From positions 41,398,501 through 41,462,500 of the forward strand of contig JAZHRO010000050.1 of NCBI GenBank assembly GCA_037157565.1: 64,000 bases of DNA, in the 5' to 3' direction. The notes under the pieces were generated by a model. It was not told where the DNA came from. It did no database searches and saw only the letters and a list, made by a program, of their open reading frames with translations. This DNA is from Thalassia testudinum (lineage: Eukaryota; Streptophyta; Magnoliopsida; Alismatales; Hydrocharitaceae). Positions 1-64,000 of the stretch are shown one piece after another. The translations under genes and the position numbers were made by a program. How positions within the stretch are numbered: the first letter of the stretch is position 1; every line of letters starts with the position of its first letter.

Positions 1-1221
1 CCTATCTTTTTCTAGTCCCTAGCAAAATTAAACTACATGCTATGTATAAAATCAGAATTAGGATTAGATCACTTAGACCTAAGTTGTTTATTAGCAACAG
101 AAAATTTCAAGTAAGGGTCCTAAACTACGAAGACTCAACAGTACCCGAGTGTCTACCAGAATGCAGACTGCCTAAGTCCTCGCCTTATTTGAAAAGGGAA
201 GATACATTTTTTTTTTCATTTTCTTTTTTTCTAATTTTTTTGGACTTTTGGAATTTGAGAGTTTCGGGATAACTTTTTATGGCTACCCGACCTGCCCAAA
301 ACTCAAAAAGGACTCTAAGTGCTAAGCATCTAGTGAAAAGAATGAAAGACTCATTAGGTAGTTGTTAAAACAAACTTCGGGTTTCTATGACCCTAAGTGA
401 CTTTGCCTAAAGGTTTATCTTTTCGAACGGTAACTTTCTCCCTACTTCTCTTATTTATGGGGTCAACATAAGGGCGAACCCAGTGTAGATCTCTCTAGTT
501 TATTCTACTTCCCCGTTCTTCCCTAAGTTTTTTAGGCATTATTGTGCATTTTTGTGAGCTGGGCTCTTGACAACCAGCCAATGGACTGTTACCTGCGACA
601 ACTTTCTAGCCATACTCGTGCGATGAAGTGTGGTTTTATTTATTTATTTTTTTATGTTCTTTTTCTATTTTTTTCTTTCTGTGTTTTTTTTTAAAGTAGG
701 TGGCTTCCCTAATTTAAGATTTACCTAAAGGCAGTACGAAGAAAATGGTCATGTGGCTGGGCTCTGGACAACTAGCCAATGGCTGCTACTCATGACAACT
801 TGCCAGCCATACCACCCTAGATAATTCATTAGCTACCCAATTTTCAAAGAAACCATCGAAAAGTTAGTCAATGCAAATAGTGTGTAGATGCTTAGGCTTA
901 AAGTCTCCTTAAATCTGAGAGCGAGTTGATAAGCCATATACTTATCACCCTAATTTATTGATTAATTTAAAATAGAATTACTTAGCGAGGACTCGAGACT
1001 AAGTCCACATTCGAGTAGACACCCGATCTAATTAAGCCCGAAGACCTGAAGAGTCTAAGTGTTCAGGTCCTATCGTATCATTTCCTAAAGTTAATAACTT
1101 CCAAATGCCTAAGTTCTCTTCTTCCTAATCTCTTTCTCTTTTATCTTTTTGAATTTTCATTTTTTTTAAAGAAACTAAAAGAAATTCTATGGAGTTAACA
1201 AAATGATTTCAGGAATTAATT
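1..1221 (-). other. A 3' noncoding spacer with two 60-bp repeats
   Basis: Noncoding DNA between the internal polypurine-like motif (1222-1259) and the terminal tract just off the left edge. It holds two imperfect copies, near 556-615 and 755-812, of a unit containing gctgggctct, gacaac, agccaatgg and ccagccatac. Long T and pyrimidine runs lie near 206-240, 640-690 and 1130-1170. The equivalent spacer in B, C, D and F also holds a short repeated motif, with different sequence by subfamily. Confidence 0.6.
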
Positions 1222-1259
1222 ATCCACCCCCATGCCTAAATGATGCAATGTCCTCCTTG
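1222..1259 (-). other. A internal polypurine-like motif
   Basis: On the element strand this reads GAGGACATTGCAT, then TTAGGCATGGGGGTGG. The same motif occurs at the matching position in B (13050-13090), C (39188-39232), D (28445-28478), F (46681-46712) and H (50645-50682). It lies about 1.2 kb before the terminal tract and resembles it (GGCATGGGGGT), so it may be a second plus-strand priming site. That role is inferred. Confidence 0.6.
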
Positions 1260-1378
1260 AAAAAATAAAGACATGAAAAGGACAGAATAAACGGAATATC
1301 ACCTGAATTACGTGAAAATCCAGTTAGCTCTGCAAAGAACGTGGAATATAAACACATGCTAAATTTAATGCCTTCAGC

Positions 1379-3160
1379 TAGGAATAACATACATATGAGG
1401 AAAAAATTGAGAATTCACAAGTGCATGTCAGAATCAAAATCAAAAGATTAATCCTCAGACCCACCAGCATAAGATGTCCACAGACGTGGACCAGATTATG
1501 ATGGAGACCCATACCCCAGGGTCGAGTGATTCTCAAGTTTTGGATGAAAATCACCCATAACAGAAGGTTGTTAAGCTTGCAAGGCCGGGCCTGTGGTTTT
1601 ACGGTGTGCAACCCAAGACCAAAGTGTCGGACAATGGGTAAAGATGGTTCAATAGGTGCAGATGTCCACTTAACATTCAGCTCAGAAAAATAATCAGTTA
1701 TTTTGAGATAGGGTTGCACGTGAAAGATATCGTTTAGGTGGTTTTAGGTCAACAGGAACCCTTAAATCCAAACTTGGTTTTCCCTAAGAATTAACCTCCT
1801 AAATTTTCATTTCAACATTTCTATCCTCCAAAATCAAGTGCCCAAGCTCCGGGACCTCTAGCATATTGTTCGCCCCATAAGATTTACCCAAGTTCAGAAT
1901 TCGTGACTGAATCAAGATTGGCTTGGGCACAATGATCTCAAAAGTCAGCTCTTCAAGGTGCGATTGAGGAATGGGGTTACTGATTGAATCATCAGGATTC
2001 AGATCATCCAAGTTAGCCCCAACCGAATCAGAATCTTCAATAGTCGGGCTATCAAATGGTTTATCAGATTCCTCAACCCATTTGTCTCACTAAAATCATT
2101 CTCCTTAAGCTCAAGTGAAACTTTACTGAGAGATTCCTCAGCCTCAAAATCAAGGAATTCATGATCCTCATTTATATACGTCTTAAAATCATACGTCATT
2201 TCATGGTCCATGGAGACATATTTTTTGTCATTCCCTAGCTCTGGGATCTCAGGTGTGAAACTCGATTCATCCTCAATGAGTTGCTCTAGACCAACCAGGT
2301 CATCTCCAATCTTAGAATATGTATCCCCACAACCGGTGCCTGAGTGGGTTCTGACATTGGCTCTCCTGAAGGGGGTTCATCTTGAGAATCATCCCAAGAT
2401 TTGACTAGGGCAACCACAAATTTCATCCTCAAACTCGATAATTTCCCAAGAAGAAACTCACCTAGATCCCTATCCCTAACATTTTGGAGTAAATCCAATA
2501 GAGAACTATTAAGTTCATCAATCATTTTGATCATAGGCTCCAATGCTTCAGTGCTTGGAGTTGGCTAAGCTTCTAAAGATTGTATAGTGTTCCTCAAATT
2601 AGCCAACACCATGTCTTGGACCTGGTTCATTTGAACTGAATGGTTCGATTCAGGTTTGGGTGGGTTTGGGTTAAACCTAGGGGAGTCAAGATATTGAGGT
2701 TCTCGGGTCCCTCCTTTATAGTAGGTCGTTCTAGGTTGTTCAAAGAATGGTGGTGACCTATATTCAGTGGAATATTGGGGGGGGTAGGTACTATAATCAT
2801 CATATCCTTCCTGATTATTGATCAGGTTGGTTTGGTGATCAAGGATGAAGATCACTAATCATTGTAGCTCTGGGAAGGATAGTAATCATAGTCTTGTTGT
2901 CCAGGATTAGACCCTGGACACTGAGGTCCGAATTCATATCCCAAATCAAAGTATCCCGGCTAGTGGATGGGTAATTACAAGTCAAGTTGGGATAGTAATC
3001 ATCTTGGAGGTAATTGTTGGTAGGAGGGTAGGATGGGAAATGCATGTAAGATGTGGAAGGATACATGGTAGAATAGGAGGAAAATCTGAAGACAGAAAGG
3101 AGCCCTACAGTACAAGCAATCAACCTTGTCCTTAGGTGGGTTAGCCTAATGACCTACAGA
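1379..3160 (-). pseudogene. A: decayed orphan ORF related to the B 617-aa ORF
   Basis: A chain of overlapping minus-strand reading frames with frameshifts and stops. The N-terminal part (about 2565-3160) is rich in Pro, Tyr and Asn. The middle (about 2286-2600) is Leu/Met-rich and could be helical. An acidic Asp/Glu/Ser-rich stretch covers about 1799-2250. The C-terminal part (about 1379-1580) aligns with the hydrophobic C-terminal block of the B ORF around the shared MGLHH/FGLHH core. The frame ends in the conserved post-ORF motif (gccttcagc, gctaaattta on the plus strand). No known domain is visible. The function is unknown, and this copy is certainly not translatable as one protein. Confidence 0.55.
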
Positions 3161-3906
3161 CTCCCAGGACCTGTCTTGAGATTATAAATGATTTGGTCTA
3201 CTTCTATCCAGCCAGTCAAACCAGTTAGAGGGAGGGACTGGGGAGAAGGTTCTTCCTTTAGATTGGGCCTCTGGTTCCTAGTGTACCCCCCAGCCACATC
3301 GTTTGATGCTACTCCCCTAGCTAAACCTCAGATGGGCCAGCAGAAGCAGATTAATCAAAAAAAATCTCAACCTGAGGCCCGAAGAGCGAATCAATCCTTA
3401 AGGCCAATGCCTACTCAATTTTAATTAGGCTTGGGATGATTGTGCTCTTGGAATGTGATGGGCCCTTTAGATAGGTTGTGCCCTTAATGATCTCGGTTTA
3501 AGTAGTAGAATCAAAGTGGAATGATGCACCTTAAGTCGAGAGTTGTGGGTGTTAATGTGTGTCTCTTTTAGGAAATTCCACAATCAGATAACTTTTTTTT
3601 AATTTTGCTTTAATTTATGTGGATGGCGAGGTGAGTGGAGTGACAAACAAGACAAATAATTTCTCTCCCAGGGTTTGTGAAAACACCTAAGTAGATTAGG
3701 TCTTGATTATTAAGGTGGTGAAATGATCTAGTGGGTGGGGAACTGGGGGAAAACTTACAAATATCTTTACTCGCACTTTACTCCAATCTACCGCCTTCGA
3801 CTCCACGATCGGGTTCCCGCATGACAATAAATCAAAGAAGAAAGATATGTTAGAAAAATATGTAAGTAATGTGGGAAAACACGAAAAAAACCAAAGAGCA
3901 TTGCCT
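3161..3906 (-). other. A leader region
   Basis: Untranslated leader between the PBS and the ORF remnant on the minus strand. I see no gag motif. The short open frames here lack matches to the other elements. The leader starts with a short arm (TTGCC at 3901-3905) able to pair with GGCAA inside the PBS (3911-3915). Confidence 0.5.
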
Positions 3907-3923
3907 CCCCGGCAACAGCGCCA
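3907..3923 (-). other. A primer binding site, tRNA-Asp
   Basis: On the minus strand this reads TGGCGCTGTTGCCGGGG, the complement of the plant tRNA-Asp 3' end with one mismatch (C to T). It starts 3 nt inside the LTR end, the usual place for the minus-strand DNA primer site. Confidence 0.9.
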
Positions 3924-3926
3924 AAA

Positions 3927-5713
3927 TGATCGCATCGGATTCGTCATGGAAGGATTCGAGTTTGGAAAACTCATCATCGTAGTTCGACTCGAGAGAAAAT
4001 TCATCGATCAGATAAAATTTATAACCAAAACTCGAAAAGTGAGTTCCAGGTCGAACACAGGGAGGCGAACGTTTGGTTTTGAAAGATACGTGTTTCGCTT
4101 TATTTCTTTTTTTTGTCATTTCTATCTTTTATAATTTTTTTTGGAATTTTTTAGAAAGAAAGAGATCAGATCGACAATTGCTTATCTAACTAATCTACTT
4201 GCAAAATATAAGAGAGACAGAGAGAATCACATATATTTCTGAATCAAACATTTGCTACAACTAGGAAAGTGGGAAAGATTACACTACAAAAGCAATAAAG
4301 ATAGAAAGAGGTGAGAGAATCCCCCTCGACGGTTTCTCGAAGGAGGACTCGCTCTGACGCCACCTGGAAAAAGGTGGTGAGGAGTGGGACGATCGAGGAT
4401 TGAGCCAGAGGACGAAGGGCGGGGCAGGACGACGTTGCGATGAGGATCTTCTTCCCGAAGGGCGGTGAGAGGATGACCACGGGATGATCCATGAAAGAGG
4501 ATGAGAGGCAGGAACAAATATTTGATTTCTACTCTAGAGGAGCATCTTGGGCTTGGGACAAGCTCTCTCTAGAGCCTTAGAGGTGGTGAGAGGAAGAAAG
4601 GAAGAGATGGTTTGAAATGGAAGGGAGTAGGTCCTTTTATAGTGGAGCAGGAGAGACAAAATCGTCCATGGGCAATTAGTGATGGCTATAATCGTCGCTG
4701 AAGATCTGTGCCCTTCAATTCCTTTGCTAGCGTGCACATAACGTAGGCCATTAGTGACGGTTACAAGCGTCACTAATGACCCACCCAACTGTCGCTGAAG
4801 AACGCACCCCCTCCGCTCACACTTGTTTACAGCTGTGCTCGCAAGCCTACCTTCTCGCCGTCAAATGCTTGATCGATGGTCGCGATTTCATGAAGATCGC
4901 GTACTCAGCTAGCGTTGGATGGCGCGGGCGTATCTGCAATCATCCGTGCGTCGACATGGAGACTCTTGCGTCATTCGATGAAGATTGTGTGGCCTAATTT
5001 GGTGCTTGCACTCTCATTGTTGATTGTGTGTGCTCGCGGGGATTCACCCATGCGGCTGTACCTTGAGAGCACCCCTCACAACCAATGCACTGTGGGCACT
5101 TTTCTGTCTCAAAGAAGAATTGAGTGCTGCAGGCGTGGAGGCATCCTAATCGTTTGATCTGGATCCAACAGCTAGGATTCGAAGGCGCAGAAGATGAAGG
5201 GCATGGCCAGTTCCTGCTGGCCGGTGTTGGGCTGCCTAGATGACGTCACGTGGTGCCATCTGGGTCGTCCATCTTCTTTCTGTTGCAGAGGGTGCCACGG
5301 TGCTCGGATCGAGGTGATTTCCACATTATCGAACTGCAATTGTCACTCTGGATCCATCCGTATAGTTAGATTTTCTATTCGAAATTCGTATGGATGTCGC
5401 ATTGCCCTCCTGGAAGTTGACCTTCCTCAGACTTCATATGATGCTACGGGATTCCAATCTAGACGATTTCAGAGTCGCTAGACTCCAATCGTCATCTTGA
5501 TCAAATCCATACAGTCGAATCATCCATTCGAGGCCCTGAAATAGATCTCCTTCTCTCCTAACCATAAGAAGGACCTAATTCACCTAAAATATATACAACT
5601 ACTCTAAATGCAGAATGATGCATGCTATACAATATTTATAACATGAAATGCAAATCTAAGCCTAGGAACATGCATGAATAAGCATTTTAACCAAAATGAA
5701 TGTGTCTACATCA
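3927..5713 (-). repeat. A 5' LTR
   Basis: LTR of element A, starting TGATCGCATCGG on the plus strand directly beside the PBS and ending near ctacatca. A minus-strand TATA box (CTATAAAAGG) lies at 4633-4642, so U3 runs from about 4640 rightwards and R-U5 leftwards. U3 holds a perfect 11-bp inverted repeat at 4749-4778 (CATTAGTGACG, 8-nt loop) and a degenerate relative from about 4676. The short open frames here are incidental. The right border is uncertain by tens of bases because the partner LTR is outside the window. Confidence 0.7.
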
Positions 5714-6007
5714 ATGTATGACTTTAATTATGGCTATGACTTTTCTTGTTATGACTTTTAATCATTTGGTTTCTCTATAATCTTTTCTCATGCCTGGTTA
5801 TTGTCTATACATATGATTATATTCTTTTTGTTTGATTGACAAAAAGGGGGAGAAATGGTAAATACATCGTATTTAAAATAGGGAAGCTTAGTTTGAGGGG
5901 GAGGTTTCACTTCCAGCAGAGTTTTTTGTATTCCTTCTCTTATGACGTTTCTATTATTTTAAATATGGGTATTTCTATTATTTTGTCAACACTAAAAAGG
6001 GGGAGAT

Positions 6008-7422
6008 TGTTGGAATCAAGTTCCACTTCTCTTTTATGTTTTGGTGTTAACAAAATTATTTTAAATCTAATGAGTTTATAAAGTGTTATTTTCAAGAAAT
6101 CACAAGATTTAGGAAGTATGAAAGAGGTGATGATGGCATGAAGAATGAAGATTGATTTCATATTGTTCATATATCTTGTAATCTAGATTTTGTACGTCTC
6201 CTAACAAGAAAAATGATCTAGGAGTTAAAATCAAAATAGAAATAATTAGGAATCATACTCCAGTTCTATTATTCATTTGAAAAACTTATATCGTTTCTTT
6301 GTCAGATTTATCATATATTTACATTCAAATATCACCTAAATTGATGAACAAAACTTATTGAAGGTACTTGTTGCAAGTATCGGTACTATTCACCAATAAC
6401 GGTACCTGCTAAGCATAAGTTTGGGTCCTAGTCCCAAACTGTGAACAAGTACCCGTACTCATCATGAGTACCAGTACCAGGTGCTCACAGTCTGAAGACT
6501 TGGGAAGTGCCTGAACCTTACAAGTACCGGTACTAATCACCAGTACCGGTACATGTAGGTCATAGTTCATGCCATTACCCAAATATGTGAGTCACAAGTA
6601 CTGGTACTTATTATGAGTACCGGTACCAAGTGACTAAGTTGGTACTCAATTGTAAGCACTGAGTACTGATACCCATGACGAGTACCAGTACCCAGGCTTT
6701 GTTGGGCTGACTGCTGTTTAATTGTGAGCAATCAGTATCGGTACCACAACTTTAGTACTGGTACTAACTAACCATTGAGCCCAATCTAAATGTCTATTTT
6801 GCAATTAAACCTATCTCTAATCTTCCTATTTTGCCCCTAACGGCTAGTAATCATAGGGAAGGTGTTTAGTGGCTTACATAAACACCTTGTGTGTGTCATC
6901 TGCACACAACACAAGCATAAAAAATCTCCTTGGTCTCAATTCCATATTTCTCAATTAAAGCTGCAAGGATTGTCGTTTTGTTGCATTCTTCTTCAAGGCG
7001 ATACTCTTTGCAACAAATCATTTCAGGCGATTTCGTTCTTCATCGTAAAATCTCTTTTGCGCTTTAATGTGCTTTCGCTAGATTAGTATATAAACTTTCT
7101 ATTAAGAAAATTCTTGTTGGAGACTTAGGAACTTAGTTGTAAGCTATATTGTTGCTTACTTACACTTGTATCTTTCTATTCTTATTTAATCTTGTAATTG
7201 GGTTGAGGTAACCTGTTAATGACCTTTGTTTATAGTAAATTTATTCCCTCCGGGTTGAGGGAATCAGGTTAAAAATCCTAAGTCAAGAGACTTAGGTAGT
7301 GGAGTACCCAAGTGAGGGGAACCACTATACATTTGGTGTTATATTTTGTAGTTTGCTTTATTTTTTGTTTACCACACTATTCATCCACCCTTGCAGTGTG
7401 CTTGTGCCTTTTAGATCCTACA
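6008..7422 (+). repeat. K 3' LTR
   Basis: 1415-bp LTR running from TGTTGGAATC to cctaca. The order of parts matches the T LTRs: distal U3, then a palindrome array (6377-6764), then a probable core promoter near 6870-6890 (acataaacacc, weak TATA), then R-U5 containing a repeated 'gttgaggtaacc / gggttgaggg' region. No coding capacity. Confidence 0.75.
6377..6764 (+). promoter_or_regulatory. Paired GTACCGGTAC palindrome array in K U3
   Basis: Twelve copies of a 10-bp palindrome close to GTACCGGTAC, arranged as six doublets: starts at 6377/6396, 6449/6468, 6524/6543, 6598/6617, 6663/6682 and 6735/6755. Members of a doublet are 19-20 bp apart start to start, and successive doublets are 65-75 bp apart. 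The array lies upstream of the putative core promoter. Spacing near two helical turns suggests a cluster of protein sites on one DNA face. GTAC is the core bound by plant SBP-domain factors, but which protein binds here is unknown. Confidence 0.8.
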
Positions 7423-7672
7423 CGACAGTGGAATCAAGGTCCACCTTAGTCGTGAGCGCAGCGATTGTGGTGCTCCTTCTCCTAATGTGTGGCCTAATGG
7501 CAACGTCATGGGTTGCCTAATCTCTGAGGTTGGTACGACAAGATGTCTCTAAAGATGTGTACCTCCCACCAAAAGAAGATAAGAGTCAAATATGCCCCGA
7601 ATAAAATGTGAACAAATAAATGAATGAATGCGAGTTTAACATACCCGTTGCCTCCCCAGCAACAGCACCATT
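7423..7672 (-). other. Element G leader and tRNA-Asp primer binding site
   Basis: Minus-strand element of which only the first 230 bases of leader remain before K interrupts it. The PBS is 7654-7670, reading TGGTGCTGTTGCTGGGG on the minus strand, with three C-to-T mismatches to the tRNA-Asp complement. GTTGC (7647-7651) and GCAAC (7659-7663) can form a stem overlapping the PBS. The remainder of G must lie left of the window. Confidence 0.75.
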
Positions 7673-9058
7673 TGATCGAGCATGAAAGCGGTGTTCGAAA
7701 ATATGATCTATGATTATGTTGTAGTATACAAATCAAGTGGTAAAATGCATGATCAAAATAGATGAAAAATAAATAACCACTCACAAGGGAGTGGGTGGTC
7801 TCCACAGGGAGGCTTATGCCTGTCAAAACTCGCACTCGTCGAAAATAGATGTTTATAAATAATTTCACCAAGAAACAAAGCCAAAATCCAAGTTAGATAT
7901 GAGTTTAAATGAAAGTGCAACATAATTTGGCAATTATGAGAAAACAAAGGGGAACACCTAAATTTTCACTCAAATAATTTTATGAAAAAAATGAGTTTGG
8001 CAATGGCATATCATGTAAAAAGAAATGGAAAGGGAAACAGAGGATTCTCTTCATGCCATTTCTGTGCATGAAGGATGCGATGGTCGGCAACGAGGTACTC
8101 GAAGGAGAATCTCTAGACCGAGGGCTTCACGACGACAGTTGCAGCGAAATGTGGGTCGGCCCGAGGTGGCTGGATGGAGTGAAGATGGTTGTGGGATCTG
8201 GCTGTGGTTGCTACTACTGTTGGAGCTGCTCCATGGACGGGCTGCTGTAGAGGGGTGCATGCGGTGGCTACTGCTGCTATGCACGCACGTAGAGGCATGC
8301 GTGCGGGTGGAGGTGCACCAAGGGGAGCTGCTGGAGGTGGCTGTGGCAATCTGCTGGACGTGACGAGGAGGGTGGCGCAGCTGTGCGTGTGCTCGAGAAG
8401 CTGCAGGGAGAGAGGTGCGTATGGTGAGTTGCTCGGGTAGGCAGTGCGCTCGTAACAGTGGCTACGCATGGATGGCACGGCGAGGTGGTGGAGGGTGGTG
8501 CTGGTGCTGTTGGAGGTGGCGGTAGTGGGTGGTAGTTTGGGTTGTTTTTGGTGGAGGAAAACAAAACAAGGGAAGAAGAAGATGATCAATAGTGGTAAAA
8601 TAAAAAGAAGGTGGTGGTGGGTTTTGTTCTTCACATGAAAGACGAAGAAGGTGAATAACAAGATGAGGAGGGGTCGTGTGAATGGCGGAGGTGGTTGTGG
8701 TGGTCACAGTGGTGTTGTTGGGTTGTTGAGGAATAGTGAGCGTGGAGGTGGTGGTGAAGGTGGTCTCCTACGATGAACAGGAGGGCACGGTGAGCTTGAA
8801 GTGAGAAGCTCTGCGATGATGGTGCAGGCTGTCACCCACACACCAATGCTAGAGAAGCTCCACCGCGATTGAGGCCAATGGTGGTGAGAGGACGAGAGTT
8901 TGAATTCTCTGCACGGTAGTGAAAGGGGTGGGATGGTGGCCTCCTCCACATGGCGGGCCCTCCCTCTCCTTTGTAGTTGCGGCTGCATGGATTTGAAATG
9001 GGAGAAGTGGGAGCAGATTTGCTTCTCACGGCCATTAAGGATTTCATGGCTAGAGGAG
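7673..9058 (-). repeat. G 5' LTR, first part (R-U5 side)
   Basis: LTR starting TGATCGAGCATG two bases from the G PBS. It is interrupted at 9058 by element B and continues at 19021, with the AGGAG duplication on both sides. The part from 8025 to 9050 is GC-richer and full of gtggtgg/gctgctgg low complexity, which creates several long spurious open frames. In element orientation this is U5 and R. The TATA-like signal (TGTATAAATAAT, minus) appears only after B, near 19079-19092. Confidence 0.65.
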
Positions 9059-11784
9059 TGAAACGTCGGTTTGGATTTGATGACCGGGTTTTGGTTTTGT
9101 TATAACGTTGTAGTAAAGCCGGTTATTACCAACATTTCAAATATAAATTTTTTACTCGGAAAATAAAAGAGTTCCCGAGGTCGAACTCAGGGAGCAAGTC
9201 GTATTCTAGAGATATACATGTTTCTTTTACAAAATAAAGAAAGAGAGAGGGAAAGAATTTGTTGTTCTTTTCGTTTTCTCCTCGTGATGTTCTTCTTTCT
9301 TTCTTTTCTTCAGATCTCCTTCTTCTTCTTTGTTCTGCAGAGGTGACGCTCCTCTTCAGATCTCCTTCTTTTTCTTCCTTATGGCTGCAGAGCTTCTACC
9401 TTCAGCTACTAAGTCTTCCTTTCTTCTTCTTCTGCTTTGGCCGTTGCTCTTCTTTTCTTTCTTTCTTCAGCCTGCCTTCTTTCCTGCTCTGGCTGCTGAC
9501 CTTCCGTCGTCTGACCCGGTGCTTCGACGACTTAACTATGCATTTGCTACAGTGCAGCTCCTTCTTCTTCCGCGGGTCTTCTTCTTCGCCTGCGCCTGCA
9601 CACTTCAGAGTTTCTCGTCAGAAGCAAAACCTACTCTACCCTCCCCCCCCCGCGTCTCTCTTTCTCTCTGAAACCACTCTTGGGAAAGCTCTCCCAGAGC
9701 TACCGGGTAACCGGGTTCGGATCAGGCCCGGGTCCAGGCCCACCGGCGTGCGTGGTGGGCGAGGAGTGCAGGTCAGTCGAGTCGGGTCGGGTCGGTTCGG
9801 GTCAGGTCCGCGGGGCGTGAGCGCGGACGAGACCGGGTAACCGGGCGGGTGAAGGGGACCTCACCCCGTGTACTGAGGCAGTAAGGCTACTGCACTTTTG
9901 CATCTTATGTCGCTGCGGCTCTTCAGGCGTTTCCGAGGTGGGACTAAACGGCCCACCTCAATTGCGCGCCCGCAGCGGGGAATTCAGCAGGAGATGGCAG
10001 TGTCACGCGGAGTTTTCTTCCTCAGCTGCGAACCTGTTGTTTTGCCAAAACTCCTCGCAAGGCCTGGGAGTGAATCTGGGCTTGGCGCTGAGCGTGGCGC
10101 GCCTGTAGCTGCAGGCGGAAGTAGGTCCTCCTGCACGGCAATGGCGGCGGAGGTCGGGTGGCCTGTCCACAAGAAAACGGCCTTCTCGGCCTAATCAGAG
10201 AGTGCCAGGAGCTTCGCCAGGGTGCGGCGAAGCTCGTGTGGGTGGTGGCGAGGCGCGGGGCGGCGTGCGAGGGCTGCCCTAGGTCGGACTGTGGGTCGGA
10301 GGATGGGTCTGTTCGGTGGAGTTGCAGAGGGTGATGTGGGGGAAGTGGTAGGGCGGAGATTGATCAGGGTGAGGAGGCGGAGGTCCTGCGGTGGTTGGCG
10401 AGCCGTGTGGGTCGCTGAGGTGAAGGGAGCGGCTCGCCGGAGGATGGCCGGAGGCGGAGAAGGTGAGGGTGAACAGGAGCGGTCGAGGGTTTAATCAAAT
10501 AAAAGACAGTGAGGAAAAGAAAGAGGGGGAGATGGGGAGGAGTTCTGACCTAGCTATGGAGACGAAAGGGGCCGAGGCAGGGCGACAGTCGTATCGACTG
10601 TCGCCGGAGAAGAAGATGCCCAGGGGAAGGGGCGGCGGCGAGCAGAGGGCTGGAGAGGCGCCAGCTGGGTACGGCGTGGCGCAGGAAGACCAGGGGAGGA
10701 GGTCTCTGCTGCTGGTATTACGGCAGAGCGAAGAGGAGGAGGAGGAGGAACCGCCGGAGCTGGTGGGCGTCTGCTGGAGGGAGAGGAGAAGAAAGTTGGG
10801 GGTTTTCTCCGTCAGACCCGAGCTGCCCTGGTCGGTGGAGCAGCGGGGGGTATTTATAGGGGTGAAACAGGGAGGAAGGCGGAGGGAGACGACGTGTCTC
10901 CCTCGCCGGAGAATGGTCGGAAACACGAACCCATACCGTCCGTGCGTTCGCACGGCCGGTATGGTGGGCTACAATGACCAGGGGGTGCCCCTGCGACGGC
11001 TGACGACGCAGGGCACCCCCGGTTTACTTGCCAGGTCCCCCACCTCACCCTGCGCGGCGCCATGCTCCGCGCAAGGTCGCCGGAGCATGGTGCTGGCAGG
11101 GTTTTGCAGGAGGGACCTGATTGCAAAGAACGAAGGAGAGTTAGGGGCCAAAATGCGAGGGTTCAAAAGTTGAGGGCCAAAGAGTAAATATATGAGGACC
11201 AAAGTGTAAAGTCGGTCAAGGAGGTTTCTTCTTAGGCTCAAGTTTTTATACATGACTAATTAGGACCTAAGGAATCTGATGGTGAATTTCATTTTCATAT
11301 TAAACCTTGTTTGACCGGTCAATTTGCGCAAAAACCCAAATCAAGTTATTAATTGGGCGTGGTTCTCAATGTAGGTCAAAATGGGTTCTAAAGGCCAAAT
11401 TGAAGGTTCTAAACCCTAGAGATTATTTTTCTATGAATTTTAGAGGGTTTATTCTATTTTTACTTTGCCTCGAACCTCGTGAATTGAAGTCGGTTGTTTT
11501 TAGGGTTACAGATTATCATTTAGTTTCTTGGAAGTGCTGTAGCCCTTGCTAGATCATCTCATCCCACTTTTATTCTTATTAAGCTGCTTTGACCTATGTT
11601 TGGGCCCTGAATTGCCCTGTATGCAGATTATACTGGTAAAATTGCATTTTTACCCCTTATGACTTGTTTTCTTCTCAAACTCAGAATTCTCTGAGTTAAG
11701 CCTTTCCTTGAGGTATGTAGGAGCTTTTATCCTTTGTATTAGGTCAAAATGAGCTAGTTATGGCTCATGATGAGGTTCTCATCA
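9059..11784 (-). repeat. B 3' LTR (left copy)
   Basis: Begins TGAAACGTCGG and ends TTCTCATCA on the plus strand. The minus-strand TATA box at 10851-10859 divides it into U3 (to 11784) and a long R-U5 (about 1.77 kb, 9059-10830). About 9700-11150 is strongly GC-rich; the ends are AT-rich. Long plus-strand frames here (9259-9840, 10463-11173) are antisense to the element and low in complexity, and I do not call them genes. Confidence 0.93.
10851..11090 (-). promoter_or_regulatory. B LTR core promoter with three U3 hairpins
   Basis: TATA box CTATAAATA (minus strand, 10851-10859). Upstream in U3 come three inverted repeats: 10931-10964 (16-bp arms CCATACCGTCCGTGCG and partner, one mismatch, 2-nt loop), 10981-11020 (GGGGGTGCCC arms, one bulge) and 11060-11090 (perfect 10-bp arms CCATGCTCCG / CGGAGCATGG). 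The same set is present in the right LTR, with the first hairpin at 18161-18194 and TATA at 18081-18089. They could be dimer binding sites or form cruciforms; neither is shown. Confidence 0.75.
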
Positions 11785-13049
11785 TACCCCCATGCCTAGC
11801 TTTTGCTAGTCCCTTAGCAAAAACTTAAGGTTTCAACCCTTGTTCTAGACCATGAAGTTTTTAATAGTTTTAGATAAGTGCCCTTTTTTTATTTGAGCAT
11901 AGATTAGGTTAGAATGCTGACCATAGGCCTAAAAGGTACTCTAGTACCAATCAAGATCCAAATCTGTCTAGCCTTAGCCTCAGTCTTTTAGCAAAGGTTT
12001 TTAAGGTCCACAAGAACTAACCTAAGGTTTATTGGACTTCGTGGTTAAAGCACCCGTGCTTGAAATGATTTTAGCCCTGGCTCAGTTCGCAGTGCGTTTT
12101 GTAAGAGAGAGATAGAAAGTTTTTCTGTTTGGAGAGTTTTCTCTCTCTTTTTCTTTTTAGTTCTAGCCTAGGATTGGCTTTTCAACACAGTCTGTCTCAG
12201 ATTCCTTGCTCCCATCATCAATCCTCAAGGGTTCCTGGCGATCGATGCTTCGAGATAGCACCGCCCATGGCAACCCCCGGAACCCTGGCTATTGAGATTT
12301 CGAGATAATCCCATCCATGGTATTCCGTGGCCGAATCCAGACCCTGGCAATTGACACTTCGAGATAATGCCATCCATGGAATCTGAACCAGCAGAGTGCT
12401 TACATGCCCCCAGTAGGATATGTAAATATCCTAAGAGACAAGCACCGAGGAGATGATATTTTGTTACGCATCTTCGAGGGGATTTCCCGCCTCTCTGCGC
12501 TGGGAACTCGTCCAAATCAACTTGTGTTGATCGGCCGCTCCTATTCTAGGTGTTCTTTTCAGATTTTTGCGACGCTTCTGCGTGATTCTGATTTTTACGC
12601 TTACTGAACCAGGCTGTGTGTGAGGTTAGGGTGCTTAGGTTACTGAGTCCCGTAAACCAAAAATTAGTTAACGAGGCCGAATACTCCCTAAGCCTTAGAC
12701 CTAATACTTCAGCTCAACCTCTTGAGGAGTGTCCAGATCTTAATGGGTACTAAGAGTCTATTCAAGAATGCCTAAGGTTTGCATTCTTACTAATCTCATT
12801 GTGCGCTTTTCAGTTATTTTCTTGAATGAGGTCTAGAACTTAGGTTAATTCCTTAGTTCCTTACTAATGACTATCACTTTTTCTCATATTTTTGTGCTCC
12901 TTTTTCATTTTGTTTCTTTTCTCCTTCACAAAATTTTCCTTCTCCTCTTTTCCTCTTATTCTTTTTCGAAAATTTTTTTAATTTTTATGGTATTTTTGGC
13001 ATATGTGAATTTTTTGTTTGAAACCTTTTCTTACAAGTTTTTGCACTTT
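11785..13049 (-). other. B 3' spacer and terminal polypurine tract
   Basis: Noncoding DNA between the 3' LTR and the internal polypurine-like motif. The terminal tract (about 11785-11797) reads GGCATGGGGGTA on the minus strand, directly before the LTR start. Beside it, near 11802-11823, is an 8-bp-arm hairpin (ttttgcta ... tagcaaaa, loop gtccct) shared with A, C and D. The spacer also carries pyrimidine-rich runs (12120-12160, 12890-13020) and the repeat at 12225-12385. Confidence 0.75.
12225..12385 (-). repeat. Triple CCATGG/CTCGA repeat in B 3' spacer
   Basis: Three imperfect units of about 60 bp, each with cttcgagata (or ttcgagata) followed by a CCATGG-type block (cgcccatgg, ccatccatgg, ccatccatgg) and a ccctggc block. 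The same three-unit repeat, in the opposite strand sense, occurs in F at about 47440-47600, so number and order are conserved between two diverged elements. Function is unknown; an RNA structure in the 3' untranslated part is one possibility. Confidence 0.65.
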
Positions 13050-13090
13050 CATACCCCCCCATGCCTAAGATTTGCAATGTCCTCATTGTA
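13050..13090 (-). other. B internal polypurine-like motif
   Basis: On the minus strand it reads CAATGAGGACATTGCAAA followed by TTAGGCATGGGGGGGTATG. It lies 230 bp after the ORF stop and about 1.27 kb before the terminal tract. It is the best preserved of six copies in this window. Confidence 0.7.
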
Positions 13091-13318
13091 ACCTAGGGGT
13101 TTTTATTCAACTAAGTTCATACATTAGGATAGCTGTTTTGATGAGTGAATGGGTCGGGGTGACTGTTGCGGACGATTTCTAATCTCAGATGCAAGCACCT
13201 GAGGTGGGGTCGGCTGTCCTAAAGTGTGAACTTCAAGTGCAAAAAGCTGTCAGAACAAATTTCAGGTTTTCAAAGAGAATGGCGGGCTGCCTCCCGTTGA
13301 GCGCTAAATTTGATGCCT

Positions 13319-15172
13319 TCAGCCAAGCGGGAAATGCGATGGAGAGGGGATGGTCAAATCAGCAGAGTTTTGTAAGACAAGCACCTTGATTAAGAGCCTG
13401 GTTGGTCCAACCAGGTGCTTGTTCAGATCAACAGGCTGATGATGCAGCCCAAACCCAATCAATCTGGTGGGTTGATAGATGTGGATAAAAAGGTGTGGAA
13501 CCCACCATAAACTGTGAAGCTCAGATAGATGTGGAAGTGTAAACGCAGGGTTTGGCTGAGTCGAATCAGCCTGGTCAGAGTAGGGACCTGTAGAATAGTC
13601 AATGAATGACGCGGAAACCCTACGGGGGTGATCAGAGAATGATAGAGCATGGTATGTAGTCTGATCAATGTTCGAAACCCGATGTGGAAATGCAATCGGC
13701 TCGGTGAGAGGTGAATCTGAATAGAAATTGAGTCTGGTTGCGGGTCGGGGTTTGGGAGAGGTTTTGATCCGTTCTGTGTGTGCGGACAAGGTGGCCATTG
13801 TATACAAGGGCTCTTCTAGAAACAGATGATAGGTGGTTTTCTGTAGAGAGTCCTCTGGGTAACTATCAAATGCCGGAAGAGTGTCTGTAGGATGAAAGGA
13901 ATCGGATTCGAGAAAAAATTTGGATTCTTGGTTGTAATCACTCTTGGCATTTTCTATTTTTGGTTCCTGAGGATCGAAAAGGAGTGATTCTGTGTTATTA
14001 GTGATCTCGGGAATCAGGACCTCAAAGTCAGAGTCAGAGTCATGTGAACTGAGGTCGTAGATAGGCCTGGCGTGTTCAGGAAGGGGAATCTCTCCGCAAT
14101 TATAGTCAGATCTGAAATTGTCGGAGAGTTGGCGAAAATGATCATGAATTCCACCACAGCACAAATCATCAGATGTGGAATCAGCAGCCTGACTGGGTTC
14201 TAGCCTATATGTCACTTCTGGGCTCAAAAAGATGTTCTGTTCAAGCTCTAAGCTGGTAGGATAGACCCCATTAAAACCTTGCTCATCCAACTCCTCAGTT
14301 TCTGTATCATAAATTGGCATGTTTTCTGAAAAATCAATCAGATTTCCTGAGGATGTTGGAAAAGGACATTCATCAAATAAAGGCCCGGAATCATATTCTG
14401 TAAAAATTTGATCTTTCTCATAAGGGGCCTCATAATCTTCCCAATAAGTTTCAGATCTAGGTTCTAGGCTTAGGATGTGGGTAGAATTATTAGAACCTAA
14501 GTCCGAATAACCTTCGAGGGTTACCTTATCAAAACAAGGGGCGGAATTTATACCCTCCAGAGGTTCAATTCTAATCTTGTTATTGCAGGAGTCTTGGAGT
14601 TCTAAGCTTGGTGATTTATGGCCTAGGGTTGGCTCAGCATTGTGTTCTCCTGCAACTTCCCAACCTATTTTAATGCTATCTTCTATTTGGGTTGGGAGTC
14701 GACAACCACCTTGTGCCTCAATCCCGAGGTCTGGGAAACTGGATTGATTCTTAGTACTGTTCCAAGATGACTCATCCTTTGTTTCTGGTATATACGGGTA
14801 TTTCTGGTTGATAATTTGTTCTACTGATTTCATCATTTCTACCCGTTTCATAAGGGCATCTTGGTGTTGTTCCCAAAGTACAGGATTTGTCAAGCATTGA
14901 AGGTATTCAGATTGGTGTAATTTTTCCATCTCAATGTATCCTGTCATGAGCATATCTCGGGTTGATCCTTTTATGGCTCCTGTCAATAGAGTTTGGGCAC
15001 AGTTTATGATGAAGGCTGTGGTTGTTGGGACATCAACCTGAATATCTCCTATTGGTGTTGAGGTTTTTTCTTCTTTTTCATAGAATTTTATGGCATCCTC
15101 GATCATTTTATCTTTCATAGATCTCCGATATTCAGGTTTCTTGAATGGTAGTCTTAGGTGGTTTGGCTGCAT
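13319..15172 (-). CDS. B orphan ORF, 617 aa, unknown function
   Basis: Single uninterrupted frame on the element strand. I start at the first ATG (15172); the frame is open 8 further codons to a TTG and is closed upstream by a TGA. I recognise no gag, protease, RT, RNase H, integrase or zinc-knuckle motif. The N-terminal 140 residues look helical (MEKLHQSEYLQ, INQKYPYIPE). The middle, about 150-430, is rich in Asp, Glu, Ser and Pro (e.g. DSDSDFEV). The C-terminal block, about 548-605, is hydrophobic and is the best-conserved part (WWVPHLFIHI, IGFGLHHQP, VGPTRLLIK). Related frames occur in F, A, C and D. The TGA stop lies in a noncoding motif (TTGGCTGAAGGCAT, then AAATTTAGCGC) shared by all these elements. 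Position after the leader, with no gag before it, argues against a normal gag. An env-like or accessory protein is a guess only. Protein-level conservation with F suggests real coding. Confidence 0.65.
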   Translation of the reverse strand: MQPNHLRLPFKKPEYRRSMKDKMIEDAIKFYEKEEKTSTPIGDIQVDVPTTTAFIINCAQTLLTGAIKGSTRDMLMTGYIEMEKLHQSEYLQCLTNPVLWEQHQDALMKRVEMMKSVEQIINQKYPYIPETKDESSWNSTKNQSSFPDLGIEAQGGCRLPTQIEDSIKIGWEVAGEHNAEPTLGHKSPSLELQDSCNNKIRIEPLEGINSAPCFDKVTLEGYSDLGSNNSTHILSLEPRSETYWEDYEAPYEKDQIFTEYDSGPLFDECPFPTSSGNLIDFSENMPIYDTETEELDEQGFNGVYPTSLELEQNIFLSPEVTYRLEPSQAADSTSDDLCCGGIHDHFRQLSDNFRSDYNCGEIPLPEHARPIYDLSSHDSDSDFEVLIPEITNNTESLLFDPQEPKIENAKSDYNQESKFFLESDSFHPTDTLPAFDSYPEDSLQKTTYHLFLEEPLYTMATLSAHTERIKTSPKPRPATRLNFYSDSPLTEPIAFPHRVSNIDQTTYHALSFSDHPRRVSASFIDYSTGPYSDQADSTQPNPAFTLPHLSELHSLWWVPHLFIHIYQPTRLIGFGLHHQPVDLNKHLVGPTRLLIKVLVLQNSADLTIPSPSHFPLG

Positions 15173-16260
15173 ATTTGGATTAGGTGGTGGAATCAAGATG
15201 TGGAATCAAAGGCTTCGATGTAGACTCATGTTGTGCCAAGATGGAAGAAGGGAGTATCAGAGGAAAGATTAATGTGGTGGTGCTGCATAAACAAGGGAAC
15301 TGAGGCCTAACCTCAGGGCAAGTGAATTCCTAAAGGAGGTTTCAAGGACCTCCTTCCAAGCATATACTGAGGGACTGGATGAGATAAGCAGGTGCTGGAC
15401 CCAATCAAGACACCCAAAAATTTGTTGGGTGACTATAGAGGTGCGGGGCAGATGGACCCCTTGATCAGAAAGATCGTCCACCTGAGAATTACCTGGGCAG
15501 CCAAAGAGGGAGAGTCCCGCGAAGACCCCTACACGGTAGAGCGTCCCCACGGGTTACAGGGTTTCCCCCACCCGACCTCTCTTGTCACTGCGGTTCCAGG
15601 TAGACCAGAATGGGGATCTTGACCTCTTAAGTCTACCAATTTTAAGATCAGGGTGCTTAAGGTTTTCACTTGAACTTTAGTCTTTTAAGTGCAAAGAGTG
15701 ACCTAATTTAAGGTTGGTTGACCCAAGGGGTCAACTTTACCTCTTGTTTTCTTTGAGAGCTTTTAGGTCCTGTCTTTTAGGGTTCAAGTGTTTAGAGAGC
15801 CAATTGTTTTAGATTTTCTTTGAATAGGTATTTTCAGACAAGGGCTTGGGCACACTTCATTTGGTTTTCTCAATTCTTGCTTAAGGAGTGTGTCTCTAAA
15901 TCCCTAGTGTTGGATCCTAGGTTGGCTCTACTTGGTCCAGTTAATTCTTTGTTGGGTAATTAGGGCTCAAGCAAGAATGTGTTAGCCCTTAAATACCCTT
16001 AATAGTGTGCAGAAATAATGAGTTGAAAACATGCAACTTTTATGGTTACTAAATATGGAAGACAGGTTAGCCCTATATTGCTTGTTCTTTTCTTTTCTTC
16101 CGCTTTAGAGCTTAGGGGTTAATAGTGAGAGGAAAAATTTACCTGTCTTCGGAGTGGTTGTCGTGTGGTTGCTTGTCTTCTTGAGTTCCTGTAGCTGCAC
16201 AAAAGAGAGGAGATTATCAGAAATTAAAAAAAAGAAACAGGAATGTTTACCTCTAGAATA
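15173..16260 (-). other. B leader region
   Basis: About 1.1 kb between the PBS hairpin and the ORF on the minus strand, without a convincing frame. The block 15270-15620 is recognisably shared with the F leader (22280-22755), including ggagagtcccgcgaagacccctac-type sequence and ggacccaatcaagac. Conservation in two diverged leaders suggests a packaging or translation signal; this is inferred. Confidence 0.6.
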
Positions 16261-16286
16261 GCCGTTGCTCCCCGGCAACGGCGCCA
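16261..16286 (-). other. B tRNA-Asp primer binding site with overlapping stem-loop
   Basis: 16270-16286 reads TGGCGCCGTTGCCGGGG on the minus strand, a perfect 17-nt complement of the plant tRNA-Asp 3' end. GCCGTTGC (16261-16268) and GCAACGGC (16275-16282) form a perfect 8-bp stem with a 6-nt loop, burying part of the PBS. Confidence 0.95.
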
Positions 16287-16289
16287 AAA

Positions 16290-19015
16290 TGAAACGTCGG
16301 TTTGGATTTGATGACCGGGTTTTGGTTTCGTTATAACGTTGTAGTAAAGCCGGTTATTACCAACATTTCAAATATAATTTTTTTACTCGGAAAATAAAAG
16401 AGTTCCCGAGGTCGAACTCAGGGAGCAAGTCGTATTCTAGAGATATACATGTTTCTTTTACAAAATAAAGAAAGAGAGAGGGAAAGAATTTGTTGTTCTT
16501 TTCATTTTCTCCTCGTGATGTTCTTCTTTCTTTCTTTTCTTCAGATCTCCTTCTTCTTCTTTGTTCTGCAGAGGTGACGCTCCTCTTCAGATCTCCTTCT
16601 TTTTCTTCCTTATGGCTGCAGAGCTTCTACCTTCAGCTACTAAGTCTTCCTTTCTTCTTCTTCTGCTTTGGCCGTTGCTCTTCTTTTCTTTCTTTCTTCA
16701 GCCTGCCTTCTTTCCTGCTCTGGCTGCTGACCTTCCGTCGTCTGACCCGGTGCTTCGACGACTTAACTATGCATTTGCTACAGTGCAGCTCCTTCTTCTT
16801 CCGCGGGTCTTCTTCTTCGCCTGTGCCTGCACACTTCAGAGTTTCTCGTCAGAAGCAAAACCTACTCTACCCTCCCCCCCCCGCGTCTCTCTTTCTCTCT
16901 GAAACCACTCTTGGGAAAGCTCTCCCAGAGCTACCGGGTAACCGGGTTCGGATCAGGCCCGGGTCCAGGCCCACCGGCGTGCGTGGTGGGCGAGGAGTGC
17001 AGGTCAGTCGAGTCGGGTCGGGTCGGTTCGGGTCAGGTCCGCGGGGCGTGAGCGCGGACGAGACCGGGTAACCGGGCGGGTGAAGGGGACCTCACCCCGT
17101 GTACTGAGGCAGTAAGGCTACTGCACTTTTGCATCTTATGTCGCTGCGGCTCTTCAGGCGTTTCCGAGGTGGGACTAAACGGCCCACCTCAATTGCGCAC
17201 CCGCAGCGGGGAATTCAGCAGGAGATGGCAGTGTCACGCGGAGTTTTCTTCCTCAGCTGCGAACCTGGTGTTTTGCCAAAACTCCTCGCAAGGCCTGGGA
17301 GTGAATCTGGGCTTGGCGCTGAGCGTGGCGCGCCTGTAGCTGCAGGCGGAAGCAGGTCCTCCTGCACGGCAATGGCGGCGGAGGTCGGGTGGCCTGTCCA
17401 CAAGAAAACGGCCTCTCGGCCTAATCAGAGAGTGCCAGGAGCTTCGCCAGGGTGCGGCGAAGCTCGTGTGGGTGGTGGCGAGGCGTGGGGCGGCGTGCGA
17501 GGGCTGCCCTAGGTCGGACTGTGGGTCGGAGGATGGGTCTGTTCGGTGGAGTTGCAGAGGGTGATGTGGGGGAAGTGGTAGGGCGGAGATTGATCAGGGT
17601 GAGGAGGCGGAGGTCCTGCGGTGGTTGGCGAGCCGTGTGGGTCGCTGAGGTGATGGGAGCGGCTCGCCGGAGGATGGCCGGAGGCGGAGAAGGTGAGGGT
17701 GAACAGGAGCGGTCGAGGGTTTAATCAAATAAAAGACAGTGAGGAAAAGAAAGAGGGGGAGATGGGGAGGAGTTCTGACCTAGATATGGAGACGAAAGGG
17801 GCCGAGGCAGGGCGACAGTCGTATCGACTGTCGCCGGAGAAGAAGATGCCCAGGGGAAGGGGCGGCGGCGAGCAGAGGGCTGGAGAGGCGCCAGCTGGGT
17901 ACGGCGTGGCGCAGGAAGACCAGGGGAGGAGGTCTCTGCTGCTGGTATTACGGCAGAGCGAAGAGGAGGAGGAGGAGGAACCGCCGGAGCTGGTGGGCGT
18001 CTGCCGGAGGGAGAGGAGAAGAAAGTTGGGGGTTTTCTCCGTCAGACCCGAGCTGCCCTGGTCGGTGGAGCAGCGGGGGGTATTTATAGGGGTGAAACAG
18101 GGAGGAAGGCGGAGGGAGACGACGTGTCTCCCTCGCCGGAGAATGGTCGGAAACACGAACCCATACCGTCCGTGCGTTCGCACGGCCGGTATGGTGGGCT
18201 ACAATGACCAGGGGGGTGCCCCTGCGACGGCTGACGACGTAGGGCACCCCCGGTTTACTTGCCAGGTCCCCCACCTCACCCTGCGCGGCGCCATGCTCCG
18301 CGCAAGGTCGCCGGAGCATGGTGCTGGCAGGGTTTTGCAGGAGGGACCTGATTGCAAAGAACGAAGGAGAGTTAGGGGCCAAAATGCGAGGGTTCAAAAG
18401 TTGAGGGCCAAAGAGTAAATATATGAGGACCAAAGTGTAAAGTCGGTCAAGGAGGTTTCTTCTTAGGCTCAAGTTTTTATACATGACTAATTAGGACCTA
18501 AGGAATCTGATGGTGAATTTCATTTTCATATTAAACCTTGTTTGACCGGTCAATTTGTGCAAAAACCCAAATCAAGTTATTAATTGGGCGTGGTTCTCAA
18601 TGTAGGTCAAAATGGGTTCTAAAGGTCAAATTGAAGGTTCTAAACCCTAGAGATTATTTTTCTATGAATTTTAGAGGGTTTATTCTATTTTTACTTTGCC
18701 TCGAACCTCGTGAATTGAAGTGGGTTGTTTTTAGGGTTACAGATTATCATTTAGTTTCTTGGAAGTGCTGTAGCCCTTGCTAGATCATCTCATCCCACTT
18801 TTATTCTTATTAAGCTGCTTTGACCTATGTTTGGGCCCTGAATTGCTCTGTATGCAGATTATACTGGTAAAATTGCATTTTTACCCCTTATGACTTGTTT
18901 TCTTCTCAAACTCAGAATTCTCTGAGTTAAGCCTTTCCTTGAGGTATGTAGGAGCTTTTATCCTTTGTATTAGGTCAAAATGAGCTAGTTATGGCTCATG
19001 ATGAGGTTCTCATCA
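16290..19015 (-). repeat. B 5' LTR (right copy)
   Basis: 2,726 bp, the same length as the left copy and about 99 percent identical to it by eye. Two single-base indels balance each other (near 17412 and 18213). TATA lies at 18081-18089 on the minus strand. This copy is next to the PBS and would drive transcription leftwards. Confidence 0.93.
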
Positions 19016-19020
19016 AGGAG

Positions 19021-19300
19021 GAAGTGGGGTTGTTTCCTATGAAGAAGAAGAGAAATAAAATAAAATAAAATATTAGGATTATTTATACACAAACCCTTAA
19101 CTTCTATGTTAAACCAAAAATAATGCATGTAACACACATAATTGGTTAACTAAGTCAATTCTAAATGCATATGAATGCAATGCATGAATTATGCAATCAA
19201 GCTAAAAACATAAACTAATTTATTTACATCCTAATGCATGTTAACTAAATCTTGAAGATATCTTAATATCTATGAATTCACATACTTAAATAGCCCACAA
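19021..19300 (-). repeat. G 5' LTR, second part (U3 side)
   Basis: Continuation of the G LTR after element B and its duplication. A minus-strand TATA-like box (TGTATAAATAATCC) lies at 19079-19092, in the position expected from the C and A LTRs. The AT-rich stretch with repeated aatgcat/gcatgaatt words resembles the distal U3 of A. The right border with J is not resolved. Confidence 0.4.
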
Positions 19301-21216
19301 ATATGGGCTAATCGCTCCTCTTCTCAAAACCCTAATTCCTCCACTACTCTCCTATTAGTTAAGCTAGCTTAGCTAGATTAGCTAAGCCCAAAACCAGCTC
19401 CACCTCCATGGCCATCCACCAACTACCAAAACCCTAACCTAACCCACCCAAATTTTACTCGAAGTCCACCACCTAAACTAACCACCTACCTCCACCTAAA
19501 GTTGGCACCACCACCACCACACCTCTTCACACCACCACCTCCAAAAACCACCATAAAAGGTGGCACCAACTTTCCCTCCAAAACCCCTACTTATCACAAC
19601 CATCTATCTCCCTTAGAACCCACCTCAACCATCCACCTAACCCCTTCTAGAAGCTCCCCCTTTGGTGCCAACTCTAACAAGCCCTTCCACCACCTTAACT
19701 ACCCTTAACCACACCTAAGTTGTCGCCAAAAACATCTATCCACACCCCTTCAAATTGGCACCAACTCTACCTCCAATCACCACCATCCAAACACCACCAA
19801 AACCCATCTCCTCCATCAATATGTTGGTGCCAAAAACAAACCCTTTAACCAAACCTAAATTGGCACCAACTCAACCTAAACCCACCATCCTACACCTTCA
19901 TGTGGCGCCAGCTAGCCTACACCCTCCACCATATAACCACCACCTAAAGATCTAATCCTAACCCTCTATCCATCTCGATGCCAAACCATAACCCTTAACC
20001 TATATAGAGTTGGTGCCAACTATATTAAGCCAACCTTAACCACCACTGAACACACCCCTACATATGGCGCCAACCTATCCTAACCCTCCAAACATTAACC
20101 ACCCTCCTAAGCATCCATCCTAACCCTACAAAACACCTTACGACCCCTTAACCCTAGTCTCCATCTAGGGTTGGTACCAACTCTTAAGAAGACCCTTCAT
20201 GTTGGCACCATTAACCCTAGCCCTAGGATCCCATAACCACCCTCTATAAGCCATCTTAGCCATCCATCTCTTAACCATACCTACACCCCTACCCATCCTA
20301 TAAATAGACCACTAACTACCCACTTCAAATCATCTTTTGGCATCATAATTTCCACCATTACTCCACCTTATAGTAGGCCAATAGAAGAAGGAGAAGAGGA
20401 AGATTAAGGGGACACTCTATCCCCATGGTGCCTTCCCCACTTCCCTTCTCTCTTGTGCCCCTACTAGCCAGAGGAGCAGCCAAGCAAGGAAGGCCTTAGG
20501 AGGAGGTCTTGAGGGTGGTACATGCCACCCTAGGAGGAGATTGTGGGTGGAGATCATCTACCATTGGAGGAGAAATGGCATGCCCCCCCCTAGGGCTTGC
20601 CTTGGAAGACATCACCTTGGAGGAGCTTTTCAAGGAAGGAGTTGGAGAGACCCTTTTCAAGCCTAGGAGCAACTAAGCTTGGAGCAAGAACTCTCTTCTC
20701 TTCACCATCATCACTAGCAGGATCTTTGTTTTACTTCTTTTTATCATTCATTTTTTTGTAGAAGCATCCTCTACAAGCATTCTTATAAAACAAATTTTCT
20801 CCATTTATAAAGTTTCCTTCTTTCTATTTTTATTGCTTCTTTATTAATTGTTGTCTCTAGCACTTTTCACTCCCTCTCTCTAATTATCCTTGGCCTCCAT
20901 GTACCTAGGGTGAGCTTAGAGAGAGGCCATTTTTCTCACTTAGATAGTAGCTTTAGCAATTAAGTGTGTTTGTTTTCTCGCTTTCAATTGCGTATTTTCC
21001 TGTTACTTCAAAATTACAAAAAAAATCTTATATCAAAAATCGAAAAAGAAAGTTGATTTCCTATTTACTAAGCAAGATTATTAAAAGTGCAAAATTGCCT
21101 CCTTAGATGACCCTAGAGACCTTACTATCTAGGTTTTATAAATTTTAAAAGCGACTGTGAAATAGTGTGTTACGATTTAAAAACTCGCTTTTTACAAATC
21201 ATGTTTTTTCTTCACA
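19301..21216 (+). repeat. Element J: LTR-like sequence, plus orientation, borders uncertain
   Basis: No coding content. A plus-strand TATA box (CCTATAAATAGACC) lies at 20299-20312, with a CCACC-rich upstream region like the D U3 and a downstream stretch resembling the end of other LTRs in the stack (tgcctccttagatgaccctag near 21098). It ends near ttcaca at 21216, exactly where the 5' LTR of F becomes recognisable. It could be a solo LTR inserted in the F LTR or a recombinant 5' LTR of F itself. The long Pro/Thr frames near 19502-19955 follow from the CCACC repeats and are not called. Confidence 0.45.
19502..20211 (+). promoter_or_regulatory. TTGGYRCCAA palindrome array upstream of J TATA
   Basis: About thirteen copies of a palindrome near TTGGCACCAA / TTGGTGCCAA / TGGCGCCA, for example at 19502, 19560, 19662, 19754, 19823, 19860, 19903, 20010, 20065, 20171 and 20202. 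Several neighbours are 31-37 bp apart, but spacing is less regular than in K, D and T. The array ends about 90 bp before the TATA box. Confidence 0.65.
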
Positions 21217-21660
21217 TCGTCTCTTGTGCCTTGAGACATTGTGGACATATTCAAGTATCATGCTACTTGGCTACTCTAGATATTTGGCTAATTGGTTTGA
21301 GACACTGTTGGAAAATTTGATTTGGCTTGAAACATGGGATATGTGCTTAATCAATGGTGATTTAAATCACCATTTTTAGAGTTTTTTCTATTCTTTTTTT
21401 CCCATTATTTTTTGAGATACCATTGCTATCATTAAATATATTTTTGAGTATATTTTTATTCATTGAATATCTTTCTTATCCATAATCATTGTGTTCATTA
21501 TCTGTAATTGCGATTTGTGTGTGAATTCCGTATTTGCTCCCTGTGAACGACCTTGGACTCATTTCTACTTACGAGTACTTATAAATTTTAAATGCTGTGT
21601 CAATTTTCGTCACTATACTACGACATATCATTTCTTAAACACGACGATTTTCGAGTAAGA
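21217..21660 (+). repeat. F 5' LTR remnant (end of U5)
   Basis: Matches 50200-50645 of the F 3' LTR (shared words tctcttgtgccttgagacat and ttggctactctagatattt) and ends cgagtaaga against cgaataaca in the other copy, so the terminal CA has mutated to GA. The first 2.1 kb of the LTR is missing or replaced by J. Confidence 0.8.
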
Positions 21661-21663
21661 TTT

Positions 21664-21687
21664 TGGCACCATTGTGGGGGAGCAATG
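21664..21687 (+). other. F primer binding site, tRNA-Asp type, decayed
   Basis: 21664-21680 reads TGGCACCATTGTGGGGG, with four mismatches to the tRNA-Asp complement, three of them C/G to T/A changes. CATTG (21670-21674) still pairs with CAATG (21683-21687), keeping the PBS stem-loop although both arms differ from B. Confidence 0.75.
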
Positions 21688-22759
21688 CGCAATTCACCAC
21701 TAGTCTTATCACTTTTTTTTGACTAAGTTGATTACTAACTTGCCCTATCTGCTTCACTGTGTTTTGCAAGGTATATCATGAGAAGATCTTTCGTGCAATC
21801 AACCTCTCTAGGGGCAGGTAAAACTCTCTTCTTCCCTCCTAATCCTGGGATGAGAAAAGCAAACAAAATCACTTAGGATCCACTTGCCTTTTTTTCCTAG
21901 TAAATATCATTTAAAGGCAAAAGTTTCCTGATTTGCGAGATTTATTGATATCTGATTGAAGTTAAGATGATTTCATTAGAGATTCCCTATCCTGATCTCC
22001 TATACCTATTAGGGATTTGTGATAAATTTTTAAACAGCTTGGAGTACTCACCTTTCTTGTTTGAGTCCAAGGTGTTACATTTGAAATCAAATTGAACTTG
22101 AAATAGAGCCATTTAGGGTTTCCACATTAGGGTTTTCAAGTGTTAGTACACATTTGCTAGCAATTAAGGAAATTGATCTGCCCACATTTGTGTGCCACCC
22201 AACCCTTGTCTGAAATGATCTATTCAAGTAAACCCTAAAATCAAGGCTCTAATGTCACTTGAACTCTAAAAATGGGACCTAATATCCTGAGAATCAATTC
22301 AAGGTGATTTGGGTCTTGACCGAAACTTCATCCTCAACCTTAAGATAGGTCAGGTAAACTTGGTTCATCCTATGGACCAACCAACCTCCAAATTAAGTCA
22401 CAAATTGAAGAAACTTCTAACTCAAGTGAAATTCAAGGCACACATTAGGGCAAAACTTGGTAGACTTAGGTCTCAATTCATACATTCCGGTCTACTTGGA
22501 ATCTCAGTGACAAGGATGGGTGAGGGAAACCCTATAACCTGTGGGGACGCTCTATCGTGTAGGGGTCTTTATGGGACTCTCCCTTCCTGGCTACCGAAGT
22601 AATTCTAAGGTGTATGGATTTCTGATCCAGAGGTACCATTCACCTCAACAACTTTAGTCATCCAAGATTTTTTTTAGGTGCCTTGATTGGGTCCAATGCA
22701 CATCCAGTCCCTCATCTATTCTATAGTGCACATACACAGGAGAGGTCTCTAGGTTTGAT
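21688..22759 (+). other. F leader region
   Basis: About 1.07 kb without a convincing gene. The open frame at 22309-22602 lies in the block shared with the B leader (15270-15620) but is not conserved as protein. The block is cut at 22759 by element D. Confidence 0.6.
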
Positions 22760-23193
22760 TGATTGCGCAGCAATCATAGGTCTTAATTGACCTAGATTAA
22801 GTTAGAAATAAGCATAAGTTAGGGAAATTTATGCACGCATAAGCATTATCTGCTCTTTCCTGCTTTACTTTAGCTATGCATAAAATGATGTTATAATGTG
22901 CTAATTAAGTGCATTATGTCGATTGCAGGAATAAGCTGATCGGGAGTTGGATCAGGAATAACGGGAGTTGCAGCAGAGCTGGAGTAGAAGGCTTAGATTA
23001 GATGTAGGACTAATAATGTAAGGGAGTTAAATGTTTGCTATGCTATTAAGTAGGAATAAAGTAGTAAAATGTGAAGAGCTTAGGTCCATCCTAGCCCTAG
23101 GGTAGCCTAGAGACTTCCCCAAGCCTTAGCCACCCTTAGATTAGGTCACAACACCCTAGGAAGCCCTAAAACCCTAGTTCCAACCATTATCTG

Positions 23194-23422
23194 GATGTCT
23201 AGATAAGTTATAGGACATCCATGACCCTTAGCCATCTCCCACACACCTCAAACCCACCTCTGCAGTGTTATTGGACATCCAGACACTTTGTCAGACATCC
23301 AATTTCTGCAGAATACCCAAAACAGAACCCAAAATCCCTCCTGACGCTGATTGGACGTCCAGACAACAAGTTTGGACTTCTGATTTTTAAGTGTAAGACG
23401 TCTGACACTATTATTAGACGTC
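23194..23422 (+). promoter_or_regulatory. Paired GACGTC-type array in D 5' LTR U3
   Basis: Eight hexamers of the type GACGTC/GATGTC/GACATC/GACTTC in four doublets: 23194/23214, 23274/23294, 23354/23375 and 23397/23417. Members of a doublet are 20-21 bp apart; the first three doublets repeat every 80 bp. Local contexts (TTGGACGTCCAGA, AGACGTCTGATA) are palindromic over 8 bp. GACGTC is the C-box bound by plant bZIP factors; actual binding is not shown. The array lies about 660 bp upstream of the TATA box. Confidence 0.8.
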
Positions 23423-24036
23423 TGATACTGCTCTCCAATTCCTATTTTGAGATTTAAACCTTGATCTTGGATCTCTAGGTCCCTAAACCCAATTCCAACC
23501 CCATAGGAACCTAAATTAAGGTGCCCTAACCCTAGTACATCACCTCTAGACCTCTCTAAGGACCTAATTAGGTCCTCACTAAACCTAATTGACTTTGATA
23601 TTAGTCAATTCCATCAGCACACACTGTCCAATTGGACTCAGTGAGAGTCCAATTGACCTAGACCTAAATTAATTGAGTTGTTTTACTCTGAATTAAGTTT
23701 CCACACACCCAATTAAACTTGTATTAAGTTTAATTGCACTTTACCTTAGCGAATTAGGGTTTATAGCCCTAATTGGAGACATACCTTGACCTAAACCCAC
23801 TAGAACCTAACCTAATCAACTTAGCCACCTAAGTTTCAACCCACACACACCCACACACACCATCCACTTGAAAATACCTAGCCTAGAGTTCTCTAGAACT
23901 CTCTACCATGTGTGGCTGCCTTAGTTGCCAAAATTAGCAACCAAGAGCCATTCAATTTTTAGATCCACATTTGGTGGATTTGAAAGCCACCATCCATATT
24001 CTCTCGCTCACACTCCCACATGCTCCCACCATAGTC

Positions 24037-24099
24037 CTCTCTAGAGAATTCCATAATTCTCTAGAGAGCTACCCTTAGGTCTATAAAAAGACCTAAGGG
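24037..24099 (+). promoter_or_regulatory. D core promoter: two perfect hairpins, TATA box in one loop
   Basis: 24037-24068 is a perfect 14-bp inverted repeat (CTCTCTAGAGAATT, 4-nt loop). Three bases on, 24072-24099 is a perfect 10-bp inverted repeat (CCCTTAGGTC / GACCTAAGGG) whose 8-nt centre is TATAAAAA. The second structure is intact in the right LTR (31543-31570); the first is partly mutated there. Further inverted repeats lie upstream (gttgc near 23927, atccac/gtggat near 23962). Confidence 0.8.
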
Positions 24100-24904
24100 G
24101 TGGCCATGTGCACCCATTCCAATCCCTTGGCTTCATTGGCACCACTCACCTCATTAGCTTCATACACGCGCACCTTCACTTAGGTTAGCTACTCCACCTC
24201 CACGAGCTCACCACCATCATGGAGTACATCATGCCAGGATGCTGGATCGCTCCTCCCTCTCTCCAAGGGTCGGCCTAAGCTACATTGGTCGCCCCTCATT
24301 CTCCTCCCGACCACTCCAAGGCCATTGGGGACCACCCCTGAATGCCCTCTATTCTTCTATATTTAATTCATGCACTTCATAATTTTATTGCTTTTATTAC
24401 TTTTTAATAGCTTAGTCTTACTTCTCCCCCAATGATGCATGCAAAATCCCCCTATAGATTCTTGTATGCAATCGTTTTCTGGTAGCTAGATTTTCAATTT
24501 TAAGGATTCATGTACAAGCTTTCTTCTACCTTCTATGTTGCAAACACTCTCTTGAGTGAATAGAAGATATATTTTTATGTATATGTATATGAGTTGGGAA
24601 TCACCATGAGCTTATTGCAATATCTTTTTGAGTGATTAATGTTGCCTATTTTTAATTCCTAATATACTTGCAACTAAGCATGTCGTACTTCAATGCGTAA
24701 TAATCATAAACCGGCGTGTGATTTTAAACGAAGTAGAGTGGTAAAAAGATCGATTTCAAAAGTAAATCAAATGCCTCCCAGAGATGAATGACCGGGACTC
24801 AAGTGTCGTAATCTTTACAAACTTAATTTTTGACAAACGTTTTTGCCCAACTATACTACGATTTCCGACGACTTTCAAAATGCGTGAAAATGCTCCCCGT
24901 CAAA

Positions 24905-24928
24905 TGGCACTGTTGCCAGGGAGGCAAC
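24905..24928 (+). other. D primer binding site with overlapping stem
   Basis: 24905-24921 reads TGGCACTGTTGCCAGGG, with three mismatches to the tRNA-Asp complement, all C/G to T/A. GTTGCC (24912-24917) pairs perfectly with GGCAAC (24923-24928). Confidence 0.85.
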
Positions 24929-26584
24929 GTCATTTTTCTTGATTTCGATCTTTTAATCTATCACTGACGAATCTTCCTCTAGTTTTTTTATGTGCAGGAA
25001 AAACGGAAGGAAAACGAGATCTGCGCACACATCGAGCGCAACAAAGAAAAATCAGGTGCACATCATCTCTCTGTAGATTAGGTTTCTTTTTTCTGAACCC
25101 TAGGAGTATATTTACTTTCTACAATTTCCTTTAAGAAATTCTTTGAAAAAAGAAATAGAGAATTTTCTTATTTTTGTCAAAAAAAAATCAAAATCAAAAA
25201 AATTTTGAAAAAAATCTAGATTAGGTTTCCTTTCGAATCTAGGCTAGTTTGAAAAGAAAAAGATATTTTCTTTGAATCTTTTGAAAAATTCTTTGTGAAA
25301 AAAAAAATGTGCAAAAGTTTTGAGAAAAAAGAATTTTTGGTGGAAAGCTTAGATTTCAAATTCAAACCTCTTTAAAAAGCTTTTCCACCATCTCCCAATT
25401 TTCGGTCAGATTTCAAGCTTGACTTAAAAATTCGATTGTCGAAAAATAGTGAGCGAAAAATTCTAAAATTTATGCTAAACCTTCATTTTCAAACCATCTT
25501 TCAAACGCCACTAGTACTTTGAAAAAATTCCAAGTAGACAAATTTTTAAAAATTTATGAAGTGAACGGGAGTCAGACTGACCCAGATTCAAAATTTTTCA
25601 AATTTCAAAAAGCGATTTCGAGCAATTCGCGAATCTGTTTTGACTAAAAATGGTGGGGTTTGAAAGCTGATCTCATTGGCTTTATTTTCCATATTTTTCC
25701 CAAATTTTTGAAGGTCATGTGATACTGTTTCAAAGCAAAAAATCAACTAGGGGTCAAAATTCCAAATCCGACCCCCTGATATTCAAAATTCCCTAAAAAT
25801 TCGGTTGAAAAAGTAAAAATTCCAAAAAGATAGTCTCCGAAAAACTAATTGAAAAAGGAACTCTACTTGCAAAATTTCAAATTAATTGGATTCCAATTAT
25901 CATCAGAGAACCAACTTTACTTTTGTGGTCTGCTGAAATAAAAAAAAATGCTAGAAGTGCCTGCAACTTAGGTTGAATCTTTAGGGTTACAACTAGAGAC
26001 CACACTCTGGGCTAGCCTAGACTTAATCAAGTCTAGTTAGCTGGTGAGCTTGGTCACCTTGTGGGCCACTCACCACAAACCCCACTGAAGAAAACGGGTT
26101 AAAAATTAATTTTAAAACACGAAATCAACCCGAGTTCATTGTCGTACTACTGGGTGATTTTAATCCCTCTTGCCGAACCTGGTGACTAAGTCTACGGGGT
26201 AGTGTCAAATGACCATGGCTCGGGGTCAACGGAACTGGAGGTGTAAGCCAAAGGAAGAACCTTCCCCTTAGTCCCCTCGTAACCAGACTGGCTGGGTTAG
26301 CTTGAGAGGTGGGAACCACTTTCAGTCGGTTGTACGATGAACTTATCTTCAGGAATTCAAATCTCTAACGAAAAATCTGGTCACCTGATATATAAGGACC
26401 ATTTGATTGACAGGACCTTAGCCTTGTCTTGCGTGGCTACACCAACCCAAGGGTTGGGCGGTGTATGCACGGAAGGAGGTCACTTCAACCTCACTTGGTT
26501 GGACCTTGGGAACCACTCCTAAGGAGGCGAGTCACCTCACCTAAACCATCTTCTCCCCCCATTTCTTCTATCTGCTGAGCCGCA
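24929..26584 (+). other. D leader region
   Basis: About 1.65 kb. The first kilobase is AT-rich with many aaaatttt-type runs and no frame; the second half (26000-26580) is of mixed composition with stops in all frames. It resembles the C leader in composition and in short shared words (ggattccaattat). Confidence 0.55.
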
Positions 26585-28240
26585 ATGGCTAACACTGGAT
26601 CTGGACCTAATCAGGATCCAGAAGAGCTGGACCCATGAGCTTATCTGAGAGCTTTGGTCACTAAATCAGCTCAACCTTGGGATCAGAACCAAAGGTGGCG
26701 AAGATGACTTTTCGCTTCACCTGGTCCTTCTCCTCGAGTTACCGAAATGGTCAACCCATATCCTAACCCTGGATATTTTGACCCATACCAATTGGTCCCT
26801 CAAAGGACCGCATCTTATAACCCAGGATATGGATTTCATACTCTTGCATCTCACCCATGGAATATGGGTAGACCTGATTCACCCCTGGAACCCCTGAAGA
26901 GCTACTGGTGCATATGCGGCCGCATTATAGAATATAGAGTGCTATAGCGAGCACTAAGGAAAAGGCCACATCCTATCTACACGAAATCTAGGCTATCATT
27001 GAGTCGAACCAAAGACAAAGCTGGATTCTGCATCAATAAGCTATGATGGAGCTTCTTCGGGAAACAACAGAGATAACAAGGCTAATGAGACAAAATCTGG
27101 AAACTCAAGAACTACTACTTTTGAGATATCAAGTGGAAAATAGCCTTGAAGACCTCAAGGAATCCGAAATGATTACGCCGGAAGGACACACAGAAGATTC
27201 TTGGCAGTAGATATTGGAAGATCACTCAGGGGAAAAAGAATCTAGCGTGGATATGAGACAGGAGCAAAAAGTATGCCGAATGGTTCATCTGAAATTGACG
27301 AGGAAAGGACTGATATCTCTAGGACTGAGCTGCAATCAGATTATCCTGAATCCTAGGAGACACCTCTCGGGTTTGATAACCCAATCGAGACAAAGGAAGT
27401 AGATCCAATTGAGGATATGGATCTTGAGGCAAGCATTACATGCAACACTATTGATCAGCCTAAGCCACTTCCCATTATAGGTGAACCTGTGCTAGAGCCA
27501 ACATCTTCTGATCTGCACTCTTCTTTCACCTACATCCCTAATTCGGATGTTAGAAATTCTGAGATGACACTTTCTATCCCTAATCCTGACATTCGAAAAC
27601 CAGAAGTAACTCTGGATAACTTGAACGAAGAAATAAATATGCTACCTGAGGCAGGAATTACTGAGGAGCCCAATGCATATGAGGGTGAAGCTTCGAGCAG
27701 AATGAGTTGGGGACGCACCTACCATCCTAGTCAATGGCTCGACCCCGAGCTTGAAGTGTCAGCCTCTGATAAATCAGAGATGAATACTGATGAGGATGAA
27801 GTAATTTCTGACGAGGATTTAAGTGACCTCCACACAGATTTTCTACTTTCACGAATACCCCCGTACGACCCAGAGCCTGGAGAGGGCATGATCTTTGATG
27901 TCAATTATCATTATGAGGATCCCTATGGCTCAGATTCTACTTCTGAGATACATTTTGATCTACTCCCTCAGCAACTTCCTGCTGAATTGTGGGACATGAT
28001 AAATCAGCTGAATCAACATCGTGATCCCCCTCTAATTATCCTCTATTTTCCATCACCCCTCCACACTTTCTTATAGATAGACTTTTTAGAGTAGGGGTGC
28101 ACAATCAGTTGGCTCGCATCTCCGGACCACTGATTCTGGGAGCATACGAGCATATCTTTCTCTTAATCTTAGTCGGCTCCTATGCTAGAAATGACACATC
28201 TGATTGAGTTTTCGCCCAGCTGGAGGCGCTAAACTCAGCA
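26585..28240 (+). pseudogene. D: decayed orphan ORF
   Basis: An ATG at 26585 opens a frame (MANTGSGPNQDP...) that stops after 17 codons; further stops and frameshifts follow. Parts in order: a Pro/Tyr-rich stretch (26747-26900) like that of A; a Leu/Glu-rich, probably coiled-coil stretch (about 27040-27180); an acidic Asp/Glu/Ser-rich stretch (27417-28000, NTDEDEVISDED); and a hydrophobic end (about 28095-28180, HNQLARISGPLILGA) aligned with the C-terminal block of the B ORF. It ends at the shared post-ORF motif (cccagctggaggcgctaaac, 28212-28231). No known domain. Confidence 0.55.
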
Positions 28241-30184
28241 CGTATAGATATCATTCACTCCACATTTCACCATCATCTATACATAACCATTTTTATACAT
28301 AGCATATTTTTCTTTTAGCATATTTCCCTTTTGTATAATGCATGTTAACAGGTTGGCCAGTGCTGAATATAATTTCAGGAGTAATTACAGGTGACTTCTA
28401 CCCACTCATCCTCTATCAGATTTATTTTCTTTTAAATTCATGCATGAGGACATGCAAGAACTTAGGCATGGGGGGGTAGATATAGCAGAAACTGAAAAAT
28501 TTTTTGCCAACACTTATGAAAACCTCGGAGCTGCATGCAAAACGTACTTCAAGACCTTAAATAAAAGAACAACCGACTCCACCTCCAATGCTTGCATTGG
28601 AGCTAGAAATCATTCGCAACAGCCACTTCCGACTCACCCGCCTACCTTTTGTTCTAAATTTAGGGTCAAGCTGACTGTAACCCGATATGGGAAATTCACG
28701 AAGTACAAATTATACGAGGTTAATTGTTCATAGCATATATACATATTGCATTCATGAATAAGATTATTTTATTAAGAGAATGCATTAGGGATTTTATCCT
28801 CTAGTTGATTCCTGTAATCTGGAATCCAGTACAACTTTTAACACACATGTAGAATTTGCAATGGATTCATGGTGAGGGCTGATAAACGTTTTCAGTCTGT
28901 CGTGAAGAAGCCGTGCTTCTTTTCCTGAACCCCTGGGCAGTGTTTTGGGAGTTAGGAAGATTTTCTTCCAAAAATCCACCAAATAGTGTGAGATGAGAGT
29001 AGAGTGTACTGGTGCTCTAAGATTAGTGCAAGTAATCTGGAATCCTAGATAATTAGGTGATGATACTCTGAGATTAGACATAGTTTTCGCTGTCGATTCC
29101 CACGTATACATTTTTATGCAAAATTTTGAGAGCCACCAAATAAGGCAAATACGTGGAGAGCGAGTTTTCATAAAACTAGGGCTAAGGTGGATGGTTACAA
29201 CCATTCTCTATGAAATCCTCAACTGAAGGAGGGTATTGATGTCAAGGTCAAAAATACACTGTCCTATCCGTCTTTCCCGGTGCTGTAAGTAGGCACTTCC
29301 ACCAAATAAGCCACCCAATGTCTCTTGAGTACCATGAATTCCTAATAATGCCTCCTCAATAAAGTTCATGGATCTATGTTAGTTGTGTTATGTTAAAAAA
29401 AAGGAAAAAGATGAAAAGAAAGAAAAACTGAAAAAATAAGAAAAAGAAGAAAAAGCAACGAAAAGAATGAATATTTAGTGTTTATTTCATCGAGGCATAC
29501 CACCAAATAAAATTGAGATCCACCAAATAAGGCCCAAACCTATTTTTCTTGTGTTTCTGACCACCCAAATATTGGCTGAGGAATTCTTAGTGTTAGGGTT
29601 ATGAGAACTAAATTAAAGTATTAATGCCTAGTGATACCACCAAATACTGATCATATGTGTGAATTTGGTGAGATAGTGAGCTCTAAGAAAAAGAAAAAGA
29701 GAGGATGAATACAAAGGAATCAAAGAGAGCATAGTTCTTCTCGTCTTTCTCTATGTTGAGTTGCTTAGTAATCCGAGAATCTAGATTCTGTAGTACTAGT
29801 CTCTATGTAGCACTAAGTGAAAGTGAGCCACCAAATATATAATCTTAACCCTCAAAGATTCTCTACCTAAGCCTAAAGTCGAGGTGGAATTCATAAAATA
29901 TCTTGAATACCCCGAGGGAAGAAGTCTGCCTATCCCACTAGAATTTTTACTAGGGGTCAAGTACAGGCTTTAGAGGTGAATCAGTTTTTCACTCGAATCC
30001 GTTGCAAAAGCTACATAGCTGTACTTTCACGATTGTCTGGATTTCTAGAGCATAGGATGAAAACAAAAGGGAGAAAAACCTCTACGCATACACTTGATAA
30101 AATAATCAATCCCTTAAGGACCTTTGCTGTAAATAATTTAGTCTTGCATTTGCTAGGGACTAGCAAGATTTAGGCATGGGGGTA
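28241..30184 (+). other. D 3' spacer with two polypurine-like tracts and CCACCAAATA repeats
   Basis: The internal motif (28445-28478) reads gaggacatgcaag then ttaggcatgggggggt; the terminal tract (30173-30184, gcatgggggta) abuts the 3' LTR. Between them, from about 29120 to 29840, are at least six copies of CCACCAAATA (29131, 29299, 29501, 29519, 29639 and 29828 approximately). A conserved hairpin (ttgctagggactagcaag) lies near 30150-30170. No gene; frames at 28440-28733 and 28794-29204 are incidental. Confidence 0.65.
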
Positions 30185-32372
30185 TGATTGCGCAGCAATC
30201 ACAGGTCTTAATTAACCTAGATTAAGCTAGAACTTAGCATAAGTTAGGGAAATTTATGCATGCATAAGCATTATCTGCATCTTTACTGCTTTACTTTAGC
30301 TATGAATAAAATGATGTTATAATGTGCTAATTAAGTACATTACGTCGATTGCAAGAATAAGCTGATCAGGAACTGGATCAGGAATAACGGGAGTTGCAGC
30401 AAAGCTGGAGCAGAAGGCTTAGATTAGATGTAGGAATAATAATGTAAGGGAGTTAAAGGTTTGCTATGCTATTAAGTAGGAATAAAGTAGTAAAATGTGA
30501 AGAGCTTAGGTCCATCCTAGCCCTAGGAAAGCCTAAAGACTTCCCCAAGCCTTAGCCACCCTTAGATTAGGTCACAACACCCTAGGAAGCCCTAAAACCC
30601 TAGTTCCAACCCATATCCGGATGTCCAGATAAGTTATAAGATGTCCAGGACCCTTAGCCATCTCCCGCACACCTCAAACCCACTTCTGCAGTGTTATTGG
30701 ACGTCCAGACACTTTGTCAGACGTCCAATTTCTGCAGAATACCCAAAACAGAACCCAAAATCACTCCTGACTCTGATTGGACGTCCAGAAAACAAGTCTG
30801 GACTTCTGATTTTCGAGTATAAAATGTCTGACACTATTATTACACGTCTGATACTGCTCTCCAATTCCTGTTTTGAGATTCAAGCCTTGATCTTGGATCT
30901 CTAGGTCCCTAAACCCAATTCCAACCCCATAGGAACCTAAATTATGGTGCCCTAACCCTATTACATCACCTCTAGACCTCCCTAAGGACCTAATTAGGTC
31001 CTCACTAAACTTAATTGACTTGGATCTTAGTCAATTCCATCAGCCTATTCAATTGGACTCATTGAGTCCAATTGAGCCCTGATCTCAGCACACACTGTCC
31101 AACTGGACTCAGTGAGAGTCCAATTGACCTAGACCTAAATTAATTGAGTTGTTTTACTCTGAATTAAGTTTCCACGCACCCAATTAATCTTGTATTAAGT
31201 TTAATTGCACTTTACCTTAGAGAATTATGGTTTATAACCCTAATTGGAGACATACCTTGACCTAAACCCACTAGAACCTAACCTAATCAACCTAGCCACC
31301 TAAGTTTTGACCCACACATACCCACACACACCATACACATGAAAATAACAAGCCTAGAGTTCTCTAGAACTCTCTACCATGTCTGGTTGCCTTAGTTGCC
31401 AAAATTAGCAACCAAAAGCCATTCAATTTTTAGATCCACATTTGGTGGATCTAAAAGCCACCATCCATCTTCTCTCGCTCACTCTCCCACGAGCTCCCAC
31501 CATAGGCCTCTCTACAAAATTCCATAATTCTCTAGAGAGCTACCCTTAGGTCTATAAAAAGACCTAAGGGGTGGCCATTTGCAACCATTCACATCCCTTG
31601 GCTTCATTGGCACCACTCACCTCATTAGCTCCATACACGCCCACCTTCACTTAGGTTAGCTACTCCACATCCATGAGCTCACCACCATCATGGAGGACAT
31701 CATGTCGGGATGCTGGATCACTCCTCCCTCTCTCCAAGGGTCCGCCTAAGCTACATTGGCCGCCCCTCATTCTCCTCCCGACCACTCCAAGACCATTGGG
31801 GACCACCCCTGAGTGCCCTCTATTCTTCTAGGTTTAATTCATGCTCTTCATAATTTTATTGATTTTATTACTACTTAATAGCATAGTCTTACTTCTCCCC
31901 TAATGATGCATGCAAAATTCCCCCATAGATTCTTGTATGCGATGATTTTTTGGTAGCTAGATTTACATTTTTAAGCATTCATGTACAAGATTTCTTCTAC
32001 CTTTTATGTTGTAGACACTCTCTTGAATGAATAGAAGATATATTTTTATATATATGTCTATGTGTTGAGAATCATCATGGGCTTATTGCAATATCTTTTG
32101 AGTAATTAATGTTGCCTGTTTTTAATTCCTGATATACTTACAACTAGGCATATTGTACTTCAATACGTAATAATCATAAACCGGTGTGTGATTTTAAGCA
32201 AAGTAGAGTGGCAAAAAGATCGATTTCAAAAGTAAATCAAATGCCTCCCAGAGACGAATGACCGGGACTCAAGTCTCTTAATCTTTACAAACTTAATTTT
32301 TGATGAATGTTTTTGCGCGACTATACTACAATTTCCGACGACTTTCAAAACACATCAAAATGGTTCCCGTCA
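30185..32372 (+). repeat. D 3' LTR
   Basis: 2,188-bp partner of the LTR at 22760. The GACGTC-type doublets recur at 30620/30640, 30700/30720, 30780/30801 and 30823/30843, so the spacing is preserved although several hexamers differ from the left copy. TATA lies at 31553-31561 inside its 10-bp inverted repeat. It ends CCCGTCA next to resumed F sequence. Confidence 0.9.
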
Positions 32373-33467
32373 TTGTCCAAGAGGTCTCCATTAGAGTTGA
32401 TCTTCATTGGGAAAAATATGATCTAATCTAATCATTTCAATCTGAACCTAAATTTGATTTTATATCCTGATCCACCACTTGATTTGGAAATGCAACCTGA
32501 CAACATAGGAAGAGTGTTCAAAACACCTGAATCCCATATGAGCAAGAAAGAGAAAATGATCAAGGAAGCTCTTAGGCATCATGATGAGTATTATGAAACT
32601 CAGACCTCTTTAGAAGCATTCAAGTAAATATGTCAGAAACAACAATCCTCATTGTGAACCGTGCCCATCTAATATTGACACAAATGATAAGTGATGCAAA
32701 CTGAGCTACTCTCATGTCAAAATACATTGAATTAGAGAGACTACATAATATTGAGCATATACAATGTCTGATAAATCCACCATTTTGGGAAAGATACCAA
32801 GATGACATTAAGAAATGTGGGAATATGCTAAATCTATTCAAACAATCCATTAATCAAAAATACCCATATCTCTGCTTAGAAACTGATGATGAATCTTGGG
32901 GCAATGTTGAGGATCAATGTGATTTACCAGAGCCCAGGTTCGAAAATGGTGGTTCTTATGGACCCCCAACCTAGATGGAACAAAATTGTGATTCTATACA
33001 GAATGACATACCTGATCATTATTCTTGGGTGGATCCAGTTACAGGTGTTACTAATTATGAGCCAGCCATAGAAAGCCATGAAGCTGGTCCATCATGCCTA
33101 GATTCTCCAAACATCTATGACAAATCAGACTTAGGACCTCTCAAGGATCCAACTCCCGCACCTTATCCTGTTAAGGTAGTCCTCGAGAGTGATTATGATA
33201 TCCCAGTAGAATCAAGTCCAGATTCTACTAACCCAAATCCTACCCCTATCCTAGAATCTAGATCTAAGCCTATTTGGGATGATCATGAGGGCCAATGTAA
33301 TGAGAACCAGATTTTAGATCTAAATTATGATTTTAGGCCTATATTTATTGATTATACCTCTCCAAACTCCTTAGAAGAAAGAATTAATTTTTCAAAAGTC
33401 ACACCGATTTATGATATAGAATCGAGGAGTTGAAAGAGTTAGGATTTGATTGGATCTACCCTAGTGT
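32373..33467 (+). pseudogene. F: orphan ORF remnant, N-terminal part
   Basis: Collinear with residues 1 to about 320 of the B ORF. The matching start codon is at 32490 (MQPDN against MQPNH). Clear shared segments are KEKMI, IELERLHNIEHIQCL, and INQKYPY. Stops near 32624 and 32973 and small frameshifts break it. The match stops at 33467, where C inserted, in the segment equivalent to MPIYDTE...EELDEQGF of B. Confidence 0.75.
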
Positions 33468-35079
33468 TGTTGAGCGTGAAATCGCAATTTTAAGATAATT
33501 AAGTCATAGTATAGCGTGAAAATATGCTGAAACAAATAAAATATAACGAGATGGTGAGTCCCAGTCGAACTAAGGGAGGCAAAAAACAACTTGATTTTAA
33601 CACTGATTTAGAACTAACTATAACTAAATACTAATCACAATAGATATAAAGCAATTATTTTATCATGAGTTGCAAATAGAACTAGAACTAGAACATGCAT
33701 TACTAAAACTAGAATTAAAAATAACTATCTAAGCTACTAGAACAAGGGCACCAAGGGTGGTCCTCGATGGCCTTTTGAGAGGTTGGGGAGAGCAACAGCG
33801 GTGAACCAAGGTGGTCTTGATGGATGCCTCAGAGGAAGAGAGTGTTGGAGATGTCTGAAGAGATAGATGGAGTTAGAGATACCTTTAGATGGGGGCTCTG
33901 GGGTCCTTTTTATAGTTAAACTGAGGGGTAAAGTAAGTATTTGACTCCCAAACTCATGTATCAACCTTGTATTAATTAAATCCACCGATCGAGAGTTCAA
34001 CTGATCTGATTTTGCCTCAAAAGGGCCTTCCTAATGCATTATACGTGGGAAACGCATAGGATTTTCCCACATGTCGACCGCATAGCCGCTCGCCCACCGC
34101 CTCACGCCCTTCATCACATGCATACGCGCACAATTAACCTTAGCCGTCCGATTGTAAAAACATGCGTCACACCACCTTTTGAATCGCATGTGCAACGATG
34201 AGTTAACATGTGCGTGTATCTCCACATTCACTGCACTGCCTTATCAGATGCACGATAGCATGCCACGTGTTCACCTTCGCACCACCCGATTGCCATTGCA
34301 CGACTCAATTCCATTCGCGCCCCACCGCCTTGCTAATTTTCGCTCAGCACATTTCGAGCGTGCATTGCTCGCTCTTGTGCAAGGGTACTCTCTGCTACGT
34401 TGCGACCGCAGATGGTCGCGATTATGATTTATGGTTCGATCGCCCTCAGCCGTTGGATGGAGATCTAACGGCTAAGAGTGATTCCTCCTTGATTAAGGCG
34501 TGGAGATGTGGGTGACGTGGCACTATTGTGGCTGTTGGATGATGATCCAACGACCCACAAGGCACATGGAACTCCTTCAGTGGATGAGGGCCACAGCATT
34601 GGGCGGTTAGGATGGTGCCATGTGGCACCATCGTGGTCGTCCAACTTCTTTGCTTTGTAGATGGTGTTGTAGGGCTCCAATCGAGGAAATTCTCACTTGT
34701 TAGACTACGATCGTTGATCTGAATCCATTTGTATGGTCAGATTTGGTATCTGAGGTTTGGATTTGCATCACCTTGCTTCTTGGCCTTTTCTCTTCTGCTG
34801 ACTAAACAAGATGCTACCGGAGTCTGATCAAGACAATCTCGGAAGCATTGGACTCCCGTCGTCATCCTAAACAGATCTATACAGTTGAATTTATCATTTG
34901 CGACCTCAAATTTCCTGCAATTATTATTGTCTCTCAATTAGAATATAAAATAGCATTATTATTTACAAAGCTAGCAAATCAACTATGATGCAAAATAAGC
35001 TACTCATGCATCCATTATTCCTACATTAATCTAGGATCTAACTTAATTCAAGTAGATTAGGACCTATGATAGCTACATA
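33468..35079 (-). repeat. C 3' LTR (left copy)
   Basis: About 1.6 kb. Minus-strand TATA box (CTATAAAAAG) at 33906-33915. U3 holds two hairpins: 34448-34473 (AGCCGTTGGAT arms, one mismatch, 4-nt loop) and 34534-34551 (GTTGGAT/ATCCAAC, 4-nt loop). The exact inner end is uncertain because the terminal CA seems mutated. Confidence 0.8.
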
Positions 35080-38000
35080 ACCATACCCCCATGCCTAAAT
35101 CTTGCTAGTCCCTAACAAATGCAAGACTAAATGCATTCTATCAAGAGTTTGACTTAGAAATCTATTTCCTTTTGTTTTCATCCAAAAATTTAGAAATCTA
35201 GATAATTGTGAAAGTATAGTATTGTAGCCTATGCAACGAATCTAAGTGGAAAGTCAATCCACATCTAGAGTTCGTACTTAACCCTCAATGAAAACTTTAT
35301 CAAGATAGGCAAACTTCTTCACTTAAGGATATAAAATAATCTTCAATTTAGCCCCGACTTTTGGCTTAGTTAGAAGACGTCTGAGTCAAGTGGATTTGTA
35401 TTTAGTGTCTCACACTCTTATGGTGCTACATATAGACTAATACTTCAGAATTTAGATTTCCAGACTTTCAAATAAATCAACTTAGAGAGAGGCAGAAAAA
35501 CTATGCTCTCTTAAGTTCCTTGTACTCATTCTCTCTCTTTTTTTCTCTTTTATTTTCTTTCCTTCTTTTACTTTCTTTTCTTTTTCTTCTTGAGCTCACA
35601 GTCTCACCAGATTTGTAAATATATTTGATGGTCTCTCATGACATTAACACTTCAATTAAGTTCTGATAACCCTATAACTAAGTCAGAAATCCTCAACCAG
35701 TATTCTAACGGTCAGAAATACAGGAAAAATAGGTCAAGGTTATATTTGGTAGATCGTAAGGGTAGTGGGTGTTCAGGTGAAATCGTCGTTGTTTAGGAAA
35801 TACATTGTAGTATAGGACAAAAATTGCTCAAAACATTAAATATATAAACTCAGATTCAGAGTGGAGTTCGAGATCGTTTGCTGGGAGTAAGTATGCAATT
35901 TTAATCCACTAATCACAATATAAGAAATGATATTCAATTGAAAGCAATAATACTTAAAATGATATTTCAATGAAGAATATAATATCAATGCAAAAAGATT
36001 GAGTTAAAATGGTGATTTAAATCACTAAATGAACCCTTAAGTTTAAAGCTCACAATCACTTAAATATTTGAATAGTAAATCACAACTATTAATCTTCATC
36101 AACCAAGTTATTCAAATAACACCATAGTAACCAGCAGAAGGCCTCAAACGATGGGCAGGGCTTCTAGATGCCTTAAGAGGCACAAGGTCCTCTCCTTTTC
36201 ATGCCTCAGAAGAGGCACAGTAGCACTATGCATGTAAGGGACAAGGGCCTCACGAAGCTCAAGGATGCTAAGTCCTGAGAGGAGATGAGGGCATAAGAGC
36301 AAAACCCTCCCCTTCTCTCTCTGATTCTCTATCTTTTTTCTTAGCTCAGACCTCAGTGAATAGTACAGGGTAATCAGGTATACGGTCAAAGGTCCAGACC
36401 TGCTGGTGTAAAGGCGAGCGAGGAGTGCATGGCTCATGCGAGAGGGGACCCGACCCTCGTGTCTTGGGCGAGGGGTCAGTACAGACTTTTCTTTTTATAC
36501 ACGATTGCGAGCCATCCGACTTACGATGTGGGACTAATAAGGTCAACTTCTCCCTTCGAGCAGTAGCACCTGATGAATGCTCTGTTTGGGGACGAAGACA
36601 ACACCTACTACTACAATTGAAGACCTAGAGGGTTTCTTGGGAGTAATCTGTAGCAGCTGGAGTCAGTAGCATGGACGAACATGGCTAGGAGACGGCAGAC
36701 AAAATCGAAGAAGGGGGTGGCGGCAACGGAGCTCTGTTGGTGACCTGAAACGCATAATACGGCTTCTCGGCCCTATCGAAATAGCTCATAAGGATCGCCT
36801 GAATGTGGCAAACATGCTAGTGGTGGTTGCGTGTGGTGAGGAGGTGTGCGTGCATGGCAAAGTCGGTGAAGGTGTGTAATGGTGGTGGAGTTCAATAAGG
36901 GTCTGGAGTGGCCAATAACCCTATTATTGTTAGGGATTTTGGTCATGGGAATGCAGCAAAACTTCTGGAAGTTGTGGCGAGGTGATTGGTGCAGTGGAGC
37001 GAGCGGAAGCCTTCGCCGGAGCTTGGCCGAAGTAGAGGCAGATGATGGTGATTGTGGTTGTGTTGGTGGTCAAACCTAAGAACTAAAATGTTGGAAAGGA
37101 TCAATAAGGTAATGGGAAAAGATAGAGGGACTTAAGGAGAGAGATGATGGGCGGAAGGCTCTGGTTGTAATGGACCAGAGTCGGAGAAGATGATGTTGTC
37201 GGCAATATGGCGGCAATGAAAGCGAGGGAGAGGGCAGTCGTGCTTTGGTGGGTGACGATCGAGAGGATAAGGGGAGGATAATGGGTCAGCCAATTTGACC
37301 ATTGGTTGGCTCGATGAAGAGGATGAAGGAGCTCGTCGGAGACAAAGGTGCGGACAACCGGAGGAGAAGATGAGGGATTTTCGGCACTAGACTTCGCTAA
37401 TAAGCTCAGAGTCGCAAGAGGGACCTATTTAAAGACCTTAGAGAGGCTTCCAAGATTGGAAACAAGCTTCGTGAGCTCAAGAACTTAGGGATGAAAAGAT
37501 CCCTAAATTTTTTAGCATTCGCATGAAGAATCTAGGGCAAATCAGTGTTCAATTCTTGGTCCAATCAGTAGAGCATCTATTAAGGATTCTCCCTTTCAAT
37601 TTTGGAAAGGTTTGATTGAGAATCGAGCGAGAAATCCTCGCTTGAATCTCAACGGAGCTGCTGTATTCTGACCAATGGTAGTAGGGACCATTTTGAAAGA
37701 AATGATGACAAAGTTAGGGACCTTATTATAAATATTTGAAAAGTTAGGGGCTTAATTGAGAGAAATAGTGATTAAATGGACTAAAATGAAAACTAGGTCA
37801 AGATGGACTCTAATTGGGCATAAATTTTGGTACAAACCTAATTGGGACACAAGGAATCTGATGGCAGGGTTGGATTTCAGTTTTGACGAAGTTTGAATGG
37901 GCAATTTACGTTAAAAATTAAATTAGGGCAGAATTTTGTCTGAGACTCTATTTGAGGTAAAAATGGGTTCCAAAGGTCAAATCAACGATACCAAACCTCA

Positions 38001-39396
38001 AGGAATATTTTTCTATGAATTGTAGAAGGCTTAGATAAATTTAATCTTGACCAAAACCTCTGTAATTTAAGCGGGTCTGAAATTAGGTTTCGGGTGCTGT
38101 AATGGTTCTCGAAATGTGCAAAACCCCATTTCTGTCTTCATGGACCCACTTATCAATATTGAATGTTCATTTAACCTTCATTTCACCCCTAAAAATCCCT
38201 TGGTTATTCTATGTTCATGATATGCTGTTAAAATTACATAATTAACCCTAGTTTCCTATTCTCTTCTTAAAATAACCTGAAGTGGAGCTATAACCCTCAG
38301 ATGGTTGTGTAGAAGCATTTATCTTTTAAACCTAACTGAAAGTGATCATTTAAGGCCTATGATGGTGTTCCCATCAGTTGGTATTGTTGCCTCAATGTGC
38401 ATGAACTAAATACAACTCGACGCTTTTTTTTTTCAAACCTTTTTTTTCAAGGTATTTTATTCCTTTTCTTTCTTTCTTTCTTTTTATTTTTTTTTTCAGT
38501 TATATATCTTCCAACACAACACATCATATCATGACAGCTTTTATTCACAAGGCATTATTCGGGATTGGTGATGTTCGAAAGGATATCGGGTGGCTTATTT
38601 GGTGGAAGTGCCTATTCTCGACACCTAGAAAGAAATGGATGGGACAACGTATTTCTAACCTTGACATTAACACCCTTCAAGAGCCGAGGATTCTGCAATG
38701 GACAATCGTAACCATCCACCTTAGTCCTAATTTTATTAGAACCCATTCTTTATATATTTGCCTCATTTGGTGGCTCTTACAAAAATTTACACAAAGAAAT
38801 TGTTCGTAGAAACCAAGAGCGAAAACTATGCCTAACGCCAAGTTTCATTATCCAATTATCCAGAAATTAAGATTCCTCGCACTAGACTTAGAGCACCAAT
38901 AGACTCTCTACTCTCACCTCGCAATTGTTTGGTGGATCTACTAGAAGATGGTTTGCCTAACTCCCTAATCACTATCCAAGGGTTCAAGAAAAGAAACAAT
39001 GCTTCTTCTCTACAAACTGAAGATGTCTATCGGTCTTCATAGTGGATCCAGTGCAAATTTACATGCAAGTGTGAAATTGCATTGGCTTCTAATTTCAAGA
39101 ATCAACTAAATAATAAACCCCTAATAAAACCTCTTAATAAAAATTTATTCCCTAATGTGTTACCATAAAAATTTTCAATTTATGTGTACTACCCCCCTCC
39201 CCATGCCTAAGTTCTTGCATGTCCCCATGCATGAATAAGAAGAAAATAAAGTAAGGCAGGGCGTAAGTGGATAGAAATCACCTAAACTTGCCTTTGATTT
39301 GTCATTCAACCTATGCCAACACAATCATGATATTCACAACATGCAGAACAATATGCAAAAATGAAATATTCTATGTATAAAGAAAATTCTATGTCT
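35080..39396 (-). other. C 3' spacer, interrupted by solo LTR S
   Basis: Noncoding. The terminal polypurine tract (complement of taccccca, 35084-35091) is beside the LTR. Without S it is about 1.5 kb long, like the spacers of A, B, D and F. Copies of TTTGGTGG (complement of the D CCACCAAA repeat) occur near 35750, 38598, 38767 and 38929. The internal polypurine motif is at 39188-39232. Confidence 0.65.
35770..38376 (-). mobile_element. Element S: solo LTR of the F family inside C
   Basis: 2,607 bp from TGTTCAGG to CCCATCA, flanked by gtggg (35765-35769) and gttgg (38377-38381), a 4-of-5 target duplication. The C spacer is collinear with the D spacer on both sides, which fixes the borders. 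Its left end (gtgatttaaatcac and the following U5) is the reverse complement of the F 3' LTR end. A TATA-like box (minus, TTTAAATAGG) lies at about 37428-37437. There is no internal region, as expected after LTR-LTR recombination. Confidence 0.85.
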
Positions 39397-39574
39397 AGAT
39401 GCTAAATTTAACGCCTTCAGCTGGGCGAAACTCCATCAGATGGATCAATGATTGCAGAAGAAAGAGTCAAGATGGTTAACACTTAAAGTTTCATTGTCAT
39501 CAATGGGCCAAAAATGCAGAGTAGCTGCCCATGAATACTAAGCCCGAAATGTCGTTAAAGTAAAATATCAAGGC

Positions 39575-39925
39575 TTAGAATTGGTTGTAGCCGGTGCTAC
39601 AAGAGAAATAAATCCAGGTGCTAGGGTGATAAGTAGCAAGTGGCAACCTTGAAGAGTGGTGTATGAGTACTACAGATGAGGTGGAAAAGGAGTTGGGAGT
39701 GGGAAACAAATCATACGGGTCCTGGAAATGGTGGAAAATGAAAGGAGGGACTCGAGTGGTGTAATCTGAAAAAGTAGAAGGAACCATGTCATGAGTGAAT
39801 CTGGGTGTGGGTGGTTGTGAAGTAGGTGTGTTGAATAAGATTTGGTGTTCCATCCTAATAGCTCTAGATTCGGCTAAATCATTCTCATCCCCGAGTTGGT
39901 CAAAAATCTTGTATGAATTGCCCAA
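39575..39925 (-). pseudogene. C: orphan ORF C-terminal remnant
   Basis: A 116-codon minus-strand frame. The segment FSDYTT aligns with FIDYST of the B ORF, followed by a Pro/His/aromatic-rich stretch of similar length and the post-ORF motif (gctaaatttaacgccttcagc, 39402-39422 region on the plus strand). It is in a different frame from the upstream protease and is only weakly similar. It shows that C once carried both gag-protease and the orphan ORF. Confidence 0.45.
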
Positions 39926-40036
39926 ATTCTATTCATGGTGTGAATCCTTAAATATAATGGACGACAATTCATTATCCCCAATGTGTGGAAAATCAGAATC
40001 TAGATTCAATAAAGTCTCAAATTCTTTCATTTTCCA

Positions 40037-41150
40037 TTATGTGGCTTCTGTGAAATCCTTGATATCCAAGAGCGAAGATGTGAAAGAAGATGTGATAGAT
40101 TCATCCAACTCCAAATCCAAAAATGCCTCAAGATTTTTAAAATTTTCCTCACAATCAGAAATGGGGTTTTTATCATATTCTTCCTCCACTTTGATTGAAT
40201 TCTTTGACAATTCGAAATCAACCCCATGGATGTATGAAATCTCATGTAAATCGATGTATTTATCATTTGAGCTTGTCATGAGGGCTTTAGGCAATTCCAC
40301 TCTAGGTCTTTCAAAATCTAAATCATGTGTCTCATCAATTGCCTTTGGCCAATCAGTGTTCACCACAGTGTCAGAATCATTACAGCTCAAATCAATGAGC
40401 CCGACAAAAGCTGTGTGCAGAGTCAATTCACCAAGAAGTTCTATGTTTGCACAGTGTTCAAGTTCATCATCATCTAAGTCCTCCTCAATAGAATTAGAAT
40501 GTAGGTTCTTGTTTGCCCTGAAAACATCTAATCTAAGTTTCTCATTCCCCAAGGCAATCTCCATACACCTGGATGCACAGTTAATGTTAACCTGGATGGT
40601 CGCCAAAAATGGGTGACTTAAGATGATTGGTGCATCACGGAAACTAGGACGAATGTCCATATCCAAGATGAAAAAATCCGCTGGGAAGCAGAGCCCATGG
40701 ATTTTTACAATGACATTCTCCACCACACCTCGGGGCACTTTGACTGATCTGTCAGCTAACTAGATAGTGACCGAAGTGGGTTTTAGCTCCCCAAATTGGA
40801 AGTGGTCAAAAATAGCAGTGGGGACTAAATTAATGACTAAACCCAAATCAAGCAAGGCCGGGTCAAAAAAAGCATCCTATAGCTGGCAGGAAATGAGTGG
40901 AGCTCCCGGGCCTTTCTTCTTAGGTGGTAGGCCAGGCAAAATGACCGCACTAGCTTTCTTGGACAATACCACCTTATTAGTCTTCCTCGACTGTCACTTG
41001 GGTGTACAATATTCTTTAAAGAATTTAGGACAATAGGAAGGTGGTCAATGGCATCAAGTAGGGGAACCTTAATGTGAACATCTTTGAAGATTTCCTTTAA
41101 GTCTTCATTGCTTTTGATTCCCTTTATCGTTCCTTTAGGTTCATGCATTA
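40037..41150 (-). pseudogene. C: retropepsin-like protease remnant with acidic extension
   Basis: Athila-type aspartic protease region in two frames. The upstream part (41148-40840) has the pre-protease segment (LKEIFKDVHIKVPLLDAI). The active-site region reads DLGLVINL where intact Athila copies have DLGASINL, so the Asp remains but the following residues are changed. The next frame (40738-40037, 233 codons) holds PRGVVENVIVKI, FFILDMD and the PFLAT segment, then an acidic extension not typical of protease, rich in Asp/Glu/Leu, ending at 40037. RT, RNase H and integrase are missing entirely, so the protease runs directly towards the orphan ORF tail. Probably a deletion derivative. Confidence 0.7.
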
Positions 41151-41299
41151 AGGCTCTAGGGAAGGGTAAAGGGATGTTGGTGATCTCAGTGATTTGTTTC
41201 TTTTCCTTAGGCTACTCCTTTAAATTGATAGAATCAGAAGAGGAGCTAGCCTGAGAAGTATCATGACCCCCCAACCTACATGGTGGGTCCTTTGTAGCT

Positions 41300-42560
41300 T
41301 TTCCGCTCCTTAGTGTGACAGCATCTGCATTGGAATACTATCTATGAGGTGGGGGAGGAGCAAAAGGGGTAGATTGGGTGGGATTCGATGATAAAGCCGG
41401 CTGGCCTGAAACATAACCAAAAGGTGCTTGTAATATTGCATGTGCCTATCCCTATGGTGCCTGGAACCTAGGTGAGGCACCCTGGTTCTATACATATCTT
41501 GGGTTGGGGATAGGTTGGGAGGGCAAGGCTCCCTGTGATCTATGTTCTTGTAGCAGTTGGTTCTACATATTCTGAATGTTCTAAATCTGATCTGCCATCA
41601 TTTTCATGAATTTCAAACTTTCACAATTCGATTGATGCATAGATTCATTCAATTCCACTCTCAATGCCTCGAAAGTGTCAGGCCGCCTTGGAGGATGATT
41701 GGCAGCTTGATGTAGTGGCTGATAAGTAGAATAGGATTGCTACTAATGCGGGAATGGCTGCTGCCTCGAGAATGTGTTTTGTGCATTCCCGTATTGTCTA
41801 GTCTGCTAGTGTAGATCTTGATTTGGTCTCTGTGGGTTACTAGACCTGGAAAAGTTAGGATGCTAGCGCCAACCAGGATTATATGTCTCTGAATATGAGT
41901 TATTACGCATGTAACCTTGGATAGCATTGACATCTTCGTAGGCTAAAGATGTCTGAGATGCATATTCATCAAAGGAATACACAATAAAGTCATCATGGGG
42001 TGCGCAACCTTGATTGTATGGCGCTAGATCCAGATTATTTGTAGGTTCCTTATATATAGGATCCTGTAAAGATGGAGAATATACATCCCGAGTGAGTATA
42101 TGTACTCGAGTAGGAGGGGCACAGGATACGAAAGAAGAATGGGATGCAACTGAATTGCTAGGAAATCCAGGTCTAGCTCGAATTAACTCGTTCAGCTTCT
42201 TGTCGAATAGATCCACCTTATCTAGCTTATTGGTGATAATGTCCTTATCATCTTGGGTAAATTCAATGTGAGCTTCATGGACACTAACTCGTTGATGTCC
42301 AGGTAAAAGACTTGTGCTAGGTGCCATCTAGGTACACCATGGTGCGGGCATTTCCTGAGAAGGTCATGAAATTTTTCCCATGCATCATGCAATTTCTCCC
42401 CTGGTCCTTGGGAGAAAGTCGTAATTGCATGCCTCATCGCATTTGTTCGACCAATCGGGAAGAACTTTTTGGAGGAATTCATGACATAATTCCGACCAAG
42501 TTCCAATCGACCTCCCGATGGTCTTGAACTAATAAGAAGCTTTATCCTTGAGAGAGAATG
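41300..42560 (-). pseudogene. C: Athila-type gag remnant
   Basis: Decayed gag on the minus strand. 42506-42222 encodes the retrotransposon gag core (FFPIGRTNAMRHAITTF, then LHDAWEKFHDLLRKCPHHG), the classical Athila segment. 42327-41863 continues with a less conserved, frameshifted stretch. The C-terminal signature AVTLRSGK of Athila gag is seen at about 41303-41330. A Pro/Gln-rich linker (about 41340-41800) lies between, with several stops. No CCHC zinc knuckle is evident. The protein would be the capsid precursor; this copy is inactive. Confidence 0.75.
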
Positions 42561-43518
42561 GAAAAAGCTTCATGAGAACAATCCCTATATCAATATTTCT
42601 ATACATATCTTGGGTTGAGTCCAGGCTAGTCCAATGTGGTCTCTAAATATGGCCCTAAAGATTAAACCTAGGGTTCATGCAATTGACCAGACAGAGCACG
42701 GTTAAATTCAAAATACTCTCTAAAATATAATTGGAATCCAAATGATGTATAAATTGGTAGAAGATTTCTTTTTCAATAAAATTTTCAGAGAATATTTTTG
42801 AAAATTTTTACTATTTCAAATAAATATATATGAATTTTTAACTAATAAAGGGTTAGATAAGAGATTTTGACATTGAGTTGATTTTTCTTTCTGAAATGGT
42901 ACCAAATGTGATCCAAAAATTTGGAAAAAATATGTGAATGAAAGATAACTTGATTATCTTTCAAATCCCACCATTTTTGAGTCAATTAGATTTGTGTGTT
43001 GTTCGGAATTAACTTTTGAAGTTCAGAAAAATCTAGATTTTAGTCTATTTGACCCTATTCAATCCATGAATTTTCAGAAAATTTCACAAATCAAATTTTT
43101 TCAAGAAAATGGTGGCATTAGAAAGATAATTTGAAAATCTAGTTTGTGCCCGAATTTCAAAATTTTTGGACCACTAGAAAAATGGCAAATGAATTTTCAA
43201 ATTCAGATATGATTTCTAGCTAAATTTCTAAAAATAGTATTAAGCAAACTTTTTTCAATCCTAATTTTCTTTTATTTTAATGCAAAGCAAATCCAAACTA
43301 CCTAACAAATCAAATCCTAATAAATTTTTTTTTTCAAATAACTCCTACCCTAATATGAAATAAAATCCTAATCTAAATTCCTACTAATGTGCACCCAATT
43401 TTCTTCACGTACACTTGATGCATGTGCAGATTCACATTTCATACCTGCACATCAAAGAAAAATACACTAAATCAGATATTAAATCAAGAATCGTCGTGCC
43501 TCCACAGCAACAACGCCA
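42561..43518 (-). other. C leader and tRNA-Asp primer binding site
   Basis: The PBS at 43502-43518 reads TGGCGTTGTTGCTGTGG on the minus strand, with four mismatches to the tRNA-Asp complement. The leader is AT-rich and noncoding, related to that of D. The PBS stem seen in B and D is broken here. Confidence 0.7.
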
Positions 43519-43521
43519 ATT

Positions 43522-45137
43522 TGTTTAGTGTGAAATCGTGTTTTTAAGATAATTAAGTCGTAGTATAGCACGAAAATACGTCGAAACAAATAAAAAATAA
43601 CGAGATGATGAGTCCTGATCGAACTTAGGAAGGCAGAAAATGACTTGATTTTAACACTAATTTAGAACTAACTATAACTAAATACTAATCACAATAGATT
43701 TAAAGCAATTCAGATAATTATCTATCATGAGTTGTAAATAGAACTATAACTAGAACATGCATTACTAAAACTAGATTTAAAAATAACTATCTAAGCTACT
43801 AGAACAAGGGCACCAAGGGTGGTCCTTGGTGGCTTTTTGACAGGTTGGGGAGAGAAGCAGCGACGCACCATGGTGGTCTTGATGGATGCCTCAGAGGAAG
43901 ACAGTGCTGGAGATGTCTAAAGGGATAAATGGAGGAAGAGATGGCTTTAGATTGGGGCTTTGGGGTCCTTTTTATAGTTAAATTGAGGGGCAAAGTAGGT
44001 ATTTGACTCCCAAACTTGTGTATCAACCTTGGATTAATCAGATCCCTCGATCGGGAGATAACGGATTTGATTTCACCACAAAATAACCTTCATAACGCCT
44101 TATACGCGTGCAACGCATAGGATTTCACCATGTGTCGGTTGCTAAACCGCTCGCCCATTGCCTCGCACCCTTCATTGCATGCGTGCGTGTGCAATTCACC
44201 TCAATCGTCCGATCGTAAAAACATACGCTGCATCGCATTTTAAATTGCGCATGCAACGTCACGTTAACATGTGCATGTATCTCCACATTCGCCGCATCGC
44301 CTAATCAGACACGTGATAGCGTGCCACGCTTTCTCCTTCGCTCCACTCGATTTCCATTGCACGGCTCAATTCCATCCGCACCCCACCGCCTTGCCAATTT
44401 CCTCTCCATGCGTTTCAAGCGTGCATCACTCGCTGTTACACAACGGCGCTCTCTACTACACTATGACCGCGAATGGTCATTGTTATGATTTATCGTTTGG
44501 CCACCCTCAACCGTTGGATGGAGATCCAATGGCTGAGAGAGATTCCTTCTTGATGAAGGCGTGGAGAGGTGGGTGACGTGGTGCTCTGTGGCCATTGGAT
44601 GACAATCCAACGACCCACAAGGCACATGGAACTCCTTCAGTGGATGGGTGCGGTGGCCTTGGGCAGTTATGATGTGCCATGTGGAGCCATCTTGACCGTC
44701 CATCTTCTTTCCTTTGTAGATGGTGATGTAGGGCTTTAATCGAGGCAATTCTCGTTGATGGACTACGATAGTTGGTCTGGATCCATCCGCAAGGTCGAAT
44801 TTGGTATCTAAGGTTCAGATTTGCATTTCCTTGCTTCTTCGCCTTTACTCCTCCGCAGACTTCATAAGCTGCTACGGGAGTCTGATCAAGACAATCTCAG
44901 AAGCATTGGACTCCCGTCGTCATCCTGAACAGATTTGTACAATCAGATTTATCATCTGCGACCCTGAATTACCTACAATTATTATTACCTCTCAATTATA
45001 ACATAAAATATTATTAGTATTGACAAAGCTAGCAAGTCAACTATGATGCAAAATAAGTTGCTCATGCATGCATTATTCCTACATTAGGCTAGGATCTAAC
45101 TTAATTCAAGTAGATTAGGATCTGTGATTGCTGCTCA
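43522..45137 (-). repeat. C 5' LTR (right copy)
   Basis: About 1.6 kb, partner of 33468-35079. TATA (CTATAAAAAG, minus) at about 43968-43977. The GTTGGAT-type hairpins persist near 44511-44536 and 44595-44612 with changes. It ends near gctgctca, then F sequence resumes. Confidence 0.8.
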
Positions 45138-45870
45138 ATTTGGTGCCCAAAACTTAAGCCCATGCCTAATAAGGACACCTCTTTGAGCATGGAATCTGAG
45201 ACTAGATTAGACCAAAGTCAAGTTGATAACTCCATGCATCATGATTTGTTCGCTGATGGAAATCTTGATCTTAAATCAGGTTCAGAACCTGATTGTCACA
45301 AATTCTCCGATGATTTCAAATCGTACTCTAATTTTGGAGAACCATTGTTTCCAGATAATTATGGGCCAGTTTAGTACCTCAGTATCCATGATCCGTTCTT
45401 TGATTCTGATTCTAAGGTCGATGATTTAGAACTTGAAGAATCCACACCTCATACAGAACCTTTCAAAACCCGATCCACACTGCGACCAGATTCCATATGA
45501 TTCACCACCATCATTCGATAGAGAATCGAACACTGATCCAAATGAAAACCACATTCCACCCCACTCTAATTCCACCAGTAGGGTTGTTACATTTTCCACT
45601 GATCCATTATCATTTGAGGATCCCTACTCTGACCAGGTTGAGTCGATTCAGCCAAACCCCAGATTCATATTTCCACATCTTTTTGAGCCACAAAGCATCT
45701 GGTGGGCTCCACACCTATTGATTCATATTTCTCAACCCACCAAACTGATTGGGTTTAGTCTGCATCATCAGCCTATCGATTTGAACAAGGACCTGGTTGG
45801 ACCAACCAGACTACTCATCAAGATAATTGTTCAACAAAATTCCTCCAATCTAACCACCCCTTCTCCTTGA
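45138..45870 (+). pseudogene. F: orphan ORF remnant, C-terminal part
   Basis: Continues the F frame after C. Shared with B: FSDDFKS against LSDNFRS in the acidic part, then the C-terminal block (IWWAPHLLIHI, IGFSLHHQP, VGPTRLLIK) with about three quarters of residues identical over 65 positions by eye. A stop near 45373 and a frameshift near 45430 break it. It ends just before the post-ORF motif (ttggctgaaggcattgaat, from 45883). The DNA of this end contains a 17-bp inverted repeat (CTGGTTGG a CCAACCAG, 45793-45809), also present in B. Confidence 0.75.
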
Positions 45871-46137
45871 CCACCATCTACTTGGCTGAAGGCATTGAAT
45901 TTAGCCCTTAATGAGAGGCTACTTGCCATTCCAAAAACCCAAGACCCTTCTGATCATCTTTTTGATCTACACTTCTATTTCACTTTAAGGTTCAACTTTA
46001 GAATAGTCGACTCCACCTTTGAACTTGTATCAAAGCTTGAAATTGTCTGCAATAGTCATCCCAACCCATTCACCCACCCTTTGTCCCTGTCAAGGTTGGA
46101 TGTATTGGTGATAAATCACTAATGTATCTGTTTCGAC

Positions 46138-46624
46138 AGGTTTGGGCATATCAATATCATCTGCAGTATCGTTTTTCTAGGATGTCGACCATATATCACC
46201 GATATTATGATATATTGCCAATATACTAGATTATATGGCCAAAATATTAGTCATATATTGCCAAGATGGTGGTGCTAGGTGGGCGGGAAAGGCTGGGTAC
46301 AAAAGGGCTTCGGTCTAGAAAAGGGGCTACTGGGTGAGGAAACACTGGGTTTAAAAAAGGTTGTTGGGCTGTTGGGCAAGGAAACACTAGGTTTAAAAGA
46401 GGTTGTTGGGCGGGAAGGGGGAAACACTAGGTTTGGGTCACACACACATACACACACACGTTTCTTATGATGTATTACTCATAAAAATGTTAGCTTTAAA
46501 TATTTTTTAATATTTTATGCCTTTTTAAGCTATTTCACCAAAATTCACCGATATCAGCGGTATTCACCAATATATCCCTTTTTTTCACTTGTCGATACGA
46601 TATCAATATCGATATTTGAAACCT
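46138..46624. mobile_element. MITE-like insertion in F
   Basis: About 487 bp absent from the same place in B. The two ends are imperfect inverted repeats: AGGTTTGGGCATATCAATAT on the left against AGGTTTCAAATATCGATATT from the right end. The interior has GATATC/TATCGG-rich ends, three tandem copies of a 46-bp unit (ggaaacactrggtttaaaa, about 46335-46435), and a short CA repeat (46440-46460). No coding capacity. The superfamily is undetermined because target duplications are unclear. Confidence 0.5.
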
Positions 46625-46680
46625 AGGTCCCTATTCTAAACCTTGAACCAAACTGAATTCATACCCACCTGTTTTACAAT

Positions 46681-48030
46681 GACATTGCAAAACTTAGGCA
46701 TGGAGGGGTGTTAAAGTGTAAAACAAATGGAAATCCAATTCTCTAAGGTGTTCTCACAAAAAAAATACATATTGAAAAAGAAAGAGAGAAAATAGAGAAA
46801 GGGGAGGAAAATTTTTGAACTTGATTGAAAATCTTTCTTGTGGAGGAAAAAAGGAGGAAAAAAGGAAGAATGCCAAAAGGAGCAAAATCAAAGGAAATCA
46901 ATAGTCTTAGCAATTTATTATGGATCTACTTAAGTTCTAGACCAAATCAGAACAAGGATTAAGTCTTGAAGTGCCGAAGATAAGGGGATTAGTAAGAGTG
47001 CTAATCTTAGGCCTTTTGGGCCTATTCTAGAGCTTAAGCACTCATGTATTTGTTACGATCCGGATTAGCCTCAAGAGGTTGAGGAAAGTGCGAGGCTGAT
47101 GTATTAAGTCTAAGGCTTAGGGATTATTCATCCCCATTGCTTGCCCTTTGGTTTGTGGGACTTGGTAACCTAAGCACCCAAAATTCACACACTAGTCTGG
47201 CTCAGTGAGCTTAATGAAGAAATAATGCCAAAAGTGTCTGTTCTAGAAAAGAATTTCCCGAAGATGTAGTTTAGGAGTGGCTCGAAGACACAAGTTGATT
47301 GGACGAGTTTCTGGCGTGGAGAGGTGGAATGAAAAATAATCCCCTCGAAGATGTGTAATAACATGTCTCCTCGATGCTTGCCTCCTAGGATATCTAAATA
47401 TCCTACCAGGGGCACGTAAGCACATTATGCTGGTCCAAGTGCCATAGGCAGGAGTATCCCGAAATGTTGATTGCCAAGGCCTAAATTTAGATACAGAATG
47501 CCATGGGTGGCACTATCTCGAAGTGTCGAAAGCTAGGGTTCTCGGGGCCACCATAGGCAGTGCTATCTCGAAGCATCAAAATCTAGGGACCCTTCAAGGA
47601 TTGATGGTGGGGATGAAGAATCTAAGACAGACCATGTTTAAGGCTAATCCGATGCTGGATTTAAGGGAATAAAAAAAGAAAAGAGAGAAAACTCTCAAAA
47701 ATTGAAAAATCCCTCTCTTACCAAAAATGCACTAGCAAACTGAACTTGGACTTGATATGTCTACACACGGGTGTTTTAACCGTTGGGTTTATCGAACCTC
47801 TAGGCAGTCTTTGTGGGCCTTAGAAATCTCTGTAGCATATCCAAGGCTGACGTTGGTCAGGTCTGGATCTTGGCTGATACTTAAATACCAATAGGCCTAT
47901 TGTTGGTATTCTAATCTGATTTCTAAAGAAGAGGCATAATCAGGCATCTGAATATCAGAAACATGGTCCAGAGATTTAGTTCTTTCCATGAGATTTTACT
48001 AGGTTCTAACAAAAGTTAAGCATGGGGGTA
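46681..48030 (+). other. F 3' spacer with two polypurine-like tracts
   Basis: The internal motif (46681-46710) reads gacattgcaaaac then ttaggcatggaggggtg; the terminal tract (48020-48030, gcatgggggta) abuts the 3' LTR. Between them are the triple repeat (about 47440-47600; units with ctatctcgaag, gccatgggtgg and tagggttc blocks) shared with B, and purine-rich runs (46755-46870, 47665-47720). No gene. Confidence 0.7.
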
Positions 48031-50645
48031 TGATGGTAACATCATCTTTCACCATAACTAGCTTGAATTAGTTGAACTCAAGAGATAAATGCTCCTAAAT
48101 GATCACCTGAGGACCATAATTCCACTCTGATCAGTTTTAAGAAGATAATAAAATAAGGTTAATTCTGTTGTTTTACCATCACATTGCAAGTGCAGAGTAA
48201 CCACGGGGTCACCCAAGGGTTAATTAGAGGTCAATTGAGCATTAAAGACCAAGAAGTTGGTCCACACTGATTGAAATAGGATTTCACACATTTCTAGGGC
48301 GAAAATAGTACACAAAACCCTAATTAATACCTACTTAAATTAAAGATGTTCTAGTTAGAATAAAATTAATCTAAACCTCCTAAAATTCATAGAAAAATAT
48401 TCTGAGGTTTGATACCTTTCGTTTGACCATGGGAACCCATTTTGACCAAGAATAGTGTTTCAAGATGGGAATTTGCCCTAATTTAGGCTTCTATGCAATT
48501 GTCCCAGTTAAGTATGGTCAAAACCCAAATCCAAGTTCACCATTAGATTCCTTAAGTCCAAATTTGATTAAGACCAAAATTTGCGGCCAATCAAAGTCCA
48601 TCTTGACCTAGTTTGCACTTCAGTCCCTAAAGATCTCTATTTTTCACAATCAACCCCTCAACTTTCAAGTTTCTAATGTTTACCCCCCTAACTTTCTAGT
48701 CACTTTCACATATATGCTCCTACCACCATTGATTGGTCAACCGTGCAGCACTGACCTTTGGCCAAGCTTGAAACCCCATTAAACCTACAGTAAATCCCAC
48801 CAAATTTGGTGGGATTGATGTTTACACGCTGAGGAATCATTTGAACACAATTTGAGACGCGAATCATGAGAAAAAAGAGCGCACAAATCCGAGGAAATTG
48901 TGGGGAGTTTCTTAATTCCAAATCTGAAGTTTGGGATCTAATTTCCTTTTATAGCTCAATTTTGACCTTTATAAGAGCTCCCCTAAGTCCCAGCATTCGA
49001 GTCAGCTAGGTTTTAGGCCAAAACACTTCTTCCTCCTCTCTGGCCGTCTCCGACCTCAACTCCGGTGACACCACCCTCCATCCTCCTACAGCCTCCCAAA
49101 GGACAAATTGGGAGAGTCTCCCTCTTTCTCACCTTCATCCTACTCTAGCCAACCAAAGCAGAAGCTCTCTACCCTTCTCTTCCTCGTCGTCCTCATCACC
49201 AGAGAATTCACCTCCTCCACCCCTGACAAGTCAAGCGAGTGCGAATCTCCCCATCTTTCATCCCTTAGATGAGATCTATCTACTCCTCTACCTCTCTAGA
49301 TAACTCCCAAACCCTTAACGTCTCAATCCAACCGCTGTTCACCTACCTCCCCCATCATCTTCTCCAACGACGACCACACCTCCGATAAGGCTGCCACACC
49401 ACTCCACTCCACCAAACCATCTGCTTCCACGTCCAGAAGCTTTGCCGGATCACCCTCATCAAAACCACCAACGCAATTTCACAAAAACATAGCCACTCCA
49501 CTCCACCAGCCAACCCACCTCTCCATCTTCATCCCCGACGTCATCCGGCCACCTGACACCCTCACACACAAAATTGCCACCACCAACGCACTCTACACAA
49601 TCCAGCAATCCTCATGAGCATTTTGATTGGGACATTAAGCCTGTGTTTCATGTTACAGGCCCACACCTGATTGAGCTTTAACTCCTTCGTCATCTGGCGC
49701 CATTCACCGTCTGCCAACCTCACTTCCAACTCTAGGCACTACGGAAGACCACCACGAAGCTACCTACAGCTTCAATCAAAGAAGGAGGCAAAGCAACATT
49801 AGTAGTTGACGTGGATACCCACACGTTACATACCTAAAGAACAAGGACTAAACAAGTCCCATATCATAGGATACAAAGCTACGACTGGCGTATGAGTTGG
49901 TTTTGGTGAGAAGGCTTTTCACCTCTACACCGAGGAGTAAGGTCCCTCTCACCTTACGCATTACACTCCTCGCTCACTACCCACACCAGTGAGCTTGGAC
50001 CTGACCCGGATCCGATTACCCGATTAACATCCCGATTAGAGGAAAATCTAAGGAGGGTGGGGGTGGTTTTGCATTGGGTTTCGTGCCCTATTGCCTCAAG
50101 ATACATGCTAATACGCTCAATACTTAGCCATCTCTAAGGCTTTGTGCTCTATGACTTGTGCTTAAGTCTTGCTGACTTAAGTTGTCTGACCTTAGGGTCA
50201 TATGTCTCTTGTGCCTTGAGACATTGTGGACATATTTGAGTATTGTGCTGCTTGGCTACTCTAGATATTTGGCTGATTGGTTTGAGACACTATTGGAAAT
50301 TTTGATTTGGCTTGAAACATGGGATATGTGCTTAATCAATGGTGATTTAAATCACTATTTTTAGAGTTTTTCTATTCTTTTTATCCAATTGATTTTTGAG
50401 ATACTATTGCTATCATTGAATATATTTTTGAGTATATTTTTATTCATTGAATATCATTCTTGTGGTTAATCATTGTGCTCATTATCTATATTTGCAATTA
50501 GTGTATGAATTCCATATTTACTCCCTATGAACAACCTCAGACTCATTTCTATTTTCAAGAACTTATAAATTTTAAATGCTGTATCAATTTTCATTGCTAT
50601 ACTACGATGCAATCATTTCTTAAGCACGATAATTTTCGAATAACA
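48031..50645 (+). repeat. F 3' LTR
   Basis: 2,615 bp from TGATGGTAAC to cgaataaca. Possible TATA boxes at 48945-48955 (cttttatagc) and 48967-48976 (ctttataaga). R-U5 is about 1.65 kb and partly GC-rich (49000-50030). It belongs to the same family as solo LTR S. Only its last 440 bp match the 5' side of F. It ends directly against the internal polypurine motif of H. Confidence 0.8.
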
Positions 50646-50829
50646 CCACCCCATGCCTATCGGGCACAATGTCCTCATTGGAAAATAAATGCATGCAAGG
50701 GAGTCAGGAAAGAAATCACTTGAGTTTCAACTCTGTACCTGATCAGCTTGAAGCCAATGGGTTGCCTCCCAGGAAGCGCTAAGTTTATTGCCTCCAACTG
50801 GGCAAAGTTCTAAGTTAACCCTCAATGAG

Positions 50830-52050
50830 GATTACAACTTCCTTTGGGGGATCCTGGGCAAGAAAATGTTTCAATATTTATCCCATTCTTAGGATCAGGA
50901 ATTCTACCACCCCTCTCAAAAATGTCTGACTACCCAGTAAGGTCCCATCCACTTGGATCGCAACTTCCCAGGAAACACCTTAAGTCATGCATCAAATAGC
51001 CAGACTTGTTGATTTGGCTTGAAGGTTTTTCTATTAATATGTCAGTTGTGGACAGCTTTCATCTTCTCATATATTCTACTATTCTCATAAGCATCCCGAC
51101 GTAATTCCTCGAGCTCAGAGAGCTGAAGCTTCCTTTGAATACTAGCCATATGGGAATCCATATTGTAGTGCTTGACGTCCTAATAGGCCCAGTGTTCCAA
51201 CTTAACTAAAAGGTGACAAGCTTTGCCAAAGACAAAGCGGTATGGTGACATGCCAATTGGAGTCTTATAGGTGGTCCTATATGCCCAAAGGGCATCATCT
51301 AGTTAGGTGGACCAATCCTTCTAGTTAGGTCTCACTATCTTTTGTAGGATATTCTTAATCTACCTATTTGAGACCTCAGTTTTTCCGTTCGTATGCAGGT
51401 GATACTGGGTGGCAATACAGTGAGTAACCCCGTATTTCTTATGGCACAAAACTAGACATTAATGAAGTGAATCCCACCATCACTGATCATGGCCTTGGGT
51501 ATCCCGAATCGGAAGAAGATGTTCTTAACAAAATCCATGATAGCCTTGTGATCACACTTTTGAGCAAGGACGACTTCAATCCATTTCGTGACATAGTCTA
51601 CTGAGGCTAGTATGGTCATGGTCCCTAGAGTCTAGCATCTAGTGCAGGCTTTAGCAAAGTTGTGTGCTTCCTTAAATAGTGATGGCCAATAAAAATCAAA
51701 CTGCAAAACTTTTGCAACCATCACTTTCTAGAAAAGTGGCCACCACACTCTTGATCATAGCAAAAGGATAGCAAACTTTGAACATCCTCCTCAGGAATAC
51801 ATCTCCTAATGATCTGATCAGCACAGTCTAAACAACATGGGGTCATCCCAGAAGTAACATTTAGCCTCAGCCAAGAACTTGTCCCGCTATTGTCTAGAAC
51901 AGCCTTAAGGAATTTGCCCCACCACTAAGTAATTAACTAAGTCTGCATACCAAGGGAGACTCTTTCTCTGCATAGCCAAAATTTGCTCATCAAGAAATGT
52001 ATCAATCACAGGTAGTGAAGGTCCAATACCCTCTAGGTGAAGTCCTGATA
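50830..52050 (-). pseudogene. H: integrase remnant
   Basis: Many stops and frameshifts, but the domain order is clear on the minus strand. The HHCC-type zinc-binding region lies near 51640-51850 (CGGHFS, then FAKACTRC). The catalytic core has VDYVTKWIE (first Asp, near 51600), FGIPKAMISDGG (second Asp, near 51490) and HTNGKTEVSNR (Glu, near 51375). A GPY-type C-terminal module (RSKWMGPYWV) lies near 50950. It would insert cDNA into chromosomes; this copy cannot function. The frame ends near 50830, just before the post-pol motif, with no orphan ORF between. Confidence 0.8.
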
Positions 52051-52099
52051 AGTGGTTGGCTACAACATTTTTGGATCTAACCTTGTCTTGTACTTCCAG

Positions 52100-52440
52100 G
52101 TCAAATTCCTATAGGAGTAGGATCCATATGATCAACTTGGGTTTACTATCCTTTTTGGCTAACAAGTGTTGGATAGCTGAGTGGTTAGTGTAGATGATCA
52201 CGTGGGATCCTAGAAGGTAAGATCGAAACTCTTCTAATCCAAAAACTACGGTAAGCAACTCCTTTTCTGTTATAGTATAATTTTGTTGAGCCTTATCTAA
52301 CTTTTGCTTGTGTACTAGATCACCATGGGTTTCTTCTCCCATCTTTGTCCTAAGACAGTTCCAATAGCAAAATCTGATGCATCGTACATTATCTCAAAGT
52401 CCCGGGACCAATCTGGGGGTTGTAAAATAGGTGTAGTCGA
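52100..52440 (-). pseudogene. H: RNase H remnant
   Basis: A 77-codon frame (52342-52109) carries [20 protein letters not shown] and [13 protein letters not shown], then KPKLIIW. In intact gypsy copies the second motif is TDH; here the catalytic Asp is Asn. A frameshift separates it from RT. The domain would remove RNA from RNA-DNA hybrids during reverse transcription. Confidence 0.8.
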
Positions 52441-53602
52441 GACTGTATCCCTTAAAGTGGTGTGTCTTTGATGAAATCAGGTGTCATGTCAAATTGCAAA
52501 TCATTGGCTAGAAGGTCAGTTAAGGGTTTGGATGTCTTAGAGAAGTCTTTTATGAACCTTCTGTAAGAGCCAATGTGTCCTAGGAAATATCTAATTTGTT
52601 TGACCAATCTAGGAGGTGGTAGTTTGGAAATTAGGTCAACTTTAGCTCGATCAACTTCTATTCCCCTATGTGAAACGATGTGACTGAGAACAATCCTTCT
52701 TGAACCATAAAATGGCTCTTTTCCCAGCTTAAAGTAAGGTTGATCTCGATACATTACTTTAGGATTTTCTCCAGGTTGCTGAGGTAGTGGTCGAATGAGT
52801 CTCCAAAGATGGAGAAATCTACCATAAAGACCTCTAGGTATTCACCCACCATCTCAGAGAAAATGGCTACCATGCATCACTGAAAGGTAGCGGGTGCGTT
52901 GCATAACCCGAATGGCTTACAACGGAATGCAAACATGCCATATGGGCAAGTGAACGTGATCTTCTCTTGATCCTCAGGTGCAATAGTAACCTGGTTATAT
53001 CTTAAATATCCATCCAGGAAATAGAAATATTTTCGCCCTGCCAATCGTTTGAGAATCTGATCAATGAATGGCAGGGGGAAATCATCCTTCTTAGTAGCCT
53101 CATTCAACTTCCTGTGGTGGTGTGGGTAGGGATGGATTTGCTTGATCATTTGTAATGGTGAGCTTAGCCTTCTTTGGTACCACTTGAGTAGGTCACACCC
53201 AAGGGCTATCGAAAATCGGATGGACGATTCCCGCATCAAGCCATTTAATAATCTCTTTTTTAATGGCCTCTTGCATGGTAGGGTTCATTTTCCTTTGCAT
53301 CTGGCAAGAAGGTCGAGTCCCATCTTCTAAGTAGATCTTGTGAGTACAATAGCTAGGACTAATTCCACTTAAATCAGAGATTGTCCACCCAATTGTTGCC
53401 CTGTGTTCAGAAAGAGTTGCAGTCAACCTAGGCTCTTGGTCCCTGGTTAGGTGTGCATTGATAATCATAAGGAAGGTATGATCAGGCCCTATGAAGATAT
53501 ACTTGAGGTTGTCGGGTAGAGGTTTCAATTCAAGTGAGGGTGGTACAATGTTGGACAGGTAAGGGAAGGGAGGGAGTTAAGTGACATCAATCTCCTTAGG
53601 TG
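52440..53602 (-). pseudogene. H: reverse transcriptase remnant
   Basis: Starts beside the T insertion with the protease-RT linker (LELKPLPDNLKYIFIG), then IGWTISDLSGISPSYC and DAGIVHPI (53528-53193), YFYFLDGY and FTCPYGMFAF (53239-52877), the active-site strand near 52809-52829, and the thumb/connection (LGHIGSYRRFIKDFSK, 52754-52452). The active site reads VFMVDFS where VFMDDFS is expected, so the first Asp of the DD pair is Val. Frameshifts occur near 53200 and 52760-52870. Inactive. Confidence 0.85.
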
Positions 53603-55301
53603 TGTTGGTGCTAGAGCACCACGATCGTTTGTTTTGATGATAACAAAACACGTGCCATTTAACATTTGCACTTGGAGTCTTAGATTTCAGGTCAATTGCA
53701 AATGAAGACGTGATTAGACAGAGTTCGAGCTTGTATCCAGGATGGATTGGAGGAGCTTGATAGAGAACAAAGGAGATTCGCAATGAGTGATAGATTGAAG
53801 ATGGAAGGACAAGAAGAATATGATAGAATTCTATTTATTTCTTTCATGTACCTTTATCTTTATTTCCTTGCTCTTTTTTTGTTCCTTAGAACATCATGTT
53901 AAAGGACCTCAAAGTACCCTAACAGTAGTCCTACGAACAACGGCACAACACTAGGATACTTAGATTTTCTGTAGACAACTTAGAAAACCAATATAGGGTT
54001 CAAACAGCCTTTTCAGACGTCTAATTCCAAAAACAGACATCTGATAATGGGTTTTAAGACGTCTGACTGTTGATTCAGACGTCTGATAACAATTAGGCTA
54101 GACTTAGCTAGTTCTGTCTGATGAAATCTGATGTCCATACCTTAGTCCAGATGTCTGATGATTTTGCCAGACATCCAATTAGTGGACCGTTGGCTGGCTT
54201 AACAAACACTGAAGGATATGACCATTAGAGCCTTATCAGACATCCTTAAGCCTTTCCAGACGTTTGATAAATGACCGTTTTACCTCGGTTGACCCTAAAA
54301 TCTCTTCTCAAAGATTTTCTAGCCATTGCACTCTCTTGAAAATCCATTCCCGCAGAAAAGTAGGTTTCCAGATGTCTAGACATAGTTCCAGACATCCTGT
54401 ATGTCACCTGATGGACTTGCACTAGAACCCTGTTTAGATCTTATTCAAGTCAGGAAGAAACCCGCCTAAAATCAGACGTTTGACTTTGATCCCAGACGTC
54501 TTAAACTGATCTTCTAGACGTTTGATGCCGGGATCAGACGTCTGATAACCCTGTCAGTGCAATCATTGTTCCTGATTTCGGCCTAATTCTCTTAGGCTTT
54601 GCACCCAACAGCTATGGAAGCTTTCCAAAGCCTTCCAAAGCCTTCCTAAGGCCTCTATAAATAGAGGGGAGCCTTTGCCACTCAAGATACACCTAGACAC
54701 ACCCAAGCAACATACTTTCCACTCTTTTGTGTCTAAGAAAGGCTCTTTCTCTCCAAGCTCAAGTTCTTCATCTTGAGAGCATCAAGCCTTTCGCACCCGC
54801 TCTCCCGCCACAGTTCACGAGAGCGATGTTGTGCCGTCGTGTAGCCCACACACCCGCATCATCGATTCGACACACTTCCATCAAAGGGGAGTTTCCTAAT
54901 TCCTATAGAAGCTAGGTTTAAATCTTTGTTGGCTCTATAGGACTATATCTGTTATTTAACTTTGTTATTTAGTTGGGTATTCACTTTGCTAATTCCCATT
55001 TCCATCGTAGGACAAAATCCTTCTCGTAAAGAGAAGGGGTTTGAGGTGTGCTACACTCGTACAAAGTAGCATGGTTGTAATTGAGGTTGAATCACCCTCG
55101 TTTAAGTGATTCGTTTAATGGATTTGATCAACTTGGTTGATCGGAAAATCCTAACTCGAGAGGGTTAGGTGGTGGTTTTCACCCGGTTTGGGTTTCCACC
55201 TAAAAATAATTGTGTGCTTTGTGTGATTGAATTTTGTGAGATTGTTTCATATTATATTTCCATAATTTTTTATGTCACCCCCTCCTAGTAGGGAAACTAC
55301 A
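53603..55301 (+). repeat. T LTR 1
   Basis: TGTTGGTGCTAG to gaaactaca, 1,699 bp. U3 carries the GACGTC array (54016-54542), followed by a short tandem ctttccaaagcc repeat and the TATA box TATAAATA (54656-54663), which sits in the palindrome CCTCTATAAATAGAGG (54652-54667). It is followed by the tRNA-Met PBS (tgatatcagagcagg, from 55304). Confidence 0.93.
54016..54542 (+). promoter_or_regulatory. GACGTC doublet array in T LTR 1 U3
   Basis: At least a dozen hexamers of GACGTC, GATGTC or GACATC type, mostly in AGACGTCTGA context, starting at 54016. The doublet layout is the same as in LTR 3, where I measured it. The last is at 54537-54542, about 115 bp before the TATA box. GACGTC is the plant bZIP C-box; actual binding is not shown. 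Confidence 0.8.
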
Positions 55302-55354
55302 ACTGATATCAGAGCAGGTTCTTGCTATTCGGAGTAACACCCAGCAAGAAGATC

Positions 55355-56959
55355 ATGGAGGGGAGAAGTTCCGCGAGTAGGATTTCTGAGGGCCAGTCTA
55401 TGACTCATCCGCCGTTCTTCGACGGGAGCAACTAACCCTACTGGAAGCTGCGGATGAAGACGTGGCTTCAAGCCACCGAATTCACGATTTGGGCCAGGTG
55501 CGAGACCTCCTTCGACATCCCAGAAAAATCGACTGCAGGATACTCGCAGCAGCAGATCTGGGAACTCTCGCTCAACGCGAAAACAATGAACGCGTTGTAT
55601 TGTGCACTCAGCCCGAAGGAGTTCAACAGAATCACGCAATGCGCCACCGCATACGAGATTTGGCACACACTTGAGGTAACTCACGAAGGTACCTCCAAGG
55701 TAAAGACTTCCAAAATCAATTTACTTTCTCAAGAATTTGAATCTTTTTCTATGAAACCTAATGAAACTTTAAGTGAGATGAACACTAGGTTCACTCTCAT
55801 TGTAAATAATTTAAAAGCTTTAGGGAAGACTTTCATCAAGGGGGAGCTTCAAGGGAAGCTTCTTCGTTTCCTCGGACCGGAGTGGGAACAAAAAGTCACC
55901 GCCATCAAGGAGGCGAACAAAGTGGAGGATCTCAACATGGAAGATCTCCTAGGCAATCTAATGGCCTACGAGACTAAGTTGAAGTAGAAGAAGAAGGATA
56001 CACCGGAGCCTAAACTGAACAAGACTCTCACCTTCAGAGCCACGTCGGATAGCGAGGTATGTTCCGACGACGAAGACTTTAAAATTTTACTTAAGAAATT
56101 TTCCAAGTTTTGTAGGGAATCAAAGAAAGGGAAAAAAGAGAAGGAGAGCCCAAGACGTTGCTACCACTGCAACGAGAAAGGGCATCTGCGACCAGAATGC
56201 CCTCTTCTCAAAAAGGAGAAGAAGGAAAAGGAGAAGAAATCTAAGAAAAAGGCATTCAAAGACACTTGGGACGATTCGAGCTCGGAGGAAGAAGAAGAAA
56301 AGTCTATAGAAGAAGAAACCGCTTGCTTTGGTTTTGTGGCCAGAGGAAGTGATGGCGACAGCGAAAGCGGAAGCGACTCTGACAACGAGGTAAATTTCGA
56401 TTTACAAGAAGCTTTTAATGAACTATTTGATGTTAGTAAATCATTAAGAATAGAAAACAAAAGCATTAAAAAGAACCTTAGCTTTCTTAAATCTGAAAAT
56501 GATAGGTTAGAAATAAAACTTAAGGACCTAGAAAGTAGCTCTAGTCCTAAGGATAATAACCTGTTATTAGAAAATAAAGACTTAATCAATGAAAATACTA
56601 AATTAATTAAGGAAAATGCTAGTCTAAAATTAGAAATTTCTTATTTAAAGACTAAGATACATATTATAGAAAAAGAAATCGCATGTCTTAGGGAAAACTC
56701 TAACATATTAATCAACAAAGTAGATAATTTTTATAGCCCTAAGATTGAGAAAGGATCTCCGTCAAGGAGACCTGCTAACAGATCCGGATCCAAGCTCACT
56801 TGGATACCGAAGAAAGAATTGGAATCTTATTTTGTAGGTTTCAGGGATAAATACAACATGAAGGACTGGACCTACAAGCTCAAGGCTGGTCAACTCGAGT
56901 TGGGAGAACCAAGAGTAGATCAAGGAGGAGAACAAGAAGACCGAAGAGACGGCAAATAA
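55355..56959 (+). pseudogene. T gag copy 1 (copia-type, inactivated)
   Basis: One frame from ATG 55355, broken by a TAA at 55433 and a TAG at 55985, with a 1-nt deletion near 56910 that replaces the C-terminus. Domains: N-terminal copia gag region (SRISEGQS, YWKLRMKTWLQA), UBN2-type gag core (about 55490-55985; AYEIWHTLEVTHEGTSKVK, FIKGELQGKLL), Lys-rich linker, a CCHC zinc knuckle CYHCNEKGHLRPEC (56159-56200), an acidic Ser/Glu stretch, then a long Leu/Asn/Lys coiled coil (about 56430-56720). This is the SIRE/Maximus gag layout. It would form the particle and package RNA. No pol follows. Confidence 0.88.
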
Positions 56960-57139
56960 ACGATAGACCCGCCGCACGTCGACCGCCAGACTAGAGACCG
57001 ACGTCGATTCTCGGGACTCCAAGCCACGGATGGGAGCCCCATCCAATGTGGCATCCACCACCACTATTTAGGCCATTTTATTGGCCATGGTAGTTGAGGT
57101 AAAAATTCTTTACCCTATCTTTTTATCATAAGCATTTAG

Positions 57140-57419
57140 ATAGGGGGAGTTAAAAAATTATTAGCTAATTGTCAATTTTTAAGGGGAAGATGTAAGTTAG
57201 CTAAATTTCCTTTAGTAAGGGGGAGAAGAAAAATAGCTATCTTGTTGTTACAAAAAGGGGGAGGATATTACTTTTGTTAAAAGAAATTCATAGAAGAGCA
57301 TGTTTTAAGGGGGAGTTATAGGAAATTTAAAATCAATCAAACCTTTTTGATAATGTCAACAAGGGGGAGGATTTTTTTTGCATTATTTATGATTTTTTCA
57401 TCATCAAAAAGGGGGAGAT
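57140..57419 (+). other. Polypurine ladder before T LTR 2
   Basis: Seven purine tracts of AAGGGGGAG type at about 57146, 57180, 57218, 57254, 57308, 57360 and 57407, separated by 30-50 nt of T-rich DNA. Only the last (aaaaagggggagat) abuts the LTR and is the functional polypurine tract by position. Confidence 0.75.
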
Positions 57420-59120
57420 TGTTGGTGCTAGAGCACTACGATCGTTTGTTTTGATGATAACAAAACACATGACATTTAACATTTGCACTTGGAGTCTTAG
57501 ATTTCAGGTCAATTGCAAATGAAGACGTGATTAGACGGAGTTCGAGCTCGCATCCAGGATGGATTGGAGGAGCTTGATAGAGAACAGAGGAGATTCGCGA
57601 GGAGTGATAGATTGAAGATTGAAGGACAAGAAGAATAAGATAGAATTCTGTTTATTTCTTTCATGTACTTTTGTCTTTATTTCCTTGCACTTTTTTGTTC
57701 CTTAGAACATCATGTTAAGGAGCCTCAAAGTACCCTAACAGTAGTCCTAAGAACACCGGCACAACCTTAGGGTACTTTGGTCTTTTGTAGAGAACTTAGA
57801 AAACCAATATAGGGTTCAAACAGCCTTTTCAGATGTCTAATTCCAAAAATAGACGTCTGCTAATGGGTTTTAAGACGTCTGACTGTTGATTCAGACATCT
57901 GATAACAATTAGGCTGGACTTAGCTTGTTCTGTATGATGAACTCAGATGTCCAGACCTTAGTCCAGATGTCTTAGAAGTCATCTGATGATTTTGCCAGAC
58001 GTCCAATTAGTGGACCGTTGGCTGACTTAACAAACACTGAAGGATATGATCGTTAGAGCCTTATCAGACGTCCTTAAGCCTTTCTAGACGTCTGATAAAT
58101 GGCCGTTTTACCTCAGCTGACCCCAAAATCTCTTCTCAGAGATTTTCTAGCTGTTGCACTCTCTTGGAAATCCATTCTCGCAGAAAAGTAGGTTTCCAAA
58201 CGTCCATACATAGTTCCAGATGTCACATATGTCGTCTGATGGACTTGCACTAGAACCCTGTTTAGATCTTATCCAAGTCAGGAAGAAACCCGCCTAAAAT
58301 CAGACGTCTGACTTTGATCCCAGACGTCTTAAACTGATCTTCCAGACGTCTGATGCCAGGATTAGACGTCTGATAACCCTGTCAGTGCAATCATTGTTCC
58401 TGATTTCGGCCTGATTCTCTTGGGCTTTGCACCCATTGGCTATGGAAGCTTTCCAAAGCCTTCCTAAGGCCTCTATAAATAGAGGGGAGCCTTTGCCACT
58501 CAAGATACACCTAGACACACCCAAGAAACATACTTTCTACTCTTTTGTGTCCAAGAAAAGCTCTTGCTCTCCAAGCTCAAGTACTTCATCTTGAGAGCAT
58601 CAAGCCTTTGCGCACCCGCTCTCCCGCCGTAGTTCACTAGAGTGACGTTGCATCGTTGTGTAGCCCACACACCCACGTCATCGATTCGACGCACTTCCTT
58701 CAAAGGGGAGTTTCCTAATTCCTATATAAGCTAGGTTTAAATCTTTGTTGGCTCTATAGGACTATATCTGTTATTTAACTTTGTTATTTGGTTGGGTATT
58801 CGCTTTGCGAGTTCCCATCTCCTTCGTGGGTCAAAATCCTTCTCGTGAAGAGAAGGGGTTTGAGCTACGTTAAACTCGTATAAAGTAGCGTAGTTGTAAT
58901 TGAGGTTGAATCACCCTTTTTTAAGTGATTCGTTTAGTGGATTTGATCAACTTGGTTGATCGGAAAATCCTAACTAGAGAGGGTTAGGTGGTAGTTTTCA
59001 CCCTATTTGGGTTTTCACCTAAAAATAATTGTGTACTTTGTGTGATTGAATTTTGTGAGATTGTTTCATATTACATTTCTGCAATTTATTACCTCACCGC
59101 CTCTTAGTGGGGAAACTACA
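57420..59120 (+). repeat. T LTR 2 (shared middle LTR)
   Basis: 1,701 bp. It serves as 3' LTR of unit 1 and 5' LTR of unit 2. TATAAATA at 58474-58481. It is followed by a PBS (tggtatcagcgtagg, from 59123) with changes from the usual tggtatcagagc. No target duplication flanks it. Confidence 0.92.
57832..58370 (+). promoter_or_regulatory. GACGTC doublet array in T LTR 2 U3
   Basis: Same array as in LTR 1 and LTR 3, from gatgtc 57832 to gacgtc 58365-58370. It includes a shorter triple near 57965-57985, where one member differs from LTR 3. Many hexamers keep the full GACGTC. Confidence 0.8.
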
Positions 59121-59173
59121 ATTGGTATCAGCGTAGGTTCTTGCTATTCGGAGTAACACCCAACAAGAAGATC

Positions 59174-60917
59174 ATGGAGGTGAGCAGTTCCGCGAGTAGG
59201 ATTTCTGAGGGCCAGTCTACGACTCATCCGTCGTTCTTCGACGGGAGCAACTACCCCTACTGGAAGCTGCGGATGAAGACGTGGCTTCAAGCCACCGACT
59301 TCATGATTTGGGCCAAGTGCGAGACCCCCTTCGACATCCCTGAAAAACCCACTGCAGGATACTCGAAGAAGCAGATCTGGGAACTCTCACTCAACGCGAA
59401 AACAATGAATGTGTTGTATTGTGCACTCTGCCTGGAGGAGTTCAATAAAATCTCGCAATGCACCACCGCATACGAGATTTGGCACACACTTGAGGTAACT
59501 CACAAAGGTACCTCCAAGGTAAAGACTTCCAAAATCAATTTACTTTCTCAAGAATTTGAATCTTTTTCTATGAAACCTAACGAATCTTTAAGTGAGATGA
59601 ACACTTGGTTCACTCTCATTGTAAATAATTTAAAAGCTTTAGGGAAGACTTTCATCAAGGGGGAGCTTCAAGGGAAGCTTCTTCGTTCCCTCGGACCGGA
59701 GTGGGAATAGAAAGTCACCGCCATCGAGGAGGCAAATGAAGTGGAGGATCTCAACATGGAAGATCTCCTAGGCAATCTAATGGCCTACGAGACTAAGTTG
59801 AAACAGAAGAAGAAGGATACACCGGAGCCTAAACAGAAGAAGACTCTCGACTTCAGAGCCGCGTCGGATAGCGAGGTAAGTTCCAACGACGAAGACTTTA
59901 AAATTTTACTTAAGAAATTTTCCAAGTTTTATAGGGAATCAAAGAGAGAAAAAAGAGAAGGAGAGCCCGAGATGTTGCTACCACTGCAACGAGAAAGGGC
60001 ATCTGCGACCAGAATGCCCTCTTCTCAAAAAGGGGAAGAAGAAGGAAAAGGAGAAGAAATCTAGGAAGAAGGCGTTCCAAGCCACTTGGGATGATTCGAG
60101 CTCGGAGGAAGAAGAAGAAGAAAAGTCTATAGAAGAAGAAATCGCTTGCTTTGGTTTCATGGCCAGAGGAAGTGATGGCGACAGCGAAAGCGGAAGCGAC
60201 TCTGACAACGAAGTAAATTTCGATTTACAAGAAGCTTTTAAAGAACTATTTGATGTTAGCAAATCATTAAGAATAGAAAACAAAAGCATTAAAAAGAACC
60301 TTAGCTTTCTTAAATCTAAAAATGATAGGTTAGAAATAAAACTTAGGGACCTGGAAAGTAGCTCTAGTCCTAAGGATAATAACCTGTTATTAGAAAATAA
60401 AGACTTAATCAATAAAAATACTAAATTGATTGAGGAAAATGCTAGTCTAAAATTAGAAATTTCTGATTTAAAGACTAAGATACATATTATAGAAAAAGAA
60501 ATCGCAAGTCTTAGGGAAAATTCTAACAAATTAATCAACAAAGTAGATAATTTTTATAGCCATAAGATTGGGAAAGGATCTCCGTCAAGGAGACCTACTA
60601 ATAGATCCGGATCCAAGCTCACTTGGATACCGAAGAAAGAATTAGAATCTTATTTTGTAGGTTTCAGGGATAACTACAACACGAAGGATTGGACCTACAA
60701 GCTCAAGGCTGGTCAACTCGAGTTGGGAGAACCAAAGAGTAGATCAAGGAGAAGAACAAGAAGACCAACGAGACGGCGAACAAACGATGGACCCACTGTA
60801 CGTCGACCGCTAGACTGGAGACCGACGCCGATGCCCAGGCCTCCAAGCCACGGATGGGAGCCCCATCCGATGTGGCATCCACCACCACCATTTGGGCCAT
60901 TTTATTGGCCATGGTAG
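59174..60917 (+). pseudogene. T gag copy 2 (copia-type, inactivated differently)
   Basis: Starts at ATG 59174 (MEVSSSASRIS). A TAG at 59708-59710 and a 2-nt deletion near 59946-59960 break it; the zinc knuckle, acidic stretch and coiled coil continue in another frame to 60917. Unlike copy 1, the early YWKLRMK region is intact, and the C-terminus is complete: basic Arg-rich stretch (RSRRRTRRPTRRR), then Pro/Trp-rich tail (PPPFGPFYWPW). Together the two copies show the ancestral gag was about 570-580 codons with no pol. The lesions differ between copies, so both units decayed independently after duplication. Confidence 0.88.
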
Positions 60918-61243
60918 GTGAGGTAAAAATTCTTTACCCTATCTTTTTATCATAAGCATTTAGATAGGGGGAGTTAAAAAATTGTTAGCTAATTATCAAT
61001 TTTTAAGGGGAAGATGTAAGTTAGCTAAATTTCTTTTAGTAAGGGGGAGAAGAAAAACAGCTATCTTGTTGTTACAAAAAGTGGGAGGATATTACTTTTG
61101 TTAAAAGAAATTCATAGAAGAGCATGTTTTAAAGGGGAGTTATAGGAAATTTAAAATCACTCAAACCTTTTTAATAATGTCAAAAAGGGGGAGGATTTTT
61201 TTTGCATTATTTATGGTTTTGTCATCATCAAAAAGGGGGAGAT
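60918..61243 (+). other. Polypurine ladder before T LTR 3
   Basis: Second copy of the ladder: purine tracts near 60966, 61008, 61039, 61076 (aaaaagtgggagg, mutated), 61130, 61183 and 61230, the last abutting the LTR. Number and order match the first ladder. Confidence 0.75.
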
Positions 61244-62951
61244 TGTTGGTGTTAGAGCACTATGATCATTTGTTTTGATGATAACAAAACACGTGTCATC
61301 TAACATTTGCACTTGGAGTCTTAGATTTCAGGTCAATTGCAAATGAAGATGTAATTAGACGGAGTTCGAGCTCGCATTTAGGATGGATTGGAGGAGCCTG
61401 ATAGAGAATAGAGGAGATTCGCGAGGACCGATAGATTGAAGATGGAAGGACAAGAAGAATAAGATAGAATTCTGTTCATTTCTTTCATGTACTTTTGACT
61501 TTATTTCCTTGCTCTTTTTTTGTTCCTTAGAACATCATGTTAAAGAGCCTCAAAGTACCCTAACAGTAGTCCTAGGAACACCGGCACAACCCTAGGATAC
61601 CTAGGTTTTCTGTAGAGAACTTAGAAAACCATTATAGGGCTCAAATAGCCTTTTCAGACGTCTAATTCCAAAAACAGACGTCTGATAATGGGTTTTAAGA
61701 TGTCTGACTATTGATTCAGACGTCTGATAACAATTAGGATGGACTTAGCTAGTTCTGTCTGATGAAATCAGACGTCCATACCTTAGTCAGACGTCTTAGA
61801 AGACGTCTGATGATTTTGCCAGAAGTCCAGTTAGTGGACCGTTGGCTGGCTTAACAAACACTGAAGGATATGACCATTAGAGCCTTATCAGACATCCTTA
61901 AGCCTTTCCAGATGTCTGATAAATGACTGTTTTACCTCGGCTGACCCCAAAATCTCTTCTCAAAGATTTTCTAGCCGTTGCACTCTCTTGGAAATCCATT
62001 CCCGCAGAAAAGTAGGTTTCCAGATGTCCAGACATAGTTCCAGATGTCCTGTATGTCGTCTGATGGACATACACTAGAACCCTGTTTAGATCTTATTCAA
62101 GTCAGGAAGAAACCCACCTAAAATTAGACGTCTGACTTTGATCCCAAACATCTTAAACTGATCTTCCAGACATCTGATGTCAGGATCAAACGTCTGATAA
62201 CCCTGTCAGTGCAATCATTGTTCCTAATTTCGGCCTGATTCTCTTGGGCTTTGCACCCAATGGCTATGGAAGCTTTCCAAAGCCTTCCAAAGCCTTCCTA
62301 AGGCCTCTATAAATAGAGGGGAGCCTTTGCCACTCAAGATACACCTAGACACACACAAGCAACATACTTTCTACTCTTTTGTGTCCAAGAAAAGCTCTTG
62401 CTCTCTAAGCTCAAGTTCATCTTGAGAGCATCAAGCCTTTGCGCACCTGCTCTCCCACCATTGTTCACAAGAGCGACGTTGCGCCGTCATGTAGCCCACA
62501 CACCCGCGTCATCGATTCGACGCACTTCCATCAAAGCGGAGTTTCCTAATTCCTACAGAAGCTTGGTTTAAATCTTTGTTGGCTCTATAGGACTATATCT
62601 GTTATTTAACTTTGTTATTTGGTTGGGTATTCGCTTTGCGAATTCCCGTCTCCTTCGTGGGACAAAATCCTTCTCATGAAGAGAAGGGGTTTGAGGTACA
62701 ATACACTCGTACAAAGTAGCGTGGTTGTAATTGATGTTGAATCACCCTCATTTAAGTGATTCGTTTAGTGGATTTGATCAACTTGGTTGATCAAAAAATC
62801 CTAACTCGAGATGGTTAGGTGGTGGTTTTCACTCGGTTTGGGTTTTCGCCTAAAAATAATTGTGTACTTTGTGTGATTGAATTTTATGAGATTGTTTCAT
62901 ATTATATTTCCGCAATTTTTTGCGTCACCCCCTCCTAGTAGGGAATCTACA
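61244..62951 (+). repeat. T LTR 3
   Basis: 1,708 bp, TGTTGGTGTTAG to gaatctaca. TATAAATA at 62308-62315 in the palindrome CCTCTATAAATAGAGG. It is directly followed by the AGGTG duplication and then H sequence. It differs from LTRs 1 and 2 by several percent by eye. Confidence 0.92.
61657..62194 (+). promoter_or_regulatory. GACGTC doublet array in T LTR 3 U3
   Basis: Hexamers (GACGTC, GATGTC, GACATC, AACATC, AACGTC) start at 61657/61677, 61699/61719, 61771/61790 (plus 61802), 61891/61911, 62023/62043, 62127/62147 and 62169/62189. Within-doublet spacing is 20 bp in six doublets and 19 in one. The same spacing is seen in the D LTRs. Confidence 0.85.
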
Positions 62952-62956
62952 AGGTG

Positions 62957-63610
62957 AAGGTTGCCAATGATAATCAGCTCTACAAAGGTCTGCAACCTCC
63001 AGGGATTGGGACGGGTCAAGGTAATCAAAAGCTAGTTGAGTCTGATAGCTCTCTAAGGAACTAACTGTCAAGCACTCTTCAACCAGGGTATCCACAAGAT
63101 TGCATTCCTCGACCCAACCACAATCAAAAGACTTAATTTCCTTGAAGGTGTCCAATTGCATCTTCTTGTATCCAAAGGCAATTTCGATACATCCCATGTT
63201 GCAGTCAATGTTACCCTTAGCTGTAGCCAAAAAGGGTTTGCCTAGGACGATGGGCATGTTTTGTAATTGTTCGGGGGCTTCCATGTCAAGGACTAAGAAG
63301 TCAATCGAGAAATAGAAGTCCTTGACCTGAACAATTATATCCTCGACTACCCCCTTTGGAGTTTTCATAGATCAATCAGCCAGTTGGATAGTCACAGGTG
63401 TAGGTTTAGTTCTCCAAATCCAAACCAGTGGTAAAGGGTAGTCAGGATCAAGTTTATTGAAGCACCTAAATCCAGGAGCACTCTATCAAAAGACAAATCA
63501 CCAATATTACAAGAGATCAAAGGCACTCCAAGGTCCATCCTTTTAGGAGGTAAGCTACTCAAAATCACCAAATTGGCCTGCTCAGATAGCACTACCTTCC
63601 TAGGTGCTTG
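62957..63610 (-). pseudogene. H: aspartic protease remnant
   Basis: Two frames on the minus strand. 63775-63392 ends in the active site DLGASINL (intact D-x-G type) and FGFGELNL; after a frameshift, 63368-62957 has PKGVVEDIIVQV, FLVLDMEAP, PIVLGKPFLATA and GNIDCNMGCIEI. It cleaves the polyprotein in the intact element. The reading continues towards RT on the other side of T (53602). Close in layout to the C protease. Confidence 0.85.
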
Positions 63611-64000
63611 GGTTCTTGGCTTACGCTTGGGTGTGCAAACATCCTTTAAAAACTTTGTGTAAACCGGGATATGTTTGATTGCCTCAATGAGGGGTATATT
63701 GATTTGCACTTGTTTGAATATCTCCAATAACTCCTCATTTTTAGCCACATTTCTTTCCTTTTTGACCTTATCCAAGGCTTCAAGGTATGGGACTTGGGTT
63801 TGAACAAGTCAAGTTCCTGATCCTTGCACTCCTCCCACTCATGCTCAAAATAATCAATTATCTCTGGAGTTGCAATTATGGGAGGGATCGACCATTGGGG
63901 GTTCTGGGTTTGGGTGCAACTTCTCAAGATAACCACATTGGCTGAGGCATTGGAACCAAGGTTAGGTCCTTGTGAAAAAGAAGAAGCAACAAACCTAGGG
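63611..64000 (-). pseudogene. H: gag C-terminal remnant, cut by window edge
   Basis: The minus-strand frame from about 63936 has VVILRSCTQTQNP, a decayed form of the Athila gag signature TLRSG, then an acidic linker (FEHEWEECKDQELDL) and the pre-protease segment (LLEIFKQVQINIPLIEAI). The rest of gag, leader, PBS and 5' LTR should lie right of the window. Confidence 0.75.

Follow-up and report, generated by a model that had tools for sequence, protein, structure and literature searches.

Palindrome doublets at a set spacing of 19-20 bp in copia and gypsy LTRs of Thalassia testudinum

Introduction

Palindromic repeats upstream of the LTR TATA box are already known from Sireviruses, in which these RM boxes occur in at least eight copies according to the available text of Bousios et al. 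2010 (PMC2829016), and their role was left open at that time. A 64,000-nucleotide stretch of Thalassia testudinum DNA (assembly GCA_037157565.1, contig JAZHRO010000050.1, positions 41,398,501 to 41,462,500; referred to here as the window) raises the question of why the U3 regions of several of its LTRs carry short palindromes in pairs, and whether elements of different lineages share the same arrangement. Such a pattern resembles a docking layout for paired proteins and may be a clue to how the elements are activated or silenced.

Results

Elements carrying the arrays

The first of the LTRs, K (6008..7375, forward strand, with its 3' end approximate), is the 3' LTR of a Sirevirus-like Ty1/copia element whose 5' LTR lies outside the window. 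It begins with TGTTGG and is preceded by copies of the PPT octamer AGGGGGAG at 5845, 5896 and 5998, the last of which starts 10 bp upstream; the two K frames scanned gave no Pfam match, and the only TATA candidate is CATAAAC at 6877. Three further forward-strand LTRs, T1 (53603..55302), T2 (57420..59121) and T3 (61244..62952), are of Sirevirus (Ty1/copia) type, with TATA boxes at 54656, 58474 and 62308. PPT octamers again start 10 bp before T2 and T3 (at 57410 and 61234), and the linkers contain three (K), six (T2) and four (T3) octamer copies. The Met-tRNA PBS TATCAGAGC follows T1 at 55307, with a variant at 59126 after T2, and the T1 internal region encodes a copia gag (PF14223, within 55436-55987). 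The T elements have internal regions of about 2.1 kb, and three frames scanned there correspond to copia gag, a zinc knuckle and one frame without a match.

Element D has forward-strand 5' and 3' LTRs at 22760..24902 and 30185..32372 (D5 and D3) that are 92-93% identical across two blocks. Six D frames scanned in the window gave no Pfam match, and its lineage was inferred from a second locus, L016, where a D-like LTR (7244-9489) is accompanied by RVT_1, RNase H and rve integrase frames about 2.1 kb upstream on the same strand; because LTR and frames are taken to be one element, D is assigned to the Ty3/gypsy type. The D PBS region presumably resembles a tRNA-Asp site. We note that a zf-RVT match in another locus with a D-like LTR, L001, was left out of this assignment.

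Doublet arrays in U3

The K U3 contains 12 AGTACCGGTACT-like sites, which a motif scan resolves into six doublets (6376..6765, forward strand) with first bases at 6376/6395, 6448/6467, 6523/6542, 6597/6616, 6662/6681 and 6734/6754, and thus with lags of 19, 19, 19, 19, 19 and 20 bp; there are no such sites in U5. In T1, T2 and T3 the CAGACGTCTG-like sites (scored, as in K, with up to three mismatches) number 14, 19 and 19 in U3 against 0, 0 and 1 in U5. They form seven doublets in T1 (54014..54544), eight in T2 (57830-58372) and eight in T3 (61655-62196), all on the forward strand and all with a lag of 20 except for a single lag of 19 in T3, and quartets spaced 20-22-20 are present at both ends of each array.

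Under the CAGACGTCTG criterion D is weak, with 7 sites in U3 versus 3 in U5 and 8 versus 2 in its two LTRs, because most of its sites are TGGACGTCCA-like. When both words are scored, four GACGTC-type doublets are seen on the forward strand at 23192..23424 (23192/23212, 23272/23292, 23352/23373 and 23395/23415), with lags of 20, 20, 21 and 20, and decayed doublets are found in D3 (30618/30638, 30698/30718, 30778/30799 and 30821/30841, same strand). The doublets are co-located in D5, D3, L016 and L001, with one partner site in each of the latter two lying beyond the threshold. D5 also has a promoter-proximal TCTCTAGAGA doublet (24038..24067, forward strand; sites at 24038 and 24058, lag 20), which ends 14 bp upstream of the TATA box at 24082.

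Across the whole window there are 14 same-word palindrome pairs at a lag of 19-21, all of them in U3 (K 4, T1 3, T2 3, T3 2, D5 2), and none in D3, any tested U5, LTRs A, E and S or the rest of the window. The initial annotation had described K, T and D as sharing a layout of paired palindromes 19-21 bp apart, repeated in U3, and both the scans and the same-word pairs bear this out. When pairs at these lags are counted without regard to motif, dinucleotide shuffles equal or exceed the observed number in 0 of 300 cases for K, 5 for T1, 11 for T2, 2 for T3 and 9 for D5. D3 by itself fails this test (173/300), and the six U5s have no excess, with 90 to 300 of 300 shuffles as high. The predicted enrichment over U5 and shuffled sequence therefore survives in the window LTRs, D3 alone excepted. 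LTR A has five motif-blind pairs, a number equalled by 8 of 200 shuffles, without a same-word pair at lag 19-21; doublets of the K, T or D kind were looked for in LTRs A, E and S and not found.

Spacing in the genome and in random samples

Exact AGACGTCT doublets occur genome-wide 212,299 times at lag 20, 825 times at lag 19 and 896 times at lag 21, all counts being inflated by element copy number. Lag 20 is thus 237 to 257 times as frequent as lag 21 or 19, a roughly 240-fold fall one base away. Sampling 20 random 10-kb stretches gave 104 palindrome pairs with the same word, of which 23 are at lag 19-20, compared with 0-1 in shuffles. Pairs of any two palindromes show no excess at lag 19-21 in this random DNA because chance palindromes swamp the signal, which is visible only with similar words at both sites; the expectation that the spacing would extend to random genomic DNA holds with that restriction and fails for palindromes at large.

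For GACGTC there are 145 pairs at lag 20, and 57 distinct nearest-neighbour doublets at this lag versus 2 at lag 19 and none at lag 21. There is also a second lag, 12, with 31 pairs from 11 different sequence contexts; lags 10, 11 and 13-16 have no pairs. The GACGTC spacers have diverged to a mean identity of 0.305 versus 0.251 by chance (58 distinct doublets). For six control palindromes, the window and the 20 random stretches yielded 0-8 pairs no more than 70 bp apart, and lags 19 and 20 were not among them. Runs of five sites in 20-bp steps are also seen. The remaining distances within GACGTC arrays, sums of the main lags being excluded, tend towards a 10-bp period (R 0.47, with 1 of 4000 jittered sets as high); with each lag value counted once, 363 of 4000 sets are as high, which is not significant, and for GTAC the figure is 3973 of 4000. 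Conservation polarity in isolated doublets (n = 24, only 9 distinct) was left out. Among the listed doublets there is a lag-21 subfamily in which one spacer recurs.

Sharing across superfamilies

The GACGTC doublet at lag 20 is common to T (Ty1/copia Sirevirus), D and a further family, X, a Ty3/gypsy chromovirus, so that a copia lineage and two gypsy lineages carry it. No match of at least 60 bp was found by blastn between the X loci and the T, K and D LTRs, and none of at least 80 bp between the D and T LTRs. The number of distinct lag-20 GACGTC doublets and the divergence of their spacers indicate that these are not copies of one repeat. That one palindrome at one lag is found in both Ty1/copia and two Ty3/gypsy lineages suggests a shared host factor rather than a family-specific element protein. 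The families had initially been called unrelated; this is so for T, X and D, but not for K and T, both of which are Sirevirus-like.

Discussion

A plausible scenario, and the one that on balance we favour from the sequences, is that the arrays are clustered sites for host dimeric DNA-binding proteins, set in doublets. A doublet would place two dimers some two turns of the helix from each other in a constant arrangement, in which they would hold one another as a dimer of dimers, possibly bridged by a cofactor, and the arrays would serve as the enhancer of the LTR. Our best guess for the protein that reads GACGTC is a TGA-like plant bZIP able to bind C-box sites: of the two main centre-to-centre spacings, 20 and 12 bp, the second is that of as-1. 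The GTACCGGTAC class, with its lag of 19, would be read by a different dimeric factor in the same architecture. The flanks of the doublets, CA and TG, presumably differ from the TGACGTCA of classical TGA sites. Several observations run against this scenario, among them these flanks, the lag-21 subfamily and the loss of significance of the 10-bp period when each lag value is counted once. In addition, the spacers of K resemble one another (identity 0.564, pattern T.AT.AT.A), so that the K lag could be partly inherited, and one X array lies apparently downstream of a TATA-like box, contrary to a simple upstream enhancer.

Similar spacers raise the alternative that a doublet-bearing unit was duplicated locally and its lag inherited without selection. 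K doublets recur every 65-75 bp with similar spacers, the TCTCTAGAGA doublets listed all share lag 20, have a handful of similar spacers and appear to belong to a single family, and copy number inflates the genome-wide counts. Against this, 57 distinct GACGTC doublets have lag 20 although the LTRs they sit in show no detectable homology and their spacers are near chance identity, and the lag inside a doublet is nearly constant where the distance from one doublet to the next is not; we consider such a by-product improbable. A little less unlikely, in our estimate, is that the doublets form RNA or single-strand DNA hairpins serving as small-RNA templates or RNA signals, the same palindrome at both sites giving a stem of about 10 bp and a loop of about 10 nt. 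Bousios reportedly offered a hairpin-type reading for maize Sireviruses in 2016. Palindrome-rich regions of Sirevirus LTRs with strong predicted secondary structure are described as small-RNA hotspots in extracts of PMC5311732 and PMC10760457. In K the second spacer position pairs at 0.53 versus 0.28 expected (40 distinct doublets), 58 of 106 double deviations restore pairing among 181 GACGTC doublets uncorrected for relatedness, and two X spacer positions pair more than expected (0.62 versus 0.38 and 0.50 versus 0.29, from few collapsed spacers). However, arm pairing overall is no better than between unrelated doublets (58 distinct GACGTC doublets), GACGTC spacers pair barely more than in that comparison (0.59 versus 0.48 next to the arms, 0.34 versus 0.27 at the following position, and no more beyond), and in a further count spacer positions are mostly as expected, though with only 8 and 6 collapsed spacers. 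Where both centres have changed, pairing-compatible combinations number 3 against 6 (GACGTC) and 5 against 5 (GTAC), and on the T sense strand C>T changes, which keep G-U pairs, number 27 versus 47 for G>A, the opposite direction, with 6 versus 5 in X. Hairpins also leave unexplained the fall one base off lag 20, the lag of 12 and the five-site runs at 20-bp steps. To judge from these pairing counts, hairpins have little support in the GACGTC class and some in K.

The initial annotation had also drawn a parallel with VANC anti-silencing proteins, and an element-encoded protein of this kind, whose motif co-evolves with each family, would accord with the difference between the K motif and that of T, X and D, and with the dense non-coding arrays that VANC targets likewise form in the accessible part of PMC5735166. 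But one motif and lag are common to copia and gypsy lineages, the three T frames scanned include no candidate protein (copia gag, zinc knuckle and one without a match), and the VANC21 arrays are described in the same part of that paper as single-orientation, with a family-specific motif read by the element's own protein. We regard such a protein as quite improbable, and the parallel fits poorly; recruitment of dimeric factors, the other half of that interpretation, is the best-fitting candidate on sequence grounds, and the interpretation overall is partly supported. Least probable to us is a methylation architecture in which the palindromes are CG/CHG targets and the arrays serve or suffer methylation with no activator. 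Centres do decay mainly from CG to TG or CA, and Sirevirus boxes form CpG islands in the available sections of PMC2829016, but TCTCTAGAGA and CCTAGG doublets lack CG and yet have lags of 20 and 19, and no fixed lag is predicted.

Host dimeric binders, the reading we prefer, can be set beside several known systems. Like RM boxes, K and T have numerous palindromic U3 sites upstream of TATA (12 and 14-19), and in both the PPT octamer of Sireviruses starts 10 bp ahead of the 3' LTR; the core GGACGTCC of the published Usier box GTCGGACGTCCGAC is also present in D. Unlike the RM boxes, the arrays here have no CGG...CCG core, their cores being GACGTC and ACCGGT. Relative to a CGGACGTCCG core, the T and D sites would have only C/T or G/A changes, at CG positions. 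Doublets and fixed spacing are absent from the available text of PMC2829016, which calls the boxes Sirevirus-specific, in contrast to their presence here in gypsy X and D. The doublet spacing rule and its extension to gypsy elements appear to be new, and among the literature matches listed for the exact motifs no title concerns plant retrotransposons. Tnt1, another copia element, likewise has repeated activator boxes with partial palindromy in its U3 (BI and BII). The available text of PMC2829016 notes the symmetry of box I. The as-1 element offers palindromes at a set distance, with centres 12 bp apart and two dimers bound (PMC3354754, citing Krawczyk 2002), and TGA bZIPs bind the C-box GACGTC, with site spacing being important (PMC9360754), as far as the accessible portions of both papers go; here, however, lag 20 dominates, with 145 pairs versus 31 at lag 12.

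It is conceivable, although we put it forward tentatively, that Ty1/copia and at least two Ty3/gypsy lineages converged on pairs exactly 20 bp apart (19 bp for a second palindrome) that one host four-subunit complex reads, and that the host regulates much of its mobile DNA through a single geometric cue with over 200,000 copies. Strict 19-20 bp spacing, common to copia and gypsy elements, predicts that activity is set by spacing as well as by sequence. Should a single host protein recognise upwards of 200,000 doublets, the transposons would be both a large sink and a dispersal route for its sites; should the doublets serve instead to target the elements for silencing, their geometry would be the recognition code.

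Retrotransposons of the window

The genome holding the window (positions 41398501-41462500) comprises 4.26 Gb, and protein domain and similarity evidence identifies the window's retrotransposons as plant type. Window self-comparison reveals LTR pairs A (9059-11784 and 16290-19015), D (22760-24902 and 30185-32372), E (33467-35074 and 43521-45132) and S (21212-21658 and 50198-50643), and three T LTRs, starting at 53603, 57420 and 61244, in the order LTR-internal-LTR-internal-LTR. The 3' LTR K begins at 6008. K, T, D and A are equated by content with the letters of the initial annotation, and E and S are named here. A Sirevirus polypurine tract octamer begins 10 bp ahead of the 3' LTR in both T and K, with more copies upstream; the octamer at this location is a Sirevirus feature, according to PMC2829016. 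The T internal regions (within 53603-62952) are each about 2.1 kb, with a match to copia gag (PF14223, Pfam); given the tandem LTR order, T is apparently a short non-autonomous tandem Sirevirus. We note that the K-type element of sampled locus L014 (2036-6493) is also short.

Other palindromes and coding remnants are also present. LTR A contains adjoining palindromes TTGACCGGTCAA and TTTGCGCAAA (11311-11332), of which TTGACCGGTCAA resembles an inverted pair of W-box sites and is found again in the second LTR of A (18542); the interior of A has a 628-residue open frame (13322-15205, minus strand) lacking a Pfam match. Repeat S includes a perfect 22 bp palindrome, AATGGTGATTTAAATCACCATT (21353-21374), present as a 14 bp form in its partner (50342-50355) and with the same 14 bp core at 36012. 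A 24 bp perfect palindrome, AATCCCACCAAATTTGGTGGGATT, lies at 48793-48816, and gypsy integrase-like (50925-51446) and reverse transcriptase-like (52880-53284) fragments, both on the minus strand, lie between elements.

Palindrome doublets and their spacing

The palindrome doublets proposed in the initial annotation for the K, T and D LTRs are present in all three, with lags (first base to first base) of 19-21 bp. K has AGTACCGGTACT-like sites in six doublets (lags 19, 19, 19, 19, 19 and 20), and the T LTRs have CAGACGTCTG-like sites in 7, 8 and 8 doublets, at lag 20 with a single 19, and with a 20-22-20 quartet at each end of the array. D has four GACGTC-type doublets (lags 20, 20, 21 and 20) at identical positions in its 5' and 3' LTRs (D5 and D3) and in loci L016 and L001, each of these loci having one partner site past the threshold. 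A single TCTCTAGAGA doublet lies immediately ahead of the TATA box in D5. This box is itself within an inverted repeat, CCTTAGGTC ... GACCTAAGG (24073-24098), directly downstream of the doublet.

The predicted enrichment in U3 holds for K, T1-T3 and D5, in which the observed number of motif-blind pairs at lag 19-21 is matched in 0, 5, 11, 2 and 9 of 300 shuffles, respectively, but not for D3 (173 of 300); for the six U5s it is matched in 90 to 300 of 300. All 14 same-word pairs at this lag in the window are within the K, T and D5 U3s. Beyond the window, in 20 random stretches of 10 kb from 22 of 237 contigs (below one upper position bound), the spacing recurs for same-word pairs but not for pairs of any two palindromes, which have no excess at lag 19-20. 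Of the 104 same-word pairs at lags 10-80, 10 have a lag of 19 and 13 a lag of 20, versus 7-15 pairs in total and 0-1 at lag 19-20 in each of ten shuffled sets. The words involved are GTACCGGTAC, AGACGTCTG, TGGACGTCCA, TCTCTAGAGA, CCTAGG-centred and, once, TTCGAA-centred; in the window and these stretches, six control palindromes form 0-8 pairs at distances up to 70 bp, with lags 19 and 20 unrepresented. CCTAGG-centred arrays with lags of 19 are seen at L010:9419-9544 and L017:4789-4870, both loci also having sequence like that of X, a Ty3/gypsy chromovirus group.

Genome-wide counts of exact doublets, per strand and with the reversed pattern as control, are 79,796 versus 2 for CAGACGTCTG and 7,179 versus 8 for GTACCGGTAC (both at gap 4-34), and 13,105 versus 1 for TCTCTAGAGA. 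AGACGTCT pairs number 212,299 at lag 20, versus 825 at 19 and 896 at 21 (controls at 19, 20 and 21: 3, 6 and 3). Among the matches listed, CAGACGTCTG lags are 20 (29/100), 32 (32/100) and 42 (33/100), the latter two mostly with a third site in between, 20 from one end; GTACCGGTAC lags are 19 (35/50) and 20 (8/50). Because copy number inflates all such counts, distinct contexts carry more weight. With similar flanks collapsed, GACGTC doublets number 57 at lag 20, 2 at 19, none at 21 and 11 at 12, and GTACCGGTAC doublets 40 at lag 19, 11 at 20, none at 18 and 2 at 21. Twenty stretches were taken from 100 listed CAGACGTCTG matches (L021-L040) and 20 from 50 GTACCGGTAC places (L041-L060). Selection thus required one or more exact pairs with a gap of 4-34 in each stretch, whose remaining pairs were unselected; in L021-L040 the nearest-neighbour distance is 20 in 115 and 12 in 28 of 257.

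GACGTC doublets in gypsy lineages

Besides T, the main further source of GACGTC arrays is X, taken to include L021-L023, L026-L031, L033-L035, L037 and L040 on array pattern and cross-matches (L027 and L037 on array pattern alone), with L032 and L038 unassigned. Direct coding evidence comes from three loci: L022 has a chromodomain along with a Tf2-1-like SH3 domain, L031 this SH3 domain, and L035 a weak SH3 match. Among named matches (the best 120 of 7,776) the L022 frame is similar to plant gypsy proteins, and blastn finds no match of at least 60 bp between X loci and the T, K or D LTRs. In L016, RVT_1, RNase H and rve precede a D-like LTR (7244-9489) by about 2.1 kb and share its strand. A single motif and a single lag are thus common to one copia and two gypsy lineages. 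In X, a first array begins within roughly 120 bp of where the pol frame ends, and a second is apparently located past a TATA-like box, so that the arrays of X may not be confined to U3.

Probable protein binding and possible hairpins

The spacers of 58 distinct GACGTC doublets are nearly unrelated (mean identity 0.305 versus 0.251 by chance), the outermost positions leaning to G and C, and with the fixed length this suggests that selection probably acts on the distance separating two bound objects. Twenty bp is near two helical turns, and 12 is a second permitted distance; other distances in the arrays trend to a 10 bp period, although this trend is not significant with a single count per lag value. 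For GACGTC the favoured candidate binder is a pair of bZIPs, since TGA-type bZIPs bind C-box sites (PMC9360754) and act on palindromes at set distances (PMC9360754, PMC3354754); there is no defensible candidate for GTACCGGTAC. Site centres decay mostly from CG to TG or CA, as expected for copies methylated after insertion.

Alternatively, the doublets could form hairpins, giving structured RNA that draws small RNAs, as proposed for maize Sirevirus palindromes (PMC5311732 and PMC10760457). Of 106 double changes across the two sites of GACGTC doublets, 58 seem to be compensated when relatedness is uncorrected, but among the 58 distinct doublets arm pairing overall equals that between unrelated doublets, and spacer pairing is at or slightly above expectation (a second comparison of spacers being small). 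Nor is the strand bias in the direction of G-U pairing, the T sense strand having 27 C>T and 47 G>A changes. K doublets have some inner pairing (0.53 versus 0.28 at one position), so that K may form hairpins. Protein binding and hairpin roles could coexist, and a function for the doublets is inferred.

Repeated palindromic boxes ahead of TATA have already been described for Sireviruses (PMC2829016), and the available part of that paper and the literature searched yielded no statement of doublets or of a 19-20 bp rule. As far as this literature extends, the spacing rule is new, as are its sharpness and its occurrence in Ty3/gypsy LTRs; whereas the repeated-motif boxes are termed Sirevirus-specific in PMC2829016, the palindrome doublets described here are also found in Ty3/gypsy LTRs.
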